Assembly: GCA_963971405.1 (NCBI GenBank)
Contig: OZ020489.1
Span: 22,470,290-22,534,289 of the forward strand
Length of the DNA stretch: 64,000 nt
Reading direction: 5' to 3'
DNA from: Psococerastis gibbosa
Lineage: Eukaryota > Arthropoda > Insecta > Psocodea > Psocidae
The translations under genes and the position numbers were made by a program. The notes under the pieces were generated by a model that saw nothing but the letters and a program-made list of their open reading frames with translations, had not been told where the DNA came from and searched no databases. This document shows, piece by piece, positions 1-64,000 of the stretch; positions within the stretch are counted from its first letter, which is position 1, and the number at the start of each line of letters is the position of its first letter.

Positions 1-736
1 ATTCTACACACTCACTGATAAGTGAAGCACAATAATGAAAATAATAACAATATTATTGATTCAAATAATAATTCATTCTTGTTAAGCAGAACAGCAGACA
101 CTAAATTTCCAGTTAAGTGTAATGGAAATCGATCTGAACCTTTTGCTTCTACGTGCAACTTAGTTAAATTGAACTCAAATTGCAGAAGAGTATTTTTTTT
201 TAATATTTGGGGTCCTGCAATTCATTGTTTTTCTGGAATTTTACTGACAAAAAAAGCTGAAACGTTTAACTATTAAGTTAGTTTCCAAACCTACTGCTTT
301 GTTTTCTTGTTTTTTGAATCACTTTATCACAACGCCACTGATGTAATGAGATGCTTGGTAATATAGCTTTACAATGTTTTTTTCGATTGCTGGTGTTCTT
401 CTAAGCTAGCGTACCAGATTAATTGTCATACCGTTTACCAAATAGAACACTTCTTGTAAAAGCAGGCCGAATCAAACACAATTAACTATTGAAAAATTCG
501 ACGTAAGTGTAGGGTTTTCTGATGAGATGAGAGTGAAAAAGAAATGAGAAAGAAAAAGGGCTGAGCTCGTCGTAGATCTCACTTGGTCAGCCCACGCGCT
601 TTCTAATGGATGTTTATGGATTTTGCATGAACAAATTATGAAATATCATATGGAATATTAATATATGAATAAATATGAAACTTCACTGTTTGCCATGTGA
701 AGGACTGGTGGAAACTGGAAATAACCGCTGCCTTAT
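1..736. other. AT-rich stretch, no gene seen
   Basis: No exon with splice signals, recognisable protein similarity or RNA gene was found. An 84-codon frame at 22-276 begins with an Asn-rich run and looks like low-complexity AT-rich DNA rather than a gene. Confidence 0.4.
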
Positions 737-1884
737 TTAGCCCAGGATAGATAATTTTTTTTGGAAATGGAAGATAATATGACAGACATTAAAGGAAAAA
801 TAAATTACGGGTGATTTAAGTTCGGGAGGCAGATAGGGGTGGTTTTTCAGGGTGAAATAGGGTGCATCTTCATCTTCCGACAAAGCTACAAGTCCTATGG
901 AAAAACGTCCAATAGAAAAAAGGAAGATAATAAGAAGATGTACAACTTTAGTGATTACACTTTTTTCACATAACCTCAAATGTTATGAGAAAAATGCCAA
1001 AAACTGGGGTTTTGGTTTTTTATTTTTAACTTTCACAAAAAAAAAACATTGTTTACGTGAAAATTGGGGAAAACTTACTTTTGTATGTTCTAAATACACT
1101 GTAATTTTTTGATTTAAAATATTAATGTTTCCAACTAATTTCGACTATATATGGAAAAAGCACCCTAATTTGCAATCGAACAATCTCACGTCAAAATGTC
1201 GATTTTTTTTTTTAAAAATAGGTGGGCCTTTTGTTCGTTGAAATCTATACTTATAAAGAACATTTTACACTACTCTGCAAAATTTTCTTAAAAAATGCAA
1301 AAAACCAAATCGAAAGATGATGTCTCTAATATTTAAAACATAGTCCGATCACCGCATAATTTAGTTTATCTAAGCCCTGTATTAATATCTGTGTCAATCA
1401 GCTCTAAAATAGAAATAGTAATATTTTCGTTCTTAAATAGTATGTTTAACGTTACATAACCTAAAAAAATAAAATCGAATGATATTTTAGTACAATAGTA
1501 CATGCGAGTTATTGTAATTTTGGATGACTAAATTGACCGGACAATATCTTAAATATTAAAGACATCATTTTTAAATTTGGTTTATTGAATTTTTTAAGAA
1601 AATTTAGCACAGTAGTGTATATTATTCTTTATACCATCGGAAAGTAGAGATTTCAACAAACAAAAGGCCCACCTAATTTTTTAAAAAAAATCGACATTTT
1701 GAAATGAAGATGTACCGTATTTCACCTTTAATACACACCCCTACCTGCCTGCCGAACTCAAATCGCCCGTAATTTATTTTTCCTTTAATGTCTGTCATAT
1801 TATCTTCCTTTTCCAATGGGTTTCATTCTACTATAATTTAATGTGTTTTTTTCACCATTTTTCAGGGGATCTACCCGGGGCTAA
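737..1884. mobile_element. Large fold-back element, about 1.15 kb
   Basis: The two halves are inverted copies. The ends read TTAGCCCAGGATAGAT on the left and the complement of TTAGCCCCGGGTAGAT on the right. About 767-875 pairs with 1702-1815, and 1196-1330 pairs with 1540-1700. The left half carries roughly 300 bp (890-1190) with no partner in the right half, so the palindrome is interrupted. No transposase frame is present. I read it as a non-autonomous DNA transposon; the family is not recognised. Confidence 0.6.
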
Positions 1885-2340
1885 GTGTCAAGTATTAATA
1901 TTTGGAATATCTTCAATTTAAAAGCCCCAAGAATTCGGCATCTCATAACGTCAAAACTTTTGTCACGATGTCGGGTAGAAGGGAACTTTGCCTGCTTCTA
2001 CGCGAAGTGCTTTGGATGGGATGTAAATTATTTATAAGTGCAGCATCATTTTCATCCGAACAATAATCACGGGGGCGATTAAGGCCGACTTCGACCCACT
2101 ATTTGACAGTTAAATAAATAAACAATATAAATTATGTAATTTAATTTATCTTAATATATATATTTCGACTGTCCGTGTTTATGTTCCGGGCCTCCTCTCA
2201 AACAACTGGACCGATTATGATGAATATTGTTGTGTGTGTTCAAGGAGATTCGAGGATGGTTTAGATTAACACTTTCGTCCACTGGAGAATGTTTTTATAA
2301 TTTGATTTTGGAATATTTTACATTGGTGCGTGTACATGGC
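1885..2340. other. Spacer, no gene seen
   Basis: AT-rich DNA followed by a moderately GC-rich stretch near 2165-2290 that has the look of a dispersed repeat. No coding potential or RNA gene was recognised. Confidence 0.3.
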
Positions 2341-2356
2341 TGCTGGAACTGCCGAC

Positions 2357-2503
2357 ATCAACCGACATCTAGCGGCAGACTGCGCTACATTTAATTTTCG
2401 TTTATCCCGACAGTTGGCGCTACCATCGCCAACCGAAATCAACTGACATCTAGCGGCAGACTGCGCTACATTTAATTTTCGTTTATCCCGACGGTTGGTG
2501 CTG
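2357..2503. repeat. Two-copy tandem repeat, period 81 bp
   Basis: A block of about 65 bp containing GACATCTAGCGGCAGACTGC occurs at 2357-2421 and again at 2438-2503 with only a few differences. The copies are separated by a short linker, giving an 81-bp period. This looks like a minimal minisatellite or a local duplication. Confidence 0.75.
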
Positions 2504-2514
2504 CGTGTGACCAC

Positions 2515-3060
2515 AATTAATTTACATGAGCAGAGACCGCGAGGCCGAAGGCCGAGCTGCCGCCCGCGGCAGGCGCAAGTGGTGGGGGCAGCACCGGGAA
2601 CCGCTTGTAATTATATAAATGAAATACGCAGCCGTTGCCCCCCCCCCCCCCAAAAGCAAAGGCACCCATCAGAAACTCTTCTTCTTCTTCTTCCTCGGTG
2701 CTACAATTCGGGGTGAGCATTGGCATCACCCCTCTCCGGACATTCCGGTCTAGGTCTTCCATCACTAACATCTTTCGCAGGTCAGTCTGCATCTCGTCTC
2801 TCCATCGGTTCTGTGGTCTGCCTCGCCACCTTCTGTCCTCCATTCTCACCCTGTATACGGAGTTGGGCGTGGGCTATTCGCTTCTCGTGCCCAATCCACC
2901 AAATTCCTAGGGCTTTTACGAAGACCTCGTCTATCTCGACGTTTCCTTCTCAAGGCACCACGTTCGTTCACCCCTCCGTATCCATTAGAAAGTATTATCG
3001 GTACTATTGTATTTCTGACATATGGTCGGAGACGCACTACCTATAAATTATTCATCGAAC
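2515..3060 (-). pseudogene. Decayed LINE reverse-transcriptase C-terminus
   Basis: Read on the minus strand, the segment encodes pieces typical of the C-terminal end of RTE/BovB-like LINE proteins, including GRPQNRWRDEM and a WAREANSPRPTPYTG stretch. The pieces lie in different frames with stops between them, so it is a dead fragment. A run of C (about 2638-2652) and a CTT repeat (about 2680-2696) lie inside it. The family assignment rests on motif resemblance only. Confidence 0.5.
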
Positions 3061-3744
3061 CCAAACAGGAAAATATTACAGAGAAGGCGGCTAGTTTGGT
3101 ACGAAGACTAAACAGTAAGTTTTTATTTGGTTTGTTACTAGGGTAGCTACGACCATCCATTGTTAATTATATTGGAATTATTTCCAACAAATACTGAAGT
3201 AGTGAAATGATTTTGGAAAAATCCGTAGTAGCAGGAAACAAATCCACTAGACAATAGCTAAGCCGCATCTAGGGTGGTTCTGACTATTCATTACTGTCTA
3301 CTGATAATTTAAATCCGGAGGGCAATAGTTGCTCCAATTAGGGGACACTTAATAGTAACAGCAGGCAATTTGACTGCAGGCTTCAATTGCCAGAAGGATG
3401 GTCAAAGATTCCACGTGACCACCATCTACAGTAGATAGTGTAAAGAAATTCTTTGAGGCAAATTTTGCAATTTTGCAGCGATAGCATTATTATTTTATCA
3501 AGGAGAATTCGCGGGGTTTTTCTGATAACATTATAATAATTTAAGAAAATAATACAATGGCCAGTAGCGTGATAAGAAACAGATTTCATATATAATGTAT
3601 GCATACTGATTAAATCAACAACAATAATTGTATCTGTGAAGCCCATCAGCTTGACAAGTACTAATTTGCTATCTTCCCAAAGATACCGTAGGTCACCTGG
3701 TAAACAGCTTTTTCTGAATCAGTTGTGCTCGAAAACCCACAACA
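3061..3744. other. Upstream flank of the TULIP-like gene
   Basis: No coding exon was recognised. The segment should hold the promoter and 5' UTR of the gene starting at 3745, but I cannot point to a convincing TATA box or initiator. Confidence 0.3.
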
Positions 3745-6700
3745 ATGAAGGTGTTCTTAATCTTCCTTGGCATTTTTGCCCTATCACAAGGGTTAACACA
3801 AGAAGAGATTGAACTTCAAGGTATGCCTGATTTTATTTGAATTCATAGATAAACCTTCAGAGTAAGTTAATTGATAGTTTTCAAATTGCGACACCCTATC
3901 ATTGCCACGGTGCCCCAAACTCGGAACTTGTTAAACTTGTTAAACTTGTTTATGCATCCCATCGAAGTTTTGTCATGATCATCAGTGATGCCCTTCAAGA
4001 AATTGGGTAATTTAAGCATTAAATTAAAAGCAACTAACGGCAAAACAGCGGAATTCGTAAAAATAATGTACTTTTTGTTAAACCCTCTTTCACCCCTCGA
4101 TGCAAGTCCGTCTCCTTTAGCATTTGCTCCAAATTTTTGAAGTAAAATGTTTTAGCTACATATTTTATTATGAATTTTATTCCTGTTAGCATTTATACAC
4201 CTGCAAACTTGTATACTGTAGGTTCGTTTCTATAGGTAAAAGTGCTGACCATGCTTGTCATATGTTTTTCAGCTGAAGGTAAACGAGTCATTGAAAAATT
4301 GATTGCTAATGGAGTTACACCAAAGGACATGGCATCCAATCTCAAGCAAATGTTTGAAAATTTTCTAAATAAGTGTGAAGATCCTTGTTTCATCGAAAGC
4401 AAAGACATTAACGTGAATTTGTTCAATGAAACAGTGATGTAAGTAAAGCCATAAATTTATTTAGGGCAGTTCCAACGGACTCCCAGAAAATTTTTGACGT
4501 GCAATGTTTCAAAAGGCAGACTAACCAACTGCTATTGGTAGGATTCTTGCTGTCTGGCCATACCGTACCGGAAAATTACATTTCAATATAGGCCTTCAAT
4601 TCTTTTAAAGCAGATAAATTACACCGAGATCCGTAAACTTGCTAATATAAGTTATGTATACACCCTGATGACTCTTCTTGAGGATTAATTAATTTTCTCG
4701 TAATAGACTACGCGATAGAGAAAAGAAATCTGAATTAACGGCGGACAGCAGAACAGACCCGCAACGCGGGTCGCTACCACCTGTTTTACCGTAATCTCAT
4801 TACAGTAGGTGTCCACAATAGATTTAAGAATTGAACTTTAAAACATTGACAATTTTGGTCAGTTTTACCCACCCAATGATCTTAAGACTTATTCTTGCTC
4901 GTAATTGTAAGATGTCCCAATAGAACAAACACAATTTGTTTCTTGTCTTACTTTCTACCGGAGCCACAGCTAGGAGTGAGCTTAACTGGCCTCCATAACA
5001 CCACCCTTTTAGAGATCTTAGAGCAGTGCGCACTCGCACAATGCATTGTTTGTTAATTATTAAGACTCTAGTTCTGATGAGACAAGTGGGTTATGATGTC
5101 TTTAACATCGCAACAATGGACATTCGCCGACGACGCAAGTCCCGTTAAAGCATAGCGCTAGCCAAAAAGACACTTATGTCTACCTGCGAGTAGGAGGGGT
5201 GTAACGTGTGCAAGTGACAAACATACGATTTCGAGATAATTGAGGCTCAAGTTGGAACTTCCATTTGGAAATGTACAGACCCCCTTTCCAGGTATTCTAG
5301 CACTGTCAAAATGACTAATCGAGCTGTTCCTATTGGCTTCTAAGACATGGAGCAGCATGAATAATAGCGTACCGTATTCCAAATAACAAAAAAATGTCAT
5401 TTGTACTTCTAGATCTTACCCCTCTGCCATATATTAATATACAAATTAAATTACTAATGTCGACGTTTACCTTATTTACAGTTTGAAAGGGCTGTTGAGC
5501 AACCTTTTAATGAAGGGTGTTCACGACCACTTAATCGATCCACTCACATTTACTGTCTTACCCAAGATTAAGTTTGACATGGCCATGAGTTTTAATAGCG
5601 TTGAAATTGATTCTGCATACGTCATGGATGGAAATATTGCCGGCATGATACCAGCATGGGGAGATGGAGATCTAGTGTAAGTAATGTCCATTGACGTCCA
5701 GTCGATTTACGATAGGCAGGTCCGAATTTTTTTTTTTTTTTGAGCGCCCTCAGGCCCAGGCATACTTGCCCCTCCCCCTTTCTCCATTATTGGAACAATA
5801 TAATAGGGGGGAATGAAGTAAAAAAACTCACTTTGTGAAAGTCAGTTTGCACTTGAACGGCAGAATAATGATTAATTGACTTTGCACTTGTAGTATGAAC
5901 GTGACTGATGTAGTTGCAAAAGTATCCGTAGAACTGACTAGCAGGGAGCTCTCGCTGGTTGTCAAGAGCCTGGACTTCGATTTACAGCTTGGAAGCCTTT
6001 ACGTGAGTATATAATATTTTTTTTAAATTAATGCAAAGTAAATATAGGCTAATTACAAATCACGGCCACCCCAAAGCTTCCGCTTGTCGGGGGTGGCGTC
6101 TTCTTAACTAAATGTTGCAACTTATTTTATGTATTTTCAATTGGTCTTGCCTATTGAGTTTCTAACGTTCAACCATTTTTTATATTGCTTTTTTTGCTTC
6201 TCCAATTTTTCCTCCTTTTTTATACTATAGATTGGGGGATTTCGTTAAACAAATTTGGTATTAGTACTTTATTTTCTCTGTCCCCATATTTTTTGTAGGC
6301 TATGTAATTGGTATCTGTAACCTTTGTTGTGGCCTCGTATATCTTGTTTTATAATTTTAAATTTTAAGATTTTTATTGTACATTAATAATTAATTAACCG
6401 AAAAAAAATCAAATTTATTGTAATTATTGTGAAAGTTATATACCTACTGTAAATCTTTCTCATAAGTTTAAAATCCGTTTTATATATGGAAATTATTTCC
6501 GGGTTTACTTGAGTTTATAATATTTTTAACTAATTGTAGCATTTTTTTAAGCTTCTTATATTAAGGTGCAGTACTCTAACGTCTTTACAATTAGAATTCA
6601 TCATCCTTTAGTCTTTTTCAATTACATCGACTTTACTACGATAAAATTGCTCAAAATGTTTTTTCTTTTTCACTCCTAATCTTATTTTTAGTGTTTTTGG

Positions 6701-9700
6701 GGAAAGTTGCAACATTTTTACAAGAATGCTACAAGTTATCTAAGTCTTCTACATATTTTTTTTACACTTACACTTGCCCCTTCTTCTTTTTTCATTAATA
6801 TTGTACCCTCTGATGTCCAAACATATTTGACCAGTCTCTTCTTTAGTTTTATATATAATAATAATAATTCGTTTAATTCATTAAATAAACAATAGTGAAA
6901 ATTACAATATCAAAGCAAACCAAACGCGGGCACAGTAAAAAATCAACCGTTCAGGATGAAAAATAAAATTTGAATCCTTTTAATTGCATTGTTGTAATTA
7001 ATCATAATTGTTGCATCTAAGCGCGTTAGAAAAATTCCGTAGACTTCGACACGGTCTACAACTGATATATCAACACTAAGACAAGTGTATTATGCCATTG
7101 TTCAATCAGTAACTCAATACAGTATTCTGGCATGGGGTGGTACATACAAGATCCCCTTGTATCCGTTAGAAATAGCAATGAGAACGCCCATTCGGGTTGC
7201 TCTTCGCAAACCTTACCGCTACCATTCTACTTCTCTCTACAGAGTTCAATGTTTACCCCATAACGCTTCTCTACGCTGAACAACTCATTCTGTATAGATT
7301 CAAACGCCATGGAACGAAATATGGGCGTTTAGTTTTGGTGCACCATGGTGTTAATACCAGACTTGGTGCCGGTTGCAACCTCAAAGCCATCAAACCCATC
7401 CCAGAACATTACAAACATTCCCATATTTACATATCTATCGCTCTTTACAACTTTCTTCTTGAACATATAAAATTAGTAATCGTATAAAATCAATATTTCT
7501 GAAGGAATCTTAACAATAATAAAAACCTAATAATATAAAACTTCATTCTTTTCTTCTAAAATCATATACTTTCCTTATTTACATTGTCATCAATCATAGT
7601 TTATTATGTATTAATTTAACATAAGTATACAATAACACGTAGTTCAGTTTAGTTTAACTTAGTTCATTATAATTAATTTTACTATAAGGTCAGTTTAGTT
7701 TAGTTTAGATCACGTAGTGTTAGTGTTTAAGTTTCAATAAAACAATGGTTCAGTTTATTCCTTAGGGCCCTTACCATGAGAAAATGTAATAATTTTAAAA
7801 ACGTTTTGTACAAAAGGATTCAATTATATTTCATTTCATTTTTTGTCAGCGAAACCCAAATTTACACATTAAAATGAAACGCAGCCTACGTGCCACCTAT
7901 AGGGTTCTTTCTTTATTAAATTTAGGCAAGAGATGGCTATGATGGCATGAATTTTTAAAGTGCTCACTTCTTTTGAACAAAAAGAAAAAGGCAACTTAAT
8001 CTAGGGATTAATTATTGACGCCAAAATTTGATAGTGCTTTGTTCGCAACTTGAAATGCAAAACATATTCTCAGTGCAATTAAAACGTATTTTTTATTTCT
8101 TTTCAGACCTACTTAGGAAACTTTTGCGGCGGTCTTGGCGATGTGCTTGCTCCTGTTCTAAACGACAACGTTGCCGATTACATACGACGAATTTTATACT
8201 ATTACAAGGATGACATCAAGAATGCAATTATCACAGCGGTAACAAAAGTTTATTTTCATACTTCATAGCAATAGTAAAGTTATATATGTTTAAAAACATC
8301 AGCAGTAGACACGTTGGTTGACAGTAGGGATGTACTCGGGATGGGGGGACGGAAAAGACAAACCTCATGAGGAAGTTATCGTAATCAACATTATTAAAAC
8401 CTGCAGTCATATATTTATTCATATGTATCGTATATGTTATCCTCTAGCAACCACAGCAGCTACAATTTCAGCAAACCTTAGGTTTCTTAAGGCGCCCACT
8501 CCACCGACCGATAGAATTTTTCTTTTTATAGAAATCTATTAAAATGTTTGTACTTACCATATTCCATGACGCCATTTTTTAATTTTAGTTTATTTGTTTG
8601 TGAATTTACTCTATGATCATTGATCAATTTTAACTATGGCATAGAGGAAAATAAACATTTCCGTCAATTCTGCAATGCGAGGTCGGTGGAAACGCCACCT
8701 AAGTCTTGAATGTCTGCTACCACGTCACCGTTTTTGTAAAGAACCCTAGCCGGTCGGTGGAATGGGCGCCTAATGTCGATCTCCCTGGAAGAAGCCCGTG
8801 ATGGTAAAGCCACTAATTTTGGAGTGCCAAACCAAAATCGCATCGTACGTGCGAAAACCTGTAAAGAATTTCAGTGGAGTGATGGGACGTGCTGGATATC
8901 AAACCAGTCTGAAATCCATCGCGCCACGGCATTTGACGACCAAGTCGACAAATCGTCTGTGGGAAAACCGTGCGTCCGAAAGCTACACTCCAAGCTGTTG
9001 GCATGCCACACACAAGCGCTCAGAACAACAAAACTTCAGAAACTGGTGGAGCGTTGGCGCGGTGTGATCCCCCCTCTAGATTCATCGCCCCACAGCATCC
9101 ATTTGGCGTGTTGGAGCGTTGGCGTAGTGGAATTTAAGCGGTCGTGGGTGGCCAGCTCAGGCGGGATTTCCACATACGTCAATGGTCAATGGTAAATGTG
9201 GTATTGACGTTTTTGCAGACATTAAAGACATACTAAAAATGTCTGCTACCACGTCAAAACCATATTTACCATTGACGTATGTGGAAACCCCGCCTTAAGG
9301 GCTGATAGAATCCAGAGAGAAAGAAGGCAGTTATTTGCGTAGGATGTACGATATTGTCAACACGGCTTCTGCATTTTGTCACAAACAATTTCAGGCCGAC
9401 CTGGTTATTATTGTAAGATACATGCGATAAGAAATTAATTTTTTTTCCGCAAAAACAAAACTTTTATTGCTGACAGCTCGGACCGCGATCATCTCTATAG
9501 GTGGTAATAAATAATAAACCGTAATAAATATGGAGGCCCAGGATACTGGGTAGGTTCATTGCGATTATCTGCCATGTTCCCATATCTAAGCCTATAATGT
9601 AGTCGGTTGTCAAAAATGTATAGTCATAATTTTTGTTTTAGGTAAATGAATTCTTGCACGGGAAAAGCCTATCAGATCTGATAGATATAATCAACGGATT

Positions 9701-9773
9701 GGGCACCACTTCAACTGCAGCTACGGCTACATCACCCAATTCTGACATTCGCAAAGTGTACACATACCTCTAA
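3745..9773 (+). CDS. Secreted group-7-allergen/JHBP-like (TULIP) protein
   Basis: Six coding exons join in frame: 3745-3820, 4273-4438, 5482-5676, 5894-6002, 8107-8238 and 9642-9773, giving 269 residues ending in TAA. Every junction has GT and AG. The start is the ATG before a hydrophobic signal peptide (residues 1-17, MKVFLIFLGIFALSQG). A short Cys pair follows (CEDPC), then alternating hydrophobic stretches and the segment NFCGGLGDVLAPVLNDNV. That segment resembles the C-terminal half of group-7 mite allergens and arthropod JHBP-like proteins of the TULIP lipid-binding fold. Such proteins bind a lipid in a long groove and are secreted; the ligand here is unknown. Intron 4 holds a dead LINE piece, and intron 5 holds two palindromic MITEs and a GC-rich block. 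The exon model is firm; the family name is my reading of the pattern and could be a related TULIP subgroup. Confidence 0.65.
7030..7490 (+). pseudogene. LINE reverse-transcriptase tail fragment
   Basis: Plus-strand frames encode YAIVQSVTQYSILAWGG and then, in a shifted frame, LYAEQLILYRFKRHGTKY. This is the usual sequence order at the end of a LINE reverse transcriptase, where the RT thumb is followed by the C-terminal region. Frameshifts show it is inactive. It lies inside intron 4 of the TULIP-like gene. The AT-rich stretch to about 7760, rich in CAGTTTAGTTTA-type repeats, may be its 3' tail. Confidence 0.5.
8491..8770. mobile_element. Composite palindromic MITE, left arm deleted
   Basis: The right arm is complete and carries TGTCTGCTACCACGTCAC and ends in AATGGGCGCC. 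The left arm keeps only GGCGCCCACTCCACCGACCG and then jumps to the interior (ATAGAATTTTTC). It is flanked on both sides by TAA, a 3-bp target duplication. It lies in intron 5 of the TULIP-like gene. Confidence 0.8.
8773..9159. other. GC-rich block between two MITEs, unrecognised
   Basis: About 390 bp of clearly higher GC content lies between the MITEs at 8491-8770 and 9160-9294. A plus-strand frame of 140 codons (8773-9195) crosses it and runs into the second MITE. I recognise no domain. The phrase TGGAGCGTTGGCG occurs twice. It may be a captured fragment or part of a larger element whose ends are the two MITEs. Confidence 0.35.
9160..9294. mobile_element. Hairpin MITE, 135 bp
   Basis: The element starts GGCGGGATTTCCACATACG and ends with the complementary arm CGTATGTGGAAACCCCGCC. 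The right arm has the shared core AATGTCTGCTACCACGTC; the left arm core is partly degraded. The arms pair along nearly their whole length with a loop of a few bases. The flanks are TCA and TTA. It lies in intron 5 of the TULIP-like gene. Confidence 0.85.
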
Positions 9774-9932
9774 AAAATTTGCCCGACATTACAGTTTAAA
9801 TCACAAAGTATTTCTTCACTGTTTTGGATGTACATAGGAAGCCTGAAGGATCATTTGATTCATTCCAATTAGACACTGAACCAATTAGAATATAATATGA
9901 TTGCTCACAGAACGTACTCTGGCAAAAAGCCT

Positions 9933-9938
9933 AATAAA
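9933..9938 (+). promoter_or_regulatory. Polyadenylation signal AATAAA
   Basis: AATAAA, followed by further overlapping AATAAA repeats, lies about 160 bp after the TAA stop of the TULIP-like gene, at a normal distance for its 3' end. Confidence 0.5.
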
Positions 9939-9972
9939 TAAATAAATAAAATAATGTTGACTTTTTTTCTAT

Positions 9973-10165
9973 TACTAAGCCAACCCAGCGGAGTTAAAAT
10001 GCCTCTCTTACACTCAACTAGGTCACTAGGAAGACCCGGGACCGTCTGCTTTACATGCCCTCCGAAGCATGGCCAGAATAAGTAGCAAGTGTGGGACTCG
10101 AACCAACAACCTTTCGGGTGAAAGTCGGAGTCTGTACTGACAAGACACTAGAGACTGATTAGAGG
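9973..10165 (-). mobile_element. tRNA-derived SINE, family 1, copy 1
   Basis: On the minus strand this contains a B-box-like GGTTCGAGTCCCACACTTGC preceded by a tRNA-like head, and then a body ending near CTCCGCTGGGTTGGCTTA. Closely similar copies lie at 12600-12785 (minus) and 45065-45235 (plus). A tRNA-like promoter region with a shared body in dispersed copies is the usual SINE layout. Confidence 0.6.
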
Positions 10166-10464
10166 TTGAGATTCGAGCAAACCGATTACGGTAGGCTCAA
10201 AGTAATTACGTTAAATAATTAATGGGATGTCACCTAAACACCGTTAACATGCATAAGTTAATTTTTGGTCAGGCGGCAGGTAAAACCATAATAATAAATA
10301 ATGTATAAAAATACTGCATGAGGCTGTATTGGGGGAGGGGGCCGTTACAAAAAAAACTGCTGCAGTTTTACCAGGTTTTGCCATAGAATAATATTTACTA
10401 TAGAATGCTAGTCGTACGCAGATAATGGAGCAATGATTGATGACCCGCAATTTACAATCTCCTA

Positions 10465-10740
10465 CAAATTTTGGCCCCCCGGACGCCCTTGCAATAGGGG
10501 GACTTTAGGCTGCTGCCACTACACCACGCCATCTCGGAGACTCCGATCATCTTCCGCCACTAGCTTCCAGTCTCGGGTGCCCATGGCGTGCACATCTTCT
10601 AGAACTAGGTCCATCCATCTGAGCCTTGGCCTACCCCTACCGGCTACCGAGTACCTAGCTTAGAGTGGTTGAAGGTGTCTTCCATAACCAGCCTCGCCGC
10701 CTGCATTCGGTGCACATGACCCAACCATTGGATATATACA
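10465..10740 (-). pseudogene. Decayed LINE C-terminus
   Basis: The minus strand encodes broken pieces resembling the last part of RTE/BovB-like LINE proteins: WLGHVHRMQAARL, then a Gly/Arg-rich turn, then EDVHAMG-like residues. Several stops interrupt it. The stretch is more GC-rich than its surroundings. Assignment rests on motif order only. Confidence 0.4.
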
Positions 10741-11052
10741 TACAATGGTACGACGGTAGGCCTACTTAATATAATTAAAGTATTTAACTTAAAATCGACG
10801 ACAAAATACATATGTACGGTATATACAAAGTGAAATCACTCACCCTTTCCGCGATGTATTTACTTCTTTGTCAGCACCAAATTTTGCTTCACACATGGTT
10901 TACAAATTTAAAAAACAAGCAACTTACGATAATATTGATTTTAACATGCACAACCCGCGCGCACATTGGTAAGCAAATAAACAATGATAAACATCAACAA
11001 TAACATTGCGCATGCGCAGATTTTGATGATGGTTTTATGTTTGGCGTTTTTT

Positions 11053-11437
11053 GGCGCCCATTCCATCGACCGGCTAGGGCTATTGCTATTTACAAAAACG
11101 GTGACGTGGTAGCAGACATTCAAGACTTAGGTGACGTTTCCACCGACCTCGCATTGCCGAATGCAAATGACATTGACGGAAATTAGAATTTTTCTTTTTA
11201 TAGAAATCTATTAAAATGTTTGTACTTAGATATCCCATGACGCCAATTTTTAATTTTAGTTTGTTTGTGATTTTACTGTATCATCATTGATCAATTTTAA
11301 CTATGGCATAGAGGAAAATAAACATTTCCGTCAATTCTGCAATGCAAGGTCGGTGGAAACGCCACCTAAGTCTTGAATGTCTGCTACCACGTCACCGTTT
11401 TTGTAAAGAACCCTAGCCGGTCAATGGAATGGGCACC
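11053..11437. mobile_element. Composite palindromic MITE, 385 bp
   Basis: Starts GGCGCCCATTCCATCGACCG and ends with the complementary arm closing in GGGCACC, flanked by TTT on both sides. Each outer arm carries GACGTGGTAGCAGACATT followed by CAAGACTTA. There a second palindrome begins (GGTGACGTTTCCACCGACC) and runs to its own mirror end before the outer arm resumes. It is one of a back-to-back pair with the copy at 11477-11858. Confidence 0.9.
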
Positions 11438-11476
11438 TTTGGCCAGTGCACAGAATACTATAATATATCGGCCATA

Positions 11477-11858
11477 GGCGCCCATTCCATCGACCGGCTA
11501 GGGCTATTTACAAAAACGGTGACGTGGTAGCAGACATTCAAGACTTTGAGAATTCCATCGATCTCGCATTGCAGAATGCAAATGAAATGTTTGTTTTCCT
11601 CTATGCCATAGTTAAAATTGATCAATGATCATATAGTAAAATCACAAACAAACAAACTAAAATTAAAAAATGGCGTCATGGGATATGTTAAGTACAAACA
11701 TTTTAATAGATTTCTATAAAAAGAAAAATTCTAATTTCCGTCAATGTCATTTGCATTCTGCAATGCGAGGTCGGTGGAAACGCCACCTAAGTCTTGAATG
11801 TCTGCTACCACGTCATCGTTGTTGGAAATAGCCCTAGCCGGTCAATGGAATGGGCGCC
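11477..11858. mobile_element. Composite palindromic MITE, 382 bp
   Basis: Same structure as the neighbour that ends 39 bp upstream: outer arms with GGCGCCCATTCC ends and the shared core, and an inner palindrome with the CTATGCCATAGTT and TGATCAATGATCA centre. The flanks are ATA and TAA, so the 3-bp target duplication is not intact. Confidence 0.9.
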
Positions 11859-12599
11859 TAAGCAACGTTAATAAAATAGAATACATTATAGAATTGAATT
11901 GGCTTATGGCAGTTGGGGAGGCTATCAATATACAGCTTGCCAATCTGGTTTTACAAAATTATAAAGCATCTTAAATATTTAGCAAAATTTTTAACTATCT
12001 AGCCTAACAGCTGTCCGTGTGTCCGAATTGCATTTTTTAGAAAAAATATTTTTTTAATCAGACTTAAAAAATTAACTTAAACTAGTTAAACAGTGAATTT
12101 GATTGATGATTTGCAATTGTGAAAATTTGCCAAGTTCAGTTTTTACTAAATCATCTAATTTCAACCCAATTTTAATGTCAGTTAGCCTATTATATTTGTA
12201 TACCGTACCATAGGCTATAGTAGTGCAATATGTAAAAATGTTTTTTCACACACGTTATTTAATTTTTTTATGTGCTTATTCGGTAGTGGAAAAAGACGGA
12301 GCGCATAAAGTATATAGACTGTTAGAGTAACATGGATTTGGTTGAATCGGGTCCGTAAAATATTTAGGGGTTATTCACTCAGTCCATTCTCTTGAAAGTT
12401 GGCGGAGCTTGAGCGCTATGTAGGTTGGCACTACTGTCCAATAATAGCCAAATACGAATACTTACCCCTTTCGTCCCTAATAAGGAATAGCCCACCTACT
12501 GAAACAATATTTCGCATTTCTCTCCAAATCACTGTGGTAACCACGCGAATGCATCACTTTTATTTTCAGCAATTTAGAAATAAATAAGTATTGTTTTTT

Positions 12600-12785
12600 T
12601 TTTAGTTAAGCCAACCTAGCGGAGTTAGGGCTATAAAGCCCTCTCTTACACTCAACTAGGAAGAGCCGAGACCGCCTGCTCCCTCCGAAACATGGCCAGA
12701 AAATGTAGCAAGTGTGGGACTCGAACCATCAATCTTTCGGGTGAAAGTCGAAATCTGTACCACTAGTCTACATGCCCTGACGTTA
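12600..12785 (-). mobile_element. tRNA-derived SINE, family 1, copy 2
   Basis: Minus-strand copy of the family seen at 9973-10165. It has the A-box-like TAGACTAGTGGTA, the B box GGTTCGAGTCC and the same body to GCTAGGTTGGCTTAA, plus a short insertion (GGGCTATAAAGCCC) that copy 1 lacks. Confidence 0.6.
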
Positions 12786-14394
12786 TTATTACGTGATAAA
12801 TTATGTCAAGGAAATACTTGGTAATTAGAAGTGATTTTTTTTCCTACAGAATGGCATTAAAATTAATGATTATCCGCATTGATGCCCTTTTTAAATTTAA
12901 TGATATGATAATGAATACTGAAGCTTAATGGTTATGTTTACAACAATCGAACAAAACAGCCCTAAGTGCATTTTAATATATCCTCATACGGAAAACTTTG
13001 GGAGTAAGGCACTACAGGGTGATGCAATTAATTTTTTTACATTAACGCACAGGTCCAGAACGATCCAAGTCTATAATTGTATCATTTTGCGTTGACTGTA
13101 GGTCTACAGTTTATTGAAACGTTTTGTGGTCACTTTCCGTCCAAAAATAGAAAAACAGAAGCCATGTGCAAACATAGGGTGAAACTGCCAGGTTTAGGTG
13201 ATAAATAAGTTGACAGTTCTTGTTTAACCTACTAGGCCCTAAACAAATGTTCTCAGTTTTGTAGTATAATGATCAGTAAAAAAAAGAAATTTCGAGGTAG
13301 GTACTATTTTTATTGGATAGCCTAATAGAACTTACCTTCAAATAATTATAATTAATGTCTTAACTTAATTAACTTCCATAGAAAAAAACATTTGTTCTAT
13401 GTTCCACTTCTTTCAGTGGAATTGAATTATTTATTTGCACATTTACAAATTTAGCAAAATACGAAATTAATTTTGCCCATAAAAATAAAAAAATATTTTT
13501 AAGGGAGAGACTTCAAAAACATTAGGTAAGAAGGAATTAGAACAAGTTACATTAATTAATTCCATGTTCCACAGTGGAAAAAATATGAAAGCGGTCAGAT
13601 GAATACTTTCTCAAAAAGCTGTCTTTTACCAGACTGATTTACTACGATTTTATGAATTTTATCGGAGATTTTGAAGTAATATCATTTCAACAGGCATAGC
13701 ATGAGGAATCAAATTAACTTGTTACCAGAGTTAAACATTTAAATATAACGATTATGCAATAGCACTTTTCATTCTAAAAAGCTTGTCAAATTGACTCAAT
13801 CATTCTTTGTATACACGAATTTGAAATCTCTGCATTAAAAAAATACATTTAAAATGATTAATTATTGTGTCCACTGAAAATGTACTCTAGGCCACTGGTG
13901 CAAAAAATCAGATTCTACGGCAACAGATCAGCCAAAATACATTGAACAAATAGAGCGATGCACGACGGCATAGATGCCTGTTTTCTGTTCGATAGTATGA
14001 GGAAAATTGTTATTAAAATTAAAAAAATACAATTTGATATCGGCTGATGAAAATTAATAATATCTGTATAATGTAATAATAATGGCTATAATATAGCAAC
14101 GGCGACTTTCCATTCCTCTGCGACTGATATTAACTCAATATAAAGTTTATAAGGTTTTGATCGGTCACCATGTTGAAGCAAAATGGCGGATCTAAGTGGT
14201 TAACGAACGCGATCAAGACATTTGTATGATAAATGTTTGTGCCGAGATTGATCAAAATCGGATAATATTTACGTAAGTTACAGTGCTTCCTAAAATCGAT
14301 ATAGCCTACATACGTATACTTTATATATGTGTATACCATTTTGAACGGTGGGTGGTTTTAGGCTCAGGGGGTCATGAAAAGAAAATACATATAA
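12786..14394. other. AT-rich intergenic stretch, nothing recognised
   Basis: About 1.6 kb with no exon, RNA gene or repeat that I can support. It lies between a SINE and a small TIR element, 3' of the minus-strand GTSF1-like gene. Confidence 0.35.
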
Positions 14395-14848
14395 GGAGTA
14401 TTCACTGCGTTTGGTTTACCCTAATGGAAAGTAGGAAATTGAGGGAAAATAGAACTCCAGTTTTTCTACGTAGAAAAATAATGCCATAAGGAAACGTATT
14501 TCAAAACATTCCCACACTTTACCCAATTACATGGTTGGGTAAACTGTACTTGAGAAATCGAAAATGGCCATTAGCCCATATTTGTTGTTGTTTTGCAATT
14601 TGATTGTCGTTATTATTTTTATTTTATTTAAAAAATGAGCTCTGCGACAGAAATTAATAAAAAAAAACAAAGGAAACATGTGGCAAGAGGTGAACCACAG
14701 CAGATGTTCATAAGTTAATAGCGAAAGGCAAAGAAACTTTGGAGGTAAGTTAGGGTAGGTTTATTTCTATGGTTGATGGAGGTATCCTCACGCTGAGCTA
14801 TTTCTCTGTTTTCCTATTCCCTTCCCTATCAACACAGTGAATACCCCC
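14395..14848. mobile_element. TIR element with a remnant coding exon
   Basis: The ends are inverted: GGAGTATTCACTGCGTT on the left and the complement of GGGGGTATTCACTGTGTT on the right. Pairing extends into the flanking AAAATAG segments. Inside, at about 14635-14746, a plus-strand stretch begins MSSATEINKKKQRKHVARGE. After a one-base frameshift it continues DVHKLIAKGKETLE and meets a GTAAGT donor. This could be the first exon of a degraded transposon protein. The family is not identified. Confidence 0.4.
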
Positions 14849-15254
14849 ATAATTACAATCTATAATCTGTTTTTATTCCACTTTTACTCCCGTCAGTGAA
14901 GTTACGTTCATAGGGGTTTATTTAGAATATGTTAACCTCATTCTCGGATAAATTATTAATTAAACGCCATGGTAGCAATACTGCTTCAGATCTGTTGCTG
15001 GAGAATCTTCCTTTGTTCACTGGACCCTTCTTGTTAAAAGATATGCTGCGGCAAGTCCCGCGTTTGTCACATCACACTAAAACAGTACCATATTGTACGT
15101 ACAGTGCGTGGGGTGCCAGAGTGGCATTTTGACCGTTGATATAATTTCATTAGCCCTAAGGTGAAGGTCTGGCACCCCACCCATTATGATTCAGTATATC
15201 AACAACATGGCACAGCATCAGTTCCATGGCAACTGGAATGTAGTGCGATTCCGC

Positions 15255-18200
15255 CTACTGTTCCACAATCCTGCCTCGCCCACGCCCACGAGAAGGTTTC
15301 TGTGGTGACTTCGCTCCTCCTGCAATAATACAAATAGCATTATTAAAATAAATTTTTCGCTGAATTCAGAAATAGAAAGAGTTCATGAAAGCTGAGAAAA
15401 CACTCCTAGCGGGTGAAAGTTGTCAATAACCAAAAACGTTTTCCGGAGGTTCTAGATTTCTAGATTTTTATTAAGACATAATAATAATAACGCCAATGAA
15501 ACATGGGACAATAGTCTTGGCTATTTTTCATCCTCTGAAAATGTTGATAATATCCGAATCCGAATGTATTAAAATCCCTTGTTTAATCTTAAGGAACACG
15601 GGCACTAATCTTGGACTTTTCGAAGATGATACTGTGAAACGATGAAATTGATTTCACGCAGGGCAGGCAATGGTTAGCGAAATAGATTCAGTGAAATACG
15701 GGTGCAATAGACAGGTTAACATTGTTTTTTTTTTTTTATAGTAAGCGTTTTTACAATGACAATTTTTTTCCATCATTTGTTTCATTTTATCGACTAGTCC
15801 AGATTAGTGGCCCAGATTTCATATTTTGTAAACAAGGAATGGTGTTTTTTTTTTCACGAAATTAATTAATTTCTCACTCCACAGCCGCTAAGATAAGAAA
15901 GTGGTCAGATGAAAAATTCATAAGAAATATAAGCTTTCCCTGGAAATTTACAAATCGCACCCGAAATACTATTAATTCCGAAACTGATTTCAAAGAATAA
16001 TGGTCAATAAGTAGGGGAAATAGACAGTTTTTTGAGAAACCTTTTGTTACGAATTTTTCATCTTACCAATTGCATATCTCTGCGGCTGCGGAACGAGAAA
16101 TTAATTAATTAAATCTAAAATAAACGTTGTTAACTAAATATTTTTAAATCTACCCTATAATGTTGGTAATGAATGGTATATAATTGGCAGTTAAATGAGA
16201 CCCCCTAGGGATAATTAGATTCACATAGTTAACTTAGTTTACCTGGCACTGGAGCACTGGCCTGAAACAAAAATAAACATATGTCAAGAAAGAATAATCT
16301 GTGGTTTATTTGATCTTTGGTCTATCTGGTCTGTAAGGCACTATATACTATATATATAGAGCCCTAGTCTGTGGTGTTATTGGTCGGTACTCTGTGGTTT
16401 TTAGAGTAGAGTGTGTTTTACATTGAAAGGAGTCTAAGGCGCTGATTCCACCAACGTCAATAGTGATAAATGTTTTTTGACGTGGTAGCAGACATTTTTA
16501 GACTGTCTAAGAATGTCTGCTACCACGCCAAAAAACATTTTATATCACTATTGACGATGGTGGAATCAGCGCCTTAGTAAGAAAGTCTTACACATAGTAG
16601 CATAGCAGAACGGATACCTGGACCCGGTCAAAAACTCTGTACTTAGCTTGTGCAGGCTACACTTATCACTGGTTTTCCCCGCCAAATTGCGTACTTATCT
16701 TGTGCAGGCTACACTAGCAGCCATATTGATAACGGTCTCCAGCCACTGGATGGAGTTGATTCAGTTGAATAAATAAATGATATTTAAAAATTAAAACGGA
16801 AAACTGATTTTTAATAACGAAGATTAGTTAGTTAATAGTTATTATTATTAGTTAGTCGGAACAACATAACTTAATAACAAAAATGATGCCAATTAGACCA
16901 AATTGCCGATATAAATGTTTAGCATATCGGGAATCGTAAGTTCCTACATTAGTCAATACATCAAAATGGACCTATTTTTTTATTTGTAGCGTTGAATGCA
17001 TCCGATGAAACCATCACCATGCGAAATTTCCAGACAGTCAGACATTTCTTTATGACCCCACATTTGTTGGATTTTTCTGTATTCCGAAAACAAAGAAAGT
17101 AACATCGGGCGCTAGGCTGAGCTGCGCATGGTTAAAAAAAAAAAAAAAACGAGCACCCGTCTTCACACCTTTTTCACAGAAATGAGCCTCACCCATGGCT
17201 CGTTACGTTGCTCCCAATCAAACCATCACTGAAGAGGGATGATGGCCTCGAATAACCATAGGAGTTTCTGGCGTACACCTTATCGTTGTGGGATTCTTCT
17301 GTGGTAAAATGGTTTTCTTCGGGAAAAAAAATATTTCTGTGGCCATTGTTTGCGTACTTCTTGAGTAGCACGCGCCTTCTTAAGCGTCTCAAAGTTTTCA
17401 GTCAATTATTCAATAGGTGGCCTTTCTTCCGTCGGATAGTATGGAGCTTTTTAGGTCTTAGGTTTTAGGGCCTACAGGTTTATGTATAAATGATCATAAA
17501 TTTATTTTTTTTTATTTTTTTTTTTTTTACCTTCGTGGGGCCTACTCGTTTGAGTTCCTATAAGCGTCGACCTAGAAGGTCTTTTGCTTCCACGTTTGCC
17601 GTCTACGCCCATCTTATAACACCAGTCTTTTTGATAAATTCTAGTGTTTTTGTGATGGGATTAGATCGGATGGTTTCCTCTTCAGACCTAGGGTGGCCAA
17701 GAGTTTGGTATCGAGTTTTTCCCAGCGCTTCACATTCAAAGAGAATGTGTTCAGCTGTTTCTTCTTCAACTTCACACAGTCTGCATCTACTGTCGTTTTT
17801 CACGCCAACCCTATGCATGTGTTTGTTGAAGTGGCCGTGGCCCGTAAGCGTGCCAACCACCCTTCTAGCTTGCTCTCTACTTAAAGAGAGAAGCTGATCG
17901 GTGAGCTTTTTACTAGGACCCGGAATAACCTTCTTAGCAAATCTGCTTTATTTTAATAATTAATATAACTTCGATGCAGGGGAGTACCGGCCGAAGAAGA
18001 ATAAAAATTATACCTGAGCAGAATTATTTTCGGCAAGAGACTGCATGCGCAGCCGTTCATTGTGAACGTATGTTTTGCGTGCTGATTTCCCATCATTGAG
18101 CTTCCCCATGAGAAAAACCGGCTTCTCCTTAATCACCGCATCTCGTTTATCGAGGTAGGACGTCTGATCTACCTGTAACAGCCACAGCACAGGATTACTG

Positions 18201-21200
18201 GCTACTATACTTCGGCGGGGTTTCCACCGACCTCTCATTGCAGAATGCACTTACGTTGACGTGGTAGCAGATATCATTAATAAAGGCGGGGTTTCCACCG
18301 ACCTCTTATTGCAGAATGCAAATGACATTGACGGAAATATTTGTTTTACTCTATGCCATAGTTAAAATTGATCAATGATCATAGAGTAAAATCACAAACA
18401 AAAATTAAAAAATGGCGTCATGGGATATGTTAAGTACAAACATTTTAATAGATTTCTATAAAAAGAAAAATTCAAATTTCCGTCAATGCCATTTGCATTC
18501 TGCAATGAGAGGTCGGTAGAAACCCCGCCATGAACTAGTAAAACTGAAACTTCGAACATTTCAATTACACTCTTGAGTGGACTAAGATATTTTCAATGAC
18601 CGCTTTGCTCTTGGGCGGTGTAGCAGTACCTGTCTTGGCTTGCCATGGCCACCATTAAACCAGCTTTGCACGATGATTGAGCTACGATCAGACTCGTGAG
18701 ATGGCCATCCGCGATTTCGCTGTTCAGACCGAGCGTAAGCGGGTGGTTTTCGCCATGAGTCAAATACAGTCGAAATTAAGTGACCCCACAACTTGGTCAC
18801 ATTTCCTTTAACATTTCCCTGCTATCGGCAATAAGTCGCTATTTAGGCAGTTCAGGCCTGCAGAAGCCTTTGAACAGTATGATTATTGAGGCCACAGCCG
18901 TGTACATCGCAATTATTCATACTATGGCAATTGCCAATTAATCAACTGTTGAAAAACAAAAGCTTAGGCTTTTTAACATAGATAGTCATGTCTTTCAATA
19001 GTAGGTCAATCAGATTGGCCTGGTCGATATAGGCAGCCCCAAGACCTGTTTGTACTGCGGAAACTGCGGAACTCATAGCAGGGCCGGCAGCCGGTGGGTC
19101 CTTCATGCCCTAGTTTCACCATATGGGCTCTGAAAGGACCCGTAACTAGGGTCACAGCCGTTTGAGCCATCTCTCCTCTGTCATTCAACCGCAGGTGAGA
19201 TGAATAATTTAAATGTATGCATTTTTGGGCGCTGACCGCCTAACCACTGCAAGCAGGCTACCGGAAGTGATGATAAGATAACTGTGATTCCATCAGTCAT
19301 GCCAATGGCCAGCCTACACTCGAAATATTCCTATTAATATAATTACAAAGACTTTCACGGCAGGAGTTACGTTATGAAACAGCAGAATCCGGGATGATAG
19401 ACCGTAATAGAACTGAAAAGGTACTTCCAAACGTTTCGTCAACAGCTGGAAGTACGCTTTTAGATCGATCACGGCCCATCATCCCGGATACTTCATCTTA
19501 TATTCCCCTTAATATTTTAAATTAATGCAACTTAAAATCTCATCTCATCGGCGAAATATTTTTGGTTCTTGTAAGCTAGTTAGGTAAGAGCAGACTTGTA
19601 GTACATGTACTCCAGTTCTCTACTACTACAGTAACACTCATGACCTTGTGAAAGAACGTATGATACCCAGCAGCCATCCGCTGCAGGCGCAGAAGTTACA
19701 GAGTTCGCAGTCGCTTTTATTACAAAAAAACTATTTACCGCGTCCCAGTCGTCAGTCGTAACATTATTTGCCTCTTTAAGTACTAAACCGCGAAGATCTG
19801 GAGCGCTAGGACCAACAGGTGTAGTGAACCTTTCAGCAAGACTTCTCTCTGGGCACGTTTTTAAGTGTTCCTGAAACGAAAGTTTATTATTATTTTACAT
19901 AGTATTTCGATGATGAAGATTCCATACATGTACCGGTCTAAGCTGAAAACTCTATTCTTCACAATCCCTTCGGATCAAGATTCCAGCATACCCACTAAAA
20001 ATAATTCATCCTATGAATGCAAGTCATTGGGCTCAGTATAAAGAATGTAATGCTAATGATTGCCAATAATCCATCAATCACAGTAAAGTTAATTTAGTAG
20101 TAGGCCTACCACAAAAACCGTAAATAATTTTAAAAGTGAACAGCCCGTAGGAAATTTACAGCCCGAAATTTAATACTTTTAATTAACAAAGCAAGTTATT
20201 TAAGATTTGGCGCATTTAAGTTGTAGAAGACTACTTCCTTCATCATATTATAATTATTACGGTATTTTTAGTGAAAAATCATCAAATGTTTTAGAACGTT
20301 TCTATTGTATGTTTAACTCCTTCGTTGGTTCTTATTGAAAACACATGAATAACAGCTGTATTTCTCATAATTTTTTCATTGCCGCTTATTTTATTGTACT
20401 TTAAATAAATAATCATTTATTGGCAAACAGACCTAAAAGTCCAATTAACCGCTAATCTACATGATGATCTGTGTATATAATTTTTTTTTGTTTAATTTAG
20501 AGTATGTATACTGTTGCTTATCTTAGGCGCCCATTCCATTGACCGGCTAGGGCTATTTCCAAAACGGTGACGTGGTAGCAGACACTCAAGACTTAGGTAG
20601 CGTCTCCACCGACCTCGCATTGCAGATTCCAAGTGACATTGACGGAAATGTTTTTTTTTTTTTTTATAGAAATCTATTAAAATGTTTGTAATTAACATAT
20701 CCCATGAAGCCATTTTTTAATTTTAGTTTGTGATTTTATTGTATGATCATTGATCAATTTTAACTATGGCATAGAGGAAAATAAACATTTCCGTCAATTC
20801 TGCAATGCAAGGTCGGTGGAAACGCCACCTAAGTCTTGAGTGTCTGCTACCACGTCACCGTTTTGGAAATGGTCCTAGCCGGTCAATGGAATGGGCACCT
20901 TAGGTCAAAGATTACGTATTAGGTTAACTAAATCTTTACCTGTATCGACATTCAACCTCAAGTTATCACAATTAGTAGTTCTACAGACAAGAGCAAATAG
21001 GTGTACTGTAATGTTTGAATATTATAGTATTAATTTATTGAATGGGCTCAAAACTATTATTTTTATAATGCCTAATTACATATCTTACGTCTATTTCACT
21101 GAAGTGCATGTAGTGGGTTCCGTTAAATGGACATATCTTCATAGGGGACAACGGGTAGTTTTTGGCACATTGTGCTAAATGGGTCTGCAATCGGGCCTTT

Positions 21201-21265
21201 AATATGTAGTGCGACGAATTGAATGGGCAAATTACTTGCTCATCGCCATGATTTATGTAACTCAT
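15255..21265 (-). CDS. GTSF1/Asterix-like CHHC zinc-finger protein
   Basis: Minus-strand gene assembled from five coding exons: 21265-21089, 19870-19739, 18172-18014, 16261-16243 and 15319-15255, giving about 183 residues. Finger 1 is C13-x5-H19-x9-H29-x3-C33. Finger 2 is C45-x5-H51-x9-H61-x3-C65 and is completed only across the first splice junction, which strongly supports that join. An acidic DDWD follows (99-102), then a basic central region, and a tail RGRGRGR (173-179) before TAG. Paired CHHC fingers plus an acidic-Trp motif are the hallmark of GTSF1/Asterix, small proteins that assist PIWI-piRNA transposon silencing. The ATG follows an in-frame stretch with no better start. The donor ending exon 2 (GCG|GTAAAT) is inferred: reading through instead gives a stop at 19582-19580 and a 155-residue form. 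Introns contain several palindromic MITEs and a LINE copy. I am sure of the zinc fingers and less sure of the orthology and exons 3-5. Confidence 0.7.
16438..16573. mobile_element. Hairpin MITE, 136 bp
   Basis: Starts GGCGCTGATTCCACCAACG and ends CGATGGTGGAATCAGCGCC, with the shared core in both arms and an almost loopless centre (TTTAGACTGTCTAA). The flanks are TAA and TTA. It lies in the intron between exons 3 and 4 of the GTSF1-like gene. Confidence 0.9.
17500..17949 (-). mobile_element. 5'-truncated RNase H-type LINE copy
   Basis: A minus-strand 3' fragment, with its poly(A) appearing as a T-run at about 17500-17528, almost identical to the 3' end of the long copy at 54246-56340. It encodes [17 protein letters not shown] and a Cys-rich [18 protein letters not shown] segment (H/C motif) before a stop; one visible replacement is K for Q. 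It breaks off at 17949. It is in the same orientation as the GTSF1-like gene, in the intron between its exons 3 and 4. Confidence 0.85.
18214..18529. mobile_element. Stand-alone inner palindrome (245 bp) plus an extra arm
   Basis: The segment 18285-18529 runs from GGCGGGGTTTCCACCGACC to its mirror GGTCGGTAGAAACCCCGCC and matches the inner part of the composite MITEs, with no outer arm. It shows that the inner palindrome can exist alone. Just upstream, 18214-18284 is a truncated second arm (GGCGGGGTTTCCACCGACC...) carrying a partial GACGTGGTAGCAGAT core. Both lie in the intron between exons 2 and 3 of the GTSF1-like gene. Confidence 0.85.
18580..19260 (-). pseudogene. GC-rich segment with LINE-like debris
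   Basis: More GC-rich than its surroundings. At 19006-19188 the minus strand reads TLVTGPFRAHMVKLGHEGPTG followed by CRPCYE, which resembles the TGHG-x-FRAHL...C-x-x-C C-terminal region of R1/Jockey-type LINE proteins. The rest (a 72-codon frame at 18582-18800) is not recognised. It lies within intron 2 of the GTSF1-like gene. The assignment is tentative. Confidence 0.3.
19374..19496. mobile_element. Short TIR element, related to 50540-50818
   Basis: Inverted ends: ATGAAACAGCAGAATCCGGG on the left, and the complement of ATGAAGTATCCGGGATGATG on the right. The interior inverted segments are built on ACTTCCAAACG and GGAAGTACGC. The same ends and interior occur in the longer element at 50540-50818. 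It lies just 3' of exon 2 of the GTSF1-like gene. Confidence 0.6.
20133..20265. repeat. Dispersed repeat, single arm
   Basis: Shares ACAGCCCGTAGGAAATT and GTTGTAGAAGACTACTTC with the fold-back element at 31314-31635, but here only one arm is present. It lies in intron 1 of the GTSF1-like gene. Confidence 0.6.
20526..20899. mobile_element. Composite palindromic MITE with clean TTA duplication
   Basis: Runs from GGCGCCCATTCCATTGACCG to CGGTCAATGGAATGGGCACC and is flanked by TTA on both sides, the clearest target duplication in this family. The outer arms carry the shared core and the inner palindrome is complete. It is located in intron 1 of the GTSF1-like gene, between the halves of zinc finger 2. 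Confidence 0.92.
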
Positions 21266-22191
21266 TATTTCTTTGCGGACAAAGCTTTTACTTATCAAAA
21301 AAAAAATGACATATGGAGCCACACAGCATGAACAGTATGAACACGAAATCAACAATAAACATTAGAGCAGGGGGCTGTCAACGCTGTATAAAATGGAATT
21401 TTGCCCTTCTTCCACTAAGAACCGTCTTCTGCTAAGTGGACGGAGATTATTTTTTCCGCACCGCGGCGCTTGCAGCGTTCCCGCTTAAATTCAAATTTTG
21501 GTCTGTAACATTTTAGTTGCCATATTCCAATTCTTCCAATTTCTTTTATATTCCATTATAATGACAGTTGACTGTATTTCAACGCTTATATTATGTAATG
21601 TGCCATTGGCAGTGTAAAGTCTAATAAGCTTACGTATGATAAGTATCGGTAATACAGTAGGCAGCGTTAGTCAATTGCAGTTCAAACGTTAAATTTCCAC
21701 ATTTCAATTTTATTCATATACTTTTATACTGTACTGAACATTCCCATTAATACGGTAGTTTATTTTTACTCTTTGGCGCTACAGTCTAGAGCCCGTAATG
21801 TCCTAAAAAACGTTTTCATAGCCCGTACGTAGCACATTGTTTATTACTCTAGATTATTATTAGTAGGTAACTCATTCGTCCTATGTCGAATGCCTCATAC
21901 CAACGACCAAAATTGATTTTTTTTTCCATTAGCAATCCGTTAAACGTCTTCGATGTCAACTTATGCTATCTACTATACGAGGGATAATGGACACGATGAG
22001 AGAATGAGCCATGCTCAACATGTACATAGTCGTATGAATGACTTTACCAAGTCAAAACTGAAACCCATGAACGACCTTGGTCTACTAGGCAAGCCACAGC
22101 TACCCCGAATGACCCTAACCCCGATGCCTTGTAGCCATTGCATCCGTGGTCGTCCCACTACTACCTATTCCTTCTCCCTAGGATTTATCAC

Positions 22192-22272
22192 CCTTTTGAC
22201 TGGCATATTAATTGAATTGAAACAGCCCACAACCGAGCAATATCGGACTCTTCTTTTGCTAGCTTTCGGCAT
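22192..22272 (-). CDS. Possible THAP-type zinc-finger first exon (partial)
   Basis: The minus strand begins ATG and encodes 27 residues including RYCSVVGCFNS, which resembles the start of a THAP zinc finger (C-x-x-x-x-C-x-N). A possible weak donor (AAAAGG|GTGATA) follows. No second exon with the remaining Cys-His ligands was found downstream, so this may be an exon of an undetected gene, a transposase remnant or chance. Confidence 0.25.
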
Positions 22273-23312
22273 TTTTCTACTAAAACTCAAATCTAAAATA
22301 TAATAGTGCCCAGTTGAAAATGTAAACAAAACAATGTCAGTAATGGCTGGTAGGCTGGGGGCTGGATGGAGTGCGTCCTTCAGTCCTTGATTTTGGACTA
22401 TCTTTTTGAAAATATGTTTCAAATTGACATTTTAGTGATAGTTTCAGAATTTGTAAAAAAATCATTACAATTTTTAAAATACATTTTATTCCCATGAATA
22501 TTTAATTTGACATTTAAATATTTACAAAAGAATTTAACTTGAGCTCTGTTGTTCAAGGAAAGTGGACGGAGAAAAAATTTCCGCTGCGCGGCGTGGCGCT
22601 GCTATCGCGAACTGAATCCCTATCCCGGTGACGAGTCTAGTTATCTGTTGTCTATGCATTAGAGTTCTCTGTTCTAGTTCTTGCAATCTTGCGCAGGTAA
22701 AACAAAGATGGCGGGCTGTCGGAAAGGGAGGGGGTACCCCTGATTCTCGGACATCACCCCCTTATTGTAACATGGAGTGTATAGGCTTTCTAATGAAATT
22801 TATTTTATTTTAAAAAATTTTAGCTTTTAAACGGCAAATTAGTGCTATTTATATGTTCCTTCAATACTTGCGCGGGTACTAACAAAAAATTACGGCAAAG
22901 TAGTTGCAAATAGTTGTCGAAAAATATTATTTACTTGTGTATCTAATTTTATTTCATTGGTTGTGATACTTCCGCGGGGGCAGAACAGATTTTTAAATGG
23001 GTATGTAAGCCTAAGCTTGCTTATACATATTACAATTAATGTATTAGTAATGATTTATTACCATAACTAGACAACTTTAGTGCATAACTACCATGAAATA
23101 TAGCCTATTTGACTGGGCTGCCGACACGCTAGCCTATCATGTTCATCATATCATTGTCTCTCAATCAATCAATCAGTCTTTGTCCATGACCCACCAAGGT
23201 GGGATAGACGGCGTCCAAAACAAAAGAAATCTAGAACAGAAACAAAAACGAACAAAAAATTTCATGCGGAAGCATACGTTAGATGGAGGGAGGGGGGGGG
23301 GGGGGGAGGCGG

Positions 23313-26192
23313 TTATGTTTGAGCATCCCAGCTTATTTCCCTGAACTCGTCCAAGCTGTACAGTGGATATTCTTTAATTTTCCTTGTCACCACGGCCTTG
23401 TATCCTGAAAAATCCTTATTAGTAAGGCTGATGGGTAGGGCGTTGTAGTATCTCATTGCCGAGTTTGGGAATGATGCGATGGACCTACTCAGCCTGCATC
23501 CGGGCAGATCCAAACGGTGAGCATTTCTTGTGTTATGCAGATGGACAGTATTTCTTTCAGGGAACAGTTCTATGTTGGCTTTAATGTGCAGTAAGCATGA
23601 AAGAATATACTGGCTGTAAACCGTTGGAATGCCCATAGATGCAAACAGAGGTCGGCAGTGGTCTCTCCACCCGCTGGAAGCCACAATCCTGACAGCCTTT
23701 TTCTGTAACAAAAGAACATCGGCCACACCTGCAGAGTGACCCCATAAGAGTATGCCGTAGTTGATGTGGCTGTGGAAAAGAGCATAGTATGTCATTAGCA
23801 AATATTGTTTGGTGACCAAGTTCTTTAGTTTTCTTAACAGGAATATTACTTTAGAGAGTTTTTTACAAAGCTGCTCAGAGTGGGCAGTCCAATTCAACTT
23901 AGGGTCCACAGTGAAGCCCAACAGCTTAACACAATCCCTCTCCGTATTCGGGGTTCCAGTCTGGAGGGAACAGGTCATCTTTTGTGTCTTTCCTTCGTTA
24001 AGTATAAGCTTGTTGTCCTCGAACCACTGGGCTGCCGCCGCTAGCAAGGCATCTGCCATCATTCGAGCCTCGGTGAGTGAGGGGCCCCTACAGTATATAG
24101 TTGCATCGTCAGCAAATAGCAAGGTCTGCAAGCCTAAATCATTCACCATTATGAGGAACAGTAAGGGACCTAAGACAGATCCCTGAGGGACTCCGTACCT
24201 GACAGTCAGCCATTTAGAAATTGCTCCCTGAATGGACACACACTGCCGCCTGTTTGAGAGGTAGGAGATGAAGGTCTGAAGAACCACCCCATCTATTCCA
24301 TATTTCTTTAGTTTCTCAAGCAACACCGCATGGTTAACACAATCGAAAGCTTTGCTGAGATCACAGAGGGTGAGTGATAGAGACTGGCCATTTTCAAGTG
24401 CCCCCAGTATCTCCTTAGCCAAAGAAAGAAGTGCGCTGGTTGTAGATCTACCTTTCCTAAACCCGTGCTGGTTTGGGTTAAATAGGCCATTGCTCTCGAA
24501 GTACTCCATTAATTGGCAGTTCATGACAGTCTCAAATACTTTAGCTAATGTTGGTATGATTGATATTGGCCTGTAGTTTGAGAGAGCAGAGGGGTCACCC
24601 TTCTTAAATACAGGAATAGTTCTAGCCATTTTTAATTCGTCAGGGAACATTCCAGCTTGTAGGCAGATGTTTACAACAATGCAGATTGGCTCTGCTAATA
24701 TGTCTATCACCGACTTAAGCAATTTGGGGGACAGACCATACACATCCAGGCTATCAGAGTTTTTAAAGCCCTTTACCATCTTGGTTATTTCTATGGGAGT
24801 GACCATCCTCCACCTATGGAACCTGGTTGGTGCTCTCGGCACCCTATCGACAGGGTTCCTTCCGGATACTGGGATTAGGTCTACCATTTGAACCACCGAA
24901 TCAACAAAAAAGTTATTAAAATCATCGGGACTGTTTTGTGTGGAAGTTTTAGATGGTAGTTTCCTCTCTTTGTTGACAATTTGCCAAGCTACTTTACTGG
25001 GGTTTGCCGCATTAACAATGAGATTAGTGTTAAAGGCTTTCTTTGCGGTACATACCTTTGTTCGATAACACTTCTTACATCTTACATAGTCGAGATAGCA
25101 GCGGTTTCTGTATTCATTGTCAACTGCATTTTTATATAGGTCATTTAACAAAAGCACCCGGATTCTATGTCGTCTTAATTCGTCATTATACCACGATTTT
25201 TGGGGCTGTTGCCTATGCTTTGGCGGCCCTGGTTTATTCACAGCTGGGAAGCAATGGTCTATTGCACTATTAATTGCCTTTAAGAACCTATTGAATGTGG
25301 CAGGTGGGTCGGTATGGTCTACAAGACTTTGCCACCTGACCTGAGCCAGGCTCTCATAGAACGCACGTTTGGCCTCATCACTAATTTTCCTCGACTGGAA
25401 AAAGTAATTTGGAGCCCAGGAGATGCTTTCCCCAATTTGCTTGTTCAGTACAGCTTTCAATACAACCGCGCGATGGTCAGCAACAACTGGCTCTACAGTC
25501 GTGACTTCATGGACATAGGTAGAGGCCACAGTGTCAATGCAAGCCGCGCCCCTCGTTGGCTCGTAGTTTCCAACATGCAAACCATAAGTGTTCATTATAT
25601 TTAAAAAAGCGGTTTTAAGGGCATTGTCACTCTCCAAGTGGATATTTAAGTCCCCGCCTAGTATAAGTGCATTATAGCGGCGTGACAGACACATAAGGCA
25701 AGCATCAAGCGACATGAAAAAATGGTCTATTGAACCATCAGGAGACCTGTATACGGATAAAATTACTGTAGACGATTCATTAAGCTCTATTGCCGAAAGT
25801 TCTATATCTAGTTCGGAAGAAAATTTTGAAACGTCTACCTCTTTGTATAAGATGTTCGGTCCAGTGTACACGGCCGTGCCTCCTCTCTCCCGTCTATCAC
25901 GACAGTAGGCACTTGCCAGTTGCAGGTGACCAACTGCGGAAAAGAACTGAGTCTCGTCCTTCCTCATCCAGTGCTCACTGATGCACAAAATATCAGGAGG
26001 AGACTCATCAGTAAAAGATTCAACTAAGTTGAATTTGGACCGGAGACACTGAACATTTAAAAATACAATCGTTAGTTCTCTCTCTTTCCGGGTCTTGACA
26101 GGGTGTTTAACATTCAACGGGCCAGTGGTATGGTGTGGGAGGCTCCTGTCCAGCGCAGGAGCGACAAGAAGTTTTTTATAAACAGTCCCCAT
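23313..26192 (-). CDS. LINE ORF2: endonuclease and reverse transcriptase, open
   Basis: One uninterrupted frame of 959 residues. The apurinic-type endonuclease comes first: VFLNVQCLRSKF near residue 43, ISEHW with the catalytic Glu near 72, GGDLNIHLES, and the terminal DHRAV. The reverse transcriptase follows: FKKGDP and NYRPIS, then HGFRKGRST, DLSKAFDCVNH, YGVPQGSVLGPLLF and the active-site FADD, then a thumb with LLGFTVDPKLNW. It copies its RNA at a nicked target (target-primed reverse transcription). The initiator Met lies inside ORF1, so translation may start by re-initiation. With no stop or frameshift visible it may have been active recently, although the 5' end of the element is missing. 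Confidence 0.85.
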   Translation of the reverse strand: MGTVYKKLLVAPALDRSLPHHTTGPLNVKHPVKTRKERELTIVFLNVQCLRSKFNLVESFTDESPPDILCISEHWMRKDETQFFSAVGHLQLASAYCRDRRERGGTAVYTGPNILYKEVDVSKFSSELDIELSAIELNESSTVILSVYRSPDGSIDHFFMSLDACLMCLSRRYNALILGGDLNIHLESDNALKTAFLNIMNTYGLHVGNYEPTRGAACIDTVASTYVHEVTTVEPVVADHRAVVLKAVLNKQIGESISWAPNYFFQSRKISDEAKRAFYESLAQVRWQSLVDHTDPPATFNRFLKAINSAIDHCFPAVNKPGPPKHRQQPQKSWYNDELRRHRIRVLLLNDLYKNAVDNEYRNRCYLDYVRCKKCYRTKVCTAKKAFNTNLIVNAANPSKVAWQIVNKERKLPSKTSTQNSPDDFNNFFVDSVVQMVDLIPVSGRNPVDRVPRAPTRFHRWRMVTPIEITKMVKGFKNSDSLDVYGLSPKLLKSVIDILAEPICIVVNICLQAGMFPDELKMARTIPVFKKGDPSALSNYRPISIIPTLAKVFETVMNCQLMEYFESNGLFNPNQHGFRKGRSTTSALLSLAKEILGALENGQSLSLTLCDLSKAFDCVNHAVLLEKLKKYGIDGVVLQTFISYLSNRRQCVSIQGAISKWLTVRYGVPQGSVLGPLLFLIMVNDLGLQTLLFADDATIYCRGPSLTEARMMADALLAAAAQWFEDNKLILNEGKTQKMTCSLQTGTPNTERDCVKLLGFTVDPKLNWTAHSEQLCKKLSKVIFLLRKLKNLVTKQYLLMTYYALFHSHINYGILLWGHSAGVADVLLLQKKAVRIVASSGWRDHCRPLFASMGIPTVYSQYILSCLLHIKANIELFPERNTVHLHNTRNAHRLDLPGCRLSRSIASFPNSAMRYYNALPISLTNKDFSGYKAVVTRKIKEYPLYSLDEFREISWDAQT

Positions 26193-26396
26193 GTTTTAGT
26201 GCCTTGCGCTGTTAGATGGACACCATCCACTTGGAGAGTGTTTCTTAGGCCCACAGGGGCGTTGTCAATGAAGGCCACATTTCTACAATCTGCCAGCCAC
26301 CTTAGTGCACTGTTACACACACTGAGCATTTTTTGGTGGATCTCCATAATACTATCACTAGAATTCAATTTAGTACCTGAGCACCAAAGCAGTTAA
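26114..26396 (-). pseudogene. End of LINE ORF1 with SGNH-esterase-type motif
   Basis: The minus-strand frame encodes WCSGTKLNSSDS and, near the end, DGVHLTAQGT. The D-x-x-H of DGVHLT matches the last catalytic block of SGNH/GDSL esterases, known as part of ORF1 in CR1-like LINEs. The frame ends at 26114, overlapping the start of ORF2 by 79 nt in another frame. The N-terminal part (and any PHD finger) is missing because the element is truncated near 26396. Confidence 0.6.
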
Positions 26397-26399
26397 TTT

Positions 26400-26700
26400 T
26401 CGTAGGGCCACAGGCCGTGCCCAGCTTTTGTTTTCTGGGGGGGGGGGGGGTTCCAAATTTTTTTAACGTAATTTATTGTTGAATTAATGGTCATCAAGCA
26501 ATACAGGTTTACATAAAAAAATTATTTCGGGGGGGGGGGGGGGGGTCCGGGCCCCATGGACCACGCACCTGGGCACGGCCATGGCCACTGGAAAGTAACG
26601 ACGATATATATTAATATACATTGTTGATCCCAATCAAGGCCGTAGCCAGGATTTTTTGAGGGGGAGAGGGTATGTATGTATCGTATGTGGTCTGTCCTGG
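26400..26700. repeat. G-run miniature elements (hAT-like ends)
   Basis: Two long G-runs (about 26440 and 26528-26545) lie between GGCCGTGCCCAGC and the complementary GCACCTGGGCACGGCC, a pair of inverted ends. A second element end, CAAGGCCGTAGCCAGG, begins near 26636 and matches the family at 47088 and 56680. Matching 8-bp duplications were not found here. Confidence 0.45.
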
Positions 26701-26799
26701 TATCGGCTATCACTATTACACAAGCCATAGCAGCAATGCTTAATATATAACGCTAGAAATATGAATAATAACAACTGAAAACTTTAAAAATCAATGGCG

Positions 26800-27180
26800 C
26801 TCAATGCACTTTATATCCTCCAATGGCCGAACAGCTGATTTTGTTTCCACCGCAATCACGCATGCGCTGTTAGCTCCGCCCTCTTACTGTGACGTCACTA
26901 CGCAAGAACTCTATTTCAACCATGGAGCTATAAAACTATGGAGCCACCATGTTGTATTTCGGTGTTCGGCGTCCGGAAGGATGGTGGCCACTCACTTGGA
27001 GACCTGTTCCAGATTAAAACTTCTTCCTGCCGACACAACGAGGCGCTACTGGGAGGCTCGGCGTCTAATGGTCCAACTGCCACAGACGGGCGTTGGCTAA
27101 ACTAACTATGTTGTATTTCGGCTGTGCTGGAGGACTGAAGCCACGACCACGCCCCCTCATAGGTGCATTTTGGCGGGTAA
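26800..27180. promoter_or_regulatory. CpG-richer block with CRE and NRF1-like sites
   Basis: This stretch contains the palindrome TGACGTCA (a CRE) near 26890 and CGCATGCGC (NRF1-like) near 26862. A repeated phrase ATGTTGTATTTCGG occurs at about 26949 and 27108. A 98-codon plus-strand frame (26804-27100) has no recognised domain. It could be a promoter or a fragment of a repeat; no transcript start can be assigned. Confidence 0.2.
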
Positions 27181-27758
27181 TTCAAATTTAATAGTCTTAT
27201 TATATGTTTTCTTTATAGTTTTCTTTGTTGTTTCATATCTAATTATATTTATTATTTACATTTATTATATATATTGTTTAAAATTTAAATTAAAAGTACT
27301 GAAAGATCTGCATTAAAAAATTTTATTTTTATCTAAAAGTAGGGAAAACTTTGCTTAAAATATTGTTTAAAATGTAAATTAAAAGTACTCCAAGTTCTGC
27401 ATAAAAATATTGCTGGTTAGTTGGCATGATTTTCCGTTCTAAATAATCTTTAAATAATCAAATAAAAAATAAAATGTTAACATGGTATCAAATGGCAAAA
27501 GGCTCAATCTGGTCCTATACTACGGAAATAGCCGAAGTCAAGCGGCTTCAACCCGAATGTTTACGATGAGTCTATAGTTTTACTATGTCTATGATTTCAA
27601 CATGCAACTTTTACACATTCACTTAATCATTCATCAACAAAGAACTTTTAATATAATATACTCATCAATATTCGACACATGGAGCTTCCACAATAGACCA
27701 TAACCATTCCAGAACACGTGACCTAGCCATTGACCTAGCAGAAGCTGCCACTTTGGCT

Positions 27759-28917
27759 GGATATCCATGGCGGCCATTCCATTACCCCATGTATTTCCAT
27801 AGGGGGGTTTTGACTTATTTCATTTTCGGGCTTTTAATTAAATTTTGAAACGAATATGGACTTAAGTTCGTACGGAAGAAAACGTAAAGGCAAAATCCAT
27901 CAAAAAATTTCAGATTATCGGCTTTGTTCCTGTGGCTAGACGAAGGACGATGCAATTGAATAGGCAGTGTAGACTTGAATTGGTTTGTATTGCAGTGCTT
28001 CGACTCAGGTTAGAGTAATTTAACACACAGTGGTTGCAATTTGAGCTGTGAGACGAGAACGATACATGCTTACAATTAATATTGAATTTGATCCAGCCTG
28101 CTTCCATATAGAAAAACCAACTCTGTGTCCACAGCTAAAGGAGCTGATGAGACACAGAGGGTAGATTAAAGATATTATTGAATAAGAGAAATAAATACGT
28201 AAAAGGAAGATTGAGGAATATTGAATTATCTGAATGTGAACAGCGCTATCTACCGGGAAAAAGGTGAAGCTGGAAGCAGACTGGTTATTACACATGTGGG
28301 ACTAAGTGGTCCCCACAATCCCATGAAATGGGACGGAAAACCGGGAGAGTGGCCGAAAGTAACGGCCCTTGATACCTATTTATACCTAGTTCATGATTAC
28401 TCTACGATTATTCTAGGTTCGGTGGCTAACTATATCTAAAGTGTGTATATACGTATCAATTACGTATTCAAGTAAACCTTTTATCACTTTTCAATGCAAA
28501 CCTAGTGCATCAGAGGATTATACAAATCCAGATTGGAAGCCATAAAAAAATGGGATACAAGACGATGCCGGTAGGATTTTTACAATCAAAACCGCTTAAA
28601 GACCTCTAAATCATTCCTGGCTTGAAATTCCTCCGCTGTGTAAAAGCTGCAGCCGTGAATTATGTATATATATGTATCAAGGGCCGTTACTTTCGGCCAC
28701 TCTCCCGGTTTTCCGTCCCATTTCATGGGATCAAAGCCGATAATCTGAAATTTTTTGATGTATTTTGCCTTTATGTTTTCCGCTTATTCACTTCCGTATG
28801 AACTTAAGTCCATATTCGTTTCAAAATTTAATTAAAAGCACGAAAATGGACATAAGGCAACCAACCCCATATGGAAATACATGGGGTAATGGCCGCCAAT
28901 GGTGCAGTTGGATATCC
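27759..28917. mobile_element. Nested fold-back element, about 1.16 kb
   Basis: GGATATCC marks both ends. Inside, 27768-27925 is an inverted copy of 28734-28905 (including GGCGGCCATT and TACCCCATGTATTTCCATA). A second inverted pair lies within: 28308-28385 against 28673-28737 (GGGAGAGTGGCCGAAAGTAA). No transposase is seen. It appears to be a palindrome inside a palindrome, or one long palindrome with insertions. Confidence 0.6.
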
Positions 28918-29009
28918 GACCAATTGGAGTGAACCGGAAGTGACGTCATTCTACGATTGCATTATTATTTTTTAAAATATTATTTCACAAAGACAAAATG
29001 ACAAATTGA

Positions 29010-29150
29010 GGTGGTGTTTCCACATACGTCAATGGTCAATGAGAAATATGGTTTAGACGTGGTAGCAGAATTTTTAGTATGTTTTTAATTTCTGCTAAAA
29101 CGTCAATTTCACATTTCTTATTGACCATTGACGTATGTGGAAACCCCTCC
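29010..29150. mobile_element. Hairpin MITE, 141 bp, TGA duplication
   Basis: Runs from GGTGGTGTTTCCACATACG to CGTATGTGGAAACCCCTCC and is flanked by TGA on both sides. It is a diverged copy: the core reads GACGTGGTAGCAGAATTTT on the left. It ends 81 bp before the ATG of the coiled-coil gene, so it lies in that gene's promoter or 5' UTR. Confidence 0.85.
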
Positions 29151-29230
29151 TGACATTGATTTGATGTTTTCAATTTCATTGATAAAACTACTTTTACATT
29201 TACTGATACTGATAGTGAAATCTTGATAAA

Positions 29231-32200
29231 ATGACCGCCGTTGATACGTCTAAATGCGAATATTATAGCAAATTTGTTGCAAGGGAAATAATGACACGGT
29301 CGCACAACATTGTTGTGGGGGTAAGTCAAATTAAGTCCTAGTAAATATATCTACTACATACATTGGTAATTTCGGAATGATGCCGACGTTCTGACCAATC
29401 TGACCGCAACTTCCCAACAAAGCAATCCAGCAATGGTCAAGAAAGAGGATCCTCTACCAGTCCTCGATGGTTTGTGGTGCCCATGCCAATGCAAAAATTC
29501 GAACTAAATTGGGCTGTAACTAAAAAACTATACTTTTCCGATTTTTAATTCTTTCGGAAATGGGTTTCTTTAAAGCTAAATCAACGATATAGAACCAAAT
29601 TTTGTGATTCTATGGGGTAGCTAAACTACACCTTTACCTTATTTTTGATTGATTAGTCCCGGTTCAAAATGTGATATGTTATTGGTTATTTTCAGATGAA
29701 CCAAGAAATGATGGAATTGGACAGAGTTGAGAAGGTTTATTCCTCCAAAGTAACTTTCCTGGAAAAATGTTTGAGGGATATAAATAGTGTTAAAGGTTAG
29801 TGACTTATTAATAATTTAAATGTTCACATACTGTATGTTGGTACTCTTCGATCCGATAATGCCAGACTCAGCTGTAGTCTGTCTAAAAGTAAGCGATATC
29901 CACACCATCATACCAAAAAACAGAAGGCAATGTTCTCCGAATTGAAACTGACGCTAAACCCCTAAATTTCCCGTGGACCCTTCAATTGTATTCGACCGTT
30001 AAATTGAGCGGGCCAAATAATGAATTTAATTGTTGGTTATACAACGCAATGAATTATCAACTAGGTACTGTGTCGGTCTCTACAATAAAGATATCACCCA
30101 GTCGTTTCACATTAAATTTTATAGACTATTTGAAAACATACTGCCTACTTAAATATTTTTTTTTTTACATTAATTTAAGGCCACGCTTGTGGCATATGCG
30201 CCAAGACTCTAAGTTGTCTTAGTAGTTATATCGCTTTTAGGAGCTCTGTATGGTGGAGAAAGGCTGAAAGTGAGATGACATTACTAACGTCGTCTCCCAG
30301 GATTAGAGGGAATGTTGATTGTATGTTGTACATTGCACGGGCTGTTTGATAGTTGGGGCAATCTGCAAGTATGTGTTCAACAGTAAGTAGGCAAGCATAC
30401 TGGTTACATTGGGGTGGTTCAAGCCGGCGCGACCGTGGCTAAAGCTGCGGCTTCCTTGGCAGCTTTGTCTGCACAGTCATTGAGCATGGCTCCTGAATGG
30501 GATGGCAACCATATAACAATAATCTTGCCGATTAAGTGGGCCAATTCTGTAATTTGGTGAGCCAGTTCCCCTCTTCTTACATACGAAGAGATAGCTTGAA
30601 CGGCACTGAGACGGTCTGTGTAGATAACCGGGGTTGCTGACACTGGGCACAGTAAAAGGCATTGTAAGATCTATGTATAGCTCTGCAGTAAAAACTGAGT
30701 TAGCAGGATGTAGGTGGAAAAGGAATTTTTCTTTGCTGGCTGAAACAAAGGCCGCACCAACCTCTTCTGTGTCAGATTTGGAGCCATCAGTGTAGAACTG
30801 AAGATAGGGCCGGCTTAAGTATTTCGCACGCATCATGTTTATGTATTTTTGGATGAAGAGGGGTGAGATATATTTTTTTTCTCCTAAGAGTCTTAAATCG
30901 TCATGGATAATAATTTTGGGATAATGCCAGGGTGGGTGGTTAGTAGATTAAATAATTATATTGTTACAAATGGAAAGTGTTAAATTTTCAGAAGACTATA
31001 AAAATCTCGAGCAGCAGATTAAAAGCAGTGAGAGGGAACAATGCAAATTAATAGGGACGGTAATACAGCCGGCTCTGAAAGCAACTCAGAAAATGCTTAA
31101 TCAGCTTGAGGAAATGGAATCCGGTGAAATCGAAGCCATAGTTGACTTTGAATCTGTATTGGACAAACGAACGCAAGTCTTCTTGGACATGCTTAAAGAA
31201 TATGTAAGTCTGTAATTATTCCTTAAATTCTTCTCGGGCCATTGGCGTGTGGAAGCATACGGCTTCTGAACTGTTCTAAAGCATGTGTCATGTCTAACGT
31301 TCCATCCTTAGGAGTGTACAGCCCGTAGGAAATTGGCAGTCCGAAATTTAATACTTTTTATTTTTTATTTAATTAACTAAACATGTTATTGAAGATTTGG
31401 CTCATCAAAGTTGTAGAAGACTACTTCATGCATCATATCATAAAATATTTTTATTTTCGAAATTTTAGTTTTTTCATAAACATACAAATATTTTATAAAC
31501 AAGAACTTTTCACGTATTATCGATTTTATAAAAAAAACTACAATTTCGAAAACTAAAAATACCTTATTACATGATGCATGAAGTAGTCTTCTACAACTTT
31601 GATGAGCCAAATCTTTAATAACATGCTTAGTTAATTTTTTTATTCGCTTGCTGACAATGGAAGTACTCAAAACTTATTCTAATTGTACAGGTTGCCAAGA
31701 GGTTCCCTGCTTTTAGTCAAATTAAAGATAGATTTTATCAGCCGCTACCCCTCATTCTAATGCAATTCAAATTGGAATTGCTAAGGATGCGTGCATAGTG
31801 TACACGGGGAATATGATGGTAGATGCTCAAATACAGTACATCCAAGAAACGGAAGGCGCCGACTGTTGTTTATTATCTTTAATTAACGATTCAGTTAATT
31901 TACTTCAATTAACGATTCAGTTTAAGATTGTTGTAAATATATATGTACTATAAACTGTATATGGGAAGTCAGTAAACGTTGCATTGCCGTACTGGATCGT
32001 TTACTTGGTACAAGTCTGTGCGCCTTACCCTTTGTTTCAATGTGACAAACCTCGAATTGCTCATCGCCGCTTTTATCGAAGTACTTTACTAGGAGGTATG
32101 TAAAAAGCCAAAATAATTCCGAAACAAATATGAATTGGATAATGTTTGACCAACAGTGAGGTCGTTTACGTAGTAGAAGGTGCAATGGGCCACGAGCCCT

Positions 32201-33389
32201 GCGTTCATAAGAAGTCATGCATTTTGAATCATTCTTAATTACTAGTACCTTTAAACGAAGAAAAAATATGGGGTGACGTAGGTTTACTTTTGCCTTGACA
32301 AATTTTTCTATTTATTGCTATTTTTTATTTTAGAAACAAGAGAAGTATCTGGTCGCAGAACAAGAGAAAATAGAAGAAGTCCGTCGTTTGCAGCTGAAAT
32401 CAGAAGAGTTAAATTCAGCTATGCGTCAATTAAGCACCACTTATGGATTATTGCCACAGACCGTTAGTTGCGGCCTGGAGCCCTATTTCGCTCCTAAATC
32501 TGCCTTGGGGCTGAAAGCAGCATCCATAAAAAATATGGCTGAAGTGATGTAAGTCTCAAATTTATGATACCACGTAGGGTACTAAAAGTTGTGAATTTTT
32601 AATTTAGTAATTTATGGGCGAGATGGGTTGCAATAATTTTCATAATATTCTCCTCATCTGTACCATTAATAGCAGCAGTTTCCAAAATGCAAATAATTTT
32701 TCTAACTATAGCAAGCAACAGCTTTTAATTTATTATTTTGCTTTTCTGTGCGTTAGCACATACGGGTTTAAATAAATTGCATGTCCAATAACAACAGCGA
32801 AGGTTATGAATAGGTTTCCGTATGTTGCTTGCCACTGGTCTCTACTATGCTTCTCAGCATGAACTCTTGGGTTTGGGTCTCATTTTGATGGCGCATTATT
32901 TATTTATTTGTATGAAAGTTTAAATCGCGTACAAACAATTAAATGACTGTGTCCGATTAGCCTTTTCAATCGTCTCAAAAAGTAATCTTATAGGTACTTG
33001 TGTCGAGTTACGACACGTCTCCGACCGGAAGGTGTGTAGGGACTCGCACAAGTACAAGCACGCGACCACCTTGCCACCATTATTTTATAATGATTTGCAA
33101 ACCTAATATTATGGGCTATTTCTCTCTATCATTTCATCTCTTCATATACATTATAGCATCTTCTTACTTTGTAACCTTTATTTAAGTAGGTATAGCATGA
33201 TATAGATATTATGTATTTGTCAAGGGCCATTATTAGTTTCTTTGTATTTTTAGTCGTTCCACTAACGAAATCACGGCAAAAATTGATGCTTCACTGGAGC
33301 CCGATTTGAACGAACGCCTGGAAGCCCTTGAGAAGGAGTTGATTTCATTGCAGCCCTCCAATATTGGCCATTTCTCTGATCTTATCTAA
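29231..33389 (+). CDS. Coiled-coil protein, possibly HAUS2-like
   Basis: Five exons join in frame: 29231-29320, 29696-29795, 30992-31203, 32334-32548 and 33254-33389, giving 250 residues ending TAA. All introns are GT-AG and the phases agree. The protein has no signal peptide or membrane segment. It is rich in Glu, Lys, Gln and Leu, with long predicted helices around residues 30-105 and 125-160 and a final helix near 215-240. A non-helical break containing PYFAPKSALGL lies between. The length and the segment GMNQEMMEL near residue 30 recall HAUS2, a subunit of the augmin complex that nucleates spindle microtubules, but the resemblance is weak and other small coiled-coil proteins remain possible. 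Intron 2 holds a reversed LINE piece, intron 3 a fold-back element, and intron 4 a dispersed repeat. The exon model is well supported; the function is not. Confidence 0.6.
30240..30960 (-). pseudogene. LINE RNase H fragment
   Basis: The minus strand encodes QFYTDGSKSDTEEVGAAF, then IYTDRLSAVQAI, then IVIWLPSHSGAMLNDCADKAA, in the order of an RNase H domain (D-E-D-type active site, TDGSK and WLPSHSG). Two overlapping frames show at least one frameshift. The downstream part (to about 30240) resembles the VEHIL...C tail. It lies in intron 2 of the coiled-coil gene, reversed to it. Confidence 0.65.
31314..31635. mobile_element. Fold-back element with 64-bp arms
   Basis: Segment 31373-31436 is an inverted copy of 31571-31635 with about two mismatches (key piece GATTTGGCTCATCAAAGTTG). 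The interior is also partly self-complementary. A leader ACAGCCCGTAGGAAATTGGC at 31314 is shared with the single-arm copy at 20133-20265. It lies in intron 3 of the coiled-coil gene. Confidence 0.7.
32890..33085 (+). repeat. Dispersed repeat, inverted copy at 57640-57840
   Basis: Contains CGTACAAACAATTAAATGA, GTGTCGAGTTACGACACGT and CTCGCACAAGTACAAGCACG, which recur in opposite orientation in an intron of the aminoacylase gene. No coding capacity is seen. The layout could be a SINE-like repeat, but I see no convincing box A and B. Confidence 0.55.
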
Positions 33390-34042
33390 GTAGTTTATTT
33401 CAATCCCAACACTAATCTTAGCTATGTTTTCTTTCCACTTCTTGTTTCAGTGTTCATTTTAAATGATACCCGTAAATATACAATATGTTCTTTAATTTTA
33501 GTCATTCCCATGTTTTTTCTACTTCGTTTATGGGAATCAATTGCTGTAAACTGACTAAACATTCTTTCGGGACATTAAACCATTTCGAAAATCTTCTGAG
33601 ATTGTTGCTCTTCCAATATTGTTTTTTGCATCTATTATTTCAAACACATCAACCGCCTTATCACTTTGAACTCAAAGTAGCATACTTTAGTGTTTTTGTT
33701 TCACTTGTTTTAATCCAGTTTCTATCTAAAAGTATCGCGTTGTCAACTAGCAATTGCATCATATTGTATTTAAACCCTTAGGGGGATGTTTACTTCTGTA
33801 TATGCCTACGTCAATACGGCTGAACACCTTGTCTTACCTACGATTGTTGGTAAAGTTACGGAATGTTGAATTCGAGGAAAACAGCCTGCGATATGAATGG
33901 GGAAAAACTAGAGTGGCACATGGTAGAATATAGATATCTTGGCAGCAAAATAACATAGGAAGGAAAAGTATGCCAAGAAATATCAAGCCGGAAACACTTA
34001 GCCAGACTAGCTTTTAACATAAGTCAAAGTCGAATCTAATAA

Positions 34043-34573
34043 GGCGCATATTCCACCGACCGGCTAGGGCTAAATACAAATACGGTGGCGTGGTAGCAGA
34101 CATTCAAGACTTAGGTGGGGTTTCCACCGACCTCGCATTGCAGAATGCAAATGACATTGACGGAAATGATTGTTTTGGCGGGGATTCCCCCAACGTCAAT
34201 AGTGATATTAAATGTTTTTGACGTGGTAGCAGACATTTTTAGACAGTCAAAAACTGTCTGCTACCACGTCAAAAAACATTTAATATCACTATTGACGTTG
34301 GTGGAATCAGCGCCTTTCCTCTATGCCATAGTTAAAATTGAACAATATCATACAGTAAAATCACTAACAAACTAAAATTAAAAAATGGCGTCATGGGATA
34401 TGTTAAGTACAAACATTTTAATAGATTTCTATAAAAAGAAAAATTCTAATTTCCGTCAATGTCATTTGCATTCTGCAATGCGAGGTCGGTGGAAACCCCG
34501 CCTAAGTCTTGAATGTCTGCTATCACGTCACCGTTTTTGTATCTAACCCTAGCCGGTCGGTGGAATCCCCGCC
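34043..34573. mobile_element. Three-level nested palindromic MITE
   Basis: The outer palindrome starts GGCGCATATTCCACCGACCG and ends in ATCCCCGCC. The inner palindrome starts GGTGGGGTTTCCACCGACC right after GACTTA in the left arm and ends before TAAGTCTTGAATG. A third, complete hairpin (34177-34314) sits inside the inner one. The site is flanked by a 29-bp direct repeat (34014-34042 and 34574-34602) differing at one base, built on AAGTCAAAGTCGAATCTAAT. Confidence 0.9.
34177..34314. mobile_element. Hairpin MITE inserted in another MITE
   Basis: 138 bp from GGCGGGGATTCCCCCAACG to CGTTGGTGGAATCAGCGCC, with TTT on both sides. Uninterrupted copies elsewhere read TTGTTTTCCTCTATGCC at this point, which shows the empty site. 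The central loop is TTTAGACAGTCAAAAA. Confidence 0.9.
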
Positions 34574-34802
34574 TTAACAAAAGTCAAAGTCGAATCTAAT
34601 AATAACATTGAACTAGATATAAGAAAAAGACTTCTCCAAACTCAAGTGTGGAGTGTGCTCTTGTACAGAAGTGAAACATGGTGCATTGATGAACTGACCA
34701 TATAACCTTAGAATAAATGAAGAGATCTATTATTGCCGCCATTTCAATTAGAAAAGACAAATGGGTGGAGAATATTCTGTGACAATAATGACTCCTCAAG
34801 AA

Positions 34803-36586
34803 CAATGTCCTACCTCTCGTATATAGAACTCAAGTTGCTTTCCAATTTATACGTAGTATAAAGAAAGCTTTGTGGTGGTCCAAATTTTCGATTCCGAGAT
34901 TTCAACGGATTTACACGTTTTGAGGTCCCAGGAACCCAAGAAAGTGTTTTTACGAAATGTCTGTCTGTCGCTCTGTCTGTGCGTCGATTTCCGGGCAAAC
35001 TACTCGGTCGATTTAGATGAAATTTGGCATGTAGGTTCACAAAAATCATACCTCGTGACAATTTTTTTTATTTGGGGCTAACTCAATTTGGGGGGGTTTT
35101 ATTCTAAAAAAAACTCCAAAAAAACTTCTAAAAAATTATTTCTCAAAAACGGCTCCAACGATTTCTTTTAAATTCACATATATTGTAGTCGTCATTAATG
35201 TCAACAAAAAACGGTGGGTCGCGTGCCCCTTGATAGTTTTCTTCTGGGGGTAAAAAAATAAAAAATACTAAATTTTCATAAATTCTCACTAAAAATAATT
35301 TTTCTGTGGAACCTTTCTATCGATGATTTCTACCTTCAGATATGTTTTAGGTGTTCAATAGAGTAACAAAACCAAAAAGATTGTTTTTCCAAATAAATAT
35401 TTGGTTCTGGGCAAAAATTTCTTTTTTGAAGAAATTATGGAAAATACATTGCCTGCCCTGTCATTGTGACTACTGTTACAATAATATATTGGTCTGTTAG
35501 TTCCAGAATATGCAATTGAGTTTCAAGTGGTTTTTAATATATTGAGGTGCCCCCACCCCCCTATTATTTATCTATTTATCTCGGTACGAGTTTACTAAAA
35601 ACGACCTAAACTTCCTTGGGTGCGTTTTTCATGTTTAATTTTAATTTTTTAATTTACTTGTTTAATTTATGCAAAAGTATTTAGTATTTGCCTAGTCTCC
35701 TCGTATCTGTACTTGGTCATGCTTTCGCCTGTTTCATTGCGTCAATGGTAAGCTTGTCTCAGCTTGTATATTATCGCTTGTAGCCGGTCTAGGTTGACAT
35801 CGAGACCGTATACCAGTTTGCCAAAGGCCAAAAATTCATACGGAAACAATACAAAATAATGTCCGAACTCGGACAAGAAACCTATGGGTCACTGTAATTA
35901 GGCCTAGGTGCATTAAAATCCTTAAAAAAAGATAATATTTGCCAACAGTGTCGTGCTTGCAGAGCAGGACAGCGTCACTTTGCTACCGTAATAAAAAAGT
36001 GCACTGTAGAGCTCAATTCTGGAACAGTACGCCCTCACACTAGTCGAGCCAGTAGGCGGTAGCGACTGTGATTCTAGCCTGGTGCGCCTGCCGCAGTCAA
36101 CAGTGCTACTGCTCAATAATCACACCGTTAACATAATTGAACGACTCGGCCGTTATCACGAAACATCATCATCGTAAGTTGCTTCTTCCTGCGCTTGGTT
36201 TCGTCATGTTTAACCGGTTATCTTACTTCTGTACGCAAGCTGCGTAGTGTTGGGACTGTTTACAATAGCATTTTAGTTTTGTACCGAATAAGAATATCTT
36301 CCGCACAGGTAAGACTGCTTTTTAACCATTACAATTTGAAGCCTTTTTGCTTCTCTACATATCTTGGTCGATGGAGACATCATTCCTGTATAGAATTTCA
36401 GAAATAAACATAAACTAAACTTATATCATTTTAAAAATGACGATTGAACTTGCAAAGAGCTGTAAAAAGTCCGTAATTCTTTCTTTTAAAACTAAGTCCA
36501 CTCTTAAAACAACTTCTCGATAATCCCACAAGAACGATATACAGTACAAAAAATAGTTTCAATGCAATGGCGAAAGGAATGAAGAA
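34803..36586. other. Repeat-like spacer, no gene seen
   Basis: Includes a stretch (34880-35070) with repeated CTGTCTGTCGCTCTGTCTG and a segment GATTTAGATGAAATTTGGCAT that has the look of a dispersed repeat. A 130-bp block at 35697-35826 recurs at 42892-43020. No exon or RNA gene was recognised. Confidence 0.35.
35697..35826 (+). repeat. Direct repeat, second copy at 42892-43020
   Basis: Both copies carry CATGCTTTCGCCTGTTTCAT and GCGTCAATGGTAAGCTTGTC, then a diverged GTATACC-GTTTGCCAA end. The copies flank the Tc1 element region at a distance of about 7 kb. The nature of the repeat is unknown. Confidence 0.65.
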
Positions 36587-36805
36587 TTGAAGATTGATTT
36601 ATCTTTACGCGAGAGGATCATCTCCCTGAAGAAAAATGATATATCTCAACTTGATATAGGAAAGCAGTTACTCTTATCGAAAACCTCAGTGCGAAACATA
36701 CTTGTACATCTCGAAGAAACCGGAAAATTGGACACCAAAAGGCGGATTGGTTGTAATCGAGGGGTTACCACTCGCAATGAAACTCAACTCCGACGGATCG
36801 TGTAG
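36587..36805 (+). pseudogene. Tc1-type transposase N-terminal fragment
   Basis: A 72-residue frame with LRERIISLKKNDISQLDIG and LLSKTSVRNIL matches the paired helix-turn-helix DNA-binding part of Tc1/mariner transposases. The catalytic DDE part is absent, so it is a fragment. No TIRs were located. Confidence 0.55.
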
Positions 36806-36884
36806 GGGCGGTCATTGGTGTTACAAAATATTAAGCCGGTCCGACTTATCGTTTTCGCGGTGTTCTCTTCAATCGCCATTTTAG

Positions 36885-38020
36885 AAATGATATAAACACA
36901 CAGTTTACTATTTAGATCTGAAATTCTATACGTAGTTCTTATCTAATTAATTCGGAACTTTAATAAAAGTCAATGTCAATGTCCCAGGGTTTAAACAAAT
37001 TGTATGGTATTTCCAAGCGAAGCTGTCGTAATGGTGAAGGCATTGATGCCGCTCAAGGGGCTCCGAACTCCATTTATTAACATTATTCTACGCACAGTAG
37101 TTCAGTAGCTCCCTATCAATTACAAACTACGAATAATCGCACGTACGTATGTTGAAAGCTCCCAACTGTTATAATTTAGGTTTTTCTATAAAATAACCGC
37201 ATTGCTCTGATGAGCCTTCACCCATCATGTTACTTACATTTAATCGGTTTTCATGTTATAATTGGCCGCAGGCGGCTAGGCGCTCTTATGAGTTAGCTTA
37301 TTTTTAACAATCTATTGCCATAGCCATAAGGAGTTTTATATCAACTAATTGATTTCGTTTGACGCCATCAATCCATTTTTATCTGTTTCGTGTTGTTTTT
37401 GCGATATGTAAATGATTTTACTGGTAGTTAAAAATATATTTTGTTGCCTGTGTGGCAGAGGTTTATTTGCTTCTGTAAACTAGTGATCGACATACTTTCT
37501 ATTTTTGTTTTTACTAAAAGAAATGTAACCTTTTTTTGTAGGTAAAACCGTAGAGCAAAACTAATATTGATAATTATTTACTCTACTTTCACCATGTTAC
37601 CGTACGGTAAAGTACTTTCTTTTGGCTCACGTTAGAAAGTCACAAAATTGTAATGTCAACAGGAGCCTACCCTACCCTTTGGCATAGCTTCTTTCTTTCT
37701 TTCTTTTCCTTGTCCAATATTCCCTGGACAAGGAGCATATATTACAAAAATACAATACATAATAATAACATCCCGCATCCCCAAGCTAGCGCTTATTTGG
37801 GACAAAAGACTCATACAGTGCTGCTAATCAAGGCTTAATCATTTATTTTTGTTATTTATTTATAATGTTTATTTTATTTTTATTTTTATTTTAACTTGTT
37901 ATTTTAATGTCAGTTTTTATTATTATTATTAACTCCCATTGATCAGCCATCTTTTTATACCCGCTTTTAACTCACCCATCTGTTTAATTTTTTTCATTTG
38001 GGGGGGGGGGAAGTTCATTT
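36885..38020. other. AT-rich spacer, nothing recognised
   Basis: No exon, RNA gene or element that I can support. A short CTTTCTTTCTTTC tract occurs near 37690. Confidence 0.3.
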
Positions 38021-38022
38021 AA

Positions 38023-38050
38023 TATAATAATAATAATAATAATAATAAAG
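38023..38050 (+). repeat. AAT microsatellite
   Basis: About eight AAT units followed by AAGTCTTTATTG. On the minus strand this reads CAATAAAGACTT then TTA repeats. This could be the 3' tail of an old LINE whose body (to about 38500) I do not recognise. Confidence 0.6.
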
Positions 38051-38565
38051 TCTTTATTGAAAAAAATAATTAGTTTAATTGAAATATAGTTTTGTAAACT
38101 ACATTCATACAGAATATCAGTCAAACCTTCCATTTCAGAGAACAGTCACACTAATTCGCTACCATCTACGTTCACACTCACATTTTCTCACACATTCACA
38201 CGCAGCTTTGCCTTCATCAACCGGTGACAGTGCCTTCCTGACTAAGGAAAAACTTGTAATATTTATTTTTGAATACGTTGAGAGAATTTATATTGGTTTG
38301 AAGCAAGCGCTATATCGCGCACTAGTAAAGTTGTGATTTAATTTTCAGTAGCATATGAGGTTATTGATCTAGCTCTTACGTTGAGAGAAGGAAAGGCACG
38401 AATTTCTATGGGTATCGAGTTCTATACAGTGAAGAGGAAGAGATAGAAATGAAGAGTGGAAGATTCGGGAATGAGAGAGATTAGAAGGAGGTCGTCCCCA
38501 CGAATATTATAGCTTGCGGATACAGTGTTTCTTGTTGGAATCTGACTTGCAGCAGCTTTTCAAAA

Positions 38566-38704
38566 GCGGGGATTCCACCAACGTCAATAGTGATAGTAAA
38601 TGTAGTTTTGACGTGGAAGCAGACATTAAAGACATACTAAAAATGTCTGCTACCACGTCAAAACTACATTTACTATCACTATTGACGTTGGTGGAATCCC
38701 CGCC
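38566..38704. mobile_element. Hairpin MITE, 139 bp, near-perfect
   Basis: Starts GCGGGGATTCCACCAACGTC (the first G of the usual GGCG is replaced by A) and ends CGTTGGTGGAATCCCCGCC. The arms pair almost perfectly, with one visible mismatch in the core (GTGGAAGCAG). The loop is about AAAGACATACTAAA. The right flank is TAA. Confidence 0.9.
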
Positions 38705-39014
38705 TAAGTGAACAATGTGAGTACTGTGCATCATGCTGCTGCTACTCATGACCTCAATGACCGTGTGCATGATAGAGACTCCCGAAAAACCTGTCAGAAT
38801 ATGCAAAACACTTGCAGGCCTGATAGGGGTTAGCAAATTTGTGGGATGGTTGTTGATTGGCTACGCTATACAGATAAATGAGACCCTGACTGTAACAAAG
38901 CAAAAACATGACTTAGTCATGGGGCTACCACAGCAGCTATCTAAGGGAAGTTTTAACCTGGGAGAAACAATGTGAAACCTCAGGTTAATTTAAAAGCAGG
39001 TGAACGTGCACTAA

Positions 39015-39397
39015 GGCGCGGTTTCCACCGACCGGCTAGGGCTAAATACAAATATGGTGACGTGGTAACAGACATTCAAGACTTAGGCGGGGTTTCCACC
39101 GACCTCGCATTGCAGAATGCAAATTACATTGACGGAAATTAGAATTTTTCTTTTTATAGAAATCTATTAAAATGTTTGTAATTAACATAACCCATGACGC
39201 CATTTTTTAATTCTTGTGATTTTACTCTATGATCATTGATCAATTTTAACTATGGCATAGAGTAAAACAAACATTTCCGTCAATGTCATTTGCATTCCGC
39301 AATGCGAGGTCGGTGGAAACCCCGCTTAAGTCTTGAATGTCTGCTACCACGTCACCGAATTTGTATTTAGCCCTAGCCGGTCGGTGGAAACCCCGCC
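39015..39397. mobile_element. Composite palindromic MITE, TAA duplication
   Basis: 383 bp from GGCGCGGTTTCCACCGACCG to GGTCGGTGGAAACCCCGCC, flanked by TAA on both sides. Outer and inner palindromes are both complete. It lies in an intergenic region 113 bp from a second copy. Confidence 0.92.
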
Positions 39398-39510
39398 TAA
39401 GAGCTATGAAACCCGACCTGTTTCGACACATGAAAAAAACCTACCCTATCTCCTAGCCGCGCTACCATTAAATCGTTCCCTTTGGTGTGACTAAAGTTAT
39501 AGGCTGTTAT

Positions 39511-39890
39511 GGCGCCCATTCCATTGACCGGCTAGGGCTATTTCCAACAACGATGACGTGGTAGCAGACATTCAAGACTTAGGTGGCGTTTCCACCGACC
39601 TCGCATTGCAGATTGCAAATGACATTGACGGAAATGTTTTTTTTTTTAAAAATAGAAATCTATTAAAATGTTTGTAATTAACATATCCCATGAAGCCATT
39701 TTTTAATTTTAGTTTGTTTGTGATTTTACTGTATGATCATTGATCAATTTTAACTATGGCATAGAGGAAAATAAACATTTCCGTCACTTCTGCAATGCGA
39801 GGTCAGTGGAAACGCCACCTAAGTCTTGAATGTCTGCTACCACGTCACCGTTGTTGGAAATAGCCCTAGCCGGTCAATGGAATGGGCACC
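39511..39890. mobile_element. Composite palindromic MITE, 380 bp
   Basis: Runs from GGCGCCCATTCCATTGACCG to GGTCAATGGAATGGGCACC, with flanks TAT and TTA. It has the same outer and inner palindromes as the neighbour at 39015-39397, which it joins in a close pair as at 11053-11858. Confidence 0.9.
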
Positions 39891-40327
39891 TTAGTACTGT
39901 AACGAGAAGAGAAGGTACCAACAAATAAGCCTATAAGTTGGGTAAATCCTTCCTAGCATAGTCAAGGAGTGCTATGACGCACATTGGCCATGATGACAGT
40001 CAGGATGTAAAAGATTACCTGGTAATTTCGTTGTTAGATAGGCGATGCTCGCATCATAGCCTATCATTGAATGGTAATACTTAAAAAATAGATTGGAAAT
40101 CCAAATTGCTCGTAGCATAAAAAATGCATATGAAATCTGACAAATTCGTGACCGTGACCGTTGTCCTTTTTTCATTATGCAACTAATGTCCTGCAACAAA
40201 ATAGATTTTTAACTACCGGTAAGAACATTTACATATCGCAAAAACAACACGAAACCGATATTAAATTGAACATCCTAGTATTGATCGAAATCGAAGGACT
40301 AATACGATTCATAAACATTATATTGAA

Positions 40328-40620
40328 CTTATTACATTGTAGTATTATATGGTACATATAACACTGGCATTAAATTAACTTTGGTTGAAGAGGTAACCTC
40401 CTCGTTATAACCGAAATTAGAGGATATGGAAAAAAACTGGGCTTGGCGGGATTCGAACCCACGATCTACGCCTAACCGGGGCGTCGTCTTAACCGCTGGA
40501 CCACAAGCCCCGACAAGTCCAGTAAATGCCAAATCCCGGTGAGGCGTAGATCGTGGGTTCGAATCCCGCCAAGCCCAGTTTTTTCCATATCCTCTAATTT
40601 CGGTTATTATATTGAACCAT
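40328..40620 (-). mobile_element. tRNA-cassette element, partly palindromic
   Basis: On the minus strand there is a full unit: head GGATTTGGCATTTACTGGAC, a tRNA-like module (40510-40438), a T7 run, and a body CCATATCCTCTAATTTCGG continuing to a CTACAATGTAATAA tail. Next to the head, in opposite orientation, lies a second partial unit (40533-40612) that starts inside the tRNA-like module and ends in the body. The arrangement resembles the copy inside the copia element at 59402-59938. Confidence 0.7.
40438..40510 (-). tRNA. tRNA-like module, probably not a functional tRNA
   Basis: 73 nt that fold as a full cloverleaf: acceptor GGGCTTG/CAAGCCC, D arm GTC...GAC, anticodon stem ACGCC/GGCGT, T arm GTGGG-TTCGAAT-CCCGC. 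Box A (TGGTCCAGCGG) and box B (GGTTCGAATCC) are good, and a T7 terminator follows. The anticodon loop CCGGTTA has C where tRNAs have U33, and the anticodon would be GGT, which animals do not normally use. It is therefore a tRNA-derived part of a repeat. Confidence 0.5.
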
Positions 40621-41230
40621 TACCTTTTAATTCATACGGGTACAACGAGCTTAGATGTAGGCCTACCATTCCGCGCCATTTTTATAAATTGCATGATGAA
40701 CTGCAAGGTACCTCTTCAATAGGGGTTTTCACGAAACGGCTAAGGCTTTATTTCTCCAACTTATCTAGGCTGAATATTCTAAAAAAAATCATGTCGTTTC
40801 CTTGGTCTAGAATTGTTATCTTATTAGTTATAGGTATTCTAGTTACCTATATTAATAGAAAAAATAATTAATTTTGATTTTTGTAATTTCTCTAAATGAG
40901 AAAAATATTGTTTATCCACATTTGCACTTCATGACCGATGAACATGTGTTCAGACAAATCTCTTGGTTTTTGAACCGCACTGCACTGATTGTATTTTCTA
41001 TCGAATAAAAAAGTACAATAACAAAACAAAAATGAGAAAGTAAAAACGAGTATTTTTTAAGAGGTTCATGAAGTGGTCCTAGTAGCCTAGCTACAATTTT
41101 GCGTTTTGCTGATTTTTCATTTGCTGCCAACAATTTTACGCCATCATTGCTAAGTTTCCAGGCTACATTTAAATCCTCGTCTACTAACTTCCAAAGAAAA
41201 AATCATCAACCCCTTACCAACAGCTGCATA

Positions 41231-42816
41231 CAACCCAGATTCAAAAAGGTTCGACCACCTCAATTCACAATGCATTTCAATTTTTATCTCTGTCAATTCG
41301 AATAATATATCATTTATTTTAATATGGAAAGTAGCCTACCTATTCCTCAATCAAATGAGAAAAAATTCTACTAATTATGTTTAAAACCTATCTGACTAGA
41401 CTGCTTTGCTCAAACATATGCTGAAATCATCAATTCAAAAAACCTGGACCACTACGTTTTCAATATTTTGTTATATTGCCTTTTGCATTAATAACTGCCT
41501 TCATGCGACGGGGCATGGAAGATACAAAAGCGACACCTTCATCAGCAGTGAACGAATCCCAAATTTCTAATGAAACTGTCCTCAGTTCGTCCTTTGTCCC
41601 CACAAGAGTGGTCCTCCACTTCTTCATTTTCCCCCAATTATTTTCGATGGGGGAAAGGTCAGGGCTGCTTGAAGGCCAAAGGAGAGGTTTAACACCATTA
41701 TTTTGAAACCATGCCTAAGCAATTCGGCCGGTGTGGCAAGTTGCGCGGTCTTGCTGAAATATAAAATTCCCGTTCGACGCCATCTTTGTAAGAGAAGGCT
41801 TCAAACTGTCCTCCAAAATCTTAATGCACGCCTCCCCATTAACAGTACCCACAACACAATTAAATACACCTGTTCCTGATGCACCCATACACCCAAACTT
41901 TTTCTTGATACAGTCGGGCTTGAATGTTTCGCCAGATATTCGTACTACGGGCTTAGATCCAGCAGAATCCAAAGTTAGTTCAAATCGGCCGTCATCGCTC
42001 CAAATGATCTTTTTCCAGTCCTGTTCAGTCCGATTCACCCTCTCTCTTGCCCAAGCAAGCCTCCTCTTTATCTGTACAGGTGTCAAAAGGGGTTTCCCCT
42101 TGGCAGTGTAAAAACCATAGCGGGCAGAATGGATTCGTCTAACTGTAGTACTCACAGAACCTGGGTATTGGACAATGTTGATTAGTTCCAAGCTTCCTTA
42201 AGCTCTAGAGCAAGTATGTGTTTGGCTTTAATGATTTTTACGAATTCGCTGTCCTGGCGACTTGTCGTCTTGCGTGGCCGCCTCGTCGCTTTCCCCCGGA
42301 GCATTGGTTGGTACTTTTGCACGGCGTACCAAAATAATGTGGACAGTCGACTTTGATAATTGGAGGGTTCTCTTTCTCTCTCTTTCCCTTTTTCTTGCTT
42401 GAAGATGGAAAATTGGCAGTTTCTGAATGCTCTGCGCCACAGCGGATCTTCCTGCCATTCCTCAATGATAAAATTTAGATCGGGAAAAATGACGTGTCTG
42501 ATGTTTTGAAAATATGTCTACACACTGTATGTAAGCAGTGTGAATTTTTTTCAAGCTTGCCCTGATGTTCACGGAAAGATTAAAGCTAAGTGGTCAAAGA
42601 TTTTTGATTCGGTTAATTATGCACCTTCTCTGGAAAGTGTCGAGGAATCGATGAAAAACTAACGGATCTAAATTGAATTGATCAACTGTCATTAAGGGAG
42701 TATCTGGCTAAATTCTGGAGCGGAGTAAACTCAGCGACCTTCAATTTGTATTAACCGAGATAAAAATTGAAATGCATTGTGAATTGAGGTGGTCGAACCT
42801 TTTTGAATATGGGTAG
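41231..42816 (-). mobile_element. Tc1/mariner element, 1.59 kb with TIRs
   Basis: The terminal inverted repeats extend over about 60 bp: CAACCCAGATTCAAAAAGG on the left, and the complement of CTACCCATATTCAAAAAGG on the right. Both continue through TTCGACCACCTCAATTCAC. TA dinucleotides flank both ends (41229-41230 and 42817-42818), as expected for Tc1 insertion. The transposase gene inside is broken. Confidence 0.85.
41470..42470 (-). pseudogene. Tc1 transposase, disrupted
   Basis: The N-terminal helix-turn-helix part (LSKSTVHIIL, 42228-42458) is in a different frame from the catalytic part (42191-41715). The catalytic part has the first Asp in IIWSDDGRF and the second in FQQDRATCH. A single stop follows RIA at about 41715. 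After it the frame continues with WPSSSPDLSPIENNWG, which holds the third acidic residue (Glu), as in DD34E enzymes. At least one frameshift and one nonsense change are therefore visible, and the copy cannot make its own enzyme. Confidence 0.75.
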
Positions 42817-42891
42817 TATATACTGAGTTTATTTCCATATTAGTTCTTCTATTTATTCTATGAGCGTCCGCAAGTTGTACAGGCATTTGAC

Positions 42892-43020
42892 ATCTGTACT
42901 TGGTTAAGTCATGCTTTCGCCTGTTTCATTGCGTCAATGGTAAGCTTGTCTCTGCTTGCCCATTATCGCCTTTAACCGGTGTACGTTTGACATCGAGGAC
43001 GTATACCGGTTTGCCAATGC
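42892..43020 (+). repeat. Direct repeat, first copy at 35697-35826
   Basis: Second copy of the repeat with CATGCTTTCGCCTGTTTCAT and GCGTCAATGGTAAGCTTGTC. It lies just outside the right TIR of the Tc1 element. Confidence 0.65.
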
Positions 43021-43606
43021 ACAGGAATGCTATTTTATCTTCGGAACACTTAACACAAATTCATTAACAAATAAAACCAATGAGATAACATGATAGTGTG
43101 CGCATTCTTACCAAGTTCATCTGCACTGCTCGTGACATGTTGACGGCCCCAAGCAGCACACATTTTATGTAGCCTAGAAAATTTTGTGGGGCATGAAGTT
43201 AGGAATATCGATATCATTCATCATGTATTTTAAAGTCACCGTCGTTAGGCCTGCCTGACATTTTTCATTTTCATGTGATAAATTTATTTTCTTGCCTTAA
43301 AAAATTAGCATTATTAGTACAGTGCTCGCAGGCATTAAGAGGAAGCTGGCCTGTACACATTGGCCACCCCGGGTCACCACAAATAGGTAGGTTTCTATTT
43401 GTTATATAAGTTAAAAAGATTTGTTCCACTCAATCGGTAGAGGACTATTTCATACACCATAAGTGGTTTTTAATTTTTTCCAAAAAATCGGCAAATTTCT
43501 GTTGCCTTTCAGTTTCACGGAATAACTCCGACTCCGATTAGATTTTAATGCTTTGTTGATTTTACTTATTTTACAAAGATATTATTATTTTTTGTTTTTA
43601 GGAGCC

Positions 43607-46600
43607 ATGGGTGTCTTCGTTGATAGTACCGGAATGGAGACCGCAGTTTTATCATTGGCATTATTGCTTGCTTTGTATTGGTACTTTACCAGCAAATTTA
43701 ATTTTTGGAAGGAGCGCGGCGTTGTTCACATCAAACCAGTGCCTATTTTCGGGAACATGGCGCCATTCATTTTGAGTAAAAAATGTTCAGGAGAATTACT
43801 AATGGTACGTATAACTTTGTTAAATAACCTACCTTGTAAGAGTCTAAAATAAAGAAGTCCTCCCGCACTATTGTGTTTGGTTGTTCACTTGTTTAGTGGT
43901 GTCGTAAGGCACGTGGACTTGCTACTGTATGCTAAAAAAGTCAGTCAACAATTCATTGATGGAACAAGAGAATCTAGACTTATGGCCAGCGGCTTATCTG
44001 AACAATGGACAATCAGAAATAGTTCGGAGGACCTTCACTTGGTATGAACCCATATTGAGCATGGCCAATGCCACTGTTAAACTAGTATCATCACACATAC
44101 ACTACAGCTGTACAATGAATGGGTAGGTACTTAAATTTACATAATGAAGCCCATGATACGGCCGTAATCGCACAAGGAATAATTGCATATATTGTACTCT
44201 TAAGAAAACTTGCGTGGCATCAGTCGTATTTGCTTAACAGTTCACTGCCCGTTACTAATGCGTATTCTCCATTCCTTCATTAGAACTGAAAAGAAACTAA
44301 AAAAATTATGCATTGTTAGGTTATGATTTCAAATTTTCTTTCAAAGGATATTTACAATTCAAAAGAAGCTACGGGATCTCCTTACGTTGGGTTGTGGATG
44401 GCAAGAAATCCATTTTTAATGGCGATTGACCCAGATTTCATCAAGCAAGTGTTGATAAAAGACTTCCAGTATTTCAGTGACAGAGGTTCGTAAATCATAA
44501 AAACTTAAGTTTCATACTATAGCTACGGACAATGCTGTACGTGCTTTGTACGATTAAACTAGAATTAAAACATCAATTGCATACGAACATAAATGCATCG
44601 AAATAACCTTATCAGTTATGTATGTAGGCTATGTATTTGCCACATATGGAAATTAATTAGTTTATTGTTTTTATTGCAGGAACTTCTTTAGGAAATCAAC
44701 CGAAAGAGCCATTGAATGGGCATTTATTTAATTTGGGGGGCTGGAGATGGCGCGTATTGCGAACAAAACTAACTCCGACGTTTACCTCTGGAAAAATGAA
44801 GTTCATGTTTGGGACAATGGTGGACTGCGCTGAAAGGCTTGACAAGTTGCTGGAAAAATTGGCTGCTCAAGGAGGAACTCTTGAAGTTAAAGGTTATTAT
44901 TTTTACGGACGTATACACTTGTTTCTTTGAATATCCTATCATTTTTGGTAATATTTCCGCTATATCCTATTGTCCCATTGCCAAATCACTCTGCAACTGT
45001 CACTCTATAATGGGTGCAACCGACAATAGACTAGCTCTTTTGCTTACCAATGACACATGTAGAGGTATGTAGATGACATGTAGGACAGTGGTACGGACCC
45101 CGACTTTCACCGGAAAGGTTGTTGGTGTTCAACACTTGCTACATTTTCTGGCCATGAGGGCATGTGAAGCAGGCGGTTCCAGGCCTTCATGGTTGAGTGT
45201 AAGAGAGAATTCAGAATTCGAGTTAAAAAATCCTGAGCTTCAAATCTTAGCTATAGTAAATACACGACAATTTCTTGATTAAAGAACTGTATCCTGTATC
45301 CTGTCTGGTCATGGAAACTATAAGCAAGTTTGCCTTGGCCATTTGACGTCTGAGACAAATACGTGCATGTTAAATGCCAAACAAACATTTAGTTCAGATT
45401 TGAGCCCGTTATGTTGACGAAATATGGGGCATGGTGAATATTGAAAGGCATTTTGTATTTAACGAATTATTCTGATCTTTTACAGAACCTTTGGCCAAAT
45501 TTACAACAGATGTGATAGGTACCTGTGCGTTTGGCCTCGATATGAAATCAATGGACGATGACGAAAGTGAATTTCGGAAAATGGGGCGGTCGATTTTTAG
45601 CCCTTCTTTTTCATTCTTAATCTCACGATTTTTAACTCTTACCTTTCCATTCCTTGTCAAATATATCAGATTGACGTTTATTCCTAAACGGGTAAGATGA
45701 ATTCTATAATTAGATAATACTAGATCGTCTTAATAATTCATAATTAATTAATAAATATTAGGAGTAGAAACAATAAAAAGACCTTATTTATTTATTTATT
45801 AATGTAGGCTTAGTCTAGTTCACAATACAAGAGCCTATCATAAAAAATTCTTTCTAGTAATAGTTGATTTTTATTAATATTATGATTAGATATTATATGA
45901 GATATCTGAATTAAATCCCAATTGAACAGAATCGGCGAAAGTTGCATATTGCTTTTATTAGACTATTAATCAGGTATATTATGTCGCAGCTCCTTTGAAA
46001 TAACAGTTCAATTTTTTATATGAACATGCAACTTACAACTATCGTTAACATGAGTTTAGTTTTGGCTTCTATGCTTGGTACGTACAGTATAGGTAGGTGT
46101 AGTCAAATGGGGCCCTCACAATTTGTTCAATTATAGGTTTCAGATTTTTTCATGGCAGTGGTTGTGGATACTGTCAATTATCGCAAAGAAAATAACTTGG
46201 CAAGAAATGATATGATGCAGCTTTTGATTGACATACAAAACCAAGGCCCTCTTGTTGATGAAGAAGACAAGTATGCTACTCTTCTTCCAGTACCAAAAGA
46301 TGACAAGGGCCATCAAGTTTTCGGTAAGGATTCAAAATCAAACTTGTGGGGGCAGCGGAATTTGTTTATGTTCAAGTACCTAATGCAATTAGAATAATTT
46401 ATTCCCTCAAGGTCGAGCTCTGGGACTGGAGTTTACGCTCAACATATCGCTACTTCGGAAGGAAAAAGACAACTCAAAAATGGTCGATTTCAACACTAAA
46501 ATATTTTTCAGAAATCTATTTTGCGTTAATGTAGAGTGCATATTTTCCGTGCAAGGGCAGATGCGTCGTTTTCTATTTGGTAGGAACCATCAAGTAGCTT

Positions 46601-49600
46601 AATCCATTAAATCCATTATAAAAAAAACTTTAACTTTACTTTCTATAAATTGACAGATTTAGAGTTGTGTCCTTTTTCTTCCGAAGTAGCGATATCTGTA
46701 TCGTACATTGATATACATGGATTGCTACCACGGCACCTAGCCCACGCTGAACAAATGTCTTCAATTTTGGTCACGTGACAAAAAGGGTTATTATGGCAAG
46801 AAGTGGTTGACTCCATTGCGTTCAATGCGATTTAGACGTATTTCATTGCCTGTTATTTAATCTATTTACCCATTTATTGAGTTTTTCTTTAGTTTGACAT
46901 AATGGTCATATCTTGCTCTGCTTATAAATGCACCAATAGGCTCAAGATATGTCGAGAAACGGGGGAAAATATTACTTTTCACAAGTAAGTGTTCGCATGG
47001 TTTGGTCATTAGTTGAGGCAGCATTTATGGGTTTATTTCAGTTTTCTTAATCATTATGTTAACAAATTGCACACCTCCAATTGTCCTCAAGGCCGTAGCC
47101 AAGGGGGGATCCTTGGGGGGGCGGGGGGGGGGCCGGGGCCACCCCCCCCCCCCCGAGAGAAATAGCATTATTCCCCCCCGAAAACTTTCTGAAACCGTCC
47201 CTGCCCCGAAATGAAATGGCTTGACACTAGATTTTGAGAGGAAACATAAAAACCACTATGTAATTAAATTCCTGCAGCCTAAGTAGGCCTAGTCCTGCAG
47301 AACCTAACTTTTGATAGTGAATAAAAATAGCGAAACACTACACTATAAGGCAAATTTACAGAGGAAAAAAGTGTTTTTATTTCCCATTTGGGCGAATTTT
47401 GTGGCTTTCTTGTAAATCACACGTACTGCAAAATGTCTAAAAATTATTAGGCTTATTGATATTGACATCCCTAAATCAACAGCATTGGCCTACTACACTG
47501 CAATATTTTTTCATCGATGATAGCACACAGAATATTCTCATCGTGTAAGCATAATAAGTAGGCTATGAGATTTAAAAATTCGAATGCCGGTGTGGGTGGA
47601 TCAGGGACGGATCCAGCTCATGGGGGGGGGGGGGTAGCTGTGGGTCGAAATAGGAAAAACCTATATAGTATCGATTACGATTAAATCAGAGCGTTATAAA
47701 AATTAACTTATAAAATAGATTTACTGAATTTTTTTTTGGGGGGGGGGGGATATCCGCCCCCCTGTCTCCGTCCATGGGGTGGATCCAGGGGGCGGTTGGG
47801 AACCTGCCTCCCTGTATCCGTCCATGGGGTCTAACCAGAGTGACTACTTATTCTTTTTATATTCTCCTTATTCTAGTTGAAGTGTAGTCATGGACAGATG
47901 AAGGGGGGAGCTGCCCCCAAAATCTTATAAGCTAGCCTGTTGTAAGTTGCCTAACTTATTACGTTATAATGTAAAGGATACTACATATGTTTATTATATT
48001 TTGAGCCAAATAACCCCCCCAATGGGCTGGATCTACTCCTGGTATAGGTAGGAGTTTAACACTTCAAATTTAGTCCCAATGCAATTAAATAGACGAACAT
48101 GGTTAGATTGGACTAAATAGTTTGACTATATTTTGTTAAATTGCTGCTTGACACAATTTTTCTTAGTAACATATTCCTAGCTAAATATTAATAAATCTTC
48201 ATAAATGCCGGTGTGTGACCATAGAATATTGTTCTATAATAAATAAATAAATATTACAAAAACAGAAAATGTCAATTAATCGTATTAAAAAAATTATTGA
48301 AATACATCAAATTTACACGTAAGTGTATATGGCATGGAACGCTTCTGCCATAATATCCAAGATATCAGGTTTTGTCTGTTGCCGACATCCCTAGCGTTCC
48401 TGGTGTATTTCCAGTGTATATATATATATAGTTCAGTGGTATCTTACCTTGAATAGAAAGGAATAACCAATATGGCGGTGATTAAGGCCAGGTACACACG
48501 GACTATTCTCGCAGTCGCGATTTGCCGACATCTTTACTATTATAGCCATACAAAGGGCTATCAGACAAGTTCATGACGATTTCGTAAGCTGGCGTGAAAC
48601 TGGCCTTTCCCCCTAGACACGCCAGATCATAGAAATCTTTTGAAGTTGACTCTGTGGGTTTGTACCAACCATTCACCAAGGCCTATTTCTATAATGGAAA
48701 AGACTCGGCAAATCACGTCGTGTGGAATCGTCTGTGTGTACAAGAGGAAGAGCCAATCATTCACGTTTTTATGTAGTCTATAGGTCTATGCGTACAATAT
48801 GTAGACTGATAGTGGAATCAAAGAAAATACTAGCATTTTCAAAGTACTATGCACTTTTTTGTGGTAGCCATGTTAAGTTTTAATTTCTTTTTACATTCAG
48901 AATTAACTAATTCTCTACTGGCCGCACAAGCATTCGTATTTTTCGTTGCTGGCTTTGAAACTTCGTCAACTACCATGAGTTTTGCTTTGTATGAGCTGGC
49001 CAAAAACCCAGTCATTCAAAAAAAGGTGGTAGAAGAAATTCACGATGTCCTTAAAAAACATGGCGGAGTAATTACCTACGAATCATTACACGATATGCAA
49101 TATCTAGACATGGTTGTATCGGGTAAGTTATTTATAAATTTTTAATTCTCATAACAATTAAGATTGAATACCAGTATTCGCAAAAGTATTTCCAAAAGCC
49201 AGCTGTCATCAAAGTACAATAATAGAGTACCTACAATTAAGGTGGCAAAAAATGTATCCTAATTCTGTTGTCCTATCCTATATTTATGAATAGTAATATA
49301 TCAAAACCACCCATGTTGGAGATGAATGATGGCGTTAGGCGCAATGTCCACCGACGTCAATAGTGATAGTAATGGTGATATTGACGTGATAGCAGACATT
49401 AAAGACAGTCTAAAAATGTCTTCTACCACTTCAATCACGTCAATATCACAATTATTATCACTATTGACGTCGGTGGACTTTGCGCCTCAATGCGAAATCA
49501 TTGAGGTTCATTTGTGACGTCATTTTGTAGATGGCAGCACCAGTTGCTAAGATATCAAAGCGTTGATTTTTCCATAAACCTCAATAATTATTTTATTTAT

Positions 49601-51230
49601 GTATTATTTTAAAGTGATATTTTTCTATAAATCATGGAGAATATATATATTAAATTATATGCAGCGCAATAAGGTCCAGGCATAGTAAAAATATTATAAA
49701 AAATATTAAAAGAATTAATTAGATGCTAAGAACTTAGTTTTCACATGCAAACGGCGGGCATTTTGAATAGTATGGATATCTTATTGTCGTCAGCGAACCT
49801 AGTGACAAAAACTGTCCCTACAGAACCTCATTAGTATAGCTGCAAATGTTCATTTAATTGTCTGGGAAGTCCCGCCCAAACCTCAATCTTTTGCTCGATC
49901 AGTCCAGTATTAATAGATAGGGTTTATCCTTTTGTTTACTCCAGAAACTCTGAGGAAGTATCCTCCAGTTCAGAATCTCTTCCGGAGTGCATCGCGGGAG
50001 TACCGTATACCAGACACGGACATCGTTCTTCCAGCTGGTGTGCGTGTGTTCATTCCAGCATATGCCATTCACAATGATCCTAAGTATTATCCGAACCCGG
50101 AAAAATTTGATCCAGAGCGTTTCACTCCTGAAATGAAGCAGAAACGTCATCCATGTACTTATTTGCCATTTGGTGAAGGACCAAGGAATTGCATAGGTGA
50201 GGAAACTAATATATAAAGTTATTTATTGTGAACGTTGCAAATTACAGCAATACAACAAAAAATTTGACATTCCTTTACTGTACATTAGGCTTCATATTTT
50301 TAAGTTTGCTGAGTGAGTGTACCCCGAAAAATTGTTACTTGTTTGGGTTATTTCGTGAATGAACCTTATATCGTATACTCTTTAGAAGAGGTCCTGGAAA
50401 AGACATGACTTTTTTTTTAAATGTGGAGTCGCAATTAATTTCTTCAGAGTGATGCATTGCTGTCACACGATTACAAATCCAATGTAAATCCAGTAGATCT
50501 ACCTTAATATAACGTAAAAACCTAACATAAATAATGATAATGAAGCAGTAGAATCCGGGCTGATAGACCGGGATCGATCTGAAAGCCTACTTCCAAACGT
50601 TTGGTAAACTTCTGTGGTCCACATCTTCACACGTACTACGTGGGCTTCTTGGATTGTATCTCGGAGGCTTCGTATTTTTAACTGATTACTGCTACGAAAC
50701 CTTCCTTCCATACAATCTTAGAAGTCTACTTAGTACCACTGAAGACGTCGATGCTGAGCATTTGGAAGTACGCTTTCAGATTGACCACGGCCTATCAGCC
50801 CGGATTCTACTGCTTCATCATCTAACTTCGGCCATGAAAGACTTTGTACTTTTAAGGGGAATCATTCCAAATTTTTGGAAATCAACATGACGTGAGTTAA
50901 TCAATTAAATTCTTGTTCCACAGTGGCTATATTGGCACTTTGAGCACCCCCTCCATGTTGTTTTTAAAATATTAAGATTTTAAATATATTTATAATTAAA
51001 TACATTTTTAATTTTCATTGTTATGCTGTACTATCGTTATCTTTTTAGGTGCACGTTTTGGAATTCTGCAAACGAAACTTGGCTTAGCGACTACACTACG
51101 AAAATTTAAGTTAGAAGTTTGTGCGGACACAATAATTCCAGTGAAACTTGATCCGAGATCGTTAATAACGGCCGTACGTGGAGGTGTCAACTTAAAAATC
51201 AGTTTTCAAGATACTGTTGGGACAACGTAG
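43607..51230 (+). CDS. Cytochrome P450, CYP3 clan (CYP6-like)
   Basis: Eight coding exons join in frame: 43607-43804, 44347-44485, 44680-44892, 45486-45691, 46137-46323, 48901-49122, 49945-50196 and 51049-51230, giving 532 residues. The N-terminal membrane anchor is at about 10-28 ([15 protein letters not shown]). The C-helix WRWRVLR, I-helix AGFETS (331-336, oxygen activation), K-helix ETLR (389-392), PERF-type FDPERF, and heme loop [10 protein letters not shown] (464-473, ligand Cys471) are all present. This is a microsomal monooxygenase that would take electrons from P450 reductase; CYP6-like enzymes commonly oxidise lipophilic foreign compounds, but the substrate here is unknown. The coding start follows an intron acceptor (TTTTTAG at 43601), so a non-coding 5' exon is likely upstream. 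Introns hold a SINE, G-run hAT-like pieces and a hairpin MITE. AATAAA lies at 51453. All key residues are intact. Confidence 0.9.
45065..45235 (+). mobile_element. tRNA-derived SINE, family 1, copy 3
   Basis: Plus-strand copy of the SINE seen at 9973 and 12600: GACAGTGGTACGGACC (A-box region), a degraded B box (TTGGTGTTCAACACTTGC), then the shared body CATTTTCTGGCCATGAGGGC and GGTTGAGTGTAAGAGAG. It lies in intron 3 of the P450 gene, in sense orientation. Confidence 0.55.
46444..46694. mobile_element. Small inverted-repeat element
   Basis: The 46444-46475 arm (ATATCGCTACTTCGGAAGG, AAAAAGACAACTC) is inverted at 46658-46694. The arms are about 35 bp and the spacer about 190 bp. It lies in intron 5 of the P450 gene. 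Non-autonomous element; family unknown. Confidence 0.5.
47088..47290. mobile_element. G-run hAT-like miniature element, incomplete
   Basis: Begins CAAGGCCGTAGCCAAGGGGG and passes through G- and C-runs. The interior (GAAATGAAATGGC, TTTTGAGAGGAAA, CCACTATGTA) is the inverted equivalent of the element at 56680-56853. A matching right end is not visible. It is in intron 5 of the P450 gene. Confidence 0.5.
47600..48070. repeat. Cluster of GGACGGATCCA / G-run pieces
   Basis: Several copies of a motif like GGACGGATCCAGC or CTCCGTCCATGGGG, each next to a long G- or C-run (about 47620, 47745 and 47790), are packed together in intron 5 of the P450 gene. They look like overlapping ends of miniature elements of a second family. 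Individual boundaries cannot be set. Confidence 0.4.
48484..48745. mobile_element. TIR element, about 260 bp
   Basis: The left end GTACACACGGACTATTC...GATTTGCCGA is inverted at the right as TCGGCAAATCAC...GAATCGTCTGTGTGTAC. The arms are about 37 bp with some mismatches. It lies in intron 5 of the P450 gene, 155 bp before exon 6. Confidence 0.55.
49338..49486. mobile_element. Hairpin MITE, 149 bp
   Basis: Runs from GGCGCAATGTCCACCGACG to CGTCGGTGGACTTTGCGCC with flanks TTA and TCA. The left core is GACGTGATAGCAGACATT and the right core is altered (AATGTCTTCTACCACTTC). The arms pair along most of their length. It is in intron 6 of the P450 gene. Confidence 0.88.
50540..50818. mobile_element. 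TIR element, 279 bp
   Basis: The left arm ATGAAGCAGTAGAATCCGGG, then CTGATAGACC and ACTTCCAAACG, is inverted in the right arm, ending CCCGGATTCTACTGCTTCAT. The arms are about 60 bp. A shorter relative is at 19374-19496. It lies in intron 7 of the P450 gene. Confidence 0.7.
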
Positions 51231-52356
51231 GAAATTGAAATCGTAGTATCCGAATAGTCGGGATTGCTGATTTACAGTTCAACAGGCCTATTCTTAAGGA
51301 TAGGCGTTACGTTACGACTATAAGTAACGCGATCTTAATTTTATTTGGTTCGTTATTTTCGTTTTCTTTCCGTTTATTTCCACACGAAAAGTAGCGACCG
51401 AGTCCGTTTTGATGGCTGGCACGTCTGTTTAAAATAATCGAAAACTTGAGACAATAAAGTTGTTACTTTACTGTTAACTTTTTTCTTATTCTACAAATTC
51501 TTCGCGTTCCTTTCATTTTGCAATGATTACAATTAGCTCCTTGATTTGCCCACTGTTTCAACTACAAAAAACAATTTTTTTATTACATCAAAAATTTCTT
51601 TTTTTACGTCCAATCGTCTTATCTGCAAGCATGTAAAAAATTTTCTTGGCTGAAGTTTAGGAGATTATAAATTAAAACCAACAAAAAAAATTTTGGAACG
51701 TTCTCCTGAAAAGTTAGCATTTTGCAGTTAGAACAGTTGGCAAATCAAGGAGGAAAAGTGTTAGTGTCATTATGTTATTAGCCAATACAGTGACAGTAGG
51801 CTAGCCGTAAAAGTTATGTAACCTCACGGGAAGAGGAAGTCCAAGAGTCCATATTTGTCTATTAACAAAGCCGGCTAGACTTTGTGCTTAAGCATTGAAC
51901 GATCGAACGATTGATAACCTCGGCATACGGATAGTAGGGCAGGATTGCTTTGTTAAGATCCCCACAACTTACTCTTGACAGCTTGCGAAAGTATACAATA
52001 CCGTCGTCCGTTGTCAATCGAATCCTACCTCATCCGGTCTTAGTATTGATTACAATATCTATAGCTTTGCTGTTTATTGCCTACATTGTCCCAGTTCATT
52101 TGTGGTCGAACTTACCTGCGGTGTGGATTATAAAGATAGAAAATTGATACCTGCACAGCAAACAAAAATAGGTAAGTTTGTTAAGTAAGAAAATTAAAAA
52201 ATAAACTTTCTTATTCATAGCCTTTGATCAATACACGGTTCACAACAGCTGTGAAACCACAGACAACTCCGTTCACACCCTATTAACTTATATGTAGGTT
52301 AAGGGCATTAAAATAAAATGGAATACTTCAGACGTGTTTTATGTTTGCAGATTATT
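51231..52356. other. Spacer between P450 and aminoacylase genes
   Basis: Contains the likely P450 polyadenylation signal AATAAA at 51453-51458. Near 52168 the sequence AAAATAG|GTAAGT could be the donor of a non-coding first exon of the aminoacylase gene, because the coding exon starts after an acceptor (TTTGCAG at 52350). A 65-codon frame with a hydrophobic segment (51950-52147) lies in this presumed 5' UTR. Confidence 0.4.
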
Positions 52357-55300
52357 ATGGGAACCAATGCAGATGATCTGGCAATTGAAAATTTTCGGAC
52401 ATACCTTAGGATACCATCGGTTCAGCCAGATGTGGATTACAGTACGTTTCAACTTCTAATTAGTTTTCAATCTGCTGTATGGCTAGCTATGTAGCTAAAG
52501 CTAGTATGTTGCATGTATAAATTGTTCGGACTACGCAACAAAAAAAAAATTAAAATTAAAATAGTACCTAACTAAGTTGTAAAATTCTTAAATTCATTCT
52601 GAGATAATGGAAACTATTTTACCCTTTATCTTTAGGATAGGTACCGTACGTAATAGTAATTGAGATCATACAATCATATAATTTATTTATATAGAAACCA
52701 ATTATCTTTTCAGCTGGCTGTATTGAATTTCTGAAGAAGCAAGCAGAGGAACTTGGATTGGAATATGTAATCTACGAATTCACTCCTAAAAAGCCACTAC
52801 TCTTGATGACCTTGAAAGGAACTGATTCTTCGCTTGGTAGCATAATTCTCAACTCACACATGGATGTTGTCACTGTTTCCGAAGTAAGTTTTCATGGACT
52901 ACCTAGGGCTACCGTACAAACAGTCTTAATCTGCTCACTCGAGAGGAAAGCTCATGGTATGATCAGCATGCCTATGTCTGGGAGATATTATCATGTCTTT
53001 AATCAAATCCAACCTTGCTATCAAGACGGAATGTTGAATTTATTCATGCGTGATATCTATTCCGCCATTACCTGTACGTTGACTGTAGTCACTCTAATCA
53101 AATAAGCCATTGTGAAAGTTATTTAGACGGATATTGAACTTGAGGTAACTTCCAAAATGGTTTGAAAAGTCTCGGTAAGTATTCTTAGAGTCTTACACGG
53201 CGCGGCGATTTTCCTTACTGAGGTTTTTCAAGCGTTCCACCCTTATTATGTGAGTTTTCATAGCGAAATAGTGCTTTAAGAGTGCCTGCATGGTTTGAAC
53301 TGAAATGTAACTTTGATTATGATATTACTTAGGCTGACTGGCATCATGACCCTTTCGGAGCGGAGATGGACGAGGACGGCAATATTTACGGGCGTGGAGC
53401 TCAAGATACCAAAGAACTTGGAATTCAGTACCTCGAAGCAATCAGAAGACTTCTCAAGCAAGGAAGACAGTTCTTGAGGGATATACATATCACGTTTGTG
53501 CCAGGTAGAAGTTCTTGTAGAACACATGAATATTGAATATTGCTGGACAACTGCTAATTGTATTTAAGTACAATATTATGTATATACACTATGCATGTGC
53601 ATATAGATATGCAGCAGTTGCATGAACTGCCCATCACTGTTCCACCGTACTTCGACCTTCGACACTTAATATAATTATTAATATTTTGCAAATTCAAAAT
53701 CTGTTATAGTTAACCAATTTAAATCCCGCTATGAATGTTATTGTAATTCCCATTGCAGATGAAGAAAATGGCGATCCTGGAATGGAACCTTTTGTAGAAT
53801 CGGACCAGTTCAAGGCTTTGAACGTAGTATTCACACTCGATGAAGGGGAGGCCAACCCTGGACCTCCTTTTGACGTTTACTATGGGGAGAAAGCGATTTG
53901 GCGTAAGTTAATAATGTAATATTATTAGTTTACTTAATTTAAGTGAAAAAAATAAAGATATAAATGCGATTGTACGTGTGCGTGTGTGTGTGTGTGAGAG
54001 AGAGAGAACGGTTGTAATTTTTCCCCGGATTTTGACAGATTTATTACATGTTTTCAGATGTTGCTTTCCACGTAACAGGCACTGAAGGGCATGGCTCTTT
54101 GGATCTTCGTAATACTGCAGGAGAGAAAATGCGACGACTTCTGGACCAGATCATGGATTATCGGCAGAGTCAAATAGACAAGATCGATGCTAACCCTAAT
54201 CTGACGGTTGCAGACCTTACTTTTATCAACTTTACTCAAGTCCAGGTACTTTTTTTTTTTTTTTTTTCCTTCGTGGGGCCTACTCGTTTGAGTTCCTATA
54301 AGCGTCGACCTAGAAGGTCTTTTGCTTCCACGTTTGCCGTCTACGCCCACCTTATAACACCAGTCTTTTTGATAAATTCTAGTGTTTTTGTGATGGGATT
54401 AGATCGGATGGTTTCCTCTTCAGACCTAGGGTGGCCAAGAGTTTGGTATCGAGTTTGTCCCAGCGCTTCACATTCAAAGAGAATGTGTTCAGCTGTTTCT
54501 TCTTCAACTTCACACAGTCTGCATCTACTGTCGTTTTTCACGCCAACCCTATGCATGTGTTTGTTGAAGTGGCCGTGGCCCGTAAGCGTGCCAACCACCC
54601 TTCTAGCTTGCTCTCTACTTAAAGAGAGAAGCTGATCGGTGAGCTTTTTACTAGGACCCGGAATAACCTTCTTAGCAAATCTGCTTTCCGGGACTTTCTT
54701 CCATTCCTCTGCAGTTTTTCTCTGCACCCATTTTTGTACAGAAGTACGGGCCTGGCAATAAGCCATCCCGTACTTAGGTTCTGCACCAATGAATGGCGTT
54801 TCTGCACCTTTTCGAGCCAGCTCGTCGGCTCTTTCATTCCCATCAAAGTTCGAGTGCGCCGGGACCCAAATCAGCGAGACTGAGTTTTCCCGACACACCT
54901 TTATTAGGAGGTTGATGCAGTGCCACACCATTTTTGATGTGATCTTTATAGCCTCCACAGCCTTAATCGCTGCCTGCGAGTCTGTATAGATAATAATGGT
55001 TTTGCCCTTGCATTCCATTTCCATACACTCCTCTAGGCATTTTATAATGGCCCCTACCTCAGCCTGAAAGACTGTAGCATATTTGCCGAGGCTTAGGACT
55101 ATGGATTTGTCTACAGTTTCCCCATAGACTCCTCCTCCAGCCCCATTTTCCATTTTCGACCCATCTGTATACCAGACTAGGTCATTGTCCCCTGTTTGAT
55201 GTTCTTCAGCATTCCATTCTTCTCTAGCTGGAATTCTAGTGTTAAATGGTTTGCTGAATGAGAGCAGGGGTGTCATTCGGTCTGACGGCATTAAAAGCGT

Positions 55301-58300
55301 GTCTTCCGATATGCTTTTGGTAATATTGGAGTGGCCTGACCTTTTGCTTCTCCAGCAGCCTTCCAGCTCCAATCTATAGGCGCCCATCCTGGCCTGTGCT
55401 TCAATGAAGACTCCCAGGGTTGGCAGGTTCAATAAAGTATTCAGGACATCCCCTGGTGAAGTTGACATTGCTCCTGTGATACAGAGGCAGGCCAGCCTCT
55501 GGAGCCCATTCAACTTGGTTGTCACTGTGACCTGTGTAGTCTTGGTCCACCAAACTACACTTCCGTAGGTAATCACCGGCCTAATGACCATTGTGTAAAT
55601 CCACATTGCCATTTTGGGCCTGATTCCCCACGTTGTGCCTATTGCCCGTCTGCAAACATAAATTAATTGTTTAGCTCGGTTAATAGTTTTTGTAATATGG
55701 GGATTCCAGGTAAGTCCTTTGTCTAGGTTAACCCCTAGATACTTAACCTCCGTCCCCAGTTTTACAACTTGATTGAAAAGCTTAGGCAGCTTTCCCCCAT
55801 CAAGATTCCTCTTTCGAGTAAATGGTACCATCGAGATTTTGGATGGGTTGATGCTCAGATTTTCAGCCTTGCACCATTTTTCTACTTCAGAAAAAGCCAT
55901 TTGCATTAGCTCGGTTATGACCCTCATGGACTTACCCCTAATCACAATGGCCAAATCATCCGCATATCCTTGTGCGTACACTCCCACCTCATTGAGTCTG
56001 GTGATGATTTTGTCCACCACAAGGTTCCACAACAGGGGCGAGATAACCCCACCCTGTGCCGTACCCCTGGTGGCCCTTACCATCACCTTCTCATCAGATA
56101 GGGATGCTAGAATCCTCCTATTGCTAAGCATGGATCTGATCCATCTACACACAGTTGCATTTACGCCAACTCTCTCCAACGCCCTTACCATGGAGTCATG
56201 TCCCGCGTTGGAGAAAGCTGCCTCAATGTCCAAAAACGCTGCCAGTGCATTCTCCCCACTGTCCAGGCTTTCCTCCAGTCTGCTCACCAGTTGATGCAAT
56301 GCAGTCTCAGAGGATCTGCCAGGGCAGTACGCATACTTAGTTTAGTTTACTTTAACAGCGTCGTCGGCACTAATCTTCACATTCCGAGAGTTCCGGTCTT
56401 TCGCGTCTTTTGGGGGTCTGAGGTTCTCTCTCGCTTTGGCTTCTAAGGACATCCTTGGTCATTCTTGTAGCCTTGCGCCTTCACTGAGTTGTCCTTAACA
56501 TGTGTTGCACCAGGTCGCATCTTCTCTCCCATTCGTGTGGGCTCACCAAGCTAATCTCCGTTCTCTGACTTATTCGGTGATTGGGCTGTATCTCTCCTCA
56601 GGTTTCTTCGTCCCTCCTGTCTGTTTATACCCGAGGGTGTAGCGCAGGTACCGTCAGTTATTATCATTACATGTAACAGCAAGGCAAGGCCGTAGCAGGA
56701 TTTTTTTTCGGGGGGGGGGGGGGTTTAGAAATTTCATTGGGTACTACATAGTGATTTTTGTTTTTCCTCTCAAAATCCGATTCTATCAAGTAGGAAGCCA
56801 TTTCATTTCGGGGGGGGGGGGGGGGGTTGAACCTCCCCTTGGCTACGGCCTTGTGTAACAGTGATATTGAATCTGCCATGAATTGTGTTTTTTAATTATA
56901 TTTTAAGTTATTATGTCGAAATATCACAAAGTAACCATGGATACTATTAGTCACCATAGTGTAGGTTTGTGCGCAGTTCTGAGTTCCAAGAGTGTGACGT
57001 TTTCTAGGCTCGCGTAGTGCTCTCAAATTGAGCCATATTGCTGATCAAAATCGGCGGTGTACAGTTCTACAGGTCGTATATTTTCCTATTTCCAGGGCGG
57101 AAGTGAACCAAACGTTGTACCTTCTATGATGTCCGCCACATTTGACATCCGAGTGGCTGTGGACGAAGATCAAGATAAGTTGACTGCTCTGCTGGAGCAA
57201 TGGGCTGCCAAAGCTGGAGGGGGCATTGATATTGAATACCTCTTGAAAGAACCCGTTTCTCCTGCCACCCCTTTGGACGCATCAAACCCATTCTGGACTG
57301 CAATGAAGCAAATCTTCGATAACTCGTAAGTTGTACTCACAGTCAGTCAGTCTTTTAGCTTTTTATAAATTTCCCATTTACGTTTTATTTCCTAGCTATT
57401 CTCTTTTCATCGCAATTAATATAATCAACTCCAGTCCAGTCCGGGTGAGATACTTGGGCCTCCTCCACTCCCTCACTCACTCGTGATTATTAATAACTTC
57501 CTCTTGTTCCAATCCTACTGTTCTGGGATAGTCCTCTATCGGTTTCTGTGTCTCTTCTTAGGTATTCCACTTCGTCGCGTTCCCTCCATTTCTTCTTCCA
57601 TTATCTCGCGCTGGTGCTGTTAACCGTTCAATTTTCGTCTCCAAAGCATTGAAGACTTCGGTGGCATGGTAGTAGCGTGCTTGTACTTGTGCGAGACTCT
57701 ACACACCTTGCGATCGGATACGTGTCGTAAGTCGACACAAATACCTTTTAGGTGACTTAGTGAGGCGATTGAAGAGGTTAATCGGATGATTCATTAAATT
57801 GTTTGTACGCTATTAACCTTTTTAAAAAACAAAATATAAAATAAGTGTCTTCTCGCTATCTTCTCTTAAACAGCACTTGATATAAAAAATGTTGAACTGT
57901 AATATCTCTACTTTAATTTCATAATTTTATTATAATAGTTGTAATGTAAGACATGCAATTTATAGCTTCTGTGAAGAGTTGAGAAGCGGAGGAAATCCAT
58001 TTTTTTTTTCTAACGCACGAATTAACCTGGGCTTTATTTTTTCATCTATATGTTAATGTAAAAGCGAAGTTATTAAGCTTTAGTCAGTATTATGTCTATT
58101 GATCATATTACTTACGTTCCCCATTCCATTGATTATTGATTAATTAAAAAAAAAAAAAAAAACACCTGATGAGACTGAAGCAAATTGGGATGGCCGTTGG
58201 CGTATATATAATCATTGTCTCAAAGCTGCGCATTCACTGCTATATGATATCTTTACAGAGGCCAAAAAATCACCAACAGAATCCTTCCAGGTGGAACTGA

Positions 58301-61300
58301 CGGGAGATTTCTCAGAAGGGTGAGTATTTTTTACAATACATACGAAGGGAAGGTTGTAAGTTAGAATTTGTCACTGAAGCTACAAATGATACTGCAAGCA
58401 GACCCAGACAGTTATACAATTTCTGCGTTTGTTGAATTTAATATGAATTGGTGACAGAAAAAAAATTAATTGCATACAGGCGTGGGACTCTTTTGGTATA
58501 TTTAGTTAAGGTAACCGCAGCCTAGATAATCCGTGGTAACATTGTTACTCTTTCAGATTTTGAGTTTTTTTTGTATTATTAGATATTTGGCGGTATATTG
58601 TGTTGGTAAAAAGTAACACGGTTGCCAACATTGGGGTTTTCTAATGTTAATGTGACGGGCGTGAAGCCAATACTTTATTTTTTGTATTAATAAATAAATG
58701 GAACGTACAATTACGTAAAGGTGTTTTTTATAATAAAGATAGGATCCAATAAAAGGTTATGGGCCCAGTGCGACGAATGTGACACTTGTGAAAAGCGTCT
58801 AAAAATTAAAAAGAAAAGTGGTGAGTAAATCACAAAGAAAAAAAAACACAAAATGGCCGACTCCGGCTTTTCAGTCAAATTAACAGGGAATAATTATGAG
58901 AAATGGAAATTCGTACTAAAATGTTTCTTGCAAGGAAAAGGCTTAGAAAGTGTAGCAAATGGAAAACTATGTAAAAGCGATCAGGAATATTCTAAGAACG
59001 ACGGAAAGGCCAAATACTTAATTGCCTCTTCGGTTGATGAAAAGTTGCTAACGATTATTGAAGGTTGCAAAACAAGCAAAGAAATGCTTGACAAGTTCGA
59101 GAAAATTTATGGTAGTACCTCGGAAGTCAATAAAATGCTGTTATACGAAGAACTACATAAACTTCACTTTGAAAGTGAAGAGACTATATCAGGTTTCATT
59201 GCAAGAGCGATGAATATTGCAGGAAAATTGAAAAATGCAGGAGAATCAGTAAGTGACAATCAAATTATAACAAAAATAATTGGAACATTGCCAGAAACAT
59301 TTGTAAATTTCAGGCAAGCATGGCTATCAACTGAAGATTCCAAACAGAACATTGAGAATCTAACGGCTAGACTAATAGATGAGGAAAGGATAATAAAAGG
59401 ACCGAAATTAGAGGATATGGAAAAAACTGGGCTTGGCGGGATTCGAACCCACGATCTACGCCTAACCGGGGCGTCGTCTTAACCACTGGACCACAAGCCC
59501 CGACAAGTCCAGTAAATGCCAAATCCTCTACTTATGCTCTAATTGACATGATTCGTGTTGCTAGACAGGTTAGCACAACTACACAACTATCTAACCGAAC
59601 AGGTCTGTGAGCTGACTTAATTGCATAAAGGCAATGCTTTATTCATTACATTGTAGTATTATATGGTATATATAACACTGACATTAAATTAACTTTGGTT
59701 GAAGAGGTAACCTCCTCGTTATAACCGAAATTAGAGGATATGGAAAAAACTGGACTTGTCGGGGCTTGTGGTCCAGTGGTTAAGACGACGCCCCGGTTAG
59801 GCGTAGATCGTGGGTTCGAATCCCGCCAAGCCCAGTTTTTTCCATATCCTCTAATTTCGGTTATAACGAGGAGGTTACCTCTTCAACCAAAGTTAATTTA
59901 ATGTCAGTGTTATATATACCATATAATACTACAATGTAATAATAAAAGGAGCTGAAAGTAAGACAGAAGCTTACATTGCCCATAAAAAACCTGAGAAAAG
60001 TCAGAAAAAGGACACCATCTGCTACCGTTGTTCCAAACGGGGCCATTACGCATATCAATGTGAAAGCGGGCGCGAACATCACGGACGTGGTACGGGTCGC
60101 GGACAAGCTTCAAATCGGGGTAACGAGTATCGCGGGCAAGGACATCGAGGACGCGGATATCAGGGACGCGGATATCGTAGAGGTAGAGGAAATTATAATG
60201 AACAAAGTACAATGAAAAATGAAGTCAATAGTGATGCGTTTGTAATTGCAACCGAAAATAGTTATTACGAGTGGACTGCAGACTCAGGTGCAGGAAGACA
60301 TATGTGTTATCAGAGAAGTTTCTTTAAAACGTTTGAAAAACGTAAAGGAAATGTCACCGTAGGAAACAGTGCGAAACTGAATATAGAAGGTGAAGGTGAT
60401 ATTGAGATAAGGAAGCTCGTAAATAATAAATGGGAAAATGGAATTTTAAAGAACGTCCTATTCGTTCCTGGGCTAAAAAGGAACTTAGTGTCTGAAGGAG
60501 AAATGACTGCAAAAGGCCTGGAAATCGTGAAGAGAGGGAAAACTATTGAAATCATGAAAAATAAAAAAGTAATAGCAAGTGGAACAAGAGATGATACAAA
60601 TCTGTATCAGCTATTTTTTAAGACAGTAATAAATGATGTCGCATGCGCTAATGCTGAAGAAACTAAATCAAGTATGAAACTATGGCATGAAAGGCTTGGG
60701 CATATAAATATTGAGTATTTAAAGAGACATATGGCCCAAAACAATGTGAAAATGGAAAAAGAAGATTTCTTTTGTGAGCCATGTGTATTGGCAAAGCAAA
60801 GTAAAGCAAGTTTTAAGAAATCAGAAAGAATAAAACCTAAAGGTCCAGGACAGTTGATTTATACAGACATATGTGGACCAATGACATGTGAATCTGTTGG
60901 TAAAGCGAAATATATAATTCTGTTCAAGGATGGAGCTACAGCGTACAGAAAAGTTTACTTTGTGAGTAATAAAAGTTGTTTTATTGATTGTCTGAAGAAG
61001 TTTGACATGCTTTTAGTGAATAAATTTGGGCGTCATTTACAAGTGCTACATTCAGACAATGGGACAGAAATCAGAAGTCAAATAGTTGACAGATATCTTG
61101 AAGAGATTGGCGCAGAAAGGGAATTAACAGCACCCTATACACCGGAACAAAATGCACGCTGTGAACGCGAATTCCGGACAATAATGGAAGCTGCCAGAGC
61201 CATGATGTTGGGCAAAAATATACGTATAGAACTGTGGGCAGAAGCTGTGAATAATGCAGTTTACATTCTAAATCGTACGCCAAACTCGCAAGTAGACATG

Positions 61301-63693
61301 ACTCCATATGAACACTGGACTGGGCAGAAAGCGAAACTAGATCATGTAAGAACATTCGGGTGTGATGCTTACAAGATGAAACAAAAACATGAAAGAGACA
61401 AGTTAAACGCGAAATCTGAAAAACTAATTTTTGTTGGTTGCGACGAGAAAACGAATAATTACAGACTATATGATGAAAAATGTCGCAAAGTAGTGATTAC
61501 AAGGAATGTTATATTCAATGAGAAAGGAAGTGAATATTCAAATGACAAAGAAAGCGATGAGAACGTGAATAATTATGTATTTGATCCAGAAATTGATGAG
61601 AACTCAGAAGAAAATGATATTCAAGAATTACGTGAAGAAGATGAACTTCCAAAAAGAGGGACAAGGCAAAGAAGACAGCCAGCTTATTTGTCAAACTATG
61701 AGACATACTGTATGTTAAATGAATATGATCCTGTGTGTTATAGTGAAGCTATTCAAGATGATGATTGGAGGAAAGCAATCACTAAAGAACTGTCAGTGCA
61801 TGAAAAAGCTAATACTTGGGAGAATGTGAACGAACTTCCAGCGGGCAAAAAGGCAATCGATACAAAGTGGGTGTTCAGAACGAAAGAAGGAGGTGAGAAG
61901 AAAGCTCGACTAGTAGCTAAAGGATTCCAAGAGAAATGCGAAGAAAATGTGTACGCACCTGTAGCGAGACTTGTTACGGTGAGAATGATATTATCACTAG
62001 CAGTGCAGAAGTCATGGCCTGTTATACAGCTAGACGTACCTTCTGCGTTTATTGCTGCTGAACTTAAGAACTCTGTGTACATTAAGAAACCGGATGGTGT
62101 TAAAGGTTCCGGAAACCAAATTTACAAGTTAAAGAAGGCATTATATGGGCTTAAAGAAGCTCCAAAGTGTTGGAACGAGACTTTCAGTATTTTCTTAGAA
62201 AAAGTTGGTTTTGTTCGCACAAAGGCAGATGTATGCCTCTACATAAGAAATGGTGTTTATTTACTACTATGGGTTGATGACATAATATTAACAGGTGAAG
62301 AAGAAAAATTTGAACTGATTGTTAAACAACTCGAACAAGAATTTAAAGTGAAAAATTTTGGCGAGATAAGAAATTTTCTTGGACTTCAAGTGCAAAGAAG
62401 TGGAAATGAGATGAAGATTTGTCAGACAATTTTAATTGACAAGGTATTAAAGAAATTCAATATGGAAGACTGCAAAGAAATATCAATACCAATGGAATTT
62501 AATCTTCAATTCGCAGAAAATGAAGACATCTTAGAAAATGTGCCGTACAGACAGTTAATTGGAAGTTTAATGTACTTGTCAGTAAATTCACGACCTGACA
62601 TTACATATGCGGTCTCAACTTTAAGTAAGTTTCTTGACAAGCCTACCTCGACCACATGGAAGGCGGGGAAAAGAATTCTGAGATATCTAAAAGGAACAAG
62701 AGAAATGGGCATCGTGTTTACGAAGAAAGAAAAAGAAGACGAAGAAGAAATAGTGGGGTTCTCCGATGCAGACTGGGCGGGGAGCTCAGACCGAAAAAGC
62801 ACTTCAGGCGGTGTGGTGTACTTTTACGGAAACGCTGTCTCCTGGGTTTCAAGGAAACAGCAATGTGTAGCCCTCTCAACGACAGAAGCTGAGTATGTTT
62901 CTGCGGCAGTGATGTGTTGTGAGTTACTTTTCATTATTCAAGCGGCCAATGATCTTGATAAAAATTTAAAAGCATGCCTATATACAGATAATCAAGGAGC
63001 AATGAGTATTGCTGTTAATGCAGAAAACAGTAAAAGGAGCAAACACATTGATATAAAGTATCATTTTATTAAAGACTTAGCTAAGAAAGAAATAGTTAAC
63101 TTTAAATATGTTTGTTCAGAAGACAATGTGGCAGATATTTTTACAAAGGCATTGGCCAAACCAAAGTTTGAGAAATTTTGCTTCATGTTAAACTTGGGAT
63201 AAGTTTTTTTTTACAATTTTCAACTTTTCATGATATGAAAACTTTTAATTGAGAGGGGGTTTTGTATTATTAGATATTTGGCGGTATATTGTGTTGGTAA
63301 AAAGTAACACGGTTGCCAACATTGGGGTTTTCTAATGTTAATGTGACGGGCGTGAAGCCAATACTTTATTTTTTGTATTAATAAATAAATGGAACGTACA
63401 ATTACGTAAAGGTGTTTTTTATAATAAAGATAGGATCCAATAAAAGTTTTCTACTCGGGGTTCAGGTTATTTAAAATGCCAAAATTTTTTGGACCTGGCT
63501 TTCTTTATTTTCTTATTTCTTTAATGTTGTTTCTTTACAGAAGGGAATTCGCGTTCTTTCCTTTTCGCCTATGAACAACACACCTGACCTAGCGCATGCG
63601 AACGACGAGTTTATAAACAAAGATGTCTTCTTGAAGGGCATTGACTTCTTCACCCAAATTATCCCAGCCATTGCCAACGTCCAATCTATTTGA
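52357..63693 (+). CDS. ACY1: Aminoacylase-1 (N-acyl-L-amino-acid amidohydrolase)
   Basis: Eight coding exons join in frame: 52357-52441, 52714-52883, 53333-53504, 53759-53902, 54058-54245, 57096-57325, 58259-58319 and 63541-63693, giving 400 residues (human ACY1 has 408). It is a zinc-dependent M20-family enzyme that removes the acyl group from N-acetyl amino acids in the cytosol. The expected ligands and catalytic residues are present: H77 and D79 in SHMDVV, D110 in GRGAQD, E144-E145 in VPDEE, E171 in LDEGEAN, H202 in GHGS and H369 in the last exon. The dimerisation-lid region (about 185-310) is intact. The first ATG after the acceptor at 52350 is taken as the start because homology begins within 15 residues. 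Intron 5 holds an antisense LINE whose tail begins 4 nt after the donor; intron 7 holds a whole copia element. No coding defect is visible, so I expect a functional gene if those introns are spliced. Confidence 0.92.
53974..54008 (+). repeat. GT/GA microsatellite
   Basis: A GT-rich run (CGTGTGCGTGTGTGTGTGTG) passes into a GAGAGAGAGA tract, about 50 bp upstream of exon 5 of the aminoacylase gene. Confidence 0.85.
54246..56340 (-). mobile_element. RNase H-bearing LINE (I/R1-like), 5'-truncated
   Basis: Minus-strand element with its poly(A) tail seen as a T-run at about 54250-54268. One open frame (56299-54341, 652 residues) begins inside the reverse transcriptase. It has [24 protein letters not shown] and the active-site GYADDLAIV (the RT catalytic Asp pair), then an RNase H domain with [23 protein letters not shown] and [15 protein letters not shown]. 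The C-terminal Cys-His tail ([18 protein letters not shown]) follows. The endonuclease and the start of the RT are missing. It lies antisense in intron 5 of the aminoacylase gene. The clade is judged from the RT-RNase H order. Confidence 0.85.
54341..56299 (-). CDS. LINE RT-RNase H open frame, 652 codons
   Basis: This is the coding part of the truncated LINE. The frame is open without frameshifts, which suggests a young insertion. The internal Met at 56299 is only the first available one; the real ORF2 started upstream in sequence that was never inserted. A near-identical 3' fragment at 17500-17949 has the same C-terminus. Confidence 0.75.
   Translation of the reverse strand: MHQLVSRLEESLDSGENALAAFLDIEAAFSNAGHDSMVRALERVGVNATVCRWIRSMLSNRRILASLSDEKVMVRATRGTAQGGVISPLLWNLVVDKIITRLNEVGVYAQGYADDLAIVIRGKSMRVITELMQMAFSEVEKWCKAENLSINPSKISMVPFTRKRNLDGGKLPKLFNQVVKLGTEVKYLGVNLDKGLTWNPHITKTINRAKQLIYVCRRAIGTTWGIRPKMAMWIYTMVIRPVITYGSVVWWTKTTQVTVTTKLNGLQRLACLCITGAMSTSPGDVLNTLLNLPTLGVFIEAQARMGAYRLELEGCWRSKRSGHSNITKSISEDTLLMPSDRMTPLLSFSKPFNTRIPAREEWNAEEHQTGDNDLVWYTDGSKMENGAGGGVYGETVDKSIVLSLGKYATVFQAEVGAIIKCLEECMEMECKGKTIIIYTDSQAAIKAVEAIKITSKMVWHCINLLIKVCRENSVSLIWVPAHSNFDGNERADELARKGAETPFIGAEPKYGMAYCQARTSVQKWVQRKTAEEWKKVPESRFAKKVIPGPSKKLTDQLLSLSREQARRVVGTLTGHGHFNKHMHRVGVKNDSRCRLCEVEEETAEHILFECEALGQTRYQTLGHPRSEEETIRSNPITKTLEFIKKTGVIRWA
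56680..56853. mobile_element. hAT-like miniature element with 8-bp duplication
   Basis: The ends CAAGGCAAGGCCGTAGC and GGCTACGGCCTTG are inverted; the left one has a 5-bp CAAGG repeat. TGTAACAG flanks both sides (56672-56679 and 56854-56861), an 8-bp target duplication as made by hAT transposases. Inside are two G-runs (13 and about 17 G). It lies in intron 5 of the aminoacylase gene. Confidence 0.85.
57640..57840 (-). repeat. Dispersed repeat, inverted copy of 32890-33085
   Basis: Minus-strand copy sharing CGTGCTTGTACTTGTGCGAG, ACACGTGTCGTAA-type and AATTGTTTGTACGC pieces with the copy in the coiled-coil gene. It is located in intron 6 of the aminoacylase gene. No function is recognised. 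Confidence 0.5.
58569..58754 (+). repeat. Copia 5' LTR
   Basis: 186 bp starting TTTTGTATTATTAG and ending GGATCCAATAAAA. Boundaries are fixed by the GTTTT duplication outside, the primer-binding site inside and the equal length of the other LTR. It would hold the element's promoter. Confidence 0.9.
59428..59500 (-). tRNA. tRNA-like module in SINE, copy A
   Basis: 73-nt cloverleaf identical in structure to the one at 40438-40510, with D-loop AGTGG and loop CCGGTTA, followed on its own strand by a T6 run. It is part of the insertion in copia gag. The non-standard position 33 argues against use in translation. Confidence 0.45.
59762..59834 (+). tRNA. tRNA-like module in SINE, copy C (hairpin loop)
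   Basis: Same 73-nt cloverleaf with box A TGGTCCAGTGG, box B GGTTCGAATCC, discriminator A and then GTTTTTT. It forms the loop of the 109-bp inverted repeat. A T6 run directly after the module should stop RNA polymerase III before the repeat body. Confidence 0.45.
63260..63445 (+). repeat. Copia 3' LTR
   Basis: 186 bp that match the 5' LTR without a visible difference. It is preceded by the polypurine tract GAGAGGGGG and followed by the GTTTT target duplication. It ends 95 bp before the last aminoacylase exon. Confidence 0.9.
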
Positions 63694-64000
63694 TAACCCA
63701 TGTCATGAAACATGAAATCAAAGCAATTATTTCACAAAAAAATCGGTAGGGTTATTTTTATTTTTTGATTATTATTTTGTTCCAAATTGAACGGGGGGAA
63801 TTTTATGCATCGGTTAGTGCTGTGATTTCTTCTCTTAATCACATTGCCTCAGGCGTAATTTTAAATGTTTTTCTCGATTGTCTTACCTTCATTTTTGGGA
63901 ATGCTACGTTGAATTACGCTTGAATTAGTCTACTGAATTCTCCGTAGGCTTCATCAATGTTGAAATGTTTGTGTACTTTGTTCCAATCAATTTTTTGTAA
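63694..64000. other. 3' flank of the aminoacylase gene
   Basis: No AATAAA is visible in the 307 bp after the stop codon, and no further gene is recognised. The 3' UTR probably continues past the window. Confidence 0.3.

Follow-up and report, generated by a model that had tools for sequence, protein, structure and literature searches.

The ends of the palindromic MITEs found in the stretch of DNA analysed here (64,000 bases in all, hereafter the window) carry a terminal tip and, at a near-constant distance inside it, an 18-bp core, and we consider, with a probability of about two in three as judged from the sequence, that tip and core together form a bipartite transposase-binding end. A single transposition machinery would then serve several families of the PIF/Harbinger (PHIS) type, as this two-part signal is retained at every end. 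According to this proposal, the 18-bp tip GGYGNNNNTTCCAYNNAC would be the place of cutting, while the core (T)GACGTGGTAGCAGACATT, starting about 44-46 bp inside, would be gripped either by the transposase's own DNA-binding domain or by a DNA-binding partner, for which the Myb-like ORF1 protein of the PIF/Harbinger superfamily is a candidate; Harbinger ORF1 is reported as TIR-binding in the available part of PMC2836001. The grip on this site, which is four helical turns away from the tip, would position the DDE nuclease there, at the tip, and staggered 3-nt cuts would be made at T-W-A sites, best with a C just outside. The sequence of the spacer between tip and core may drift, its length hardly, and coreless elements would travel within core-bearing ones as composites.

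Allowing up to three mismatches, the window contains 26 matches to the core, 12 of them exact (shuffle mean 0.01), and all 26 sit within 14 elements or parts of elements, one of them nested in another (34177-34314), which agrees with the at least fourteen core-bearing elements of one superfamily proposed by the initial annotation. That proposal would have been undermined had the core been absent from most copies in the genome; instead, the 409-Mb genome contains 24,101 exact copies (11,990 + 12,111), where 0.004 are expected under a first-order Markov estimate and where a genome-wide exact search with the reversed core pattern returned none. The window is core-rich, with 187 exact copies per Mb versus 59 per Mb genome-wide; blind tiles (40 kb) hold one exact copy (25 per Mb). 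A collection of 257 billion bases of prokaryote sequence gave three stretches with the core versus about seven expected for random sequence, that is, chance level, and viral contigs gave none.

By size, the elements of the window include simple palindromes (135-149 bp), composites (374-385 bp) and rearranged or nested cases (280 and 531 bp). These elements are short, non-coding, high in copy number and bounded by inverted ends, as MITEs are, and no open reading frame of at least 150 aa is listed inside those of the window. Short palindromes of D type lie at 9160-9294 (spacer ATACGTCAATGG; cores 9206-9223(+), with three mismatches, and 9238-9255(-); flanks TCA/TTA) and 29010-29150 (cores 29056-29073(+) and 29087-29104(-); flanks TGA/TGA). 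Those of C type are found at 16438-16573 (spacer AACGTCAATAGTG; cores 16479-16496(+) and 16512-16529(-); non-matching flanks TAA/TTA), at 38565-38704 (cores 38610-38627(+) and 38642-38659(-); flanks AAA/TAA) and at 34177-34314 (cores 34220-34237(+) and 34253-34270(-); flanks TTT/TTT, a duplication backed by the paralogous sequence TTGTTTTCCTC in the element 11477-11858), and a C-like one with the spacer GACGTCAATAGTG lies at 49338-49486 (cores 49383-49400(+) and 49415-49432(-); flanks TTA/TCA). The composite B+A elements occupy 11053-11437 (cores 11103-11120(+) and 11376-11393(-); flanks TTT/TTT, the left one within a T run), 11477-11858 (left inner part degenerate; cores 11521-11538(+) and 11797-11814(-); flanks ATA/TAA), 20526-20899 (cores 20569-20586(+) and 20839-20856(-); flanks TTA/TTA), 39015-39397 (cores 39059-39076(+) and 39336-39353(-); flanks TAA/TAA) and 39511-39890 (cores 39555-39572(+) and 39829-39846(-); flanks TAT/TTA); another, at 34043-34573, is split within its A part by the C-type palindrome 34177-34314 (cores 34087-34104(+) and 34512-34529(-); non-matching flanks TAA/TTA). 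A rearranged B-type element at 8491-8770 bears a core in its right arm (8709-8726(-); flanks TAA/TAA), and at 18214-18529 an A'-type arm with a core at 18258-18275(+), with two mismatches, precedes an A palindrome that has no core (18285-18529), and a clean duplication is absent. The elements thus do vary in length, as had been noted, but partly through nesting: those of about 380 bp consist of an outer palindrome whose halves are separated by another palindrome from the same superfamily, the inner A, which is without the core. This composite is amplified as one unit, and no B element lacking the inner A palindrome, which would represent its empty site, was present among the sampled loci.

The spacing between tip and core was determined in a sample of 303,138 bases containing 98 cores with up to three mismatches, which are not independent of each other. 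The tip GGYGNNNNTTCCAYNNAC lies 39-47 bp outside the core in 86 of the 98, with a mode of 44, and 12 break the rule; at random positions a tip falls at that distance in 14 cases out of 4,000. Since the distance from core to tip is fixed in this way, the earlier idea that the core is a commonly bound site is strengthened, although the site is still a putative one. When ten arm representatives are compared pairwise, cores are 83-100% and tips 61-94% identical, but between groups, 22 of the 33 spacer pairs show no greater likeness than shuffled sequence (5% level), while the adjoining cores remain 94-100% identical in pairs without E-type arms and 83-89% identical in those with them.

These spacers also bear on plain common descent from one ancestral palindromic MITE, of which tip and core would be the undiverged remainder with no need of a binding site. 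Whole-arm descent does explain part of the likeness, because the remaining 11 of the 33 pairs exceed 95% of shuffles in likeness (1.7 expected). A clear relationship is also seen among the spacers of C, D and H (0.78-0.86 aligned) and in the pairs G-Gz, G-Ap, G-Am and Ap-Am (0.59-0.74), the groups being loose in that Gz does not exceed shuffle level against Ap or Am. The copies, diverging on average by 7-11% from the majority, are also old enough to have drifted apart. However, descent without selection should not wipe out 26 bp and yet spare the adjacent 18 bp in parallel lineages, nor does it account for spacers whose length is largely held and whose sequence is not, and we regard it as unlikely to be the whole explanation. 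Even less probable is a reading of the core as a host transcription-factor or chromatin site, such as a bZIP/UPRE-like TGACGTGG box, that aids landing or persistence in active chromatin and is no site of the transposase. A T precedes GACGTGG in 72 of the 75 cores with at most one mismatch, giving a TGACGTGG box that resembles UPRE/CRE boxes, and E-type arms bear further TGACGT repeats; however, this box spans no more than 7 of the core's 18 bases, and the binding of a transcription factor requires no fixed distance to a transposon tip.

As to their superfamily, the elements probably belong to PIF/Harbinger (PHIS), as palindromic MITEs that are not autonomous. Inverted ends beginning with GG are typical of PIF/Harbinger, and in the 49 outer elements of the sample that could be read fully, and that were located by the GGYG motif with up to three mismatches, 94 of the 98 ends start with GG and 86 with GGYG, in keeping with the GGCG-type ends already described. 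Flanking triplets are identical in six of the 14 window elements (TAA/TAA and TTT/TTT twice each, TTA/TTA and TGA/TGA once each), two have TAA/TTA, five differ otherwise and 18214-18529 lacks a clean pair; the initial annotation therefore named the triplets of its 3-bp duplications (TAA, TTA, TTT and TGA) correctly, but fewer than half of the pairs in the window match. Genome-wide, 1,447 elements with exact GGCGGGGTTTCC ends (one tip variant) comprise 319 with TTA/TTA, 296 with TAA/TAA, 135 with TAA/TTA and 91 with TTA/TAA, so that 841 have T-W-A on both sides and 42% do not; identical TTA or TAA pairs make up 615 of the 1,447, which upholds the 3-bp duplications while showing triplet identity to be poorer than assumed. 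Immediately beyond the triplet, 45 of 98 flanks have a C (46%, versus a background of 18.8% C), 21 a T and 14 an A. Because the sites are 3-bp T-W-A triplets with C enriched outside, the flanks fit movement of PIF/Harbinger (PHIS) type, as had been suggested, and the superfamily is described with 5'-TWA-3' duplications in the available part of PMC4482050. TGA had been singled out as lying off the usual TWA target, and it is indeed rare (TGA/TGA plus TCA/TCA, 26 of 1,447), but this is rare use and not a contradiction, given that mPing flanked by TGA or TCA is tolerated when its excision is assayed in yeast (PMC4561436, in the passages available).

Two other memberships do not agree with the flanks: the passages available from PMC4482050 give the ISL2EU duplication as the dinucleotide AT, whereas the flanks here are mostly T-W-A, and the TTAA duplication of piggyBac and CMITE elements is not seen, C (45/98) being the commonest base outside the triplet. 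Genes with DDE_Tnp_4, of PIF/Harbinger and ISL2EU types, are present in many genome copies, these types being assigned by eye with Pfam run on L025, L054 and L056 only. The autonomous element with the same termini and a transposase that the initial annotation had proposed to look for was not found at seven PIF/Harbinger-type and five ISL2EU-type loci with their flanks; around the former, the search took in about 1.1-3.1 kb a side and reached about half of roughly 15 families (counted by eye). Brute-force TIR finding around DDE genes also yielded nothing. Five high-scoring DDE_Tnp_4 loci (L025-L029) were rejected as partners, since they read as ISL2EU-type and are not enclosed by a tip with core. 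In L025, THAP, DDE and YqaJ domains lie in separate ORFs, and one MITE at 3336-3497 of this locus is the sole tip-with-core around the five.

The most interesting lead is provided by the mixed TTA/TAA duplications. They account for 226 of the 841 elements with T-W-A on both sides (26.9%) in statistics that rest on the single tip variant GGCGGGGTTTCC, and for 9 of 26 T-W-A pairs in the 303-kb sample. Simple mutation is rejected as their main source by two substitution controls, which they exceed 2.8- to 6.3-fold: per flank, there are 113 mixed pairs versus 18 for a centre transition (p = 4e-22), a control that may include carried-over triplets, and 41 for an outer A/T change (p = 2e-11), which may include true T-T-T targets. 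In-place inversion or copying of an arm plus its flank (palindromisation) is also rejected, as it predicts about 9.6 TGA/TCA-type pairs beside the 26 matching ones and one was found. A possible, though tentative, source is carry-over from the donor, whereby excision would leave a 3-nt 5' overhang of the donor T-W-A on the element and this overhang would anneal across the gap at the new site, with a central mismatch resolved at random. The excess over both controls and the near-absence of TGA/TCA-type pairs are as expected, and the simple model predicts 25% mixed pairs, close to what is seen (17-23% after subtraction of the two mutation estimates); cleavage of the TSD with a 5' overhang has been proposed for mPing in the accessible portion of PMC4561436. 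On the other hand, mutation may cover up to 82 of the 226 mixed pairs if the outer A/T control is taken as the measure, the two mixed classes differ in size (135 versus 91, p = 0.004) in a way not predicted by random resolution, and the available text of PMC4561436 has mPing with TCA/TCA flanks inserting in yeast at TTA/TAA in 45 of 46 cases and at TCA in one, which speaks against carry-over in that system. Ectopic recombination or gene conversion between copies, uniting left and right flanks of different insertions, would likewise mix TTA and TAA and has ample substrate in thousands of similar palindromes; however, about 34-45% of elements would have to be recombinant, implying massive rearrangement, and we hold it to be distinctly improbable. 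Should carry-over hold, a wider and somewhat more speculative scheme is that the 3-nt overhang stays on the excised element and seals the new site in piggyBac fashion, so that duplications are partly donor sequence, while the core four helical turns in fixes the geometry and enables a single enzyme to mobilise families sharing little beyond their tips. The single passage available from PMC10288884 on TSD, overhang and inversion holds nothing on mixed duplications.

The present elements share GG-type ends with Tourist-type/PIF-Harbinger MITEs. Such elements (mPing and relatives) resemble the present ones in being short and non-coding, in their 3-bp TTA/TAA duplications, in a site preference beyond the triplet and, for mPing, in tolerating TGA/TCA as TSDs in excision assays (available parts of PMC4561436 and PMC2836001). 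In contrast, the elements described here are near-complete palindromes, have a core at a near-fixed distance that is common to families with mostly dissimilar spacers, show non-matching triplets in about a quarter of T-W-A pairs and have no autonomous partner at the seven PIF/Harbinger-type loci. The NuwaII group of the PHIS superfamily, for which the passages of PMC4482050 give a 3-bp TNA duplication with C preferred outside (C|TNA|G), shares the enrichment of C, but C stands there in only 46% of the flanks here (45/98), and no transposase is linked to them. A precedent for differing ends with a conserved internal region is found in the CMITE families of Acropora corals, about 100 bp long with piggyBac-type TTAA sites and a conserved 75-base internal region (PMC2872659, as far as available), whereas the present elements also share their tips and have a 3-bp site.

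Families that combine a shared tip and core with differing spacers amount to a natural mutational scan of a transposon end, from which the needed bases and spacing can be read. About a quarter of the T-W-A-flanked copies in the present count have non-matching duplications and would escape software that demands identity. To our knowledge, the step at which the ends of PIF/Harbinger elements are cut and sealed is not settled, and the mixed TTA/TAA flanks constitute a trace of it that can be counted genome-wide.

The 18-bp core GACGTGGTAGCAGACATT is matched 26 times in the window at up to three mismatches, where shuffled sequences give an expectation of 0.01, and a genome-wide search returned 24,101 exact copies against none for the reversed control pattern (409,210,807 bases, 68 contigs); the MITE superfamily that the initial annotation had proposed from this common core is thus real. 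Exact cores reach 187 per Mb in the window compared with a genome average of 59, and blind tiles totalling 40 kb held one. Beyond this genome the core occurs at chance level, with three stretches in a prokaryote genome collection and none in a viral one.

The core is accompanied by the tip, the conserved terminal motif of each arm. In a sample of 303,138 bases (the window plus 35 loci, part of them picked for containing cores, with L003 excluded for its overlap with L002), the tip (up to two mismatches) lies 39-47 bp outside 86 of 98 cores (up to three mismatches), compared with 14 of 4,000 random positions; six of the remaining cores have a tip at another distance and six have none within 130 bp. 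The typical tip-to-core distance of 44-46 bp is about four helical turns. Among ten arm-type representatives compared pairwise, core identity is 83-100% and tip identity 61-94%. When the spacers between them are placed in four loose groups (arm types C/D/H/E, G/Gz/Ap/Am, B and F), 22 of 33 between-group pairs are at shuffle level (5%) and 11 exceed it, versus 1.7 expected, so that spacers are dissimilar for the most part, though not entirely.

Fourteen core-bearing elements or parts are present in the window. Simple elements are palindromes of 135-149 bp, each arm running from tip through spacer and core to a short loop, while elements of about 380 bp are composites, in which a B-type outer palindrome is interrupted midway by an A-type palindrome having the same kind of tip and no core. 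Because TTA and TAA flank the inner A in 17 of the 19 rows listed (one of which, 11130-11787, joins arms from two adjacent composites), we infer that A inserted once and that the composite was afterwards amplified as a unit; 16 aligned composites share a mean pairwise identity of 84%. A C-type element (34177-34314) is in turn nested within a composite with a TTT duplication, and the equivalent position in 11477-11858 reads TTGTTTTCCTC, which supports the 3-bp duplication. At locus L020, three core elements (5090-5229, 5506-5645 and 6090-6229) have the left flank ATCAGTTA in common and nearly identical right flanks; this trio (5090-6229) is a MITE captured within a repeat.

Other repeats also populate the window. 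Further long inverted repeats (1204-1690, 28318-28731, 31371-31636 and 50536-50822), in which the search found no core, possibly represent other MITE families. Inverted tRNA-Thr-like pairs (40431-40584 and 59401-59861; anticodon GGT by ARAGORN; arms of 50-133 bp, 95-98% complementary) look like a palindromic repeat derived from tRNA. One of them separates the ORFs of a copia element and overlaps them in part. These are a gag-like ORF recognized by eye (58853-59482), which runs into the repeat, and a downstream pol ORF of 996 aa (60212-63202) with Pfam RVT_2 and gag pre-integrase, the integrase core falling below the cut-off. Two long non-LTR retrotransposon-like ORFs (23313-26192 and 54341-56299, both on the minus strand) contain RVT_1, the latter additionally RNase H and zf-RVT.

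Genomic flanks were counted by pattern for 1,447 elements whose two ends are both exact GGCGGGGTTTCC and whose total length is 124-154 bp. Written left/right, the pairs comprise TTA/TTA (319), TAA/TAA (296), TAA/TTA (135), TTA/TAA (91), TTA/TCA (7), TGA/TAA (11), TGA/TGA (14), TCA/TCA (12), TGA/TCA (1), TCA/TGA (0), TTA/TTT (17) and AAA/TAA (24), 927 in total, the other 520 being left untyped. Some genome matches share trailing digits across contigs or megabases (C2:1449677, C14:1249677 and C14:11149677; C2:28867752 and C2:47867752), whether by coincidence, duplicated assembly blocks or a coordinate artefact, and could slightly alter the counts concerned. Among 49 fully read outer elements, 22 pairs match, nine are mixed TTA/TAA and 18 are of other kinds; restricting the set to elements flanked on either side by TTA or TAA (T-W-A) leaves 17 matching and nine mixed pairs. 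C stands directly outside the triplet in 45 of their 98 flanks, versus a background of 18.8%. This set is what remained of 79 candidate rows after 30 were dropped: 19 inner A elements, four mis-paired AGGGC starts, two tRNA-like rows, one GGTATATA repeat, an ATT/AAT pair (L017 6321-6481) and three with an uncertain paired end (L018 8112, L024 49 and window 18285); 8491-8770, paired later by eye, lies outside it. A 3-bp T-W-A site, tips starting with GG and a C on the outer side are consistent with PIF/Harbinger or NuwaII of the PHIS superfamily as described in PMC4482050, in line with the PIF/Harbinger-type movement first suggested. The duplications of ISL2EU (AT) and piggyBac (TTAA) mismatch this site.

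Where both flanks are T-W-A (841 pairs), the centre base differs in 226 (26.9%). The candidate source that remains is the mixing of two independent triplets, either by recombination between copies or by the donor's triplet being carried along on an excised end. Carry-over predicts 25% mixed pairs by our own arithmetic (donor and target differing half the time, each side resolved at random); against it, TAA/TTA is commoner than TTA/TAA (135 to 91, p = 0.004), and in yeast, 45 of 46 new insertions of an mPing construct flanked by TCA/TCA were at TTA/TAA (PMC4561436). That paper also describes more precise repair of TAA/TTA than of TTA/TAA sites after excision, with a 5' overhang proposed. If mutation of matching pairs were the source, other single changes should be about as frequent; counted per flank, 113 mixed pairs compare with 18 centre transitions (p = 4e-22) and 41 outer A/T changes (p = 2e-11), so that 144-190 of the 226 (17-23% of 841) are in excess of it. 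In-place inversion or copying of one arm plus flank would both convert TGA/TGA to TGA/TCA, and about 9.6 such pairs are expected where one was found (P = 0.0007).

DDE_Tnp_4 genes are numerous in this genome (150 of 220 first-look candidates scored). On reading, five high-scoring loci taken with their flanks (L025-L029) look like ISL2EU, and a second set, with 93 matches to one query, like PIF/Harbinger. An autonomous element with the same termini, envisaged by the initial annotation, did not emerge from seven loci of the latter type (L050-L056), whose flanks (about 1.1-3.1 kb per side) carry tip with core only in ordinary MITE insertions (L052 and L055); the parent is thus either extinct or outside the loci sampled. 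At L054, a neighbouring ORF is MADF/BESS-like by eye, with no Pfam hit. The ISL2EU-type transposon at L025 (219-4407), with THAP, DDE_Tnp_4/HTH and YqaJ on separate ORFs, harbours a core MITE (3336-3497); since several genome relatives keep its 375-aa frame open, recent activity of this type is suggested.

Four points are new: tip and core at a near-constant distance in arms whose spacers are mostly dissimilar, nesting as the origin of the long elements, the genome-wide scale of the superfamily, and a measured surplus of TTA/TAA duplications whose two copies differ. A natural genome-wide class of the last kind is announced in none of the titles and abstract openings surveyed (PMC2836001 included), which mostly do not extend to the subscription literature, nor by term search in the accessible text of PMC10288884; the consulted part of PMC4561436 treats such duplications as tested constructs and reports no such class. 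Coral CMITEs, as presented in the part of PMC2872659 consulted, are a precedent for an internal region conserved across MITE families. A spacer that is nearly free in sequence but keeps its length, with a conserved block on either side, would be the trace of a two-point protein contact, and tip and core may accordingly be read as one putative signal.
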